DNA from: Ulota crispa
Taxonomy: Eukaryota; Streptophyta; Bryopsida; Orthotrichales; Orthotrichaceae
Length of the DNA: 64,000 bases
Direction: 5' to 3'
Assembly: GCA_963920765.1 (NCBI GenBank)
Contig: OY987243.1
Location: 2,480,001-2,544,000 of the forward strand
Under the pieces are notes generated by a model, which saw only the letters and a list, made by a program, of their open reading frames with translations, was not told the origin of the DNA and ran no database searches. Below, piece by piece: positions 1 through 64,000 of this stretch. The position numbers and the translations under genes were made by a program. Position 1 is the first letter of the stretch; every line of letters begins with the position of its first letter.

Positions 1-188
1 TTCAAATTTTGATAAATTTTGTCCCCTTTTCAAAAATAAATAAATATGTAATTAATTTTAGATTTGGTGAGGAATTGATTGCATGGAAAGGATTTGAGTG
101 AGGAATGGATCTTCTTGTCTCCAAGTTTGTATACTTTAGATGTCATAAATAGAAGAAAGTTGCAACTACAAATGCTCTAGGTTTTAGC

Positions 189-420
189 TTAACCCCTGAA
201 GGGCCCTTGGGCTCTAGAGATACAGTACCAAATATGGTTGCAAGCCATATTCAGAAGTTTGAATTAGTTAAAAATTAAGTGTTATAACCATACATATTGA
301 AGGGTTGTATGATGGTGGGTGCATAATTTTTTTTGGAAAGCCCTCAAAGCAACTCAAATATGTCTATACATATGGCCGTACATACTGCCGCAAAGGGTTT
401 TTGGACCATTCAAGGGTTAA
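189..420. mobile_element. TTAA-flanked MITE, subfamily A
   Basis: The ends read TTAACCCCTGAAGG and, inverted, TTAACCCTTGAATGG, each with TTAA outermost. The interior has no coding potential. It matches the repeats at 23033-23475 and 49514-49674. It keeps an unoccupied TTAA near 275 where the 23 kb copy carries a nested insertion. PiggyBac-type assignment rests on the TTAA duplication and CCC-type ends only. Confidence 0.7.
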
Positions 421-561
421 TACTCTCAAACATCTTAATGCTTTCTACCTTGGTTTTTTTCCTATTGAAAAAAAAAATTTCAAATAAAAGTTCATATTTA
501 AAATAAATAAGTGATGCTTTATAGTGGGCCAATCTAGATTGGATTTCAATGCAAGTTTCAA

Positions 562-1706
562 GGGGAAATTACAAATAGGGGCATGGAAATGAAAAAATAT
601 TACAAATAGGGCACAATTTCAAAACAATTTCTAATTTTTTGTAATTGTTTTTGGGTTTGGACACTGGTTGATTTAGATACATCACGTTAAATGTTAACTA
701 ACTTCCAAAAAATCTAGAAGTTTCTTCAAAAATTACCATCCCTTTTACTAAAATTTCTTTATTTAGACTTGCTTTGGAGAAGCAGGACCGAGGGCCCTTT
801 TGGGGGACATTTGGGATTTTGGGCATGTACCTATGGCTACAGTACTTTGCTTGATTTTTTGAAACTTTTATTGAAGGTGAGGAATTCATAGATTTACGTG
901 GGAATGTAATTTTTTCTTCATTCCAACAATTATTAAAGAAGTTAAAAATTAATTTCTGGAAAAAGCTGCTCCCCGGGCAGCCAAAAACTTTTTTTTAAAT
1001 TTCATTTTTTTCAAATAAAGATCTAAAATAGGTTCTTTGGACTTATATAGATGTGGGGAGCTTTGAATCATTCAATTCTAATAAATGAAATGAAAGTTAT
1101 GAGAAATTTTAGTTTGCGGGTAGGTGTGGTTTAGAGCTCTAAACCACACCTACCCGCAAACTAAAATTTCTCATAACTTTCATTTCATTTATTAGAATTG
1201 AATGATTCAAAGCTCCCCACATCTATATAAGTCCAAAGAACCTATTTTAGATCTTTATTTGAAAAAAATGAAATTTAAAAAAAAGTTTTTGGCTGCCCGG
1301 GGAGCAGCTTTTTCCAGAAATTAATTTTTAACTTCTTTAATAATTGTTGGAATGAAGAAAAAATTACATTCCCACGTAAATCTATGAATTCCTCACCTTC
1401 AATAAAAGTTTCAAAAAATCAAGCAAAGTACTGTAGCCATAGGTACATGCCCAAAATCCCAAATGTCCCCCAAACTGACAATGGTCCTTCAGGGGTTAAG
1501 TCTTTGAAATCTAACTAACATTTAATGAGATGTATCTAAATCAATAAATTTTCAAACCAAAAAAATTTACAAAAATTTACTAAATATTTTGAAATTGTGC
1601 CCCTATTTGTAATTATATTGAAATTGGGCCTTTATTTGTAATTATTTTGAAGTTGTGTCCCTATTTGTAAAAAATTCATTTTCATGCCCTTATTTGTAAT
1701 TTGCCC
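562..1706. mobile_element. Mutator-type foldback element with 9-bp target duplication
   Basis: The outer arms begin GGGGAAATTACAAATAGGGG and, inverted, GGGCAAATTACAAATAAGGG. They are flanked by a perfect 9-bp direct repeat AAGTTTCAA at 553-561 and 1707-1715. A 9-bp duplication with long inverted arms fits Mutator-like MITEs. The centre is occupied by a second, palindromic element (799-1499), so this is a nested pair. There is no coding region. Confidence 0.65.
799..1499. mobile_element. Palindromic TTAA-type MITE (subfamily B) nested in a Mutator-type element
   Basis: Two arms of about 338 bp are perfectly complementary by eye and meet at a GAGCTC centre (1136/1137). The right end continues to a typical terminus, AATGGTCCTTCAGGGGTTAA, ending at 1499. 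The left terminus is missing: sequence left of 799 does not match the family end. It is close to the older foldback at 31965-32680, whose arms have diverged. Confidence 0.7.
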
Positions 1707-1715
1707 AAGTTTCAA

Positions 1716-2041
1716 TCTAATTGAGATCCAGTTTCAAATCTAAATCCAAATCATATTCAGATTTGGATGTAAAGTGGACACATCAAAGGGTCTTGTAAAC
1801 TATCAAGGGACATCAAAAAGATGTCAATCAACACGCCCTACCAAGGGACATGGTTCACTTACTTTTGTACCACGGATAATTGACTACATTCCTACATTAC
1901 ACCCCAAATTTTCAGAATTTTTTGTTATCAAACCGCTTATAGTGGGTCCACAGTAGTGACCCCAGATGCGTAAAGAGGCCTTTTACATACCAAGGGACAT
2001 GCTAGTTTACCAAAGATACCAAGAAGTGTACTTTTCAATTA
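1716..2041. other. Unassigned AT-rich stretch
   Basis: No open frame of note. It contains loosely repeated phrases of the type 'accaagggacat' but no ends of a recognisable element. Confidence 0.4.
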
Positions 2042-3597
2042 TCTATCTATATGAAAAAATGCCCACTTTTCCTAGTGTATTTTATGTTTGTTGGTTTGTG
2101 TGTCCGGTTTGATAATTAGTGATTGGCCAAGGGGCAAGGTGAAAGGACAATGACATGGGTGTTGGGTGTGAAAGGGCAAACCCATTGGACTTTTTTCCAA
2201 CTTGGAATTGAAATTCAACTACAAAGAGGTGGGGAGGGAGAGATGAAGAGACAAATTGATTTGAAATCCAAACTCAAACAATAAGGAGGTAAATGAAAGG
2301 GCATGTTTGTAATTGTTTAAATTTAATTGTGCCTCATTGGATATTTTTTAATTTAATTTTAGAAAATATCAGATTTCTTTGTATTCTTTTTATGAATGGC
2401 ATATATTTCTTTTTACTAAATTAACTTCAAACAAACATTGTAATTTGCTCAGATTATTAGAAAATTTATATTAGAATTATTTAATTTTAGTTATTTAAAT
2501 TAATTTAACTCCAATCTTTTCTTTTAAATGAAATTTTTACTAAAAATTTCAAGTTGAATTTCTCCAAAAAATGCTAAATGGGGTTGCAAACTCATGTACT
2601 TATGCTAAATGGAAATATCACATTTACCTCTACTATGCTAAATGGGGCTACCTCCTTCTTTAATAAATTTTTTTTCTTTTGTTTTTTCAAAATTCCTCAG
2701 CTTGAATCCCACACCACCATGATAGACAAGTCATGAGACCATTTTGCAATAGCAAAATGGGATCAAGACTCGTCTATCTATACAAAAAATGCCCACTTTT
2801 CCTAATGTATTTTATGTTTGTTGGTTTGTGTGACCGGTTTGATAATTTGTGATTGGCCAAGGGCCAAGGGGCATTAAGGAAATGAAAAGACATTTTTAAT
2901 GAACTTTATTGGATAGCTCTTAATTTGTATTTTAAATTGAGTACAAAGGGGTAGGGAGGGAGATGAAAAGTCAATTTAATTTCACCCCTTTGAATACTTT
3001 TAAAACCTAAATCTAAATTTTAAATTGAAAGAGGTGTAGATTGACATGAAAAGACATATTTAATTGATAAGCCCCATTGCACAATTCTTAATTTGAACTT
3101 TAAATTCAAAATTTAAAAACTTGGAGATAAATGGAAGGACATGTTTGAATTTATTTAAAATTTAAAGTGCCTCATTAGATGTTTTGTATTTTTATCTCAA
3201 AAAATTTGAATTTCTTTTATGAATAGCATTTTTTTAATTACTAAATTTATTACTAAATTAAATTCAAATGATCAAGAAAAATTATAATAGAATTCTTCAT
3301 TTCAATTTATTTAAATGGAACTATTTGAATTTACTCTAATACCATTCTAATTTGAAAATCTACATTTTTACTAAAAATTTCATGTTAAATTTCTACAAAA
3401 AAATGCTAAATGGAACTACTCAACCTATGCTAAATGGAAACACCACATTACCTCTACTATGTTAAATGGGGCTACCTCCTTCTTTTAATAAATTTTTCTC
3501 CTTTTTGTTTTTCAAAATCCCCCAACTTGAATCCCACACCACCATGATAGACGAGTCACGAGACCATTTTGCGGTAGCAAAATGGGATTAGGACTCG
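2042..3597 (+). mobile_element. Two tandem Helitron-like units
   Basis: Unit 1 (2042-2772) and unit 2 (2773-3597) share starts (TCTATCTATA then AAAAAATGCCCACTTTTCC) and ends. Each end carries a stem-loop, CCATTTTGC-4 nt-GCAAAATGG, inside a second stem GACGAGTC/GACTCGT. The units abut exactly, and the pair sits between A (2041) and T (3598). A 5' TC start, no inverted termini, a 3' hairpin and A/T insertion fit rolling-circle elements, but the last bases are CTCG rather than canonical CTRR. There is no helicase gene, so they would be non-autonomous. Confidence 0.4.
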
Positions 3598-4456
3598 TTC
3601 TATCATAAAGAAATGAAATGATGCTAATGAGTCTACCATTAGAGGAGTGCTCAATCTATGTCAAGGAGTGGATTGCAATCAATATTCTATGTAGTGAATT
3701 ATTGAATAACAAATTTGCCAAAAAGTGGACAATTATTCTTCAAAATAGTGGACTATTAGTTTGCAAAGAAACGGGAAGTCAATCTCAAATGAGTGGAAAA
3801 TCAATTTGCTAAGGAGTGGATTGTTGGACAACAAATCTCAAAAAGAGCATGCAATCAATCAATAGCAATAGGAAATTAATATACTAAAGAGTGAATAATT
3901 GAAGGGTTTTTGTAATATGACATGGGTTTTGTCTTTGCAATAACGAAATAATTGTTATTTTCACCCAAAGCGGTTTGTCTATATTTATATGAAATAAAGA
4001 TGATTTTGATTTTGTGAGTACGTAATTATTTCACTAATCATTATTTACTCATTGTGAACAAAATGTCATGTCCCTTCAACTTTAAAGGGACAATAAAGTG
4101 GAAATGGTTTAATTTTTACAATATTCACCGTGAATGGAAGTAGATGTGTAACAATTTTTAATTAAATAATTAACGGTTCAAGGTACCAACAAGTCAAAAC
4201 CCTTTCAACATTGGTGTTTTATTAGTGAACTTTTTGTCAAAGCTCTTATTCATTTTGCGGAAATTTTGTTATTTTTTTTCTTGACATTTTGTGGAAATTT
4301 GATTTTTGTATTTTTCAATTAAAAAAAAACAAAACCCATGTCATACTACGGTAGTCTAAAATGGAATGTGCAATTACTTTGCCAAGGAGTAGATTGTTGA
4401 ACAACTACTAATAACTTTAGAGCAAAATTAGCTCTAATAATTATCTCAAAGAACTT
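3598..4456. other. Unassigned stretch with short dispersed motif repeats
   Basis: A motif like AAGGAGTGGATTGTTG recurs in degenerate form (near 3663, 3811 and 4382). A 17-bp inverted pair (3916-3932 and 4329-4345, TATGACATGGGTTTTGT) encloses about 400 bp. No gene or clear element is seen. Confidence 0.35.
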
Positions 4457-4814
4457 TTAACCCTTAAAGGATGGATGGATCACCGTGGCTTGCCCTGCTT
4501 GTAGCATTCTACAGTGTTTTGCACATGGGCACCAATAGTATTGCTTCAAAAAGTTGGAAAAGTCAACAGTGCATGGTGCCCCTCATGAAAATTGCAAGAA
4601 GGACAGCTTGGGAGCTAACACCATGTATCATAATTTGGGTTACAAAATAAAATGAATGTATCTCAAGAGGTAAATTTTTGCTTTCCATGATGCACTACGC
4701 TTTTATGATCACCTTTGGAAAAAAATCAGATCAAAATCGGTATCTTTCTGGGATATAGAGTTTTTTTTTGGAGGCAACGGATGTTTTTTGTGCGTGCCAA
4801 CGTTTAGGGGTTAA
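4457..4814. mobile_element. TTAA-flanked MITE, small subfamily
   Basis: The ends are TTAACCCTTAAAGGATGG and, inverted, TTAACCCCTAAACGTTGG. The element is 358 bp including both TTAA copies, with no open frame. No close relative of the interior was noticed in the window. Confidence 0.6.
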
Positions 4815-4945
4815 ATTGTATAACCTTCAACATGACTTTTAATTGATTTACTTTTCACAATTTGATCTCTCAAAACTCATTTGTTGAGACAGCTTTTTTG
4901 AACTAGAAAAGAGATACTTAGAAAACTTGATGAAATATTAATAAA

Positions 4946-6126
4946 CTAGTGTACCCTTGTACCCGCCGTTTTGGTGGAGGGCCATCACGGGAGAGGGTCC
5001 TTGCAAAAATATTAACATGACCTTTCTCATAATCACCTTCTTTAGGCTTCTTCTCCTTTCTGTTACAACAAGCTTACTTGTACTATGCTTACCTACGCGC
5101 TTTGCCTCCTTCTCTAGGCGTCCACCCCCTATTCCTGTGTATACCCCATCTCCAAGGACAACCATAACCGCCACATAACCATAAAAATAAGAATAACCGC
5201 ATTTAATCTTCTTGTAGCAACACCCAACTACCCAACTAATGAAACCAAGCCTATTATTAGTATAGATAGAACAATAGTAAAAAAACATGTGTGTTTTAGT
5301 TCAAAGAACTATTCTTACCAATAATTGATTTACACTCAAGCTTAAAAGAGCAATTTTGAATTATCATAGTGCAAAGTCTATAGAACATTTGTGAAAAAAT
5401 CATTTTAAAAGCTTGTACATTCAAACATTATTCAACTAGGACAAAACCAAGGAGATTTGATGCACAAAAAATACAATATTTGGAAACAAAGGACAATACA
5501 CAATATGTTCATCATCCAAATAAAAAATGCAAAGTCCATCTTGAGGAGAGTGGGAACAACATAAAAATACTTGGAATCATCATTAGTGTAAGTGCACTTG
5601 TGGTGTATTTAGCTACTTCTAGACTATTATGTAATTATGGACTTTGTGTTTATGAACATCTTAAAAACCTCTCCATACTTTGTGTGTCTACTTTGGTTTG
5701 GATACATCTCCCAATGTTTTATAAATACCTATCATTGTTTTTGAATTGTTACATATGGATTATGCACAATCCACACTTAATTAAGTTTGAAGAGGCTATT
5801 CAATGTAAGCTTTAACACATAGTAGGCAATATCACCATCTACTACGGTATGTTCTTCCATCAACTCATAGAACTATTTGCATGCATGTGATGAGGCATTC
5901 ACATTCTTTTAGATTTAAATTCAAGTTTACAATTTTACATATTGAAAGTCAAGTGCAATAACATGGCTAAGTAGGAGCAAAAATCCTCTTTGGGAATTTT
6001 CATGTGGAAATGTAAATTTTTGACCATACTCTACCAAAATACAATCATAGTTGAAATTCCTTAAGTTTTTTTTATCACATCTTGTTAAGATAATAGAACT
6101 TTATATAGATAGTAGAACTTTATAGA
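4946..6126 (-). mobile_element. Probable non-autonomous Helitron
   Basis: Read on the minus strand, the left boundary gives a 3' end GGCGGGTACAAGGGTACACT then AGT: CTAG followed by host T, with a weak GTAC hairpin. The right boundary gives TCTATAAAGTTCTACTATCT after an A, a typical plant Helitron 5' start. An alternative 5' start lies at 6109. No Rep/helicase is encoded. A 111-residue frame at 5480-5815 has one hydrophobic segment and no recognised homology. Confidence 0.45.
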
Positions 6127-6751
6127 TACAAGTTGCCTCTTCTGCTCTTTTTGTTGTCTCACCTACTTCTTCTCTCTTTTTGCAATTTTTTACATTCTCT
6201 TTCCCTCTTCATTCTATTTTCACATTTTTGGTGATTGAAAAACACCTAATGCTATATAAAATGGATAGATAAATGGTTGAAAATATTTTAAAAATATTTG
6301 TTGTTTATAAAACTTTGGAGGTTTGATTTGGCCAAATACATAGGACATAGATGATTATTTTGAATTTGAGGTAGAAGGGATTAATTACTAAGTTCAGAGG
6401 TCTAGCTTTTCAAGTATACCATCATTTTTCAATGAAAAATTACCAAACATGTTCATAATAATAAGCAAAGAGGACTTGCTTGAGAGATCATGTTGTTAAA
6501 TGAAACAAGAGAGCATATAATTGCTATTGAGCATCACTTGCTAGGACAATTTCACAATCTTTGGGATGTTGGTTCAACATTCTTTGTAAAAGGTTAGTTC
6601 AATTTCCTAGTTCAAGGATTCATAATTTGGAGTTGGTTTAACATTATTGGTTCAAGGCTTGTTCAATATTTGTAATTCAAGGTTGGTACAACATTCCTTG
6701 TTCAAGGCTTGTTCAAATATCATGATTCAAGGCTCAACTCATTTATATATA
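6127..6751. other. Unassigned AT-rich stretch with a recurring short motif
   Basis: From about 6560 to 6740 the phrase TTGGTTCAAGG or a variant recurs several times at irregular spacing. No gene is recognised. Confidence 0.35.
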
Positions 6752-7231
6752 GGGAAAATATCAAAACTGCCCCTCAGTTCTTTCAAAATATCAAATATAC
6801 CCCTATATTATCTGAAATATAAAAATTACCCCTACTTTTGTGTCAAAATATCAATTATACCCTTTGTTGTCTTTGAAAACATCTAATATCTTTACTATTT
6901 TGTACTTCTTTAGAACAATTTTTTGTAAATATTGGGATGCCAATGAAAATTACAAAATCTAGATGCAAATTGCCTATAAGTCAAATCTTGGAGGCAAGTT
7001 TAATATAGGGTTTTTGCATTTAAGTTTATTATGGCCATGTATTGACTAATCTTTCTCACTGCCTTTGGTGCAAATGTGACTTACAAAAATTTTAGTAAAA
7101 AGGCATAACAAAATTAAGAATATTAGATGTTTTTGAAGATAACTAGGGGTATAATTGATATTTTGACAAAAAACCAGGGATAATTTTGATATTTCAGATA
7201 ATATAGGGGTATATTTGATATTTTGAAAGAA
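6752..7231. mobile_element. Foldback MITE, probably Mutator-type, right end truncated
   Basis: Inverted arms of about 115-140 bp contain AATATCAAATATACCCCTAT and its complement. The left end is GGGAAAATATCAAAACTGCC. The right arm lacks the outermost 25 or so bases, and no target duplication is visible. The arms resemble those of the element at 23920-24233. The central loop (about 6890-7118) is unique. Confidence 0.5.
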
Positions 7232-7628
7232 TGGGTTAGTTGAATAATCTTTAGTAGCTTTCCAAATAGATTTACTTAATTTGAGTACCCTTAGTTAGTG
7301 ATTGAGCACTTTTAAATAGGTTGATTAAAACCCTTTGAATAGGTTGAAGCATCCATGGAAAAATTGCTTAAGCATCCTTTGATTGGCTTAGATAGGTTGA
7401 TTGAAACTCCCTCTCATAGTATTTGAGCCTCCCTTGATAAACTCTTTGGATATTCTTGTTGATAGCCCCTTGTTAGGTTGGTTGAAAATAGATCACAAGT
7501 CCAATAGGTTGGTTGAAACTAGCAGTTTTAAGTAGGTTGGTTCAAGCAAGTGGCCTTTAGAATTGATTGAACCACCTCTAGATAGATTGATTGAGTGTGA
7601 GTAAATATTTAGTTTTATTGGGTACTCT
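7232..7628. other. Unassigned stretch with repeated AGGTTGGTTGAA motif
   Basis: Variants of ATAGGTTG(A/G)TTGAAAC occur about seven times at irregular spacing between 7315 and 7600, echoing the motif at 6560-6740. It may be a decayed tandem repeat split by the foldback element. No gene is seen. Confidence 0.35.
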
Positions 7629-8275
7629 TTAACCCCTAAATGCCCAGGCAACCAGATTTGGGTCGCAACAAAACTTTCAAGATGAATGAAACCTTATCAA
7701 ATCACCATTTTCAGTATTTGTTTTTCAATATAAGTTGGGTTTGAAGTCTATTTTCAACATCAAAATTCTGATTTTGAAAATGAAAATTGATGATTTTTCT
7801 ACTCAAGAATTTGTACAAAGGTATACATTGCAATCTTGAGTTTTCTAGTGTTGGAAGATCTTGAAAATGAGCCTCAAATACACTAGAGCTCGGAGAAAAA
7901 ATCACCTTAGATATCCATTTAAAAAATATAGGAGTAGATTTTGAAAGCCATAAATTGATTAAAGTTAAACATGTAATGACCACCTCATATTTTTTTGGTA
8001 ACCAACTCTTTAGATTTGACATGTAAGATGAGGATTAGAGAACTATAAGTCACTTTTGCAATTTTAACACCCTCATGTTCAAACATTATAATCTTTCAAA
8101 CTATAAGTGATATTGTTGTGTTTTCTTTTCCCATTTAATCTCTAACATGTTCAGTTAAAATTTCTATGGTTACAATTTTAAAAAACTTGATGAAATTTTT
8201 GAAAAGGTTGGTTGATTGTTCTGATTTACGGAAATTCCAAGAAGCTCAGATAGGGCTTGGGCATTTAGGGGTTAA
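7629..8275 (-). mobile_element. TTAA-flanked MITE, subfamily F (about 650 bp)
   Basis: The ends are TTAACCCCTAAATGCCCAGG and, inverted, TTAACCCCTAAATGCCCAAG. The interior is the reverse complement of the elements at 46840-47496 and 52058-52711 (shared phrase near 8040-8100 about ATCATGAGGGTGTTA in those copies). The three copies agree in length within about 10 bp. No transposase frame is seen. Confidence 0.7.
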
Positions 8276-9681
8276 TAGGCCTTGGATACATTAATATATC
8301 ACCATTTACCAAGCTGTGAAACATTGGTGAATCACAATTTGGTAGACCCTTGGTGATTAAACATAAAATAATAGGAACTAGAAGCAACATTCTAAGGTCC
8401 TTAATTTGGTTATTAATAGAGACTTTAATGGAAAGTTTTATATTCTAAAGTCTTCAATTTCATCCAAATCAATCCAAAATTTGTCCAATGTTGTCAATAA
8501 CAACATAAACACCATAGTCATTAAATTGGGAAAACCAAATTCCCAAGTTGTATCGTAATGGTTGGTATAAGTTAGTCAACTTAATCCCAAAATGTCACAG
8601 AATTCCCAATTTAATGCATACAAAGTTCATACGTTTTCTTCAAAGTATTATCAATTGAATTTTAAAAAAAAACATTCTTTGTATTTAGCATTTAAGATCA
8701 TAATAAAATAAACGCCTACAAGCTCAATGCTATTCATTTTAATGTTTGATTAAAAATTAGAAGTCATTTATTTATTTTGAAAAAAATAAGTCTACAAAAA
8801 TAAAAATTATGATGGGTATGTTTTTTCCATACTTTCCAAATATTTTGACGGCTGTGATAAAAATTCCATGAAAACCCTTCAAAAAGCATAAGTTACTTCT
8901 TGAATGGCTCTTCGTATCTACAAGTGCCCTACTAGGTGGTATAAAATTCTCTGGTTGAAACATTTTTATTACTTTTTAAAACATTAAATGTTTTCATTCA
9001 ATTTTTTTAGGAAATTTATATTGTCCAAACATTAAGTAATTAGCACAAGAATCTAAAAATATATAAATAGATGAGAAAATTAAAATTTTAAGTATGCATG
9101 AGTTCTTATTTGATTTCTTCACTGTTTGAGTTTTGAACACTTTGTTCTTTACGAGATTAAAGTGATAATACAAGGGAAGTTCTTAGACAAAATGATGCTC
9201 ATTTTGAGTTTTGTTTAGTAATAGAAATGCATGTAGTGTATTGAGGTTTACGACAATCAATGTCACATCCAAACAGATCCTTATCAAAAAATATCCCTAT
9301 AGGTATCAACCCAATACATATCATCAAAGTCACATTATTGTCAATACCAAATCTAAACATGTCCAAATGAGGTAATTTCAACAAATTCAATAGCACTCAA
9401 GAGCGCAAACCTCTAGAATTAGGTACTTCTACCTTAGGGCCTATTCAATATGCTTACCAATTTCTTTAGGTTACTCTACGTACTTTGGGTAAGTATGAAT
9501 TTGCAATCATTAGAAACATAACAAATTGTGGTTTAAACTGTTATGATTACCAAGTTTGATTATCAAGTTTTCCATCAAACTTGTGAGTGTCATAAATTAT
9601 AAATTCCTTAGAAATCTTGCTTTGAATACTCCATGTCATGGTGGGACTTCCAAAAACTGCCCTTGCTTCCAAATACACCCA
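8276..9681. other. Unassigned AT-rich stretch
   Basis: Only short open frames are present, and I recognised no protein or RNA. A possible orphan transposon end, TTAGGGCCTATTCAATATGC, lies near 9434 but has no partner. Confidence 0.4.
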
Positions 9682-10032
9682 TTAGAGCATCATCACCCGG
9701 CCCCAAAATCGGCCCCAAAACAAATGACATCTTTGGTTTGGCTTGCAAAACTGCCCTAGTGGGTTTGCATTCTAGATGACCTCTTTGTTGGGTTGGCTTG
9801 CAAACAAGACCTAACTTGCAAAACATGATGTGTTTGCAAGCTTGCAAATGGCCTCCAAAACAAGAGAAGACAAGATGTTTTCCACTCGGGAATAGCTCAA
9901 CGTAAAGATATCTCAAGTTTAAGGTGTTTTTTGTGAAGTTGGTGGAGATCATGGTGGTTCCTCCAACTTGGCCTTCACCATTTGCAAGCCTTTTGTGGCA
10001 TGCTTTATTGGGACCGGGTGGTGATGCTCTTA
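9682..10032. mobile_element. Harbinger-type MITE with TTA target duplication
   Basis: The ends are TTA-GAGCATCATCACCCGG and CCGGGTGGTGATGCTC-TTA. A 3-bp TTA duplication and GAGCATC-type ends fit PIF/Harbinger MITEs of plants. The right TTA is shared with the next element. Confidence 0.65.
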
Positions 10033-10808
10033 GGACATTTCCACTACATTTTTGCAACATCAAACGCGATCAAAGGATTCATGGGCTACCATGCAGGCCA
10101 CTTCAAGTATCAACTCCACCCTTTCAAGAGCTCTTCCACTGTGCACTCACACTACTTTGTCGTTTCTTCTCTCTAGCACCGAGAAAGGAAACGAGCAGGT
10201 ACAAGCCTCAACCTATTAGGGGGTTTCATATATCTCAAAAAAAAGACAAACAAATGGTTGTAAACGAGTATCAAACGCGACCAAAGAATTCATGGGCTAC
10301 CACGCAGGCCACTTCAAGTATCAACTCCACCCTTTCAAGAGCTCTTCCACTGTGCACTCACACTACTTTGTCGTTTCTTCTCTCTAGCACCGAGAAAAGA
10401 AACGAGCAAGTACAAGCCTCAACCTATTAGGGGGTTTCATATATCTCAAAAAAAAGACAAACGAATGGTTGTAAACGAGTTTTTGTTCATTGGTAAATAC
10501 GCAATGACAACCTCCGGGAGGTCGTCATGGCTCGTTCATAGAGTGACTTGCCCAAGTTTTTCACGAATCTTATTCACGTGAACAATTTTGGTGTTGAACG
10601 GCATATTTGAAACCCCCTATTTAAGTCCTCCAGTGAATTGTAACATGAATGCAAAAGACCTAAAGAGTGGCATGGATGGGAGCTTGTAGCGTTACCCAGA
10701 AACTCGGAAAAGGTTTTGGCTTGGATGCGGTGCAGCTCAGAAGTTCTCCCTTCACGCGACAATTGCGTGTTTGCGTCCGTTGTTGCGTTCGCAATGGCAA
10801 TGCTCTTA
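10030..10808. mobile_element. Second Harbinger-type MITE abutting the first
   Basis: It begins at the shared TTA (10030-10032) with GGACATTTCCACTAC and ends GCAATGGCAATGCTC-TTA. The interior is related, in opposite orientation, to the element at 59481-59854 (shared phrases near GTAGCGTTAC and CACTTCAAGTA). It has been lengthened by an internal 211-bp duplication. The left terminus is degenerate. Confidence 0.55.
10059..10480 (+). repeat. 211-bp direct tandem duplication, two copies
   Basis: Copies at 10059-10269 and 10270-10480 both begin ATCAAACGCG and end GGTTGTAAACGAGT, with only a handful of differences. The duplication lies inside the MITE at 10030-10808. Confidence 0.85.
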
Positions 10809-11576
10809 GGCATATCTAACGAGACGAGGCAACATCAGATTCTATTTCAAAACAATAGCGAGCATCTTAGGTAAGGAGAGCTTTTACAGTGCTTTCCTGA
10901 AACAATATTTTGTAACATTAAAGGCTTACACTTACTTCCACAATGCTCTAAATATAGTTCAAACAAAGTAATTTAAATGCAATTTCGGTTCATTTTGTTT
11001 GAGGGATCGACTTTTGCTTTATGGACACCCCAAATTTGAGGATTGAACTTCGGCCTTGGCAGTGGTCATGAAATAGAACTTGGATTCCTTTTGTCACAAT
11101 CCTGAGCTTCACCGTGGTCCTTGGAAAGGCACATCCTCAATCGTATAGCTTGAGTCTACGTTTACAATGGAGAAGGGTGAGCAGTCCCAACTGCTGTACA
11201 ATACAATGTAATGAACAGGACAAAGCTGCAAGCACCTCAGAAAGCTGTTGCAACAAAAACCACATAACAGCAAAAAAACATAAGGTACTTCCAACATAAG
11301 ATTACAAAGCACCAAAAAGATAAGCATGATCGTTACAGAGCTCCAAGAGGCACAATCCATTATAAACAAAAAGAGCCATCTAAGAGGAGCCTCAATGGCA
11401 AGAAGGTGTGTGGACGCGGTAAAAGGCCTTCGGTGTTGGGATGCCGGGCTCCTTACAAGCGGTGGTTGCCGTTCCATTGAGTCAAGCGGTGGTTGCCGTT
11501 CCATTGAGTCCCTTGTTTCCCCAAACCCCGCTGCCACTCCTCCATGTTACCGTTACAGCGCCTACTCTAACCCACC
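10809..11576 (-). other. 3' flank of GDI copy 1
   Basis: This lies downstream of the copy 1 stop codon on the minus strand and probably includes its 3' UTR. A perfect 27-bp duplication lies at 11457-11483 and 11484-11510. I could not fix a polyadenylation site. No separate gene is seen. Confidence 0.4.
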
Positions 11577-14500
11577 CTAGTTCTCAGCAGCGCTTGCAGC
11601 ACTCAAATCCACGCTCAGATCCAGCACCTGCATATCATCCATTAATTTTGGAACAGAACAGCACAATGAACAAACATGACTACCAAACAAGCAAAACCAT
11701 ACATAGTATCCAATCGTGAAAGCCATTATAAATGAGTAATCGCTCCTCATGCCAGAAAACTCATAACTTGTTTGTACCGCGCCTAATACTGCACATAAGG
11801 TAGGAGGCTCGTGAATGGACCATCTAAGGGAAAGTGCGCTTTTGTGGGAAAATCAAGGCAACTTTGTAAAATGGAAATATTTTTGGTAAAAAGCCAAAGA
11901 AGTGACATTTCTATGGCCATTTAATTTGGAATTTTCTGAGTTGGTATGAATTAACTACAATTTATTGAAGCAAAAGGTACATAGGTAGCTATTCTTGATC
12001 ATAGGTGGTAGCATTCATGATGCAAAGGCCGCTTGTAAATGGAGCACATGAGTCCTAAAAGCAACCACTACAAAGTCAAGAATGCTCCAATAAGGCTCTT
12101 AAAGCGTGCAAGCACCCATTCCATATTCTAATACTCAAATCATGATTGAGAACAAGTTCTCATTTATTTTAGTATGACATATATCTATATTTTACTGAAA
12201 GACAAATCAGAACTCAATTATGACCAATAAGCACACTCAAGAGTGGCTCATGTCACTCTCTAAAACGGTACTTACTCAAGTACAATTTCTGAACATAGAA
12301 AATGTGACCCATTTAAAAACCCCATTTAAAAACCTTTGCGCACTGTTTTTGTGACCCCACATGGTCGGTTCAAAATGCCTGGTTCGAATTAGAGCCTCCT
12401 ACCTTAGCTGAACGCATGAAAATCTTTTTTCTCTTACCAAAAAGTCACAATAAAAACAATTCTGGTCTCGTAAAAACGCTCAGTTTGCTAAAGCAGAAAG
12501 TCCCCACACCATGCCCTTGATTCAATCCACAATATCAATATGTACAAAAGACCGACCACGTATGCATCACGGCAGCTACTATATCTTTACATACACTGAC
12601 TTGCGTATACACTTGTGCTACTTATAAGCAAACAATACTTGTGCTATTTGTAAGGTGCTCAAAAAAACCAACCTTTCCTGTGATACGTGCATACATTGCA
12701 AGTACATCTTGAACAGTTGTCTCAAAGTGTGTGGTTGGATCATAGCTCTACACAATCCATATAAAATCCTGGTGTAAAATAAGAAAGGAAAAAAGGCAAA
12801 GTATAAAACTTGGTAGATCTTTCATAGTGATCTTACATACAAAAGCCTGCCCACAGAAAACACTGCCAATAGTGGTCAAGAATAGGAGAAACAGTACCTT
12901 TGAGATAAAGCAATTGTCCAGAGACGAGTCGTTGACAGGCTCATACATGTCGTGAATGTCCATGATCTTCTCATCAATTTGTCCAAGCAGTGCAAGCCCC
13001 GGTTCAAGCTCAGCCTCCGGAGTAGTGGTTTCCACTTCTGCAGAAACAAATGCTATGTACTTGCCTCGTGGTGCCACGTTGTGAGAGTGGGAGCAGCAGA
13101 ACACATACCTGCCAACAAATAACACGTCATTCGAAGTTTTATCAACAGCAACTCGTCTATTTCTAGATATTTCTACTCTGTTTCTATGCTTTGGTTGTCC
13201 TTAAGATTTTTAAGCGGTGTAATCCTGCTTTGGCTAAATGTCTATAACCACTGATCTTCGAATGGAAAACGAGGTTTGTCTACTAATCTGCAACCTCCCA
13301 CTTTGACATTGCATAAGAAATTCTTACAAGGGATGGCTCTTGTGACTCAAGACAGCAGAAAATTCAGGATACTGTACCAGCAAATTTGAAAAGCAGAAGC
13401 GAAATCGTCACTAATGACATTTTCATAATAAGCATCGAAAAAGGGAGATTTACATATCTGATCGACGGTCGAGTTGCTTCTGAGGAAGAATAATTTGAAC
13501 AGAATCAGTGTCGTCTGTGTTTGGAATGGGGTGACTCATGAAACATATTGCTCGCACGACCTTCCCAACTCTTCTGACCTGAGAATGTACAAGTGTAGAA
13601 CACAAGGTATTCATGAAAAGATTCCTAAACTGACCAAGTAAGTCCAAGCATTGAGAGAAAACTTGAATGAGAGATACTCAAGAGCTATTTAAAGACCTCA
13701 GAAAGACATAAAAACACGAGCGTTGAATTATCAAAAATAAATAAAAATCAAACCTTGTTGGGCAAATATGATGGATCGCAGACTAGCTTTTCGGTTCTTG
13801 CGGTCTCACCCTCCGAGGTAACTCCTCTGACTCGACCCATCTCGTCAAATTCGACCTGAGACCAAAATTCTCCCATGACAAGAGATAAATAGCACCACAG
13901 AGATAACTGGTAAAGAGAAACCAAATGCCAACTTGAGAGTGAGTATGGCTTTCTGAGAGGGTAAAAGCAAATCACCAAAAAAGCCTGCTGAGAAGAAAAC
14001 TGGAAAGATATCGTTGTATTGGAATGGTGTACATACCTTGCACCCAGGTTTGGCAAGCATGTAGGTGCCACCATACACTGCACTAAGTCGGGCAAACCCC
14101 TGCAAAGAAGCACGACCACATTTGTGCGAAAGTAGGGTAAGAATCAAACCGACCCACCGGCAAACAATAATAGAAGCGTCGTCAAACACACACCTCAACA
14201 CATTGCTTGTTTATCCCTGTAGTAGCCAAAATCAATAATAAAAACAGTTCATCCTTGGAGATAAGAGTAAATTCCGAAACACATTTTCAATCCTTCAAAA
14301 CATAAGAACGTGATTTCTTCTTTGTATGCAAGAGACCAAAGACAGAAACCTGGGGCAACTCTCCAAGTCCATAGAGCGGATAAATATACGGAGAACCCCC
14401 TTGAAACCGGGCCATTGAGTCCGCATACAACTGCGCACACACGGACCATGGATAGGCTTGAATATGTGTATATGTATTTCAAACAAAATTAAGAAAAGCT

Positions 14501-17500
14501 TCACAGAGAAAGTCCGTGAAGAACAGATGAAAGGACACGCAGTGTCATGTTCACATAGACGTCTTCTATCATGCAGACAATTTAAAAGTCGACTCCAGCT
14601 CTATAGAATCTTTTTTTTGTGCCAAGCAAAGAGAACCTCGCTGCTTAGGAATGGAGCAAATTCACCTTCACTCTCAGTACAGTGTCCAACGATGGCTCAG
14701 ATAGGAACCGGTCATCCCGGTGCAATGCCAGTGAATGACCTACGAAGTCGATTGTGTTGTCGTCCAATCCATATTTGCTGCATCAGGAATAATACAGCGG
14801 ATTTTAGAATTGTATGTAAACAGTGAAAATTGAACCCATCACTTAACCCCTAAAGGCCCAGCTGTCCCCCCTTGAGATTTCGGGCATGTAACTATAGCTA
14901 ATGTAGTTTTTGTGATTTTTTTAAACTTTTATTGAAGGTGGGGAATTCCAAGACCTATCTGGGAATCTAATTTTTTTTGTCATTCTCACATTTGACGAAG
15001 AAGTTATGCAAGAATTTTTGCTAGCCGGGGAGGGAGGGCAATTTGGGCAGCTCAAAAACTTCTTGAAAATTTGTATTTTCTAAAAATAGAAATCTGAAAT
15101 TGGTTCTTTAGTTTTTTTTATATGTGGGAAGCTTTGAATCATTCAACTTCAATCGATGAGATGAAAATTATGAGATGTTTTAGTTTGTGGGTAGTTATGG
15201 ATTCTCTACTCTAAAATAAACTTTGAAGTCCTTTCTTTTCCACAATTTTTAATATTTTGGAAGAAAAACTAAACCTAAGGAAGCAGATTATTTATCACAA
15301 TATTATAACCGTTGGGATTTTCATTTTTTCATTTAAGAATTAAATTCTTAACAATTTGGTGATTTGACTCATTCTCTACTTCTTTTTACTTACTATTTTC
15401 CCCCATGTGTTGTATAGTTCCAATTGATTTGAAAATTCTCCCACACATACCTAACTTGGTGTGCTACATGTAAAAAATAAACCTCAACTTTGTGTAGAGT
15501 AATTTTTTCATGTAAGTGTGAACAAAGGCTTCTGAATTTTTTTGGATAGCACAAAAAAGAAACATTTTTTTTCACTTTAGATGTAAATATCTCCCTCCTC
15601 TCCATCTAGAATGACCTGATTTTTTCCCACAATTACCTCTTCTAGTCTAAGGCAAGATCCTATGGTTGGATTTGCAAAATAAACTTTATTTCCTACTTTT
15701 CTACTCATTCCCTCAAAGTGGTAGTTAACAGTGACTTTCACTGGAGAAAACTGCTTGGGCCTTTAGGGGTTAATTATATGACATGGAGTTCACTTTTGAA
15801 AATTTTAGGCTATCATGTCTTAAGGAATTTGCACTTAACATAAGCAGAAAGGTTAGCAGCGAGATGTGTTACTCGAAAAGCTCTTTGGTTGTGACAGTTC
15901 GCAAATCCATGCCTTCGTGAGTTCTAGAATCCTCCAATTCAAAACTCTGGACAAATATGAAGAACTTACGAGCACGTCTCTTCTCGAAAATTCCCATCAA
16001 GGGAGATTTCAAAGCCTCCACATCGTTTGCTGGAACTTTGTATATCTACTCAACTTACCACGGGTGAGATAAAACTTTGTGGATGCAACATGTAATCCTG
16101 AGACACCCTAATGTCTTTGTAGATCAGGTGAACAACATAAAATTATCCTTTCATCGATTAAGTCTAAGAACTAATATTTCAACAGTATTTAAGAACAGTT
16201 AGAGTTTGCCAACTCTGAAATTCTCAAGCAACTGTTACCGTTAATTTTTTCTGTTGTTAATTAATTGGTATTCTACATTCAAAGTTCAGCAAATCATCCG
16301 GATAGCAGTACCTTTCCCTGTTTGTACACGAAGCTGCCATCCACAGCCTTGAAAAAAAGGTACTTTGTGACATCCGTGAGGATAAGGACTCTCACAAGGG
16401 CGCCGTTTGCCATCATGAACTGCAATTCAGACCTTGCATTAATGCCTGCAGATGTGGTGTTTCAATCTTAAGCATACACCCATCTCTCTATCTAGAACAA
16501 AAAGAAAATGAAGACTCCGAATACCATCAGTTGCAAGAATTGCTACAAAGATGAAAAGGAACTTTGGATGAACAAGATACTACGTGCTTCACTTTGAGCA
16601 TTTTAACTTACGTAGGATTGCGATTTTGGGTGTCGAGCCAAATCTATTGAGATCGAATCAATATCACTAAGCACAAATTCTCTAATTATGAAATACTGCA
16701 AGATTCCTTGACCAAAAAGCCCATATTTGTGGCATCGTTAGCACTTCTAGCAATATTAATAAAAACTTGGGAAATGCCGAGCACCTTGGGAACCATGTCC
16801 ACGTTGTAATCCTTACTGGACCCCAAAAACGCCGGAGGCTTTTCCTCACCCCTGAACTTCTGCCATAGCTGAGAAACAGGCCACCAGAAAACACACCGGG
16901 AGTAAGCTTGAGTCTTTTTCAGGTAAATTTGCGTGAAGTGCAGCTCTAGGCTACACGAAACCAGCTCCCGTTTTGCTGCAGCACTCTCAGTTATAAATTT
17001 AGGTAGAACCCTCAAATTGGTTATCCAGAAAGCTGAGAATAGAAAAATTAGGGTTATGTCACCACATGTTTGATGGTCTCAAGACCAGATACGTTCCAAA
17101 CATTCCATGACCTAAATTATTAATCGACATAAAAATTGTCAGATACTGTACTCTGTTTCGGCAACAGCTCGATTCGCGGGTTGGAAAGGAAGTACTGGCA
17201 ATGTTCTAAAAACTACCTGGTTGAGATTTATAGACGCCGCAGCTCCACCGTAATAGTCATTCCTGTCCATTTGAAGCACCTAAAATTCCCCAACACTATC
17301 AGAAATACCATTTGCGGTTGAGAGCAAATCCAAACAGAGGTATTGTCAATCATTCATCCCTCTCCAACACTATAAATACCACATCACCGAACCAAACAAA
17401 TGCATAATATCTCAAGCAAAAGATACAATGTACTGAGCCCCACGCACCTTCAGGCCGTCCACGGAAAGTAGGCCGCTAAGAATGCATTCTTTGAGGCCAG

Positions 17501-17534
17501 TACCAAGCACAATCACGTCATACTGCTCATCCAT
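11577..17534 (-). CDS. GDI: Rab GDP-dissociation inhibitor, copy 1 (13 exons)
   Basis: Rab GDI binds prenylated GDP-Rab, extracts it from membranes and carries it through the cytosol back to donor membranes. Exons (plus coordinates, translated from the right): 17448-17534, 17217-17279, 16785-16868, 16312-16419, 15873-16045, 14666-14777, 14350-14430, 14037-14099, 13754-13855, 13454-13578, 12898-13108, 12673-12747, 11577-11627. All introns are GT-AG, and the joined frame is open for 444 residues, the usual GDI length and too short for a Rab escort protein. Visible motifs: [12 protein letters not shown] near residue 10, MDRNDYYGG near 33, and [15 protein letters not shown] ending at 236. About 53 residues differ from copy 2 by hand count (near 88% identity), concentrated at 147-172 and in exons 6 and 11. 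Odd: residue 32 is Gln where copy 2 and GDIs generally have His (VLHMDRN). Introns 5 and 12 hold MITEs. It looks functional; expression is unknown. Confidence 0.9.
11796..12406. mobile_element. TA-flanked MITE (subfamily E) in the last intron of GDI copy 1
   Basis: The ends are TA-AGGTAGGAGGCTC and GAGCCTCCTACCT-TA. The family recurs at 33674-34001, 38392-38531 and 50403-50539. It makes up over half of intron 12 (11628-12672). Confidence 0.6.
14843..15773. mobile_element. TTAA-flanked MITE (subfamily B) filling intron 5 of GDI copy 1
   Basis: The ends are TTAACCCCTAAAGGCCCAGC and, inverted, TTAACCCCTAAAGGCCCAAG. The element is 931 bp inside a 1095-bp intron (14778-15872). It is related along its length to 32732-33676, 37396-38318 and 57291-58200. 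Both splice sites of the intron lie outside it. Confidence 0.8.
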
Positions 17535-18295
17535 GGTGCCGTGAGCGATGTGGGAGAAGCAGATCGAGTGCTGATGCGGCCAGCGTTAAAGCTGAAATCT
17601 CAACTGTCTTCACCAGCAATAAAATCCTTCGAAACAAAATGGTCGAAACTTTGCTGATTTCACGCTATGAGAGTAGATTCAATTGGCCTTTAACTCGATC
17701 CGAAAGCTATAAAGATATAAAACTCATGATTCAGAAAAGATATAGTTTCCAAACTTGGTTTCAAAATATTGCAAAAAAATACAATGCATACAAAGATGAG
17801 AAAACAAGGTATATTCAGCATTCCTTTAAAATAGGCATCTTCACAGCGCGTCACTGCACATGGAACTCCTTACCTCTCAATACAAAATGTCCAATGAAAA
17901 GACACGCGGGCATAAGTATTTCATCAATTATTCATCCCACCATAATTTTGAAATCAGTGCATGTGAATTTGACCTACACTATCAGGAGTCTTGGAGAGCA
18001 TACACAGCAATAGACACATTCAGAGATAGACGTTTTGTAAGAACAGTGCAAAACGAATTTATCATCAATTTGGTGATGTCAAATGACCTATATCACCACG
18101 GTTGTCAATTGATGATACTAAAGACCGTACCCCATAGGGCACTTGAATACAGAAAGCATTGCCGCTTACAGCATTGAATAAACATGTAAAATTGTCTTGC
18201 ACAAAAGTAGTCGACAATAGAGCCCACTCAGATTATGTATCAGAGCTCTCACAATCTACTGGAAGAAAACACCTTCAGTGTACAACACCCAATCA
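17535..18295. other. Spacer between the two GDI genes
   Basis: These 761 bp hold the 3' flank of copy 2 and the 5' flank of copy 1 on the minus strand. They should contain the copy 1 promoter, but I see no convincing TATA box or motif cluster. Short open frames here match nothing I know. Confidence 0.5.
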
Positions 18296-21200
18296 CTACT
18301 CCTCGGCAGCGCTGGCAGCGCTCAAATCGACACTCAGATCCAGGTTCTGCATTAGACCACAAATATTTATACATGTCAGAAGTCCGTTTACAAATAAGCT
18401 GATTTCACAAATTCACGTGTTCCAAAAACATGTACAAGCAGGAAACACACAAACACCATTGAGAAATGAGGATAGAGCAGCAGAGACCCCGCGCTAAGCG
18501 AGGTCAGTTCCAGCATTATGAGATTCTCACATTCCAAAAAATAGATGTGATATGCAAATAAATGCACTGACCTTTCCAGTAATCCTCGTGTACATTGAGA
18601 GCACATCTTGTACAGTCGTCTCAAAATGGGTGGTTGGGTCGTAGCTCTGTCACACGGAAACAACGATTATTCTTGTGCGAGTATTAACAAAAGATGAGAA
18701 AAGTACATCATTAAAGCGTTTGTAAGTTGCCTTAGGTGCATTGAAACGGGACAATGATAAAATTTAAAAAAAAACCCGCTGCCATCCAAGACCTGAACAT
18801 AAAAAGGATCGAAATAAGAGTAATTTCTACCTTGGAAATGAAGCAGTTGTCAAGGGAAGAATCGTTGACTGGCTCATACAAGTCGTACATGTCAATTATC
18901 TTTTCATCGATATGTCCCAGAAGTGCAAGCCCAGGCTCAAGCTCAGTCTCGGGGTTGTTAGTCTCCACTTCTGCTGAAACAAATGCGATGTACTTGCCCT
19001 TGGGTGCCACGTTGTGGGAATTAGAACAACAGAACACATACCTGCCAGCAAGTCTCAGAATGTCAATATCACATACAGAGTAAAAAAACGGGATGACTGT
19101 CGTTCCAGGAATTCCATATATTTTCAATGAAGTCACAGAGCCTTTTTAAGTTCTGGAAAATTTACAAGCATCCAAGTGGGGTTCCATATCATCCCCTATG
19201 AGACTTACATATCCGATCTGCGTCCGAGTTGCTTTTGTGGTAAGATAATTTGAACTGAATCGGAATCAGTGGTGTTTGGGATAGGGTGGCTCATAAAGCA
19301 GATGGCACGCACCACCTTCCCAACCTTCTTCACCTGAAGAAACAACGAAGCTCTCACATTTACAAATGTCCATGAATTTCAAAATCGATTGATGGGGCCT
19401 TCAAAAACACAATTAAGTGATCACGTACCTTATTGGGTAAATATGAAGGGTCACAGACAACTTTCTTGGCCTTAGCTGTCTCACCCTCAGAGGTAACTCC
19501 ACGGACTGAACCCATCTCATCAAACTCAACCTAAATAACCACGAGCCAAGAAAAACTCCAGGAATTAGCTTCTGCTGACGTGAATGATAATCGAAACAAC
19601 ACCACGACAGCAGTAGAAACAACAAAATTTACATTGAAAAATGTTTATGTACCTTGCATTCAGGTTTGGCAAGCATGTAGGTTCCTCCATACACAGCACT
19701 GAGACGAGCAAATCCCTGAAAACACACAATTTTGCAGATTCCCAAGTGAAAAATTGTATCAGAGCATCAAACCAATTACTCAGTACAAAATCAATACAGA
19801 AACCCAAATGAAAAATCCGAGTACAGTACAGTCAATAAGAGTGTCAAAGACTGCGGGCGTCAAATCTGGTAGAAGACAAACCTGTGGCAACTCCCCGAGA
19901 CCATAGAGTGGATAGATATAAGGCGATCCCCCTTGGAACCGGGCCATTGACTCAGCATACAACTGCACCAGCACAATACTAAACATGTTAATGACTGAAA
20001 AGAGAAAAAATAGTATCACCAAACAAAAAGGATTCAAGTCCTTCCTGAAGGTTTATGATATGACGAAAACTAATTGACTGTAATGCGTTATGGTGCAGAC
20101 AAGAGGTGAGGATATCAACCTTCACTCTCTTCACAAAATCGAATGCTGGCTCAGACAAGAATCGGTCATCACGGTGCAACGCCAAAGAATGTCCAATGAA
20201 GTCAATGGTGTTGACGTCCAATCCAAACTTTCTGCATGACATATAAAATAATGAGTTACAGAGCTTAACAGAAGCATTCGCAAATATTATTTTTTGTAGA
20301 GACCCCACACGATCATGTCTGCCAAAATCATGAAGGCCATATTTAGTTGCTTTGGGTTGAGGTACTGTACTCAAAGAGCTCCTTTGTTGTAACAGTCCGC
20401 AGGTTCATTCCTTCGTGTGTCTTCATATCCTCCTCTTCGTAGTTCTGGACAAAGATGAAAAACTTGCGAGCACGCCTCTTCTCAAATAGTCCCATCAAGG
20501 GCGACTTTAATGCCTCGACATCGTTGGATGGCACTTTATAGACCTGTAATTGCATTTAGAAAACTTAGCCTTGCAAACTTCGCAAACTTTGTCTAAGATA
20601 CCTCAATAATAGAAGTATATTCAAATCGCCGTGTCTAGAATCCCGAAAGCAATCACAAAAACTACATACGAACAATCTGAATCAGTAATTGGCTACAAAA
20701 ATTCATATACAAACCTTTCCTTGCTTGTAGACGTAGCTCCCGTCCACAGCCTTGAACAACAGGTATTTAGTGACGTCCGTGTGGATGAGAACTCTCACGA
20801 GAGCGCCGTTTGCCATCATAAACTATATTTTAAGAAGAAATAAAAGGTGAATTAAAATCTTGAAATAGCTACCTCTTTGTAACATACCAATTCTTTCTGC
20901 ACCGTCGAATTAACACAACGTTGTTCTCCTCTAAATAAACATTCCAATGCTATGTTAGAAGCACTCAAAGACATATGATTTAAGGTCAGGTGTACAGTGG
21001 GAGGAGATTGGGAAATCTTAACTAGACACCCAACTCTAGTGATCCCAAATATGATTTCACTTTTAGCTCAAGTGGGTAAAAACACTACTAAAAAGCTAAA
21101 ATTATCAAACTTAACACTGCTAAATTCCCAAACTTTTTAACTACATGAAAATTCTGGTAGCAATCCTACAAAATTTAGCCGATTCAAAGATTGCTCTCCA

Positions 21201-22703
21201 ACTCCTCATTTCGCAATCTTTTTGTCCCCCCACTGTACTGTACATACCTACTATTTCTATGCTCATAATCAAAAGTGTACATGCGGCATTAACGATCTAG
21301 TCACTGCTAGTTCATTGAATAGAAATCAAACTGCAATTAAAATACGTAGCCAAGTAGGCTTACCTTTGGAACCATATCCACGTTGTACTCTTTGCTTGAG
21401 CCCAGGAAGGCTGGCGGTTTCTCGTCTCCTCTGAACTTTTTCCATAACTGTGACAACAGAAATAACAACATAGAAGTGATGATTATCAAAGAATCTCCTT
21501 AATTGATGACAATAAACATTCTAGAAGCTCGAAGAAACTCAAAGATTCATTGAAGAGTTCGTCCTTCTGGTTCAACGATACAAACATTCAGATATATTTG
21601 TCAAGCTGATTCCAGAAGATGTTATTGTCATGAGACTAAATCAGGTGAAGTAGAAAAAAAATCTCGAAATCTTGGTTTCAAAAGTGTATTTGCACCCAAA
21701 AGACAGGATCTGAAACCCCTAGAGCCCAAATGGCCACAGCGCCCCACTTCTATATCACGGGAATTGAAATGAATCATCCACAAGGGTTTAAGGAAAGTAG
21801 CAAAAAGCATACCTAAAGTTTTGACCGATGCTGAAAGTTACTATAATCGAAAATGGACTTCTTGTGTATAGAATATGCACTAAGGAATTAAGGTCTAGAC
21901 GAACATATGTATACAGAAGCCTACTAATTTCCGAGGAACAAGTGGAGAGAAAGGCGGTTCTTAAGCTGAAAAACTGCGATTGGACCTACTAGGGCATGTG
22001 CGATGACCATTTTATATCAATAAATCCAATCATTTGTGACTTCAACAAGTTTGGAAGATGAATTTATTGACCTAAAAAATGATCTACGATCAAGACTAGA
22101 AAAATCAACAGATAAAAATACAACCCGAAATGAAACAGGGCATTGAATTCGTACTCACCTGATTCAAATTTAAAGAGGCAGCAGCTCCTCCATAGTAGTC
22201 ATTCCTGTCCATATGAAGCACCTGAAAGAAGAAACAAAAACCGTACATCATCATCCACCTAAAAGTGCAACGGATTCCGAGCAACTCCACACACCGGCAT
22301 CAGCCTGAACAGTTTCCCAGGATGCTAACTAAAGAGTACATTAGAATCCATCGCTGCGGCATCCACACGCATGCTTGCTACATGTGACACACAAAGTGTT
22401 CACGTCATAGCAACAATACCGACTTCCACATCCATCGCCGAATTCATCAAGAAAAATCCCACCATCCACCTCCACATAATTAGGTCTCACATACACGCTA
22501 CCCTCGGGCAAAACAGAGACCGATCTGGCAGCAGCACCCTAGATCCTACCAGTGCGCGAAGAAGTGGAGAGGGAGGGGACAGAGTAAGCGAGTGAGGGAG
22601 GGAGTAAGTGAGTAACCTTGAGACGATCGACGGAGAGGAGACCGCTGAGGATGCATTCCTTGAGGCCGGTGCCGAGCACGATGACATCATACTCTTCGTC
22701 CAT
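18296..22703 (-). CDS. GDI: Rab GDP-dissociation inhibitor, copy 2 (13 exons)
   Basis: Same role as copy 1: recycling of GDP-bound Rab GTPases between membranes and cytosol. Exons (plus coordinates, translated from the right): 22617-22703, 22159-22221, 21364-21447, 20715-20822, 20371-20543, 20120-20231, 19882-19962, 19653-19715, 19429-19530, 19209-19333, 18831-19041, 18572-18646, 18296-18346. All splice sites are GT-AG; lengths sum to 1335 nt, giving 444 residues plus a stop. The start [13 protein letters not shown] is the standard GDI N-terminus. Conserved blocks: dinucleotide-fold motif near residues 8-20, [12 protein letters not shown] at 30-41, [20 protein letters not shown] about 222-241, [16 protein letters not shown] from 334, and C-terminal [15 protein letters not shown]. 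Every exon has the same length as in copy 1, so the pair arose by tandem duplication of an intron-bearing gene. This copy is closer to consensus and its introns lack recognisable MITEs. Confidence 0.95.
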
Positions 22704-23032
22704 GGTGCAGGGAAGCGCCTGAGCAGCGAAGACAGCACGGGCGGGACAAAGCAACAAACGAGGAGCAGGAGGATCTAGATCTACGAAAGAATTCGGGTTC
22801 TGAGGAGATCCGCTGTGCGGGGCGGGCAAGAGACAGGAAGACGAGAGAGACGAGAGAGTGAGAGACGGGATCACGGGAGGGCAGAGATGGCAAAAGCGCA
22901 CGCTGGTGCGGGACGCCCATGTTGGTATGGTAGGGGAGTGAAACCAAGTGCCACGTCACATGACACGTCACGTGCCACCTCAGCATGCAAGCGTGGACCA
23001 TCCTCATCGTTAGTGCAAACAAGCAAACTTGT
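22704..23032 (-). promoter_or_regulatory. 5' leader and proximal promoter of GDI copy 2 with ACGT-motif cluster
   Basis: The region upstream of the copy 2 ATG is GA-rich on the plus strand (CT-rich in the transcript sense) at about 22800-22880, as in many plant 5' leaders. About 250 bp from the ATG, positions 22951-22976 pack three ACGT cores: CCACGTCA, ACACGTCA and a CACGTG G-box. The first core reads TGACGTGG on the gene's strand, a bZIP-type site. Regulation through these motifs is inference. Confidence 0.5.
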
Positions 23033-23475
23033 TTAGCCCATGAAGGGGCCTTGGACTCTGGAGATACGATACCCAATACAGTCACAATCAGTATTCAGAA
23101 GTTTGAATCAGTTGGAAATTAACTCCTAAACATCTGGCCGTGCCGCTCCGACCAATATAATATGGGATATTTTTCTTGTATTTGGAATGGATCCACACCT
23201 CTATTACATTTGAGACCAATAAAGAAGCTAGAGAATAGATCAATGCGGTTCTAGTGGGCTACTTGAGATTCCAAATTAAAGTTCCTTATTGGTAGCAAAT
23301 GACAATTATACGTCAGTGTATGTATTATGCCCTATGGACATTTAAGGGTTAAGCGTTACAATCATACATATTGAAGGGTTGTATGATGGTGGGTGCATAA
23401 AAAAATTTGGGAAACCCTCAGAGCAGCTCAAATACGTCTGTACATACGGCCACAAAGGGCTTTTGGGCTATTTAG
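23033..23475. mobile_element. Degenerate subfamily A MITE carrying a nested TTAA element
   Basis: It matches 189-420 along its length (shared phrase GAAGGGTTGTATGATGGTGG). Both flanking tetramers have decayed to TTAG. Removing the nested element (23119-23352) leaves 213 bp, against 232 bp in the relative. Confidence 0.65.
23119..23352. mobile_element. Nested TTAA MITE, subfamily K
   Basis: The ends are TTAACTCCTAAACATCTGG and, inverted, TTAACCCTTAAATGTCC. It is inserted exactly at a TTAA that is present once, unoccupied, in the relative at 189-420. Related copies lie at 27160-27322 and 55499-55732. Confidence 0.75.
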
Positions 23476-23503
23476 TTTGCTCCAAAAGGGTAGGGCCGTA
23501 GGG

Positions 23504-23863
23504 AGTTGGGGTTAGATGGCATGTTGTTTTGGCTGGGGCCCGTGCTCGACACCTTGCCCAGTCCCCTGCCTGAACCATTCTCTCGCGTTTGGTCATGCCT
23601 TCAGTTTTTGAAACTTGTGATTGAACCCCTTCACCTGCTGTTGTGCTCTCTTGAAATTTGGTTAGTAATTGGTTCCTTCACTGATGTGCTCATGTACTAG
23701 TTACTAATCAAATTCTAGAAAGCATAACAGCAGGTGAAGGGGCTCAATCACAAGTTTTGAAACTGAAGGCAAGGCCAGACGCAAGAGAATGGTTCGGGCA
23801 TGGGACTGGACAGGGTGTTGAGCACGGGCCCTAGCCAAAACGGCATGCCATCTAACCCTAGCT
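23504..23863. mobile_element. Foldback MITE with 10-bp target duplication
   Basis: Two long arms (AG(T/C)T(G/A)GGGTTAGATGGC inward) nearly meet around 23695. They are flanked by the direct repeat GGCCGTAGGG at 23494-23503 and 23864-23873. The size and duplication length fit Mutator-like foldbacks. The interior is GC-richer than its surroundings. Confidence 0.65.
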
Positions 23864-23919
23864 GGCCGTAGGGGGTTTCAAAGCATGTCAATGTCGAGTG
23901 TTTGGGGTAAAACAAATTA

Positions 23920-24233
23920 GGAAAAACTTCATAGATATCTCTAAAGTTTGCAATATTTTCATAGATATCTTGACTTTTTCAAAAATATCACAAACACCCT
24001 TGGACCAAAAATTTAATTAGGCGTCTGTTTTGTTGTGCGTGTCACTTCCCTTCTTCCTTTGTGCGCATGCATAACAGGAAAGAAGTAGTGTGCGCACAAA
24101 GGGAGAAAGAAGTGACATGCATAACAAAACAAATACCTAAATTTTTTAATCCAAGGATATTTATGATATTTCTGAAAAAGCAGGGACATCTATGAAAATA
24201 TTGCAAACTTCAGGAGTATCCATGATATTTTCC
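23920..24233. mobile_element. Foldback MITE, Mutator-type
   Basis: The arms share AAGTTTGCAATATTTTCATA and its complement and meet around a GTGCGCA-containing centre near 24070. Flanks AAACAAATTA (23910-23919) and AAACAAACTA (24234-24243) look like a 10-bp duplication with one change. The termini resemble those of 6752-7231. Confidence 0.6.
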
Positions 24234-24243
24234 AAACAAACTA

Positions 24244-24674
24244 TGGCCTAAGAAGATTTCGAATCAACGATCTTCAATTTTATACGTTGTTTTCCTTCAC
24301 ATGTTTTGATTTAGAGCCTTGCACAAAAATCACAAAGCATCAATTGTTCAAACTAGTCATATGCTTGAAGAATTGGAAGATTTATTTTTGAAGCATATGT
24401 GGATGTTTTCATCCATGTTGTTCAAGTAATCCATTACATACGACTTTTATTTCATGTTTTTTTTTTAAACATTCACCCTCCCTCCATGGACGCAGTTACT
24501 TTTAGAACTTAAAGTATATTGCACTGGCATGTTGTAGACAGTTGCATTTTAATTTATCAAACCTTGACGACATAAGATTAACCTACAAAATATATACATA
24601 GAAAAAGTGATTATCAACAATGTACAATGTTTCAAGCTTAATGTTCAATTGAGAACATATACAAATATACTTTA
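24244..24674. other. Unassigned AT-rich stretch
   Basis: No gene, RNA or element end was recognised. Confidence 0.4.
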
Positions 24675-25170
24675 CTAGTATACATGCACACGCTTTGCCT
24701 GAGTTGGACATGTATGGATAATGCGACATTCAATGTTACAAAAAAACATCTCATAAATTAATTGGTCTAGAGTCTAATCCTAATGTATTTTACAAAAAGT
24801 CAATATCTCACAATTGGTTTAGAATCTAAGCTTGAAGCACCATCATTTGGTTCTTTTTGGAAACCAAAAGTAGTAATTGTCCTCATCACAATACTACTCT
24901 TCTATACTTTGCTAGGGGGCCTGTGGCATTTTGTTGGTTTTATAACACATGGTTGGAGAGTGTTTGGTGTTCTACATTTGAGGCATCCTTTATTGTTTCA
25001 ACTTTCACCAAAAAGTTTTAGAAGTTTTTGGAAAAGAACATGGTTGGAGGGTGCTTGGTGTTCTATATCTAGGGCATTTTTTATTACTTCAACTTCCACC
25101 AAAATTTCTAAAAGGTTCTAAAAAAGGGTGCGGAGTCACTAAGGATTAGGCTCCCACTTAGTAGTATAGA
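24675..25170 (-). mobile_element. Non-autonomous Helitron
   Basis: On the minus strand it starts A|TCTATACTACTAAGTGGG and ends GTGTGCATGTATACTAG|T, giving the TC start, CTAG end and A/T insertion site of canonical Helitrons. It contains a 91-bp direct duplication (24947-25037 and 25038-25128, both starting ACATGGTTGGAG). No Rep/helicase. Confidence 0.6.
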
Positions 25171-27159
25171 TATAAATACATACATACACACATATGAATT
25201 TTCAAATTAATTTATTATTATCTCTAATTAATCTGGTAAATCTTCATAAGTGTCAGCATGTTTTCATTAAATGCTTATGATTGCTACATATTGTTAAAGC
25301 TAAAAGTTGAGAGTGTTTATAGCTAGTTCTAACATAAATAACAAGACAATGTTTTTTTGTATAAAGAAATGTTTCTATTTGGGGACAACATGCACTAGCT
25401 TGATATCAAGGTGCATATGTATCTTATTTCTTCCTAGAGTTTACCCACAACATCAAGCTTTGGAATCAAATGCATATCAGAAGACATGTTAGTAAACATT
25501 TAAAGTTGTTCCTCTTGTTTGAATAACATTTATTTCCTATAATAAAAAATCATGTTATTATGAGCTGAAAGATAATTTGATGTTATTGCACATTTGCATT
25601 TTTTCTAGTCGGTTTTGATTTTATTTGCCTACAATGAAAAAGACAATTAGTCTCTCTTATAAAGACTCTTTGAGTGTTGAAAGGCCTTCGAAGAAGTTTG
25701 TGTTGTTCAAAAAATCAAAACATACTAATTTTCAAATGATCTCGATTCTTTATTGACCAAAAGAATTTTAAAAAAAGCAAATGAATGATTTCTTAAAAAA
25801 TTCAGCACTAAAATAACATAACTTAAATTGGGTTTCAAGAAATAAATTAAAAGCCATAAGAATCATTTGAAAATGATTGAAATTTTTCCACCACTTCATT
25901 ATGATACTAGGATTTTCTCCATTTTTTACTTGAAAAACCTCACATATTCATTTCACTTTTAATAAATTTTATAGTAATACTAGATACAAGCCATGCTAGT
26001 ATCATCACATTCCATTTTTGCATTTTTTTTCTTCAAATAAAAACAAAATATAAAGTTTCAGACTTATCAACATTATCAAGCATTAGAATTCATATTTGCA
26101 CATATACAGCTCCTTGATATGCTTCAAAGCATAATTCATAGTATTATACTACTTCCACGTATGTTGAAGCATGTTGGCAATTGAAACAAGATTCCTACAC
26201 ATTATGGCCATAATATTGTTTATGTTCACATTGTTAGAATTCATTTATTTCCAGGGGAAAGAAATATTCTATCAACCAAAAGACAAAATGAATTATTGCA
26301 AAGTCGGAGCTGCTATAGTGTTTGTTGCATTTTGTCCATATTGTAATGATTTTCTTACATTAACTTGTTTAAAAAAACTGTGAATAATATAATTTTAATT
26401 TAAAATGGTCACATTCAAATTTATTGCAATTTTTAGTATTATTGAATTAGTTTACTAAAAATTCAAATTTTAATTTTATTTAATGGGCGACATGTGATGT
26501 TAAGATAAGTGACATTCAAATCATTCTCTTATTTGAACGTGACAAGGCTCAAGGAAAATACCTAAATTGAGATCTAGTCTAGATACTTTTACATTTATTC
26601 AATTAGATTAATCTCTTTCATCATGGAGAACTTTCAACTTGTGTATTTTTTGGAAAAAAATGTACACAAACTACAAATTTTCAAAGTGTTGATTATAACC
26701 CAAAATATCATTGTCTTTAAAACTGACCATATTCTCTCTTTTTTAAATGATAAACCTTCAAACAAAAAAATTCATTAATCACTTGAATAAAAATTGATGT
26801 ATGCTTTAATCGTATTTGTTTTCTTGTTACAAAGGATTTCATTATTTTCCTAGTTTTTTACAACACCAATCGTCTTTTAGATAGATTTTTAGAAGCTACC
26901 ATATATTATAAGCGTTGAGGAACATTTGCCACAGGCCTCTAATTTCTCAAACTTGTTAAATTTAATCCAAATCCTTTGAGCCCATTTTTATATTATACAG
27001 GAGTAAAATACGTAAGAATCTAGGAAATTATGTTACCTAAATGTAATTATTTTTTTATTAATAAACTCTAAATCAATCGTATGTTGAACCTGTCTTTGGA
27101 TCAAGACAAAAAGTAAAATAAAAATCATTCAAATATTTATTGATAGTCAACTCCAAATT
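25171..27159. other. Unassigned AT-rich stretch
   Basis: About 2 kb of AT-rich sequence with only short frames. I recognised no gene, RNA or transposon ends. Confidence 0.4.
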
Positions 27160-27322
27160 TTAATCCTTAAACATCTACACGGCAAGTAGCTCATTAGAAC
27201 TGCATTGATCTATTCTCCAGCTTCTTTGTTGGTCTAAAATGTAATGGAGGTCTGGATCCATTCCAAATACAAGAAAAATATGTCGTATTGTACTGGCCGT
27301 TGTCCTGATGGAAATGACTCCA
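27160..27322. mobile_element. TTAA MITE fragment, subfamily K
   Basis: It starts TTAATCCTTAAACATCTACA and matches 23119-23352 in reverse orientation (shared GGATCCATTCCAAATACAAG and its complement). The right terminus near 27322 has lost its TTAA. Confidence 0.55.
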
Positions 27323-27969
27323 TCATATGGATATACATTTAATATCTAATTTGGTTTGGATTTCAATAAACAAAGAGCTAAAGTAAAAGTGGCGGCTAAA
27401 AACTGCCACTTCTCTAACCAACCAAATTCACGGTTTGACAATGGAAGATAAGCTTTCAGCGTTTTTGTATGCCCATGAGGACATGTGGCTACCTTACAAA
27501 GGTATTTGTTTTATCTTTGTTATTTTTATTATGAAATATGAAAGGAAATGAGGTAGATATCTTTGGTGAAAGTAGTTTTGGAGAAATCCTAGGGTATTTT
27601 GCCTTTAATCTAATATTTGAGGTGGAATAACCTTAAGATAAGGATAAAGGTAAGTTATGGGGGTCCAATGGGAGTAAGGCCACTTATGTGCGAGGGGTAT
27701 AAGCTGACTTATGTGCCAAAAGCATCTTAGGAAGTTTCTAAAATTTTTGAAATATAGTGGAAAATGGAGTTAGAGACCCGAATGTGGCACAAGATATAAC
27801 TCATTGTGTATGTCGAATTTTGAATTGAGATTTGTTGAGCTAGTATATCTTTGTGTGAGGTTTTTGAAAATTTTATGCTTGCTTGATTTGGAATTAGCAT
27901 TCAAAAGTTGTGCTTATTTGAGTGCGAAAGGTCTGCTGCCTCCTATGTGAAGGGGTGGAGATTTTGATC
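27323..27969. other. Unassigned stretch
   Basis: A short palindrome surrounds GTGGCGGCTAAAAACTGCCAC near 27391. No gene is recognised. This may be the left part of the decayed repeat array that follows. Confidence 0.35.
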
Positions 27970-28690
27970 AACCACAAAAACTAGACAGCTTGTTTGTTTG
28001 CTACGAGATTTTGAGAGAGTGAAAATCATTGTATAAGCTTTCCAAAAAACCATCAAATTTGAAAATTGGAACTTTGGAGAGGAAGATATAGAAGAGCAAA
28101 GGCTTGGAAGTTGCATGTCTTTGGTGAAAGGGAGGCCGTAACTTTGAAGAGCCATAACTTCTTATTGGATTGATATTTTTTTTTTAAAATTTGTAAAAAT
28201 GATAGCTTGTGAGATTTCCTCTTCAAATTGCTTTCACACAGGTTATTTGATGGATTATTGAAGAAAATATGTTGAGTGGAAGTTAAGAGGCAGACTGTAT
28301 TTTTACAAAAAAATGCTGTAATTTTGATGAGCCATAACTTTTGGTTTGTTTGAATTTTTCTTTTGAAATTTTATGAATAATAGCTTGTTGAATTAGCTTT
28401 TTAGATTATCATCATTCAAGTCATTTGGAAGATTTGTGAGAGAATTATGATATGTAGAAGTTGAAAGGTTGGGTGTCTTTCTCAATTAAGATGTCTAAAC
28501 TTTGATTTGCTATAAATTTTGGATAGAGTCTTAGTTTTTGGTGAATTTTTTATATGTTGTACTTGATAGTGTCAGCTTTCCAAATTGCTATTACGCTTGT
28601 GTTTTGAAGCTATAACACAAAATTTATAGAGCTTCAAAGGGACACTAGTTGGTTTGCATAAGAAGGCAAAGAAACTTCACTTTGTTTCTT
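27970..28690 (+). repeat. Diverged tandem array, period about 178-180 bp
   Basis: The phrase TAACTTTGAAGAGCCATAAC and its diverged versions recur at about 28142, 28320 and 28498, each followed by a run of T/A and ATAGCTTGT-like sequence. Three to four units are discernible, heavily diverged. It could be an old satellite fragment or an internal repeat of a decayed large element. Confidence 0.5.
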
Positions 28691-28741
28691 TTCAATTTTG
28701 GATAATAGTATAGTTTGAAGTGAAATTTAGAGATTTTGGTT

Positions 28742-28925
28742 GAAGTAGACAACCACACCTATTCTAGAGACAAAACTGTCTCTAGAATTTTCATTTAGAG
28801 TTTATAGTTAACTATATCCGTTCTAAAGACAATGTTGTCCCTAGAATTTCCATCTAGACTTTGAAGTAAACAACCGTGCCCATTCTAGAGAGAACATTAT
28901 CTCTAGAAATTTTATATAGAATCTA
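28742..28925 (+). repeat. Three diverged copies of a unit of about 62 bp with an internal hairpin
   Basis: Each unit has a stem-loop around TTCTAGAGACA...TGTCTCTAGAA (28761-28790 in the clearest copy), weaker in the next two. The units are preceded by ACAACC(A/G)(C/T)(A/G)CC(T/C)ATTC. Confidence 0.5.
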
Positions 28926-30743
28926 CAATAGTTGGAGATTATTTTGAAGAGCAAGTGTTCTTCAAAACTCTTACTTAGAATTTGCAATTGAAAAATCCAA
29001 CTACCCTAAGTTGCAATCAAATATCCCGCGTATTCCCAAAGCGCGCTCCTCTCTACCCGACACCGCAAAAAACCTTTCTGTCGTTCATGGGTTAAAAACA
29101 TTATACATTGATGTTTTATGCAATCAAACGTTTGATTGCTATGAGCAATAAGCATTAATTCTTTTACAATACTGGTGAAAATTTTAAGGATTTTGTTATA
29201 TAGAGTCTTAAACATGGGTTTCTACATAGCTATTTAAAAGAAAATTGATGATTTTTTTAATAATGAAAGTACATGTGAAAATATTAAGTTGATCAAATAA
29301 CCAAGTGTGAAATTTAGGTTTCAATTTTCTTTAAATTTTGTAGATTGCAATCTTTCCTCTTATAGTCATGATGAACTATAATTTTCTAGACTACATAGGT
29401 TTAAACTTGAAAGAGGTGTCCAACCAATATTCAATTAACTTACACATAATTAATCAAAAAGTGAACCACTTTACACATTCCACACGTCCTCTACATAAAG
29501 AAACTTGAGAGGAACTATAACCTTTTCTACCATCGACAAGGCTCCAAGCTATAGCATTTGTTAGGCCTCATGAAAGTGTTTACCACATGTCTTAGGACTT
29601 TCAACATGTGTATAAACATTATGAAGTTTTCAGTCTAACACAAATTCTAAAGCAATCATTAAATGAAAAATGGTTGATAAATAAATTGCACTTTTGTTTT
29701 TGTGGTGTTTTTATTTATTTCTTTACTATTTTTGGGGGCTAGAATTTCCAATATATATTTGCATTTGGAGTTGGAATGCAATTATGTTGTTGCTCTATTT
29801 AAATTGATTGCTTGTAGATTCCTTTTTTTTGTATGAGTGTAGTTGTTTATGAAAATAGTTCATTGACATATTGCTTGCTTTTGTTTTTTGGTACACTTTT
29901 TACTTTGTTGCTTAAATGCAAGTATTGTAATTCTATAGCTAGCGTATAATCAAATCATTAATAATAACATAGTCACATGTTTCATACATTTAGAAATGAA
30001 TGGTACATACAACAATTATGGGTTCATTAATTATTACAAAATGATTTAGCAAAAAACTTAACAGCTTTTTTATTCATGAACCAATACAACTCACAAAAAT
30101 ATGATTGAAATAGAAGCAATTTCTTTCAATTATTTATTACATGTTTTGTGTGTTCGCAAAAGGTCCTTGCATAAATGGTGTACAATTCTTTTCAACTTGG
30201 CAAATTGATCAAATAACCCCTTGACCTCCACCTACTTCTTTCAACTTTGTTATCTCTTGAAGTTGAGTAAATTGAAGAGTGCACAATTATCTACTGTTTT
30301 GGTTGTCCATGAAAAACTTTGACTTTGAAAGGTTGTTATAATTGTCATCTTTCTTGTTTTATATCTATTTTGTTATTGAATAATTCAATTGTGAATATAT
30401 TTTGATGTTACTAGCAATATTGGCCAAATCCTCATTTACCCCTTGTCATCAATGTTGTTTAGCCTACTCTCAATGGCATAAATTATACTAAATGCCTTTC
30501 CAAAACCCCATGCATGACACAACATAGCATACAAAATCCAACGTACACCATAACCAATCATTTTTCAACAAATTCCTCTACCTCCAACTATGTTGCAATT
30601 AAGTCAAATACATGGAATTATGTTACAACAAAGTACTTCCAGAATCCTACTAAAATGCAAATGTGCCTTTAAATTAAATATTGAAGTACAATTCTAAAGA
30701 CACATCATTTGTTCTATTTATTCAATTCAATATATTAGACATT
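28926..30743. other. Unassigned AT-rich stretch up to the assembly gap
   Basis: Near 29068-29095 the sequence CGTTCATGGGTTAA resembles the right end of a subfamily A TTAA element, without an identifiable left end. Otherwise nothing was recognised. Confidence 0.4.
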
Positions 30744-30943
30744 NNNNNNNNNNNNNNNNNNNNNNNNNNNNNNNNNNNNNNNNNNNNNNNNNNNNNNNNN
30801 NNNNNNNNNNNNNNNNNNNNNNNNNNNNNNNNNNNNNNNNNNNNNNNNNNNNNNNNNNNNNNNNNNNNNNNNNNNNNNNNNNNNNNNNNNNNNNNNNNNN
30901 NNNNNNNNNNNNNNNNNNNNNNNNNNNNNNNNNNNNNNNNNNN
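30744..30943. other. Assembly gap of 200 N
   Basis: A run of exactly 200 N. The round number suggests a placeholder, so the true size is unknown. Frames spanning it are meaningless. Confidence 0.99.
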
Positions 30944-31459
30944 CTAGTGAAGCTTATTAACTTGAGGCATGCACAACAAATTTTTAGATTGCACAACTTT
31001 TAGACTACATATTTATGTGTTAATTGTCCCCCCAATTGTGGCTTGAACTTGCCAAATGTCAAAATCAAAAATGTTGTGACATTGCTTGAGTCAATTTGTT
31101 GCAATGATTTTTTGGCTGACTCCATGACAATTCTTATCTCCCTTTGCAACTTTGCAAGGTTGCCACTTTGTCTTTCACATCTAGTATCATGTCAAGCTTT
31201 AGACAACACAATACAAAGCTCACCACCAACAAATATTTGACTCCACCAACATCTTTGCTTTAACAACCATAACAACAAATGTTCTCCTCTCTTGCAATTC
31301 AAAACCAAAGCATCAATGTAAGGAGTTGCAAATGGGTCCAACATTGATTTGCAATTGCTTGGTAAAATGTTGCAATCACAAACTATTATTGAAGAAGGAT
31401 TTTAGGACCATGGTACAATCTTTCTATACTTGCTTTTCAATTGAAGGTACCTAACGATC
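30944..31459. other. Unassigned stretch right of the gap
   Basis: AT-rich, short frames only, nothing recognised. Confidence 0.4.
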
Positions 31460-31860
31460 TTAGAGCATCTCCACCCTAGCCGCCTAAGTTCTACAACTTG
31501 GCATGCAGCAGGGTAGAGAGGCAAACCGAGGGGACTGGCTCACGTAGCCCACCCAGCCAACACCTCAGGCTGCTGCCTGGCATAAACACTCCCCCATTCC
31601 TACCCTTAATCTCCAACTTCCACAATGTGCCATGAGAGCACAACATGTGGCAAATTTTAATTGGAAATTTTGACCAACATTTCTCCTTCCTGCCCTCCAT
31701 TGCAAAGAGAAATGTTGTATTTCACATCCCCCAGCTTGCAAGCCGCTCCTTGACATGGTGTTCTTGACGTTAGGTGGGGGGAGGACGTCTATGCCCGACC
31801 CTACTGGCCGGCACAGCAACATTGTGCGCTAGTCCAACAAGCCGGGTGGAGAGGCTCTTA
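31460..31860. mobile_element. Harbinger-type MITE, TTA duplication
   Basis: The ends are TTA-GAGCATCTCCACCC and GGGTGGAGAGGCTC-TTA. The 401-bp element is GC-richer than its flanks. Same class as 9682-10032 and 48266-48600. Confidence 0.65.
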
Positions 31861-31964
31861 CATCTTCTTGCATTAGACTGTTGTGCCTTTCCAATAACCA
31901 GACTACTTATTCTTCAATTTTCTCACCACCAACACAATTACTTTAGATTGTATAAAGCCCTATG

Positions 31965-32680
31965 TTAACCCCTAAAGGATTGTTGTTCCTTTAAGGGACA
32001 AATGGGATTTTGAGCATGTACTTAGAACCAAATTACTTTGTGTATTTTTTTGAAACTTTTATGGAGGATGGAGAATTCAAAAATCTGCAGGGGCATCAAT
32101 TTTTTTCTTCATCCCGATGTTTAATGAAGGAGTTGTTCTTGAATTTCTAGAAAACAATGGAAGCTAGATAACCCAAAAAATTCTTTAAATTTTTCAGCTT
32201 AAAAATTTAAAAATCTAAAATTGGTCCTTCAGATTTACACTTCTTTGAATCATTCAATTTCAATTAATGAGATGAAAATTATGAAGAGTTTTAGTTTGCG
32301 GGTAGGTGTGGTTCGAAGAGACTCCACATCTACCCACAAACTAAAACTCTTCAAAACTTTCATCTCATTAATTGAAATTGAAGAATTCAAAGCTTCCCAC
32401 ATATATGTAAATCTAAAAACCAATTTCAGATTTTTATTTTTAAAAAATGCAATTTTTTAATAAGTTTTTGAGCTACCTTGCCTCCCTTGTTTTCTAGAAA
32501 TTCATGAATAAATTCTTCAATAAACATCAAGATGAAGAATTTTTTTTGATGCCCATGTAGATTTTTGAATTCTCCATCCTCCATAAAAGTTTCAAAAAAT
32601 TACACAAAGTACTTTAGTTGTAAATACATGCCCAAAATCCTGTTTGTCCTCCAAAGGGACAACAATCCTTTAGGGGTTAA
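31965..32680. mobile_element. TTAA-flanked palindromic MITE, subfamily B
   Basis: The ends are TTAACCCCTAAAGGATTGTT on both strands. The whole 716 bp folds on itself around about 32320 with many scattered mismatches between arms. It is the diverged counterpart of 799-1499, showing that a foldback subtype exists. Confidence 0.8.
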
Positions 32681-32731
32681 CCCATTTTACTAACAAGAAA
32701 AATACTAGTGAGTTGAAAAACAACACGAACA

Positions 32732-33676
32732 CTAACCCCTAAAGGCTTTTGACTAAGTTTTCACCAAAACTGCTCCAAAACTGCCATTTCTAGTACAAGT
32801 ACCAAATTTTAGAAAAAAAAATCATTTATGGACACATGTAACCATAAGATCTTGTACTACACTAGTATCTAAAGATGTGAAAAAAAATCCAAAAATTCCC
32901 ACTATATAGATTGTTTAGATGTTTGAATTTAAATTGACAAAATGCCAATTTCTGTCCCTACAAAATCCCAAGCAGCTGCTCTTCACAAGGTCATATTTGT
33001 ATGAATTATTTTCCAAAATGAATGTAACTCATTGGATTCATTTGTCAAGGCAAGTTAGGTGTACACTTGAAAATTTTCAAATCATTTGGAATTATACAAC
33101 ACATGGGAAAATAATAATAATTATGAAGAAGTAGAGAATGATTTGAAACACTAATTATTGTTAATTTTTTTATAATTAGAGTGGAAAATTTGAATTCCAA
33201 TGGTTGTAATGTTGTGATAAACAATATGCATCCTTTCATTTTGTTTTTGTTCCAAATACTAAAAATTGAGTAAAATAAAAGACTAAAAGTTTATTTCAAA
33301 GTAGAGAATCCATAACTGCCTATAAACAAAATCTCCTTATAATTTTCATCTCATTGACCAAAATGGAATGATTCAAAGCTTTCCATGTATATATAAATCT
33401 AAAGAACCAATTTCACTTTTTTGTTTTTTATAAATGTAATTTAATTAAAAAAATTGAGCTTCCCAGTCTACCCAACTAATAGAGAAAACTACATATCATG
33501 CAATAACTTGTGAACCATGTAATCAAAAGTTATGAAAATAGTTGGACTTCAGAGCTACTCCTTGGACACGTCACGTGTAAATATTCCTAAGAAAAAAAAC
33601 AAAAAATCCATTAGTAGTGAGCTGCCCAAAATTGCTATGTTGCCAAAAAAACATTGTTTGGGCCTTTAGGGGCTAA
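32732..33676. mobile_element. Subfamily B MITE flanked by CTAA instead of TTAA
   Basis: The ends are CTAA-CCCCTAAAGGC and GCCTTTAGGGG-CTAA. The flank is CTAA as a direct repeat on both sides, which suggests use of a variant target rather than mutation of one side. It is related along its length to 14843-15773. It overlaps the next element by three bases. Confidence 0.7.
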
Positions 33677-34001
33677 GGTAGGAGGTTCTAAAAGCGTGCA
33701 TGCTCTAAAATGGTGCACCTCCTCAAATGTAATCTATTTGTACATGTTTTTTTTCATAGCCTTTCAACAATGTATGTGCAGTGTACATTTAGGGAGGTGC
33801 ACCATTTTAGAACCCTATGCCATTTCAACTTCAAAATTTCATAACTAATTCCACAAAGCTCCTAAAAATATGAAATAATTGAGTTAGATGCCAATTCCTC
33901 TTGTCTTTCAAGGAAGATTTACCAAAAAAATTTCAAGAAGTTTCACCTCCCCAAATTTAGTTTAAGCCCTTAGATGGTCCTTTAATGAGCCTCCTACCTT
34001 A
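33674..34001. mobile_element. TA-flanked MITE, subfamily E
   Basis: The ends are TA-AGGTAGGAGGTTC and GAGCCTCCTACCT-TA. The interior also carries an inverted pair around GGTGCACCTCC and AGGTGCACC (about 33711 and 33796). It abuts elements on both sides with overlapping target bases. Confidence 0.6.
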
Positions 34002-34602
34002 GGGCGGCTTCACACTATGACTGGCCAATTTGAGAGGCCATGGGATTGAGTGCCCAAACTTTGGTGAGAGGCCAACAAAATGGGCTGAAAACAAGTATTA
34101 AAATATTGTTTTTGACACCTTTGGCCGACTTTAGTGTGAAGCCTCCAAAGGCCAAGTCCAAAGGCCAAACTCTTGGCAATGAGCTTCCTCGGACTCTCAA
34201 CTTGAATGGCTATAGTGTGAAGCCTCCAAAGGCCAAGCCCAAAGTCCAAAGTCATAAACTTTCATGGCCTCTCAACTTGAATGGCCATATGTGAAGCCTC
34301 CAAAGGCCAAGCCCAAAATCCAAAACCATAGCATTTATGAGACCTTCCAAATCCAGTGGCCAAAATCTTGTAAGCTTTTGATTATTTTATGAAAACAATG
34401 TGACGGCCTCTCAATCATAGTTTGGGTTTCCATTTTTGCTTGATCCATACTATTACCGAGAGACCGTCAACCTTAAATGATAAAGTGCTGTCATGTAAAC
34501 ATTTGAAGGATGACGACTTTTGAAATTTGGCCACTAGTGTGAAAGGTTGAGTGGCTGGACTTTGGTTTCTTACAATCTGATTGGAGTGTGAAGCCGCCCT
34601 TA
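33999..34602. mobile_element. TTA-flanked MITE with internal repeats
   Basis: The ends are TTA-GGGCGGCTTCACAC and GTGTGAAGCCGCCC-TTA, fitting Harbinger-type 3-bp duplication. Inside, the phrase GTGTGAAGCCTCCAAAGGCC repeats three times with a spacing of about 75-79 bp (near 34135, 34214 and 34289), echoing the terminal sequence. Confidence 0.6.
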
Positions 34603-34992
34603 GAACCTTCATTTTTTGAATTGAAACTTGAACTTTAGGTTTTGCTTCTGTTACCAACGTGTCGGAAAAATGGTGTACTATCACTTTAAATGTTCACGTG
34701 TCATTTGAAAGGCAGACTTTTGTATTAACTCGGCCGGTCGGTCCATGAACATGAAAGTAGAGCCGTCTTCTGAAAAGCACCAAGGAAGATCCTAAGCACT
34801 TGCCAAATGTTGACACTACTGTACACTCACAGTCTCACTTATTTAATTCTTGAGGAGAAAGAAAACTCTTGCAAAAGAGCTGAAGTTATTCTTCTGGTGG
34901 GGTCGTTGGGCTGCCAATTTCCAATTCCCAAGATAAGCTTGCGGAATGAGATTTTGCCAGTGGCACAACTTGGTGAAGAATTCGTCAACCGC
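34603..34992. other. Unassigned stretch
   Basis: No element ends or gene recognised. Slightly GC-richer than surrounding DNA around 34730. Confidence 0.35.
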
Positions 34993-35022
34993 TAAGGTGG
35001 AAGCACCCGCATGTCCGATAAC

Positions 35023-35947
35023 TTAAACCCTTAAAGGACCAGACCCTTTTTTTTTTAATAGAAATACAGCAATTTCGGGCAGGTACTTGTGATTGGAGCT
35101 TTTCATATTTTTGGTTGAAATTTTAACAAAATGTGGGGACGAGATTTATCTTTAAGATGTATTAAATTTCATGACATTTGGAATTAGGAGTAAAAAGTTA
35201 TGGCCTAATATGTTGTTTTTTATGTTTGTCAGGCAGTATGTGCAAAATTTTAAAAATCACTTTTCAAAAAAATAAATTCAAATTGGTTTAGGAGATTCAT
35301 GTGAATGTAGGAAGCTTTGAATCATTCCGTTTGGATCAACGAGATGAAAGTTATGAGAATTTTTTGTTTGCGGGCAGTTATGGATTCTCTACTCCAAAAT
35401 AACCTTTGAAGTCCTTTATTTTACTCAATTTTCAACATTTTGGAAAAAGAACAAAACCAAAGGATGAATATTGTTTATGACAACATTATGATCATTAGGA
35501 TTGGCATTTTTCATTTCCATAATTAAATTCTTAACAATTTTGTGTTTTGAATCATTCATTGTTTCTTTTTACTTACTAATTTTTTTCCATATGTTATACA
35601 ACTCCAAATGATTTGAAACTTTTTTGACATGTACTTTACTTAGGTGGAATAAAGAATTTAGAGAAGCACCACCCACATGGCCTTTTTTCCTTAGAAATTT
35701 CACCTTCCAAAGGATAGCTGCCCGGTTTTTCACAAGACATTTTTGAATATTCAAACCATTCTAACTTCCAATCCACATGGTGGAAAACTTTGAATTTTTT
35801 TCCACATCTTCTAAAACCATTACTTTACAAGATCCTACAATTACATAAGCACAAAAATGTTTTTGTTTTCAAATTTGGTTGATGCTCTAAAAATGGCAGT
35901 TTTGAAGAGTTTTTGGTGAAAACTTTGCTTGGTCCTTTAAGGGTTAA
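35023..35947. mobile_element. TTAA MITE, subfamily G, nested in subfamily D
   Basis: The ends are TTAAACCCTTAAAGGACC and, inverted, TTAACCCTTAAAGGACC. The empty site ATAACTTAAGCGATT is preserved near 47518-47532. A full-length relative lies at 53606-54534. Confidence 0.8.
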
Positions 35948-36191
35948 GCAATTCTGCAGAAAACTACAAAGAGTTTGAGGCAAAAAACATATTTTCCATG
36001 TAGGAAGATAAGAAATATTGGGATTGCAACTTTTTCTTAAATTTTTTTGTAAAATTGAAATTACTGTGAATTTTGGGAGTCAAAAAGTGTTCCACACCCA
36101 TTGCCAATGTCTAGATGTATGCAATTCCAATACTAGCCAAACTAATTTTAGGTCATTACTTCCTACCTCACTTTGGGACATGTGGCATGAC

Positions 36192-37113
36192 TTAACCCCT
36201 AAAGGACCATGGCCTTTATTTTGTCAAAAGACACTCAAAACTGCCACTTCTATGGCTAAGAGTAAAAAAGTTTGAAAATTGGTCTTTTTGCATATCTAAC
36301 CGTAGGATCTTGTACTAGACTAGTATAAGAATATGTCATACAAAACCCAAGAACTTTGACCACATAGATTGGAGGATGTTTGCATTCAAAGTGAAAATAA
36401 CAAGGTATTTTGCACCTTGCATGACTACATTTTTTAAATTTGAACTTCTTTAACTTAAAATTTTTGCACTACAGAGTTTGGAGCCTTATTTTTTGTGGTG
36501 GGAAGTTGAGTTGGGAGTTTTAGTAAAAAACAAAAACAAAAAAAACTAGGTTTTCATTCTTAAAAAAAAACATTAAGTACAAGAAGGTATGAAATTGAAT
36601 AAGAACTTAAATTGTTAATAACCTTGCAATGGAATCAAAACGCAATAATCCCAACAGTGAAATTGTTCTAGAAAGCAAACTTCACCCTTTCCAATAGTTT
36701 TTTTTGAAAAAATATTAAAATTGCATTCAAAAATGAAGTTTATAAGTTATTTTTTCAAAAAGATGCTTGAATTGCCCAAAAAACAAGATTGTCCATAACT
36801 TTCTCATAACTAGCCCAAATGGAATGAATCAAAGCTTCAGATGTAGGCAAAGATATAATCTATGAGAAAAACGGTTTAAAAAAATCAAGTTGTTGTATAA
36901 AAAAATTTGTTGCCGGGCTCTCCAAATTTGTGCTTATTTGGGCATAACTTTTGCTCCCTTGCATTGATTGGAATAAAATTATATCTCCCAAATGCTAATG
37001 TGTTTTTCTATCTTCAAAAAAAATTTCAAAAGTTTAGGACAAAAATTGAGGCTGTAGGTGCATGCCCAAAATCCCATTTGTCCCAGTAGGGACAATGGTC
37101 CTTTAGGGGTTAG
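36192..37113. mobile_element. TTAA MITE, subfamily B, nested in subfamily D
   Basis: The left end is TTAACCCCTAAAGGACCATG. The right end is CCTTTAGGGG followed by TTAG, a one-base decay of TTAA. The empty site CATGACTTAAGTAGCCCC is preserved near 47766. The interior matches 45587-46575 and 52708-53609. Confidence 0.8.
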
Positions 37114-37268
37114 GTAGCCCTAACCAAAAAAGTCTAAAAAACACATTCCAAAGCACCTATCCTTGCTCATATTGAAAATAGCACACGCTACTAGTTGGGG
37201 ATGGGGCATTGTTGGCAATGGGTGCTTCCACCTTAATTTACCCAAAAAAAAATAGTCATCCTTTGGGT

Positions 37269-38452
37269 GATTGGAAATCAGCAAAATAACATGCATGGTC
37301 AATTTCATACCTACTTACAGTAACTTAAAAGTGGCTCACACTAAGGTAGAAGGTTCATAAACTGACCATTTAAGCTATCTAACTCATCAATGATAATAAC
37401 CCCTAAATGACCAAGCCATTTTTTCTGCAAAAAACACAAAAAACTACAACTTTTGGGGAAGCAAGTACAATGGTAAGAAAAAATATGTCTTACAAGAATT
37501 CAACCATAAGATCTTATAGTAGACTACAAGAAGTACACGTGGTAAAAAATTCAGCTCAATCTACACAAAAATGAGTGAGATATTTACATATGAATTGTGG
37601 AAAATAGTTTTTATTGTTGCTGCCCAGAAATTTCAGAAGGCTTTGACCACTCTTAGATCAAAAACATTACTCTACACAAAGTTGAGGTTTATTTTTCCCA
37701 TGTACGAGACCAAGTTAGGTATGTGTGGGAGGATTTTCAAATCAATTGGAACTATACAACACACGGAAAAAAATAGTAAGTAAAAAGAAGTAGAGAATGA
37801 GTCAAAACACTAAATTGTTAAGAATTTAATTCTTAAAATGAAAAATGCAAATCCCAACAGTTACAATGTTGTGACAAACAGTCTACATCCTTTGGTTCTA
37901 TTTTTTTTTTCCAAAACAATGAAAATTGAGTAAAATAAAGGACTTCAAAGTTTATTTTAAAGTAGAGAATCTAGAACTGCCCGCAAACAAAAACTCCTCA
38001 TAACTTTCATCTCATCTATCAAAATTGAATGGTTCAAAGCTCCCCACGTCTATATAAGTCTAAAGAACCTATTTCAGATTTTTTGTTTGAAAAAAATGAA
38101 ATTTTCAAAGAAGTTTTTGGCTACCCGAGGAGCAACATTTTCCAAATTTTCATGCACAACTTCTTCAATAAATGTTGGAATGAAGAAAAAATTACATTCC
38201 CACATAGATCTTTGAATTCTGCACCTTTAATAAATGTTTCAAAATATCACGCAAAGTAGTTTAGCCATAGGTACATGCCTGAAACCCCATTTGTCCCACG
38301 AAGGGACAATGGTCCTTTGATTGGAAATCAGCAAGATAACATGCATGGTCAATTTCATACCTACTTATGGTAACTTAAAAGTGGCTCACACTAAGGTAGA
38401 AGGTTCATAAATTGACCATTTAAGCTATCTAACTCATCAATGATAGTAATAA
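37269..38452 (+). repeat. Direct duplication whose first copy holds an element and whose second does not
   Basis: Sequence 37269-37395 recurs at 38319-38447 with few changes. In the first copy a TTAA-type element follows; in the second the original sequence continues. The junction (38313-38318, TCCTTT) coincides with the same hexamer at 37259-37264. Confidence 0.75.
37396..38318. mobile_element. Subfamily B TTAA-type MITE truncated at its right end
   Basis: The left boundary reads ATAA-CCCCTAAATGACC. The right side stops inside the terminal repeat at GGTCCTTT, where it joins duplicated flanking DNA. The interior matches 14843-15773 and 57291-58200. Confidence 0.65.
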
Positions 38453-38531
38453 ATATTTGAAAGAACATGTCACTCATTCCTAGATAGGGAACACATTTAA
38501 AACATGATTGGTTTATGAACCCCCTACCTTA
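38392..38531. mobile_element. Short TA-flanked MITE, subfamily E
   Basis: TA-AGGTAGAAGGTTC to GAACCCCCTACCT-TA, 140 bp. It matches the 137-bp copy at 50403-50539 in reverse orientation. A duplicate of its left end lies at 37342-37395. Confidence 0.65.
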
Positions 38532-39138
38532 AGTTTCATGTCCTAACTTTGCACATTCTAATGATAATATTCAACTCTTTGTTGGATTTGAAAGGGCAAA
38601 ATGGAGTACTAGAAAATGGTTTTGGATTTATAAGCAAAGAAAAAATGGTTGAGATTTAGTTCCCAAGCTAGATGTCTATTTTGTCGCACTCAATTCTTGA
38701 ATAATGTCCCACTTTGTTGATGCCAAAATTTTCAAAAGGTGTTGTCATGCATGCATTTCTACATGAACTAAGACTTTGGAACATAGTGTGAAGCTATATG
38801 TTTTGGTTTTCAACTTTGCACCAATTTGGTTCTAAGATTTTTGTGAGTTGGGACATGAAACATGTTGCACATGAACTAGACAAGGTTGGGATTTGGAGAA
38901 GGTAATTGCAAGGGCAAGTTTTGGGGAGGGGTTGTGATCAGTAAAGGTAAGTCAAATTTTGGTGGGTCCATCAAACCTCAAGCAACATAACAATGGGCAT
39001 CTAGATTAAATTGTGTGCAAGAAAACAGTGGACTCTTGGGTAACTCACATGTTGCATTTAAAGGGAAAATTACAAAAGAATTATGACGCCAATATTGTAA
39101 CTACAAGTGAGTTTGTCTTTATAAGTGGCAAGAGGAGA
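38532..39138. other. Unassigned stretch
   Basis: Nothing recognised. Confidence 0.4.
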
Positions 39139-40487
39139 TTAACCCTTTAAAGACCACACACATTTTTCCAAAATCCACTAGAAACCGGGGTAATAAAATT
39201 AGATGTATATTTGAAACAAATATGGATCCAATTTGAATAATCCAACCATACAAACGTAAAGGACACCTTGTTTGTTGTAATGCAGGCCTCTTTAATTTAT
39301 GTTTTCTAAAAACAAATGCACAAATTAACAAATTAACCCTTGACAATGTGTACAAATTAAGCCCATTGGTTCCCTATAAAAAAGTTTGCACTTGGCATAT
39401 GCCACATGGTAGTCATTGTGCAACTTTTGTGGCAGCAAGGCCACCATATTCCTTAGCATGGCTAGAGTTGAATCCGACTTCCTTATTCTTAAACTTTTGA
39501 AATATGAGCATTGTAAATTGCTAACTAACCTCTCACTTGAGAGGTGTGGCAATGCAAGCAATTTAATGCTTTGTTGCAGTTAATATGATATCAAGTAAGC
39601 AAATATAAAAACAAGTTTGTTAATTTATGACAATACAAAAATTAACTTTCATGATGTGCATAAATTAGGCTAATTTTTTCATTTATGAAAAAAACGTAAA
39701 TTAAAGAGGCCTGTTGTAATGTGTCAAAATTTTAGCTAGATCTACTGTTGGAGGTGAAATATTATAATGATTGAGTGAGCCGTATATGGAAAATCTCTAG
39801 TTTTTCATGCTTGTGTGGTTTTGAATGTTAACGCTTCATGCAAGCTTTGATTGAGAAGAGCCTTACATTTCTAGAAAGTAGGGTTTCCCACCTTTCCAAC
39901 AAGACTAGTTTCACTCAAAATAGACAAAAATAGCAATCACAAGGTGTAGCTAAGTGGACAAAAAGGGTCAAAAATCCCATTTTCTTTGCTACCCTAAAAT
40001 GGTTCTAAGAGAAATTTGATAATTATTACGGAAAATGTGATCGGTAAAAGCAATCTAGAATTGGCCTTAAATGTAGGATGAGTTTTTTATAAATGAATTG
40101 ATAGCATCATTTCAATGGATTCTCAAGTAGTACAATTGTACTACTACCATGTAGATAAACAATACAAGCATATTCTTTGAACAATTCGAATTTTTTTAAG
40201 ATTGCACAATTGAAATGTGGCATTCTTCTTGGATATTTGATGTATTGTGTTGTTGCTTTGGTCCATCTTTGACCAAATATGGATATTTTGAGGCCATCAT
40301 GTATAAACACCATTATTTATCAACTCCCATATCTAATTCTATTGTTCTTTTTTGGGTTGGATGCAAAATTCTTGTGATCGCTAGTGTTTTTCAAGATTAT
40401 TTTCCAAATTGTTGAGCGATTTTATCATATAGGCCAAAAACTACTCTCCCGAACCAAAATATGGTTCAATGGTCTCTAAAGAGTTAA
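39139..40487. mobile_element. TTAA-flanked element, subfamily L, with nested hAT MITE
   Basis: The ends are TTAACCCTTTAAAGACCA and, inverted, TTAACTCTTTAGAGACCA. It is 1349 bp, about 910 bp without the nested element and its duplication. No transposase frame is visible. Confidence 0.65.
39283..39713. mobile_element. hAT MITE with 8-bp target duplication
   Basis: The ends are CAGGCCTCTTTAATTTA and its complement. They are flanked by the perfect direct repeat TTGTAATG at 39275-39282 and 39714-39721. CAG-type ends plus 8-bp duplication define hAT elements. Nested in the TTAA element 39139-40487. Confidence 0.75.
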
Positions 40488-40932
40488 CAATAAGAAGAGA
40501 TTTCAAATATCAAGAATATGCTCAAAATCTAGTTCTTCTCCTAGCTTTTTAGAACACATCAAAAAAAGGAGTCTCTGATGACGTCATTGGTTGCTCAACA
40601 TTATAGGCGTAGCATTTACTTTTCCCTCTTTTACACTAAATTTTTCATTTAGGTTGCCTTACCAATTAAGTTGCCTTACATTGCAAAGTTACCTCATGAC
40701 TCATCCCTAGGCCACTTGGAGGCACATGCAATTGTTTAGATACTAGGATTTCACATGGTTTACAGCTTGGAAGCCAATGGTTTGATTTTCTACAGCTTTG
40801 TTGTTGTTGTTAATCTCTTCCAAAATTGCTTATTGCAGTAATTATTCATAAAAGTTATTATTTTAACAATAAGTATTTATATAGTGAAAAATGTCAAGGA
40901 CTCAGTGTGGGGCAACCTAAACGCAATATTCA
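40488..40932. other. Unassigned stretch
   Basis: Nothing recognised. Confidence 0.4.
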
Positions 40933-42152
40933 AGGCCTCTTTACACTAGTGACCAAAAGCTGGTCCATGTCTATGTATTGGTCATGGCTCTTGATCAAGC
41001 CTAATGACCAAGAACTAATTTTATCATCTATTGGTCACCTCCAATAGTGTAAAGTGAACTTAGACTAGTCCCTTGGAGATTTAGTTATTTATTCTACTCT
41101 TTCCCTTGTTTTCTCTTTTTTACTCTCTCCCCTCTCTTTTCTTCTCTTTTTTTAATAAAATTTAAAGAATTTGGATGCCCAAAAATAAAGGATGAGACTT
41201 GTAACCAAGAAGATTACAAAATTTTACTATTGAAACTTTAGTCAACAATTTATAGTGGAAAATACAAAGAAAAAAACCATGCAATTGTTCACGGGGGTAA
41301 ATTTAGATGTTTACCATCAACAAGTTGAGTTTGAAGACTTTGAATTCACATTTGGATTTAGAGACCTTGATTTAGTCTAGAACCTCAAAGGAGGTTACAA
41401 TTGAACAACGCCTACTGGAAAAGCATAGCTAGGGAGCAAATTATTACTTTTACCCTTGTTTATAAAAAAGCTATTAAGCTTTTCCATTGGGCATTGTTTA
41501 ATTGTAACCTCCTTTATGGTTCTAGATTAAATCAAGGTCTCTCAATCCAAATTTGAATTCAATATTTCCAAATTCAACTTGGTGATGGTAAATCAATTCC
41601 TTTGTTTAAATTTGTTTTCATAATGGAATTATTTTGGTATGTTTTTACAATATAATTAGATGTAAGAAAAAATGGTATTAAATATGATTCATTTGATACA
41701 ATAAACACTCCAATAAACTTTAATTACTATAGTAAACTAAAACAATTGCATCCAAAACACATTTTTTGTAAAAAAATAATATTTTAACAATAAAATTGTG
41801 TTCACAGTTGTAAAAAGTATGCCAAAATAGTAAAACACTAATAAAATAGCAATCTCAATAGTAATAAGTATTAAAGCTTAACAAAAATAGACCAATCAAA
41901 AAAATTGGGATGGCTTGATCACCCTAAAAATCTGGCCAAAGAACCTCTTGAGAGAGTCTCAACTAGAAATGTAGGTGACCATGAAACATTACCCACTTCA
42001 TGACATGTAGGATTCCATGTCATTTTCTCATCCATTTTTGCCCATAGTCACTTCTCTTTTTTTTAGCTAGTGTGACGTGGACTTAGACCAGCTGGCCCTC
42101 CTCCTCCAATCACATTTCAAAAATTGCCTTGGTCACTAGTGTAAAGAGGCCC
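40933..42152. mobile_element. Inverted-repeat element containing an inner foldback
   Basis: The ends are AGGCCTCTTTACACTAGTGA and its complement (right end about 42130-42152). No clear target duplication. Inside, arms at about 41310-41430 and 41470-41593 form a second foldback (shared AATTGTAACCTCCTTT-like core). Left arm sequence resembles the decayed repeats near 61560 and 62460. Confidence 0.55.
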
Positions 42153-42244
42153 TAAGTTACAAACAAATTGGAGAACTAAGCTTATTCTCCTCTAGAATTA
42201 CAGTGCTTGACATTTGGGCGCCCACTACACTGACGTCACTCTAA

Positions 42245-42782
42245 TTAACTCCTAAGCGCTCAAGCAACCATTTTTTTGGTAGTTGTTTTTTTTTTTTTGA
42301 GGGTTTTCAAGATGCAAAAAAAAATCAAAAAATTAAAAAGAGAGCAAATCTTCTTTTCTACTCAATTTGAATCATGTCAATCCAAGTTAAATTCCACCAA
42401 GGAGAAATTTTTGAAGACAAACATTTCAACATTTGCTAGTGTTATAAAATTTACTATTTCAAGAAACTAATGACGTTCTCTCCTTCAAAAGGATTATGTT
42501 TTTTAATTTTCAAATAGAATGCTTATTTTTAACCAATCACACAACATTTTAAGTTTTTTGAATAGAATTTGTAATTTTGATGATGATTAAATGGTAAGTG
42601 CTTCTAAATTCATTAAATAAGAATCCAAACCCCGTTTTGAATGTTTGATCATATGAATAATTACTAAACATCATAATTCTTATTTTCTCTTTTGAAGCAA
42701 AATTCATTGAAGTTACAAAAGTATCATTTTATAACCCATCTATATTTTGTCCTTACCCCATGCTTGGGCATTTAGGGGTTAT
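42245..42782. mobile_element. TTAA MITE related to subfamily J
   Basis: The left end is TTAACTCCTAAGCGCTCAAG. The right end is CTTGGGCATTTAGGGG followed by TTAT. It is 538 bp without a coding frame. Confidence 0.6.
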
Positions 42783-44989
42783 GGTAAACACACCCAATTG
42801 CAACTAGTCCCCAAAGCTGACCCCTATGTTTGAGGTGTTCACCATCACTCACTGTGAACCCAAAGTGGAGCAGTGAACACTATTTGCGCAAGCAAATCTT
42901 GAGATATGTTAGTTGCTAAGTTAGTTTGGGAGGGCTGGGATTGGGACCTTCAAGTGCTATTATAGGAATACATCCAAGCGGTTTCAAGATTAATTTAGAG
43001 TTGTTATTAGGGACCCTATGGGCTGTAGCCTTTAATATAAAATATTCTATAATACTTTTTTCCACAAAAATAATGTTCTATGATAGCTGGTTGAAAGGCT
43101 AACTTTTTTCCTGAATTTTTTGAGACCTTGAAATACCCTAAACCCTTAAATGCTCGGGCATGGGTAAGGTTGCCTTACTTGTTGGAGACACAATGAAAGA
43201 CAAACACAAGTCAAGATTGCACTTTCAGTTGAAATTGTTTAGGCAAGAAGTTTAAATTTTTCAATCCATTTCCTCTTCTTTCTTCAAATCCACACTTTAC
43301 CATCCATAGGGGTTTCTAACATGAAAAAAAAATGGAGAGTTTTGTGATTGTGTAGGTGCAAATTGGCACAACAACATTATTTGATATTTTCAACATGTAC
43401 AAGGACCAAGTGCATTATTACAATCCTAAATGGGAAAACATCAAATTTAGTGCTGGTCATGCAAGAATGTCATCACGTTACTTCTTCATACTTGAATTGT
43501 TGTATTTGTATACGAGCTCAAGTGACTCCACGAGTTCATTGTTGCATATTATTTTATTTGGTATTTGAAGTATGAGATAGATAAAAGCATAGTTTTTGAA
43601 TAATCATGTATGTGTTAGTATTAATTTTGCAAACAAAAACATTACAAAATATTTTTTTGTTAAATTTTCTTATATTGTGATATTCATTATTCAACAATCT
43701 AATTTTTTTGTAACCTAATCGACACAAAATAGATTTTTGCATCCATCGGATTTGAAACATATGCGACCGATAAGAATGTTTTGATGATGATATTCAAATT
43801 AGAGTAAAATGCTACACCAACTCATATATTATGGAATTGTTGTCTTGATTTTGATTCCAATTTGAAAGGAGAAATGATCTGTTTATTAAGCTTAAGCATC
43901 ACAACTTTTTGCTCTAGATAAGTCAATGTTTGACAGGAAAATATTGTATTTTAGTGGGATGAGTTCAATACACAAAATGACTAATACAACATATTAAACA
44001 TGTTAATTCCGTGTGTCAATAAAGACTTAAATACAAAAAAAAGGATAAAATTTAACACTCAATATGAAAGAAAAATCTGTAGAGTAGGGTTACCTAATCT
44101 ACATATAAAATTTCAGTTTAGGTAGTGAGGTCTTTTCTTCTAAATAATGTATTTATGCTTGAATGAGTTGCTCAATTCCTTATGCTGCTTAGTAGCATTC
44201 ACTTTATTCAAAGTCATTCCTATCCAACTAGCATCTCGTCGGAAGGGGGTGTAAATGGATACGAAGTATGTCGGAGTGAAAATTGACTAAACAAAAACCC
44301 AAAGAATTTTTAAGATTTAACCATATACACAAATCTTAACAATCACGTCTTATTTTTTGATAAAAACAAATTTGGGAAAATCAATCACACGCTATTACAC
44401 GTCTTCGATTAGCACTTTAGGATTCATTGCAAACACGAGAACGTTCTTCTAAAGTCCTCATTTTCAAGGGCAATGTTGTTACAAACAGTCCACTATAAAT
44501 AAAATAAACTAAACTAAACTAATACTTCAAGCACAAACTTTTAAAATGTACCAGTCAGTTTGTGCCACATTTGAAACCTTATAGCTTCAAGTAAGGCACA
44601 AAAAATGTATTCTAAGGTTTTCTCATTGTATTCTAAGGTTTTCTTATCGTATTCTAAGCTTTTGCCAATAATGTATTTCTAATAGATTTTTAAAGTATTT
44701 CAAAGTTGTCTATAATTGTATCCATGTGTGTATAGGAAGCTTGAATCACACACCGGTAGTGTCCAAACCCTTGGCACTGAGGGGCTTCATTATGAGCACA
44801 ATGATATTCTATGGTACTAGTTTGGGAGGGCGGTGTTTTCCACCACAAGGCCGTGGCAATCATGTCCTACGTGTTTGTTCGAGCTCTTGGTAAGCAGTAT
44901 GTTTCGGAATTTGGGAGCTAATTATCGCACAGCAGGCAAAGCTGTTGGGATGTAGTTTTTCCAATTATAACCCCATGATCACACCTGGT
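42783..44989. other. Mostly unassigned stretch
   Basis: An orphan TTAA-type end (ACCCTTAAATGCTCGGGCAT, about 43142) resembles 42245-42782 in reverse but has no partner. Three 21-bp repeats of GTATTCTAAGGTTTTCT lie near 44607-44668. Frames at 43348-43575 overlap in two registers and match nothing known. Confidence 0.4.
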
Positions 44990-45586
44990 AGATGGTGTGA
45001 ATAGGCCATAGGGGGGAAGGGGATTGGGTAATTTCTTGGAGAGGGGAAGTACAGGCGGGAGTTACCCCATCACCTTACAGTTTGCGTACCATGGTAACTA
45101 TTGGTAGGGTGGGAGGTACTGCCATTGGGTGACAATCATACGCCGTATGGGGGGAGGCGCGGTAATTTCTGTACTCGTCCAGCGTATGTCCGTAAGGGTG
45201 AGGACAGTATTTACCCAGCCCCCCAGGCCCTTTCCCTGGGCACGCAGGTTTGTGATTACCCCTCCCACCCACGCCTTTGATTTTCTTACCCACCTTACCC
45301 CTTGGGCTCAGTACCTGACGCTCTCCTAGTCAGTACCGTCCGTCCCGCGGAGACGAGTGCTGAGTATCATACGTGGCGTGCGGTAAGTTAATCGTAATAA
45401 CATGGCTCCGGGTTCTTTTACCCGCCTGGTCATGGGGGTAAGTTAGCGTAGCGTCCTCCTCTCACGGTTCCTTTCTACCCTCCCTCCCCTGATGCCTACT
45501 CTTTATATTCGACCTCCTCATGTACCCCTCCTCCGTCCCCCTGTTGTTAAGCCATGCTGCGTTTCTCGCCCTTACAAATAACTTGT
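44990..45586. other. GC-rich island of unknown nature
   Basis: The composition changes sharply to G/C-rich, with many GGGTAA and TTACCC words on both strands. Parts of the two halves look loosely complementary (GGCGGG...TTACCCC against ACCCGCC...GGGGTAAG). It ends just left of a TTAA element. No protein frame is convincing. Confidence 0.4.
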
Positions 45587-46575
45587 TTAACCCCTAAAGG
45601 ACCATTGTCCCTACAAGGACAAATGGGATTTTGGGCACGTACTTACGGCCTCAATTTTTGTCTTAAACTTTTGAAACTTTTTTTGAAGATAGAAAAACAC
45701 ATTAGTTTTTGGGGAATATAATTTTTATTCCAATTGATGCTAGGGAGCAAAAGTTATGCCCAAATAAGCACAAATTTGGGGACTAGGGGCAGCAAAAAAT
45801 TTCTTATAAAAACTTGAAAAACAAATTTCTTAATAGATTATATCCTTGTTTACATCAAGAGCTTTGATTCATTCCATAACTTGAACAACAAATTTCTTAT
45901 AGATTATATCCTTGTCTACATCAAGAGCTTTGATTCATTCCATTTGGACTAGTTATGAGAAAGTTATGGACAATCTTGTTTTTTGGGCAACTCAAGCATC
46001 TTCTTGAAAAAATAACTTATAAACTTCATCTTTGAATGGAGGTTTAACATTTTTTCAAAACAAATTGTTGGAGAGGGTGAAGTTTGCTTTCTAGAACAGT
46101 CTCACCATTGGGATTATTGCGTTTCAATTCCATTGCAAGGTTATTAGCAATTTAAGTTTTTGTTCAATCTCATACCTTCTTCTACCTAATGTTTTTTAAA
46201 GAATGAGAATTAAGTATTCTTCTTTTATTATTTTTTCCCAAGATTCCCAACTCAACTTTCTACCATGCAAAAATAGAATTCCAAATTGTGTGGTGCAAAA
46301 ATGTGAAGTTAAAAATGTTCAAAGCTAAAAAATCTAGTCAGGCAAGGTGCAATTTTTTTATTTTTTATTTTTCCACTTTAAATGCATATATCTTCCAATC
46401 TGTGCGGTCAAAGTTCTTGAGTTTTGTATGACACATTCTTATAGTAGTCTAGTACAAGATCCTATGGTCACATATGCAAAATGCCTGAATTTCAAACTTT
46501 TTTACTCTTTGCCATGGAGGTGGCAGTTTTGAGTGTCTTTTGACAAAGTAAAGGCCATGGTCCTTTAGGGGTTAA
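45587..46575. mobile_element. TTAA-flanked MITE, subfamily B
   Basis: The ends are TTAACCCCTAAAGGACCATT and, inverted, TTAACCCCTAAAGGACCATG. At 989 bp it carries a local duplication (AGATTATATCCTTG repeated near 45834 and 45912), which 52708-53609 also shows. Close relative of 52708-53609 and 36192-37113. Confidence 0.8.
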
Positions 46576-46839
46576 CCTGGCAGCAAAAAAACTTAATTAT
46601 GCGTTGCATGATTAAGAACTTAATGGTGCATCGCACTATTAACGAACGCACACAAGCAAAATCACATGGAATCAAACCCGCGTTGGAGAGAAACGAGTGG
46701 AGCTTAACGTTGGCTTAAGCCTTAGAACTCGCGTATCCCAGGGTATTAAACGCCCACATGCGTTTAATACCCCGGAACGCATTTGTTTTGAGGCTTAATC
46801 CTATACTGCAAAACTTCACATTTCCCCACTTCACGTCAC

Positions 46840-47496
46840 TTAACCCCAAAGCAACCTTGGAGATTTTTGAGCTTCTAGGAATTTGCTGTAATTTGAACAA
46901 AAAACCAAACTTTTGATAATTTGTATCAATTCTTTTTGAATTGTAATTGTAGAAAATCAAACTAGATATGTTAAAGATTATATTAGAAAAGAAAACACAA
47001 CAATATCTCTTATGGATTGAAAGATTATAATATTTGATCATGAGCGTGTTAAAATTGTGAAAGTGATATGAAGTCTTTCAATCTTCTTTTCACATGTCAA
47101 ATTTAAAAAGTTGGTCACCAAAAAAATATGAGGTTAAAGGGCCTAACATGCATAACTCCAATCAATTTATGACTTCTCAAAGTCTACTCTACAATATTTT
47201 TAAATGAATTTCTAATGTGATTTTTTTTCTCAAAGATCTAGTGTGTTTGAGGCTAATTCCTAAGAGCCCTCAACACTACATAAAGCCAAGATTGCAATGG
47301 ACACTCATGCACAAAATCTTGAATAGAAAAATCATAATCAATCATTTGCAAAATCAAAATTTTGAAGCTAAAACTAAACTTCAAAAAGAGTTTTTCAAAA
47401 AACAAAACTACTAAAAATAGTAATTTGGTAAGGTTTTGTTTAACTTCAAAAATTGGTTGAGGACTTAATCTGTCCTCAATGTTGTTTTGGGGTTAA
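46840..47496 (+). mobile_element. TTAA MITE, subfamily F, abutting subfamily D
   Basis: The left end is TTAACCCCAAAGCAACC and the right is GTTTTGGGGTTAA. Its right TTAA overlaps the TA of the subfamily D element that follows. Same interior as 52058-52711. Confidence 0.7.
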
Positions 47497-47898
47497 AGTG
47501 GAAGCACCCATACCCAATAACTTAAGCGATTCTATAGAGAGGTACAAAGAGTTTGAGGCAAAAACATAATTTTCCCATATAGGAAGATAAGAAATATTGG
47601 GATTGCAACTTTTTCTTAATTTTTTTTGTAAAATTGAAATTACTCTAAATTTTGGGAGTCAAAAAGTGTTCCACACCCATTACCAATGTTTAGATGTATG
47701 CAATTCCTATACTAGCCAAACTAGTTTCTGCTTATTACTTCCTACCTCACTTTGGGACATGTGGCATGACTTAAGTAGCCCCAACCTTGAAAAAATCTGA
47801 AAAGCGCATTCCAAAGCACCTATCTTTGCTCATGGTGGAAATAGCACACCCTACTAATTGGGAATGAGACGTTGTTGGCCATGGGTGCTTCCACCTTA
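47494..47898. mobile_element. Uninterrupted TA-flanked MITE, subfamily D
   Basis: TA-AAGTGGAAGCACCC to GGGTGCTTCCACCT-TA, 405 bp. It is the empty-site reference for 34993-37235: both TTAA sites used there are present once here. Confidence 0.75.
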
Positions 47899-48265
47899 TT
47901 TGTTTTTGCATCAAGACTAGGCCACACCAAAATAAACTTGCGTTTCAAAAAGTTGTTTTCTAAAAAAACAAGTGGGTGGCATGTACTTTTTTGTGTAAGA
48001 GTAGATTTTTTAGCATTTTAACATTCAACTTTATGGTATGTTTAAAATTGGTAAATTTGAGTTTTCACAAGCATCATCTCCAACCTCCTGTCCTTGAATG
48101 GTGGAAAGGTTATATTTAGTAAAAATGCATGGAACCTTGGGCACGTTGCTTGTCCCCCAAGTTTCCAAAAATACAAATTTTTCCTTCATTTGTTTCAAAC
48201 CAATTGTTTTGGCATATGTGGCCTTGGCATGAGAAGGTTTAGGGTAATGCTTGAAGTAGAAAGTG
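47899..48265. repeat. Dispersed diverged repeat
   Basis: From about 47935 the phrases GCCACACCAAA, GTACTTTTTTGTGTAA and later TTCCTTCATTTGTTTCA resemble 61145-61445 in the same order. The family is unknown. Confidence 0.4.
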
Positions 48266-48600
48266 TTAGAGCATCTCTTGCCACTCGCCAAATGTTCAGG
48301 CCCCCTCCTTGTGGATGAAGAGCAATTAATTTTAGTGGTGTTGGCCTTTATATTTACCTTCCCCCTTCAAATAAGCCATATTTGAAGGTGGCCTCTAAAC
48401 TCTATACAAGCTTTATTTTATGATGATCATAGCTTACTTTATTACTTTTGGAAGTTTATTGACTTGTGATTGGTTGGCACTACACTAAACGAGTTGCACT
48501 ATTGGGAATACAAGTGGCCATTCCCTATGAAACTGGTAGAGGGGAATTGGAGAGACTTGAACATTTGGAGGGTTTTAGGAGATGCTCTTATGGAAAAACA
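48266..48600. mobile_element. Harbinger-type MITE, TTA duplication
   Basis: TTA-GAGCATCTCTTGCCACT to GGAGATGCTC-TTA, 335 bp. No coding frame of note. Confidence 0.6.
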
Positions 48601-49513
48601 TGGATTGGTATAGAAGGCAAAGTCCAACAAGGAAGCTTTCCGCAAAACTCGAAGAAAAAAGCGTTATCCAACAAAAACCATCTAAAGGATGAACTTGTAG
48701 ATGAAGAATCCACAATTCCTCAATTCGCAAGTTTTCCTGCATAATGCTCCCAAAATCCTAATCCTAGAAAAATAATCTGCTCTGGGAATGTTCTATGATT
48801 TTCCTCTATGGTGGGGTTTACTAGTTTGGAATTCCAAGAACATGAAGTTGTAAAAGTGTAGCATAAACTTAACCCACTAAACGATTTTGAAGATGAGGCA
48901 ATCCGCAATGCAGATTTTGGAGGTCTAAGTGTGAGCCAATCAAATGATGCCACGTAGTGAATACTTATGGTTTTTGTACCCTCCCACCTGACTGCTTAGA
49001 TTGACCTATTACGTAAGTTACCCCCGCTCCGCTTGAGGAGCTTCGGATTTTTGCATTCGTTTATTACATAAATTTATCGCAGTTTATTCCATGAAAATTC
49101 CATGAAAAGGGATTCTGGAATTTCTAAAAGATGCATAATTAGTGTAGCTTCACCCAAAAATACTGAAATGAAAAAAAAAAGTTTTGGGATGCTACCCCAA
49201 GATGTCGCTCTCCTTGTTTTTATCATGGGATTAGGCAAATCAATTGATGCCATTTAATATTTAGTTCTTTTATTCCAAACCAACATGGTATAAAATTTAA
49301 TCAAGGAAAGAAGAAAAAAGAAAGGTGTGTACCATGTTTCTTGGATTGCATCTGTGCAATTGAGTTCTAGCATTGTAATTGTCAATGTTCATTTTACTTG
49401 TTTGTTTCAAAACTTTGAAGTTGTTTATTGATATTATTTTGAAATGTATGTTGGTGGTTTTCACGTGAATATTTGATGCCACTGATTTGAACTACTAGGT
49501 TATAATCATATGT
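48601..49513. other. Unassigned stretch
   Basis: Nothing recognised apart from short frames. Confidence 0.4.
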
Positions 49514-49674
49514 TTAACCCTTGAATGGCCCTTGGGCCTGGAGCTGCGGGGCCGTATTTTTGTACATTCTCTAGCAACTAGAGTGCAAAACAACGCCTTT
49601 CAACAAACTTGGACATATGGTCAAATAATTTATACATACAGCCACAAAGGGCGTTCGTGCCATTCAGGGGTTAA
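49514..49674. mobile_element. TTAA MITE, subfamily A, shortened
   Basis: TTAACCCTTGAATGGCCCTT and, inverted, TTAACCCCTGAATGGCACG. At 161 bp it is shorter than 189-420 but shares its termini and the CATACAGCCACAAAGGG-like right arm. Confidence 0.65.
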
Positions 49675-50402
49675 AAAGGACTTGTGTAATATATAGCTAT
49701 TGACATTGTATTGAAGTAACAAATCATTACAAATGATTGACAATATACTTGGTGGAGCATTGCACACTTGAAGTCTTCTTCACAATCCTAAATTTAATGG
49801 AAACACAATTTTTTGAAAGTGCACATGATGCTTCAAAAGTGTTTAAGGTGCAAAATCTTTGCAAAAAGGAGTTGGAGATTGCCAACCCTCATGTAGGATT
49901 CAATGTTCTTCCATGCCATAATTGGATTGACTATTTTCAATACACTTGTAGTTATGTATAACCTTGCATTCAAACAAAATTATAAAAGATATAAAAGATT
50001 GTAACTCATTACATGTAAAAATATCACATTTTAAAATTGGAAACACGTTTCTACAATGGACACTAAATTATAGCAATTTAGAAGTATAGCTATTGATTTT
50101 TTTGCTACAATTAGTTTTCTATTGGCTTCTTGAGTTTGACAAAAGGTGATTGACAACTATTAACAAATTTGTAAATTCAATAGCCTTGCTTTGAGGTGGT
50201 TGATAGATGCTAGTACCTTTAATTGTTGCATTCGTTGCAAATGGATTTCTCATTGCAATTGAGCTTTCATTAAAACCATGCGCTAGGTTCAATTAAATGA
50301 GAAAAAGGAAAAGAGAAAAAAGGAAAACATTGATTTTTTATTTATAGTAAGGTCATTTTTAAAGCTACAAATATCCAACCTTCCCATAAATTTAGGAATT
50401 AG
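49675..50402. other. Unassigned stretch
   Basis: A 74-residue frame at 49737-49961 matches nothing I know. No element ends. Confidence 0.4.
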
Positions 50403-50539
50403 TAAGGTAGGAGGTCCATAAACTAATCCTGTTCTAAATGTGTTCCCTATCTACTAAGAAAGAGTGACATGTTCATTCAAATATCTATTACTATCATTAA
50501 TGAGTTAGATGGGTTTAAATGGTTGGACCTCCTACCTTA
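50403..50539. mobile_element. Short TA-flanked MITE, subfamily E
   Basis: TA-AGGTAGGAGGTCC to GGACCTCCTACCT-TA, 137 bp. Reverse-orientation relative of 38392-38531. Confidence 0.7.
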
Positions 50540-50754
50540 CATCATGGACCTTGATTGGATTGAGATCTAGTACCTTAGCAAATGTCAATGAATTTACCAC
50601 ATTAGGTTTCCAAACTTCTTCTTTTTTCATGAAATTTTACGTGTATTACGTGATTAGATGAGCTAAATTTGAACATGTGCCTAAAAGTTTGTGTATGTGA
50701 TGAAATTTTCTTAGAAAATATCATCATTTCTATCTATCACGGTTTAAGGTAGGA

Positions 50755-51061
50755 ACATCCATAAGCGTCAGTGTCCCCATAACCGTCACCTTTAAAATCT
50801 TGGAAGATTTGTGAAAATGAATAGATGTCATTACAAGGATGTACAACATGTGAACATGAAACCTTAATGTTGGTTATGGGTGCAATGACAGTTTGCTCTT
50901 TAAAAATTCACAACTTATTCTCACAATATTCAAATAATATATTTAAAAGTGCAAACTCATTTTTTTCTGTTCCTAATAGGTTCTTATAATTTGCTAATTG
51001 TTTATTAATAGTCATCATGTTCAAAACCTTTAGTTTGACATTTATGGGTGCTCCTACCATA
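50755..51061. mobile_element. TA-flanked MITE, subfamily M
   Basis: It starts TA-AGGTAGGAACATCCATAAG and ends TTTATGGGTGCTCCTACCA-TA. Related to 61915-62338 through the CCATAAGCGT and TTATGGGTGC terminal blocks. Confidence 0.5.
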
Positions 51062-52057
51062 GTCATAGCCTTATGAATCATGAAATGATAAGCTAGCATT
51101 TAAGTAAGATCAGCAAGTAAAAAGGCCAAATCAACAAGATACTCCATAACAAATATAAATTTCTAAATTCCTCTTGTAGTTGCACTGTTATTGTATTTAC
51201 AATATACTTTTCAAAAATTATTGCAAATATTTTCCTTAAGGGATCAATTGAGGTAAGCTATTTTGTGAGCGTAGAATGGTGAGCTTATGAGCGGTGAGCC
51301 AAGATTTTGTGAGCGAGAATCAATTTTGATCTCAATAATAATGGAAAAACTTAAAAAACAACAATTTTTCAAGAGATGAATGTTTATAATATGCAATTAT
51401 AAGGTCCTATGTACACATTTATAGGTGAGATTTAATATTTTGACAAAAGAATTACTCCCACACCTCACGGCTCATGAATCCCTGCTCAGGATTTAACATT
51501 CTCCGGGGTCAATTAGGTCCTCCTTGTTATTTTCAATGCACCAAACTAACTTAGTGATGGCTTTCAGTTTGAAAACATCAATTAGAAACTTAAAAACATT
51601 ATCCATAGTTCATGTTCATAGAAGTGGATCTACACTCATCAATATTTCTTACTTGTATTTTAAACAAATGTTCCACTTTTTTGTTTCAAAGCAGAATATC
51701 AAATCAAAATCAATAAATTTTTAAACTTTTGTTTTGACTCAAGAGTGAGAAGTTCTTAAAAATGTTCTTTCAACCATACTCAATTTTAAAGTTTTGTTTA
51801 GGGAGCCAACTTCTCAATTGGAAATGTTGGTTCTTGAAGTGAAATATTATTGTAAATTTTAATTATAGAATGCTTGCAAGGAAATGTCTTTAAAGTTTAT
51901 ACCATACAAATGTTGAAAACCTTCTGCAAGAAACTAACAAAGTACGGATGACAAAAAACAATACTATTATGCATGGGACTTGTATACATGTAGGAATTGT
52001 TCACAAGCTTAAACTCCTTGTTTGTTAGGAGATTAAATGGTTGGTGAAAGTACATTC
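51062..52057. other. Unassigned AT-rich stretch
   Basis: A short cluster of GTGAGC words near 51265-51315. Otherwise nothing recognised. Confidence 0.4.
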
Positions 52058-52711
52058 TTAACCCCTCACCGCCCATGGTGTTTTTGAGTATTTCATAAAT
52101 TGCTTGAAAGTGAACAAAATGACTGCATTTTGGTCAATCTTATTAATTTTCTCTTAAGCACAACCGTACAAATTCAAAGTAGACATGTCATACGTCACAT
52201 AGGAAAAGAAATCACAATAATATCACTTGTGGATTGAAAAATTATAATGTTTGATCATGAGGGTGTTACAACTGTGAAAGTGATTTGAAGCCTTTCAATC
52301 CTCATTTTGCATCTTAAACCTAAAACTCAGGGAACTAAAAAAATACAAGTATGTAAAGTATAACATGCATAACCCCAATCAATTTACGGATTCTCAAAAT
52401 CTATTCTACAATTTTTTAAATTGAAATTTTAATGTGATTTTTTCTCCAAGTTCTAGTGTACTTGAGGCTCATTTTCAAAAGCCTTCAACACTAGAAAGTG
52501 AAGATTTACAATGGACACCCTTGCACAAAATCTTGAATAGACAAATCACTTTAATTCATTTTCAAAATCAGATTCCTAATGCTCAAACTAGACTTCAACA
52601 AGAATTCTAAAATAATAATAATCACTAAAAAAAAATATTGAAAAAATGTCACGCATCTCTGAATAAAATTCAAAGGGGCCAATTCGGGCCCCTTGAGCAG
52701 TGACAGGTTAA
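52058..52711 (+). mobile_element. TTAA MITE, subfamily F, first of three in a chain
   Basis: The left end is TTAACCCCTCACCGCCCATG. The right end GAGCAGTGACAGG-TTAA uses the same TTAA that begins the next element. It matches 46840-47496. Confidence 0.7.
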
Positions 52712-52812
52712 CCTCTTAAGGACCATAGCCTTTACTTTGTCAAAAGACACTCAAAATTGCCACCTCTATGGCAAAGAGTTAAAAAGATTGGAAGATATAT
52801 GCATTTAAAGTG

Positions 52813-52846
<34 letters not shown>

Positions 52847-53609
52847 CACCTTGTCTGACTAGATTTTTTAGCTTTGAACATTTTTAACTTCACATTTTTG
52901 CACCACACAATTTGGAATTCTATTTTTGCATGGTAGAAAGTTGAGTTGGGAATCTTGGGAAAAAATAATAAAAGAAGAATACTTAATTCTCATTCTTTAA
53001 AAAACATTAGGTAGAAGAAGGTATGAGATTGAACAAAAACTTAAATTGCTAATAACCTTGCAATGGAATTGAAACGCAATAATCCCAATGGTGAGACTGT
53101 TCTAGAAAGCAAACTTCACCCTCTCCAACAATTTGTTTTGAAAAAATGTTAAACCTCCATTCAAAGATGAAGTTTATAAGTTATTTTTTCAAGAAGATGC
53201 TTGAGTTGCCCAAAAAACAAGATTGTCCATAACTTTCTCATAACTAGTCCAAATGGAATGAATCAAAGCTCTTGATGTAGACAAGGATATAATCTATAAG
53301 AAATTTGTTGTTCAAGTTATGGAATGAATCAAAGCTCTTGATGTAAACAAGGATATAATCTATTAAGAAATTTGTTTTTCAAGTTTTTATAAGAAATTTT
53401 TTGCTGCCCCTAGTCCCCAAATTTGTGCTTATTTGGGCATAACTTTTGCTCCCTAGCATCAATTGGAATAAAAATTATATTCCCCAAAAACTAATGTGTT
53501 TTTCTATCTTCAAAAAAAGTTTCAAAAGTTTAAGACAAAAATTGAGGCCATCGGTGCCTGCCCAAAATCCCATTTGTCCTTGTAGGGACAATGGTCCTTT
53601 AGGGGTTAA
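52708..53609. mobile_element. TTAA MITE, subfamily B, middle of the chain
   Basis: TTAACCTCTTAAGGACCATA to ACAATGGTCCTTTAGGGG-TTAA. Both TTAAs are shared with neighbours. It carries a 31-base A run at 52813-52843 where relatives have mixed sequence. Confidence 0.8.
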
Positions 53610-54534
53610 CCCATAAAGGACTAGACCCCATTTTTTAAAAACATAGTGATTTTGGGCAGGTATGTGTGATTGGAGATTTTCATATTTGAGGCTGATTTTT
53701 TAATGGAATGTGGGAACAAGGTTTATCTTTCATGTGTGACAAATTTCATGATATTTGGAATTACAACTAAAAAGTTATGGCCTAAGATGTTGTTTTTTAC
53801 GTTCATCGGGTAGCCTGCACAGATCTAATTTTTTTTTTTTTTTCAAAAACAACAAATTCAAATTGGTTTAGGAGATTTATGTGAATGTAGGAAGCTTTGA
53901 ATCATTCCGTTTTGATCAACGAGATGAAAGTTATGAGGATTTTTTGTTTGCGGGTAGTTTTGAATTCTCTACTCAAAATAAACTTTGAAGTCCTTTATTT
54001 TACTCAATTTTCAACATTTTGGAAAAAAAACAAAACAAAAGGATGAAAATTGTTTATTACAACATTACGGCCATTGGGATTGGCATTTTTCATTTCCATA
54101 ATTAAATTCTTAACAATTTAGTGTTTTGAATCATTCTCTACTTCTTTTTACTTACTAGTTTTTTTCCTTGTGTTATAAAATTCCAAATGATTTGAAACAT
54201 TTTGGACATTTACATTACTTAGGTGGAATAAGAAATCTAGAGAAGCACCACTCACAAAGCCCTTTTTTCATAGGAATTTGCCCTTTTGAAGGGTAGCTGC
54301 CCGGTCTTTCACAAGACATTTTTGAATATTCAAACCATTCTATCTTCCAATCCACGCAGTGAAAAACTCTTAATTTTTTTCTACATCTTCTAAAACTATT
54401 CTTCTACAAGATCCTACAGTCACATATGCATAAAAACGTTTTTGTTTTCAAATTTGATTGATGCTCTAAAAATGATAGTTTTGGAGAGTTTTTGGTGAAA
54501 ACTTTGCTGGGTCCTTTGGGTTAAGCAAATCACA
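53606..54534. mobile_element. TTAA MITE, subfamily G, last of the chain
   Basis: TTAACCCATAAAGGACTAGA to TGGGTCCTTTGGG-TTAA. Full-length relative of 35023-35947 (929 against 925 bp). Confidence 0.75.
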
Positions 54535-55044
54535 AATGATTTTGAATCTGGTAGATTTATCAAATCAGTGATTAAGCTAATGAGATTCTTTCTTAAGCTA
54601 ATGAGATTTTTTCTTGTAAGTGCCATTTGATTTCAGGAATATATTGTAGTATAAAAACAAGTGTAACCCATCAAGCAAGTAGCGTATAATAATAAACAAC
54701 ATATTTGTCTTTCAAAGTCTATGATAAAATGGAATCACAGTTAATAAATGAATATGGTATTCAATTTTGTACATTCATGTCCATGTCCCTATCCAATAAT
54801 TTTTAACAAATATGACACCAAGGCTTGGAGAATCGTTGGTGAAAGTTAATCACAGAAGGTTGACATTTGAAAAGGAGAATAACTTAATAGAATTCATTTC
54901 AACCTTTCCAATTTGTATGAACATTTTTTTTTGCTAGTAAAAGACTTTTACCTTTTATATAAATGAACCCCAATGAACAACTCTTTGTTTTGGCCCTCAA
55001 AACAGGTTGAAAAAGAGGTTGCTATATACAAAAACTAAGGCTGT
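54535..55044. other. Unassigned stretch
   Basis: Nothing recognised. A 19-base phrase AAGCTAATGAGATT(C/T)TTTCTT is repeated at 54572 and 54595. Confidence 0.4.
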
Positions 55045-55301
55045 CACTACAAGAAAAAGGGCCATTTTTTATTAAGGATTTTGACTACCAAAACAGTATA
55101 ATTATTAAGACCATTTGACTAATCTAGTATCGGTCAAATGGTTTAATTTATGACTACGTGTAGTCATAAATTAAATTACTCATGACTAATTAAATTATTT
55201 ATGACTACATGTGGCCATATTGAGTAGTCAATTAGTCTTAGTCTTGTTAGTCTTTTTTGTAATCAAAATCCTAAATCAAAAGTGGCCATTTTTCTTGTAC
55301 A
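55045..55301. mobile_element. CACTA-type MITE
   Basis: The left end CACTACAAGAAAAAGGGCCA is the classic plant CACTA terminus. The right arm ends TGGCCATTTTTCTTGTA, with the last bases decayed from GTG. A perfect internal palindrome (TTTAATTTATGACTAC and its complement) lies near 55141-55175. No transposase. Confidence 0.65.
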
Positions 55302-55498
55302 ACATGTTGTAGAACCAAAAATGATATTTTTTTAAGGACCATAGTCAAATTTCTTCTTAATGTATTTTTTGGTTTCTCTTTTGGATATACAACATTGTAG
55401 GTAAAACCCTAGATCTTAACACATAACTTTGCTTCTTTCTTCATTCCTCCTATTTTCAAAAATTTAGGTTTACCATTACAATCTCGACTATGTGGCCC

Positions 55499-55732
55499 TT
55501 GACTCTTAAATGTCTTGTGGAGATAGTAAATTATTGTTACATAGTTGACATTTGCTACCAACTTGAAGTTTTGATAGGATCTCAAATAACTCACTAAAAT
55601 CACATTGATTTATATATGTTCCAACTTTTATGTTGATCTCACATGTAGTTAAGATGTGGATCTATTCCAAATACAAAAAAACATCTTATATTGTTTTGAT
55701 CACAAAAGCGCCTTTAGATATTTAGAAATTAA
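55499..55732. mobile_element. TTAA-type MITE, subfamily K, decayed
   Basis: The left boundary is TTGA-CTCTTAAATGTC. The right is CCTTTAGATATTTAGAAATTAA. Shares GATCTATTCCAAATACAA with 23119-23352. Confidence 0.5.
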
Positions 55733-55915
55733 GGGCTTTGCAAGAGAATATGATCATAATGTACCCTTGTAACCATTCCCTAAATGATTTTTTTTCTTCA
55801 AAATCAAAAAAAAAAAAAACATAGATGCCAAAAGTGGTGGAATTTTATTATTTTGTATGGTAAGGAAATACTTGCAATTTTTCCTTTGCAATAATTGCAT
55901 TTGTTTGTTTATTTT

Positions 55916-56845
55916 TTAACCCCTAAATGCCCAAGGGTGTTTTTCTTGTTTTCAAAAGGCAGTTTTGAAGTTTTGGTTTGTCATTGTAAGATCATTATTA
56001 AACATCAAAATAATTTTGTAACCGTTGAATCTTGAACTTCAAGACTTTTACATGGTGCTACCAAAAAAAATCCAAAATGGCCGCGCAGATTTTAAGATGT
56101 TTGCAATTGAATGATGATGAGAATAAAAATTTTTGCTTTTTTTGGAGCAGCCCGAAACTTCTAATGCAAATTGGCAACTTCTAGATACAAAATTGGAAAA
56201 CAACCACTTAGATTGCTTTAGTGTTTATTGTTGTTACTTCAAAATCAATGGCCCCCCTTCCAAATTCATGACCACAATTTCACAAATGAGCCTACAACGC
56301 AACTATCAAAACGCAACTGTCTAATACAAAGAAATTTTTAGCTCCAATTATCGACCAAAAATCATTATGTATGAAAGAATTTTCAACATTGAAAGGATTC
56401 TAATTTTTACAACAAAGACATTCCAAGTGAAATTAGTCCAAAAGCACTTTTAGATTTTGTTAGATGTCAAAATTTCAATAAAAAGGCCCTTATTGCCCAA
56501 GGGAGTGCCCAAGGGAAATCTTCACTTTTTGCTCAACTTGATGCCCGCCTTTTCAACGTGGCAACTTCTCATAGGCTCTGTAACACCATTCATGACACTA
56601 TTCATGACACTATTCACAACACTATTCATGTCACAAAATGTATGCTTGTAGTTAACCTTCCACCAAAAACAATTGGAATAAGATATGGAGGAAGTTGAAT
56701 TTGAACCGTGGAGTTAACTTTAATGTGCAACTTTTCCAAAAAAAAGAACCTGAAAATGATAAAATCCATACCTTCAACAAGGTTTCAAAGTTTCTTGAAG
56801 TTTTTTGGACACCCAAATTGGGTGCCTTGGGCATTTAGGGATTAA
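55916..56845. mobile_element. TTAA MITE, subfamily J
   Basis: TTAACCCCTAAATGCCCAAG and, inverted, TTAATCCCTAAATGCCCAAG; 930 bp. A 14-base unit like TATTCATGACAC is repeated four times near 56585-56635. No transposase frame. Confidence 0.75.
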
Positions 56846-56961
56846 CCCTTACATGTCAAAACTCAACAAGTGGAGATTGGATTCTAGTGCATTTTGAAAG
56901 TCTCTGACATAGGGATAATTAAACAATTTGTATGGATGTGCCAACCATGCGCTTCATATAC

Positions 56962-57290
56962 TTAGGGCATCTCCATTGGTGGCTTGGGTTGGCTCAAAAT
57001 GGATGAAAAGTGTTGAGACCCCTCTCAAAACCCTCTCAAACACTTTGATCTAGCGAGTCTAGCGAGTCTAGCAAGCCACTCTTCAAGCCACTATTCATTC
57101 ACTATTCACCCTAAGTTTCGTGAGCTTTATCCTCTACTTCCCTTGATAAGTGGTCAACTGCTTATTTATGGGGCATGTTGGAGTGTACGGCCACTTTTTC
57201 AAAGAGCATGGGTGGAGATTGAGAGCCTTGAGGCCTTGCCAAACCAAATGGAAAACTTTGAAAGAGCCTAGTATGGTGGAGATGCCCTTT
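56962..57290. mobile_element. Harbinger-type MITE
   Basis: TTA-GGGCATCTCCATTGG to GGTGGAGATGCCC-TTT: the right TTA has one changed base. Three copies of TCTAGCGAG lie near 57050. It abuts the truncated TTAA element that follows. Confidence 0.6.
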
Positions 57291-58200
57291 TCTATGTGAA
57301 AGTCATTGAAAGTTGCCACTTTGGGGGGAATGAGTAAAAAGTAGGAGATATAGTTTTTTTTGCAAATCCAAATGTAGGATCTTGCCTTAGACTACAAGAG
57401 GTACTTGTGGGAAAAAATCAGGTCATTCTAGATGGACAAGAGGGAGATATTCACATCTGAAGTGGAAAAAAAATGTTTTTTTCCTTGTTGCCCAAAAATT
57501 CAAAAGCCTTTGACCACTCTTACATGAAAAAAATTGCTCTACACTAAGTTGAGATTTATTTTTTCCATGTAGAAGACCAAGTTAGGCATATGTGGGAGAA
57601 TTTTCAAATCAATTGGAACTATACAACACATGGGAAAAAATAGTAAGTAAAAAGAAGTAGAGAATGAGTCAAATCACCAAATTGTTAAGAATTTAATTAT
57701 TGAAATGAAAAATGCAAATCCCAACGGTTATAATGTTGTAATAAACAATCTACTTCCTCAGGTTTAGTTTTTTTCCCAAAATATTGGAAATTGTGGAAAA
57801 TATAGGACTTCAAAGTTTATTTTAGAGTAGAGGATCCGTAACTACCCACAAACTAAAACATCTCATAACTTTCATCTCATTGATTGAAATTGAATGATTC
57901 AAAACTTCCCACTTACAAAAATATCTAAAGAACCAATATAAGATTTTTATTTTTAAAAAATACAAAATTTAAAGTAGTTTTTGGGCTGCCCAGATTGCCC
58001 TCCCTCCCTCGGGTAGCATAAATTCTTGCATAAATTCTTCGACAAAAATCAGAATGAAGAAAAAATTAGATTCCTGCCCAGATCTTAGAACTCCCCATCT
58101 TCAATAAAAGTTTCAAAAAATCACAAAAACTAAATTAACTATAGGCACATGCCAGAAATCCATATGTCCCCGAGGGGACAGCTGGGCCTTTAGGGGTTAA
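57291..58200. mobile_element. Subfamily B TTAA MITE lacking its left terminus
   Basis: The right end CAGCTGGGCCTTTAGGGG-TTAA is typical and the interior matches 14843-15773 in reverse. The outermost 25 or so bases on the left are absent, and the Harbinger-type MITE sits at the break. Confidence 0.7.
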
Positions 58201-58719
58201 GCTTGCAGTAAAGGGAGTATGAGGGACTATATCTCCATATGGGGTTAAATTTTGTTCCAAAAGGGGCCCCAAGTTGTAAATAATGGCCTCGGCCCTGGGG
58301 TAAGAGGGGAAAGAGGCCCCTAAGCCGTGGGTTGGTACGTTTCGCAAGCTGCATGGCAGGAGATCTTGTTTGCATAGTAGAATTTATGTACCACAAAGAT
58401 TCTGAGACTTTGGAATCCAGTAGAGCCACCTTGGATGGTGGATATTGGATAATGCAGAGGTAGGGGGGCTGGGGCTCTGGGGGTGCCAGTGGCCATAGGG
58501 TCATCATGTCAACCCCGCCCTGCCCTGCAAACCCTGCAATGCATGCAAACCGGCCACCTCGGCTGGCTGCACCCTTTCCTTCCCTCTAACTTATGCCTCA
58601 AAATTTGAGAAAAAATCATAAACTAAGTATCACGGCAATTTTGTCAATGTCGGTGGGTCCTATACCCCCCCCCATCCCCCCCGGATGCCTGTGTCAAGAT
58701 GTATTTGTCGTGTTTTCAC
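58201..58719. other. Unassigned stretch, partly GC-rich
   Basis: Higher G/C around 58440-58580, short frames only, no element ends recognised. Confidence 0.4.
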
Positions 58720-59308
58720 GAGAAGTGAGAAATGAGAAGTGAGAAGTGAGAAGTGAGAAGTGAGAAGTGAGAAGTGAGAAGTGAGAAGTGAGAAGTGAGA
58801 AGTGAGAAGTGAGAAGTGAGAAGTGAGAAGTGAGAAGTGAGAAGTGAGAAGTGAGAAGTGAGAAGTGAGAAGTGAGAAGTGAGAAGTGAGAAGTGAGAAG
58901 TGAGAAGTGAGAAGTGAGAAGTGAGAAGTGAGAAGTGAGAAGTGAGAAGTGAGAAGTGAGAAGTGAGAAGTGAGAAGTGAGAAGTGAGAAGTGAGAAGTG
59001 AGAAGTGAGAAGTGAGAAGTGAGAAGTGAGAAGTGAGAAGTGAGAAGTGAGAAGTGAGAAGTGAGAAGTGAGAAGTGAGAAGTGAGAAGGGAGAAGCGAG
59101 AAGCGAGAAGCGAGAAGCGAGAAGGGAGAAGGGAGAAGTGAGAAGTGAGAAGTGAGAAGAGAGAAGAGAGAAGTGAGAAGTGAGAAGTGAGAAGAGAGAA
59201 GAGAGAAGTGAGAAGTGAGAAGAGAGAAGAGAGAAGAGAGAAGTGAGAAGTGAGAAGAGAGAAGAGAGAAGAGAGAAGAGAGAAGAGAGAAGAGAGAAGA
59301 GAGAAGAG
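58720..59308 (+). repeat. Heptamer satellite (AGAAGTG)n
   Basis: About 84 copies of a 7-bp unit. The left two thirds are almost pure AGAAGTG. From about 59089 the last bases vary by block (AGAAGGG, AGAAGCG, then AGAAGAG alternating with AGAAGTG). Because 7 is not a multiple of 3 and no register contains a stop, long frames on the minus strand are artefacts of the repeat. Confidence 0.95.
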
Positions 59309-59480
59309 CACACTGCTGGCTTGGTGTTCAGGGCTGGATTTCTACTCATTCTCAGTTCTCACTTGGCAGACGTGTTCCTGGGCCAGGGCTGGAAAAGCTC
59401 TTGCTTTTTCACGCCCAATGATAAAAATGTGAGAATCTGCCTCTGTTTTGGAGCTAACACCTTATATCTCCTTCTATGTA

Positions 59481-59854
59481 TAAGAGCATCGTCATTGCAA
59501 ACGCAAGAACAAATTTAAATGTCACTGTTGTGGGAAGGGAGAACTTTTGAGCTCCACCGCACCCACGCAAAAGCCTTTCCAGATTTCTTGTGCAACGCTA
59601 CAAGCTCCCGTTCATGCTACTTTCCAAGTCTTTTACGTTCACATAACAACTCTCGGGAGGACTCAAATCCGTTGAGGGTTGGTTCCTACTTGTTTCCTTT
59701 CCCGGTGCTAGAGAGAAGAAGCACCAAAGTAGGGTGAGTGCGCCAAGGAAGTGTTCATGAAGGAACAAAGCTGGTACATGAAGTGACCCGCGTGGTAGCT
59801 TGTCAGATCTCCGGTTGCATTTGGTGTTGTGGGAGAGCGGTGGCAATGCTCTAA
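59481..59854. mobile_element. Harbinger-type MITE, TAA duplication
   Basis: TAA-GAGCATCGTCATTGC to GGTGGCAATGCTC-TAA. Reverse-orientation relative of 10030-10808. Confidence 0.6.
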
Positions 59855-61739
59855 AGGTGTCCTTCCATGTGAGGGGTGGGGTACAATGTTCAAGGAGGTT
59901 TTAAAAAAAATTGGTACATTTCCTACTTTTCATTTGTATACTTGGTTTTTATTTTTATTTTTATCGATCATAGCCGAGACATATATTTTTTTGGTTGGCC
60001 AATAACCTCTTTTTTTTTTTTTTCACTCGGTTGATTTCCTAACTTTAGGAAATTATTTTGATTGAAATCTAAATTTCAGTGTATTATATTGGACTTTTAT
60101 TTTCTTACAAATGTTGCAAACAAATTCATCTTTTGCTTACCATGTGCACGGCATAGCAAAGCAAGGCAATGATCAAGACAACAACAACCTATCAAGTTAC
60201 CCCCAACCAATGAAAACTTATTTATTTTTTGAAAGGATTTATTATTGACTTTTGTTACTTGAATATCCTTGGCTGAATTTGAACCATGCTATGTCCCACC
60301 ATCTTGGGACTAAAGATTCACTCTTTAAAAAAAATTGGATTATAAATTGGAAGTCCACACATTTTTTGGAGTCTAGTTAGTATATGAGTTGGGAGTCCAC
60401 TCTTGGGCTACCAAAATTAGGGTTTATATTTGAATGCCACGTGTCCTCCAAGGATTGGTGCACCAAGTGCACTTCTTATCCTATTAATCATCACGCATTC
60501 ACCCACTCACCCACTCACCCTTTCACTTACCCACTCATCCACCTAGCCACCTCACCTCTATTTCTTGTTTTTTTAATATTTTGAATTTAGCATAGTGCAA
60601 TTGCTTGTGAGAGTGAGGTAGATTTTAGGTTTGGCAAGTCTTTGATAGAATCTCCCCTCATTTTGACATTTGGAAAGTGAGGATGTTCTTTTCAAATGTT
60701 CTAAAAACATTTGATTTTTGTTTAGTGGGTTGAAAATATTCCTTATCATGGAAATGCTCATAGGTTGGTTTTCTATAATTTCAAATTTCATTTGGCCCAT
60801 TTCCTCATTGACAAAAAGCACATTTAGCTAAATTTGTCAAAATTATAATTTGGCTGATTTCTAGAAACCATAGTTTTTAGTTGGAAGTAAATTTGCCAAC
60901 TTTCATTTTATTTTGGCAATTCCCAAAAAAAGTTGGCTACTTTGTAACTAAAAGTTGGTTCTCTCTTGACTATGGTGGGGTGAAGCTCTGTGTGGTTCAC
61001 CAATAATTGGTTAAATGGGAGTTCTTTATTTTTTGGAATTCCATTTGAAAATTTATCAATGAGCTCCACCCCCCACCCCCTTACATAGAAGGACGCCCTA
61101 ACTCCTACCAAACTTTGGCCGAGGTGAACTAACCCCTTCAAGGTTTGGCCACACCAAACTAAATTGTTATTTTGTAAAAAAAGGTGGTGGCGTTTACTTC
61201 TTTGTGTAAAAGTGGATTTTTGGATTTTTATGGCCGATTTTTTTGTCTACACAAAACTGGCGGTTTTAAGTGTTGGACAGACATGCATCTCAAACCTCTT
61301 ACCCTAAAATGGTGAAGAGATTTTTTGTAGTAGAACAATAGATGAAACCTTAGGAAAGTGGTCATTCCCTAGTTTTCCCAAAACGCAAGTTACTTCTTCA
61401 TCCGTTTCATGTTGGCCCTTGCATCATTGCTCTTTGCCTATGTGACTGGGCCTCAAAGCTATGTCTACTACACACATGTTTTTGGGTTGTGGTGGAGAAG
61501 CGCCGTTATTTTATAGACAAGGATGAGAGTAATACTTTGCCTCTTGTTTTAGTGTTGTTTAATTGTATTTTCCATTAGAGTTGTAGAATAATTTAGGGCC
61601 TTTGAATTCATAAGTCAATTCAAATTTCCAAATTCAATCTCATGATGGAAAATTTCCACACTATCATAAATTTTAAACTATGAAAAGCAAAACTTTTTCA
61701 CCTAGTCCCACAAACTCATAATGTAGTTGACCAAGCTCT
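59855..61739. other. Mostly unassigned stretch with diverged dispersed repeat
   Basis: CACCCACT-type short repeats lie near 60495-60550. The segment 61145-61445 resembles 47935-48245. From 61555 the sequence resembles the inner foldback arm at 41470-41593. No gene recognised. Confidence 0.4.
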
Positions 61740-61877
61740 CAGCCCATTCATCCTAGGCAATGAGGGGTCGATTCACCCCATCCCATAGCCCATTCATCCT
61801 AGGCAATGAGGGGTCGATTCACCCCATCCCATAGCCCATTCATCCTAGGCAATGAGGGGTCGATTCACCCCATCCCA
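61740..61877 (+). repeat. Three tandem copies of a 46-bp unit
   Basis: Copies at 61740-61785, 61786-61831 and 61832-61877 are virtually identical (AGCCCATTCATCCTAGGCAA core). A diverged single copy is recognisable near 62590-62640. Confidence 0.9.
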
Positions 61878-61914
61878 TTGCCCCTTCCTACATGAATAGT
61901 GCCAGGGCTTTGTT

Positions 61915-62338
61915 TAAGTTAGCCGCACCCATAGGCGATGGTATCTCCATAAGCGTGATCTGACCATGTTAGAATTAATAAATACTAAATAAACTAGTTA
62001 TGGGTGATGAAGTGATGGTTGTGGGTGACTAAGTGATGGTTGTGGGTGACAAAATGATGGTTGTGGGTGACTAGCATGACGGTTTTGAGTACCTCATCTC
62101 ACTATTTAAGAACCAATAAGCCTTGTTTTTAGCATCTCTTACCCACGGCTTTACATTTTCAGTGATTTTGAACTTTGAAAAATCTTTGTGAACAAATGCT
62201 TACAATTGGAACCTTGAAATTAATGTCAATATTTTTAGTTTCCTCTTGCTGACTTACAATTTTGTTCTTTCAAAGTTAGTAAATTGTTCTACCTACTCCA
62301 AAATCCTTACTTCCACGCTTATGGGTGCCGCTACCTTA
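61915..62338. mobile_element. TA-flanked MITE, subfamily M
   Basis: The left end TA-AGTTAGCCGCACCCATAGG and right end CTTATGGGTGCCGCTACCT-TA are imperfect inverted copies. Contains the 21-bp repeats at 62010-62092. Related to 50755-51061. Confidence 0.5.
62010..62092 (+). repeat. About four copies of a 21-bp unit
   Basis: The unit is GTGATGGTTGTGGGTGAC plus three bases; the last copy is diverged. Confidence 0.8.
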
Positions 62339-64000
62339 CTGCAAATTCATATTTTCAAAGCATCGTAGAAAAGCTCAATTTCTTTATAGAAACGGATGAA
62401 AGTAAAAACCTGCCCCTATTTTGGTGTTGGTTTATTTAGTCATCTTCTAACTTCTCTATATCAAATTAGAGTTTCTACATCCAAATGTAGATTCAAAATT
62501 CCCAAATTCATTTTCTTGATAATAAATTTCTAGACTCTTAGGAGTATTTGAGGGGTGAGAAGGATCGGCCTTAGCAGTTGATCGAGCTCTTGGCCCTATT
62601 TATCCAAGCTGGGGCAATGAGGGTCAGTTTGCTCTGGCCCCAAAATCTAAATAAATATGAAATCAAAACTTCCAAATTTGATATTCTTGTAGTAAATTTC
62701 TGAGTTTCTAAAGTTTTTTTTAGCTAGGTGAAACTTTTAAACTTTTTCATCCAAGATCCACGAATAATGTGACCAATAAATCAAGCCAATTTTGCATGTG
62801 AACACACAGTGCAGGGGTGTGAAGACTGGAACTTGTGGAAGAACATAGAAATCTTGGGTAACGCAGAGAAATTATGCAAAAAAGAAACATAATTTTGGCA
62901 TCCATAATTGACTCTGTTTGCAAACTTGTCTCTTTGGTGGTTGCTTGTTGTGACAAGATGATTGCAAGGTGTAGAAAAGGTATTCTAAACTTCTAGAAAA
63001 TGCCAAAATTTAAGTTCTCTCCAATGTATTCTTAAAAAACCCAAAGAGATGTTATTCAATGATGTAGTAATTGATGATTTTAGAATTTAGGCCAACCTCT
63101 TGATAAAAATAAATTAAATTTTCTTATTCTAACCTAAATTACATGTTGTGTTTAGGTTGCCCCACTCTAATATCTTGATATCTTACACTATATAAATATT
63201 TACTATTGCTACAATAATTTTATTCAAAAATTAATGCATCAAATGAATTTAAAGGGCCTTGGGGGGGACACTAGCAAAAAATCGTATAAACTATGTGCAA
63301 TAAAATATAGGGTCTAATATACTAGTTTTGAGTAAAATTTGTAAGAAAATTACATACAATATAGCGTATTCTAATAGTGAAAAACATATTTATATATAAA
63401 ATAGGGTAGACAAAAATGATAGAATTATGCAAGCTGCAAGTGGAAAATAGCACAAAGAAAAAAGGTGTCATGTTCCCATCCTTGATTGTGTTCTTCAACA
63501 CCAATTGTATTCTTTTTGTGTTTGTTTTGTTTTTGTATGTATCATCGATGCTTCTGTTGGCTTCTCTTTGCCTTTGGTTTCATGTGTTGAAATTGTGTAC
63601 ACGTCATTGCAGCATGGCTCCTAGTATTATACACATTCAGGACATAATAGTGGGGAACTTAGGAAAAATACTAGATATAACAAAAATAATGGGTTTCAAG
63701 GAAAAATTGGGGTATAAGAAAAAACATATATGTATATGTATATATATACACATATACATATACATATAAAAGGAAAAAAATGGAGTGTAAGTAGGATACA
63801 ATACCTTAAAATGCCCCTCCCTTGGGAAAATTATAAGTACCAGTATAGTGAAATTAATCACTAACATTTACCTTTATTTAAAAAAATATCATGTCTTATA
63901 ATCTATATCACAAGGTAAACAGCCGCCCATTAAATAGGTCATTATTACATGGGTATGCAAAATGTAAGAGGGATTATCCCCCCAAGAGTAAAGGGCTTGG
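62339..64000. other. Unassigned AT-rich end of window
   Basis: Short frames only (the longest, at 63416-63769, is a hydrophobic low-complexity translation) and no recognised element ends. Confidence 0.4.
63722..63770. repeat. AT-rich self-complementary microsatellite
   Basis: A run of ATATAC/GTATAT words forming a near-perfect palindrome around TATATATA. Confidence 0.8.

Follow-up and report, generated by a model that had tools for sequence, protein, structure and literature searches.

The elements that crowd the window (the whole 64,000-nucleotide stretch of moss DNA analyzed here) are, we conclude with high confidence, non-autonomous piggyBac MITEs of the moss, most likely multiplied in trans by its transposases. 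They show a TTAA duplication and CCC-type ends, and the same ends are found on genomic piggyBac elements with a DDD transposase domain. Among the window elements, at least one is an internal-deletion derivative of a transposase-bearing element. A first-pass annotation had already read these TTAA-flanked, CCC-ended MITEs as piggyBac, a reading supported both by the duplication and by the bounded transposases.

Allowing ≤3 mismatches, CCTTTAGGGGTTAA occurs at 44 sites in the window, whereas 100 shuffles averaged 8.28 and never exceeded 17. This bears out the dense population of TTAA-flanked elements described earlier. Nine copies are exact, and a looser form of the end, TTAACCCYTRAAKG, is present 20 times. 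A scan of the 14 inner bases adjoining a TTAA-like flank gave 46 candidate ends, of which some must be due to chance. End density in the window is 0.3125/kb, ∼3 times the genome average of 0.1045/kb. Sixteen candidate element pairs, including two alternative pairs from the left end at 193, span 11,747 bp, or 18.4% of the window, which is less than the quarter previously estimated. Their TIRs are 8–25 bp long (≤2 mismatches) with CCCCTAAAGG-type ends, in keeping with the short TIRs starting CCC or CC[C/T]T that passages of PMC2872659 and PMC10813416 give for piggyBac. The 4-bp flanks are identical in 13 of the 16 pairs, the exceptions being 35028–35943, 36196–37109 and 42249–42778 (Table 1).

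Two of these pairs were discarded. Pair 56846–58196 is a false join, because homology to 14847–15769 places the true left boundary at about 57285, and there the TTAA terminus has been lost; it was among the 13 pairs with identical flanks. Pair 23123–23348 was dropped for its poor left end. Adding 39143–40483 and 37400–38318 brings the count to roughly 15 elements, of which some have one decayed end, and several single ends are present besides; the earlier figure of 24 was right in its order. The elements are mostly 600–1350 bp. They are MITE-like in being short, high in copy number and with no transposase found in the window, and in having an autonomous relative (one is a deletion derivative of L004). 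In line with the earlier claim that the window lacks a transposase, a tblastn search using 29 piggyBac queries, whole proteins or pieces, found no remnant there (best E 0.14).

Table 1. Elements and related features in the window, with left/right flanks where given
Feature	Position	Strand	Remarks
Composite or decayed element	193..1495	.	TTAA both sides; alternative right end 416
Perfect 676-bp palindrome	inside 193..1495 element
350-bp element	4461..4810	.	TTAA/TTAA; TIR about 10 bp
639-bp element	7633..8271	.	Ends CCCCTAAATGCCCA; TTAA/TTAA
923-bp element	14847..15769	.	Last 351–363 bp 73–77% to 3' end of transposase-bearing L017, L026, L030
708-bp element	31969..32676	.	Long TIRs; TTAA/TTAA
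937-bp element	32736..33672	.	CTAA/CTAA direct flanks, a non-palindromic duplication
916-bp element	35028..35943	.	TAAA/TTAA; within repeat; uninterrupted paralogue 47494–47672 with one TTAA
914-bp element	36196..37109	.	TTAA/TTAG; uninterrupted paralogue 47625–47901 with one TTAA
Element, right end decayed	37400..38318	.	First 351–365 bp 73–82% to 3' end of L017, L018, L026, L030
1341-bp element	39143..40483	.	TTAA/TTAA; ends CCCTTTAAAGACCA / CTCTTTAGAGACCA
Relative of 39143..40483 element	L016 573–1481		88–91%
Probable element	42249..42778	.	TTAA/TTAT; right part (138–530) 81% to end left of L023 transposase
981-bp element	45591..46571	.	TTAA/TTAA; 3,311 candidate relatives in genome
Uninterrupted ('empty') paralogue for sites of 35028–35943 and 36196–37109	47494..47901	.
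153-bp element	49518..49670	.	TTAA/TTAA
894-bp element	52712..53605	.	97.7% to 45591–46571 over 821 columns; outer flanks unrelated; right TTAA common to end at 53610
Start of further element	53610..53640	+	CCCATAAAGGACTAG; partner not found
922-bp element, internally deleted piggyBac	55920..56841	.	1–579 matches 3' end, 789–921 matches 5' end of L004/L031 element
912-bp element, left terminus lost	57285..58196	.	87% to 14847–15769; right end CCCCTAAAGGCCCAG adjoining TTAA

Plastid matK identifies the host as a moss. Across its 274.8-Mb genome, TTAACCCCTAAAGG was found 15,411 times, compared to once for the reversed control. For CCCCTAAAGGACCA, 8,876 copies were found (reversed controls, 0), and TTAA lies directly outside 7,555 of them (85.1%). 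The duplication was tested at 30 loci with CTAA at one end, a flank that accounts for 284 of the 15,695 TTAA-or-CTAA ends in the genome (1.8%). A confident partner end was identified in 18 cases, and the outer flank opposite CTAA was the direct repeat CTAA in 8, TTAA in 10 and TTAG in none. TTAA opposite CTAA is read as later mutation, and we count these 10 elements against our explanation. For L069, one of the eight CTAA/CTAA elements, an alternative partner flanked by TTAA scores just as well. Within the window, 35028–35943 and 36196–37109 split a repeat that is also present there in uninterrupted form, with just one TTAA. These uninterrupted paralogues are more simply regarded as sites never filled than as products of footprint-free excision. 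The 4-bp TTAA-type target duplication is real for these ends, and the genome-wide check proposed in the first-pass annotation thus came out in its favor.

The search of the same genome for a piggyBac transposase, proposed alongside, was also positive. It yielded 120 matches to PF13843 (piggyBac transposase), all above the cut-off and coming from 116 scored of 528 first-look candidates, compared to none in any of 14 control genomes. Candidate P0003 matches piggyBat (9c0f) with an E value of 2.6e-24 and the transposase of structure 6x67, which we take to be Trichoplusia ni piggyBac, with an E value of 7.6e-20; in its motifs TVDE, TDNFF and GVDIVDQ, Asp is aligned with Asp of piggyBat. Pieces P0002 and P0004 show Cys-rich tails, for which Pfam gave no zinc-finger match. 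Only 10 of the 120 matches are free of stop codons, several of these being partial, which leaves present transposase activity unproven. Several deep transposase lineages exist in the genome, and those linked to the ends studied here (L004, L014, L017, L018, L026 and L030) fall in one clade. It is the only deep clade tied to these ends, apart from a single isolated end match at L023.

Two transposase-bearing elements on different contigs, L004 (5,738 bp, C5) and L014 (5,448 bp, C4), are mutually homologous, and the homology halts at TTAA-CCCCTAAATGCC at both ends. A DDD piggyBac transposase bounded by the same ends, which the first-pass annotation had proposed to look for, is present in two copies. 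One unconnected repeat match between the two loci lies further out than the ends. Window element 55920–56841 aligns in order with the two ends of L004 (84% over 582 and 75% over 134 alignment columns), and so is an internally deleted copy; with L014 it shares the 3' end and, on the 5' side, a 58-bp subterminal segment. Loci L017, L018, L026 and L030 have in common another end, TTAA-CCCCTAAA(A/G)GA, located 3' of the transposase and 1.63–1.76 kb from the domain. These four are bounded at this one end only (3'), and the end is homologous to the window ends at 37400 and 15769. The L017 end type is also borne by a free-standing element that faces outwards next to L002 and L014.

Of 13 transposase loci whose flanks were extended, only 2 could be bounded on both sides by these ends. 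Judged by TIR similarity alone, the L004 and L014 pairs stand out only weakly from mismatched ones (0.019 and 0.026 of 156 null pairs), and the remaining 11 of the 13 loci are not significant. This test is nearly powerless because MITEs are dense everywhere; the link between transposases and ends is therefore drawn from homology across the longer end regions. When the first 30 transposase loci were taken at 4.1 kb, which is too short, ends at ≤2 mismatches were found in 0 of 30.

Could the association be fortuitous, with MITEs lying beside unrelated piggyBac relics and their true partner elsewhere? The high density of ends, the weak separation by TIR similarity of L004 and L014 from mismatched pairs, and the free elements with an L017-type end beside L002 and L014 all speak for this. 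However, homology between independent loci halts exactly at the ends (both for L004/L014, one for L017, L018, L026 and L030), the ends share their position relative to the gene and face inwards, and the homology runs hundreds of bases into window MITEs. We consider a chance association very improbable. These ends might conceivably mark a different TTAA-duplicating superfamily, of which Sola3 is one. Kolobok, according to passages of PMC6004289, likewise duplicates TTAA, but its termini are AG/RR, and it was rejected on this point since the ends here are CCC. Against both superfamilies, piggyBac transposases bear these ends in the moss genome, making either origin exceedingly improbable. Tourist-type PIF/Harbinger MITEs (3-bp TTA/TAA duplication) and Tc1/mariner-type MITEs (TA) enter consideration in that TTA, TAA and TA are all contained within TTAA, and these are common plant MITE groups (part of PMC10004981). 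Both were rejected because the full 4 bp is directly repeated, as CTAA/CTAA, in 8 of 18 pairs and at 32736–33672. The empty paralogues with one TTAA and the PF13843 identity of the linked transposases also argue against them, and we give this origin virtually no credence.

A different question is whether a single transposase family moved all the window subfamilies, as the first-pass annotation suggested. Ends resembling TTAA-CCCYTRAAKG are common to all, and the linked transposases all fall in one clade. Within that clade, however, two subgroups have different ends (CCCCTAAATGCC versus CCCCTAAA(A/G)GA) that match different window elements, so that at least two transposase subgroups correspond to the window ends. 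We therefore regard a single mobilizing family as doubtful. Under the piggyBac explanation, transposases of one moss clade would have recognized the shared ends, excised the elements at their CCC termini and joined them to TTAA sites, duplicating TTAA, and would in this way have amplified them in trans over long periods. At least two subgroups with slightly different ends probably took part.

PiggyBac is best known from animals, and its use as a genetic tool is largely due to its precise TTAA chemistry. To our knowledge, it has rarely been reported as a major source of elements in plants. The moss elements resemble piggyBac (6x67) and piggyBat (9c0f) in TTAA duplication, CCC-type ends and a DDE_Tnp_1_7 domain whose catalytic Asp motifs align, and differ from them in host. 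The bounded moss elements, at about 5.4–5.7 kb, are larger than the well-defined piggyBac element of about 2.5 kb mentioned in part of PMC10813416. Identity between the moss transposases and named animal proteins is about 30–33%. Presumably, rice is the host of Wuneng and Microuli. These are cited as plant TTAA MITEs in a passage of PMC2872659, and 'PiggyBac' appears among angiosperm MITE superfamilies in a passage of PMC10004981; by description only, they are like the moss elements in being plant-borne and duplicating TTAA, and, unlike the moss elements, they have no transposase link in those passages. Coral CMITEs are piggyBac-related MITEs with TTAA duplication, CCC ends and empty-site evidence, although they measure about 100 bp and have an estimated 18–737 copies per family (sections of PMC2872659), compared to mostly 600–1350 bp here and 28,726 matches to a degenerate end in the whole moss genome. 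PiggyBac MITEs are thus already a known kind; the moss case is new and unusually large.

Elsewhere in plants, a repeat table for C-fern lists 1,230 PiggyBac annotations totaling 122,417 bp (part of PMC6890710), and a term search found 'piggyBac' nowhere in the main text of a survey of 207 plant genomes, including four bryophytes (PMC12550479). The text of one moss paper (PMC10619864) contains only 'piggybacking', and no report of moss piggyBac MITEs was found among the best-ranked freely available journal papers. The 528 transposase candidates and many thousands of ends show that piggyBac can thrive in a land plant, and the moss genome offers plant-resident piggyBac relatives. This suggests that such elements may be misfiled where repeat annotation considers only the five usual plant MITE superfamilies. 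We lean somewhat toward the view that mosses are a long-term home of piggyBac, in which several anciently separated transposase lineages made many thousands of MITEs here, some of them recently. By density, these MITEs would crudely make up 6% of the genome and, if the view is true, plant MITE surveys using five superfamilies may have missed a main source of moss MITEs. As to recency, copies 97–98% identical are found close together.

Matches to the end motif (up to three mismatches) are clearly overrepresented in the window, with 44 found against 8.28 expected and no shuffle reaching 44. About 15 elements, 153-1341 bp long, can be delimited by paired ends; the listed candidate pairs number 16 and together occupy 18.4% of the window. 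Elements 36196, 45591 and 52712 (named here by window position) have mutually related interiors, and a second related group comprises 14847, 57285, 32736, 35028 and 31969. Across the 274.8 Mb assembly, in which the window is G000:C2:2480001-2544000, exact TTAACCCCTAAAGG occurs 15,411 times and TTAACCCYTRAAKG 28,726 times, compared to 1 and 15 for the respective control motifs. The window is ~3-fold denser in TTAACCCYTRAAKG ends than the genome average, and scaling 18.4% by this ratio would put the genome share of the elements, crudely, at ~6%.

Features in the window and at related loci (window positions unless a locus or contig is named)
Coordinates	Strand	Feature	Observation
193-1495		Composite element	Contains 799-1474
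799-1474		Perfect palindrome	Two 338-bp arms, 100% complementary, no spacer
12748-13200	minus	Rab GDI exon	Present twice, ~6 kb apart
18732-19145	minus	Rab GDI exon	Second copy of the same exon
19991-20404	minus	Additional Rab GDI exon	
22542-22955	minus	Additional Rab GDI exon	
14847-15769		MITE	Last 351-363 bp homologous to L017-type end; L018 match stops before terminus
35028-35943		MITE	Interrupts repeat; one additional A between TTAA and CCC
36196-37109		MITE	Interrupts repeat; second flank copy TTAG
37400		MITE	First 351-365 bp homologous to L017-type end
41293-41592		Palindromic repeat	118-bp arms
45591-46571		MITE, 981 bp	
47494-47901		Other copy of interrupted repeat	Continuous at both sites, one TTAA per site
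52712-53605		MITE	97-98% copy of 45591-46571
G000:C2:2572318-2573225		MITE	97-98% copy of 45591-46571, ~39 kb beyond 52712-53605 on the same contig
55920-56841		MITE	L004 3' end: 582 columns, 83.7%; L004 5' end: 134 columns, 75.4%; transposase part absent
58660-59358	minus	Tandem repeat	Three overlapping open frames; Ser/Leu-rich TSHFSLL units encoded
1871-7608 in L031		L004 element (contig C5)	TTAA followed by CCCCTAAATGCC at both sides
2375-7822 in L032		L014 element (contig C4)	TTAA followed by CCCCTAAATGCC at both sides, but one outer flank TTGA
G000:C7:6541578-6542525		L084, matK reading frame	On 22-Mb contig; open over 522 codons, as on C157

The first-pass annotation had described these elements as flanked by a TTAA duplication. 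Because TTAA is its own reverse complement, finding it on both sides does not by itself reveal whether it was duplicated or belongs to the element. We therefore used the rare flank CTAA as a discriminator, since a duplication would place CTAA on the far side and a terminal repeat TTAG. For the first 30 listed of the 284 genomic CTAA ends, all on contig C1, a partner end was accepted at a score of at least 11.3 of 12.3, and 18 loci passed. Of these 18 pairs, 8 had CTAA as the far flank, compared to ~2% expected under independence (284/15,695 ends), 10 had TTAA and none had TTAG. One of the eight CTAA/CTAA pairs (L069) has a second partner of equal score with TTAA. The other 12 loci were dropped before counting, five having no candidate partner and seven weaker candidates only; one of these seven (L070) carries CTAA on the far side. 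For CCCCTAAAGGACCA, picked regardless of flank, TTAA directly precedes 7,555 of 8,876 occurrences. These data bear out the duplication at genomic loci with these ends.

A family search for the piggyBac transposase domain (PF13843, DDE_Tnp_1_7) gave 120 matches in the genome, each exceeding the curated cut-off (best E 1.3e-73). A first look had yielded 528 candidates, of which 116 were scored; none of 14 control genomes gave any match in the same search. Only 10 of the 120 are free of stop codons. Compared with the PDB, pieces P0001 and P0003 match piggyBat and 6x67. Across 12 aligned sequences (moss, insect and unnamed), neither of the first two Asp residues varies (P0003 positions 116 and 195); the third, within GVDxxDQ, is conserved in those rows reaching that far. 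The closest database proteins (46-50% identity) are unnamed, and the named relatives are animal proteins at about 30-33%. No named plant protein was among the 25 and 60 matches listed, most of them unnamed, from a search that reaches only relatives sharing exact words. When 30 moss copies were placed in one tree with 25 database proteins, the moss label required five changes, at least four on well-supported branches, indicating several deep transposase lineages in the moss. The six loci linked to window-type ends (L004, L014, L017, L018, L026 and L030) all fall in a single lineage.

Within 1.5 kb beyond the domain, ends were seen at 0 of the first 30 transposase loci, and flanks were lengthened for 13. 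A piggyBac transposase bounded by the same ends, the partner that the annotation had proposed to look for in this genome, is present at L004 and L014, on both sides of each. Homology between these two loci ends at the termini; one additional match lies 1.2 kb beyond L004, in an unconnected repeat. L017, L018, L026 and L030 share an end, TTAA followed by CCCCTAAA(A/G)GA, always 3' of the gene at 1.63-1.76 kb, and no 5' end was found within 3.5 kb. A similar end, also facing inwards, lies at 1.94 kb in L003, a member of the same clade, and aligns with window ends over only 44-60 columns. At L002 and L014, L017-type ends also belong to independent elements that point away from the transposase, which counts against the transposase link. 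No secure end pair was found at L001, L002, L003, L011, L016, L020 or L023 among the extended loci. Terminal-repeat similarity against a mismatched-locus null (n=156) gave 0.019 for L004 and 0.026 for L014, the 11 others being not significant; alone, it is a weak test at these loci. The palindromic repeat at 41293 has larger palindromic counterparts, 74-78% identical to it, on the flanks of the transposase in L004, L014, L017, L026 and L030, and may be a subterminal piggyBac part or a separate fold-back element inserting into piggyBac elements.

Judging from its alignments to both L004 ends, element 55920 is a classical internal deletion of an L004-type element. In established piggyBac chemistry, cleavage by the transposase occurs at the CCC ends and produces TTAA-bearing hairpins, which are then joined to a TTAA target. 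The ends, the duplication and a parent-derivative pair are established here; deletion derivatives retaining their ends would be moved in trans.

Element 45591 has 3,311 candidate places in the genome, of which 40 were scored. Only two of these are 97-98% copies, and near-identical copies lie within ~50 kb. The remaining scored copies are at 84-92%, so most insertions appear to be old and some activity recent and local, as if a MITE of this type had hopped locally. Segmental duplication is the alternative for 45591 and 52712, but their outer flanks are unrelated past TTAA on both sides, except for four more matching bases at one, which favours separate insertions. Joined flanks of 27 elements were also compared with the sequence in hand. 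Two, those of 35028 and 36196, gave empty sites in the 47494 repeat; another junction-spanning match joined the flanks of genomic locus L078 to L060 (79 columns, 81%). We read the additional A at 35028 and the TTAG at 36196 as later changes. The palindrome at 799 reflects either a fold-back of very recent origin or an error of assembly.

PiggyBac MITEs are already known in corals (PMC2872659), and one review lists piggyBac among angiosperm MITE superfamilies (PMC10004981). A survey of MITEs in 207 plant genomes, four bryophytes included, names five main superfamilies, and by term search the word piggyBac is absent from its main text (PMC12550479). Searches of open-licence literature brought up no description of moss piggyBac MITEs. 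Given these precedents, the window MITEs belong to a known kind; what is unexpected is their host and their scale. The nearest named relatives of the matK encoded on plastid contig C157 of the same assembly are all mosses (Orthodontium lineare, 84%; Bartramia pomiformis, 83%; Campylium stellatum, 81%), and the host is therefore a moss. The window also contains Rab GDI gene exons; the repeated exon marks a gene duplication, tandem or partial, and MITE 14847 lies between the two exon copies. The matK frame at L084 is either a recent plastid DNA insertion into the nucleus or an assembly error.
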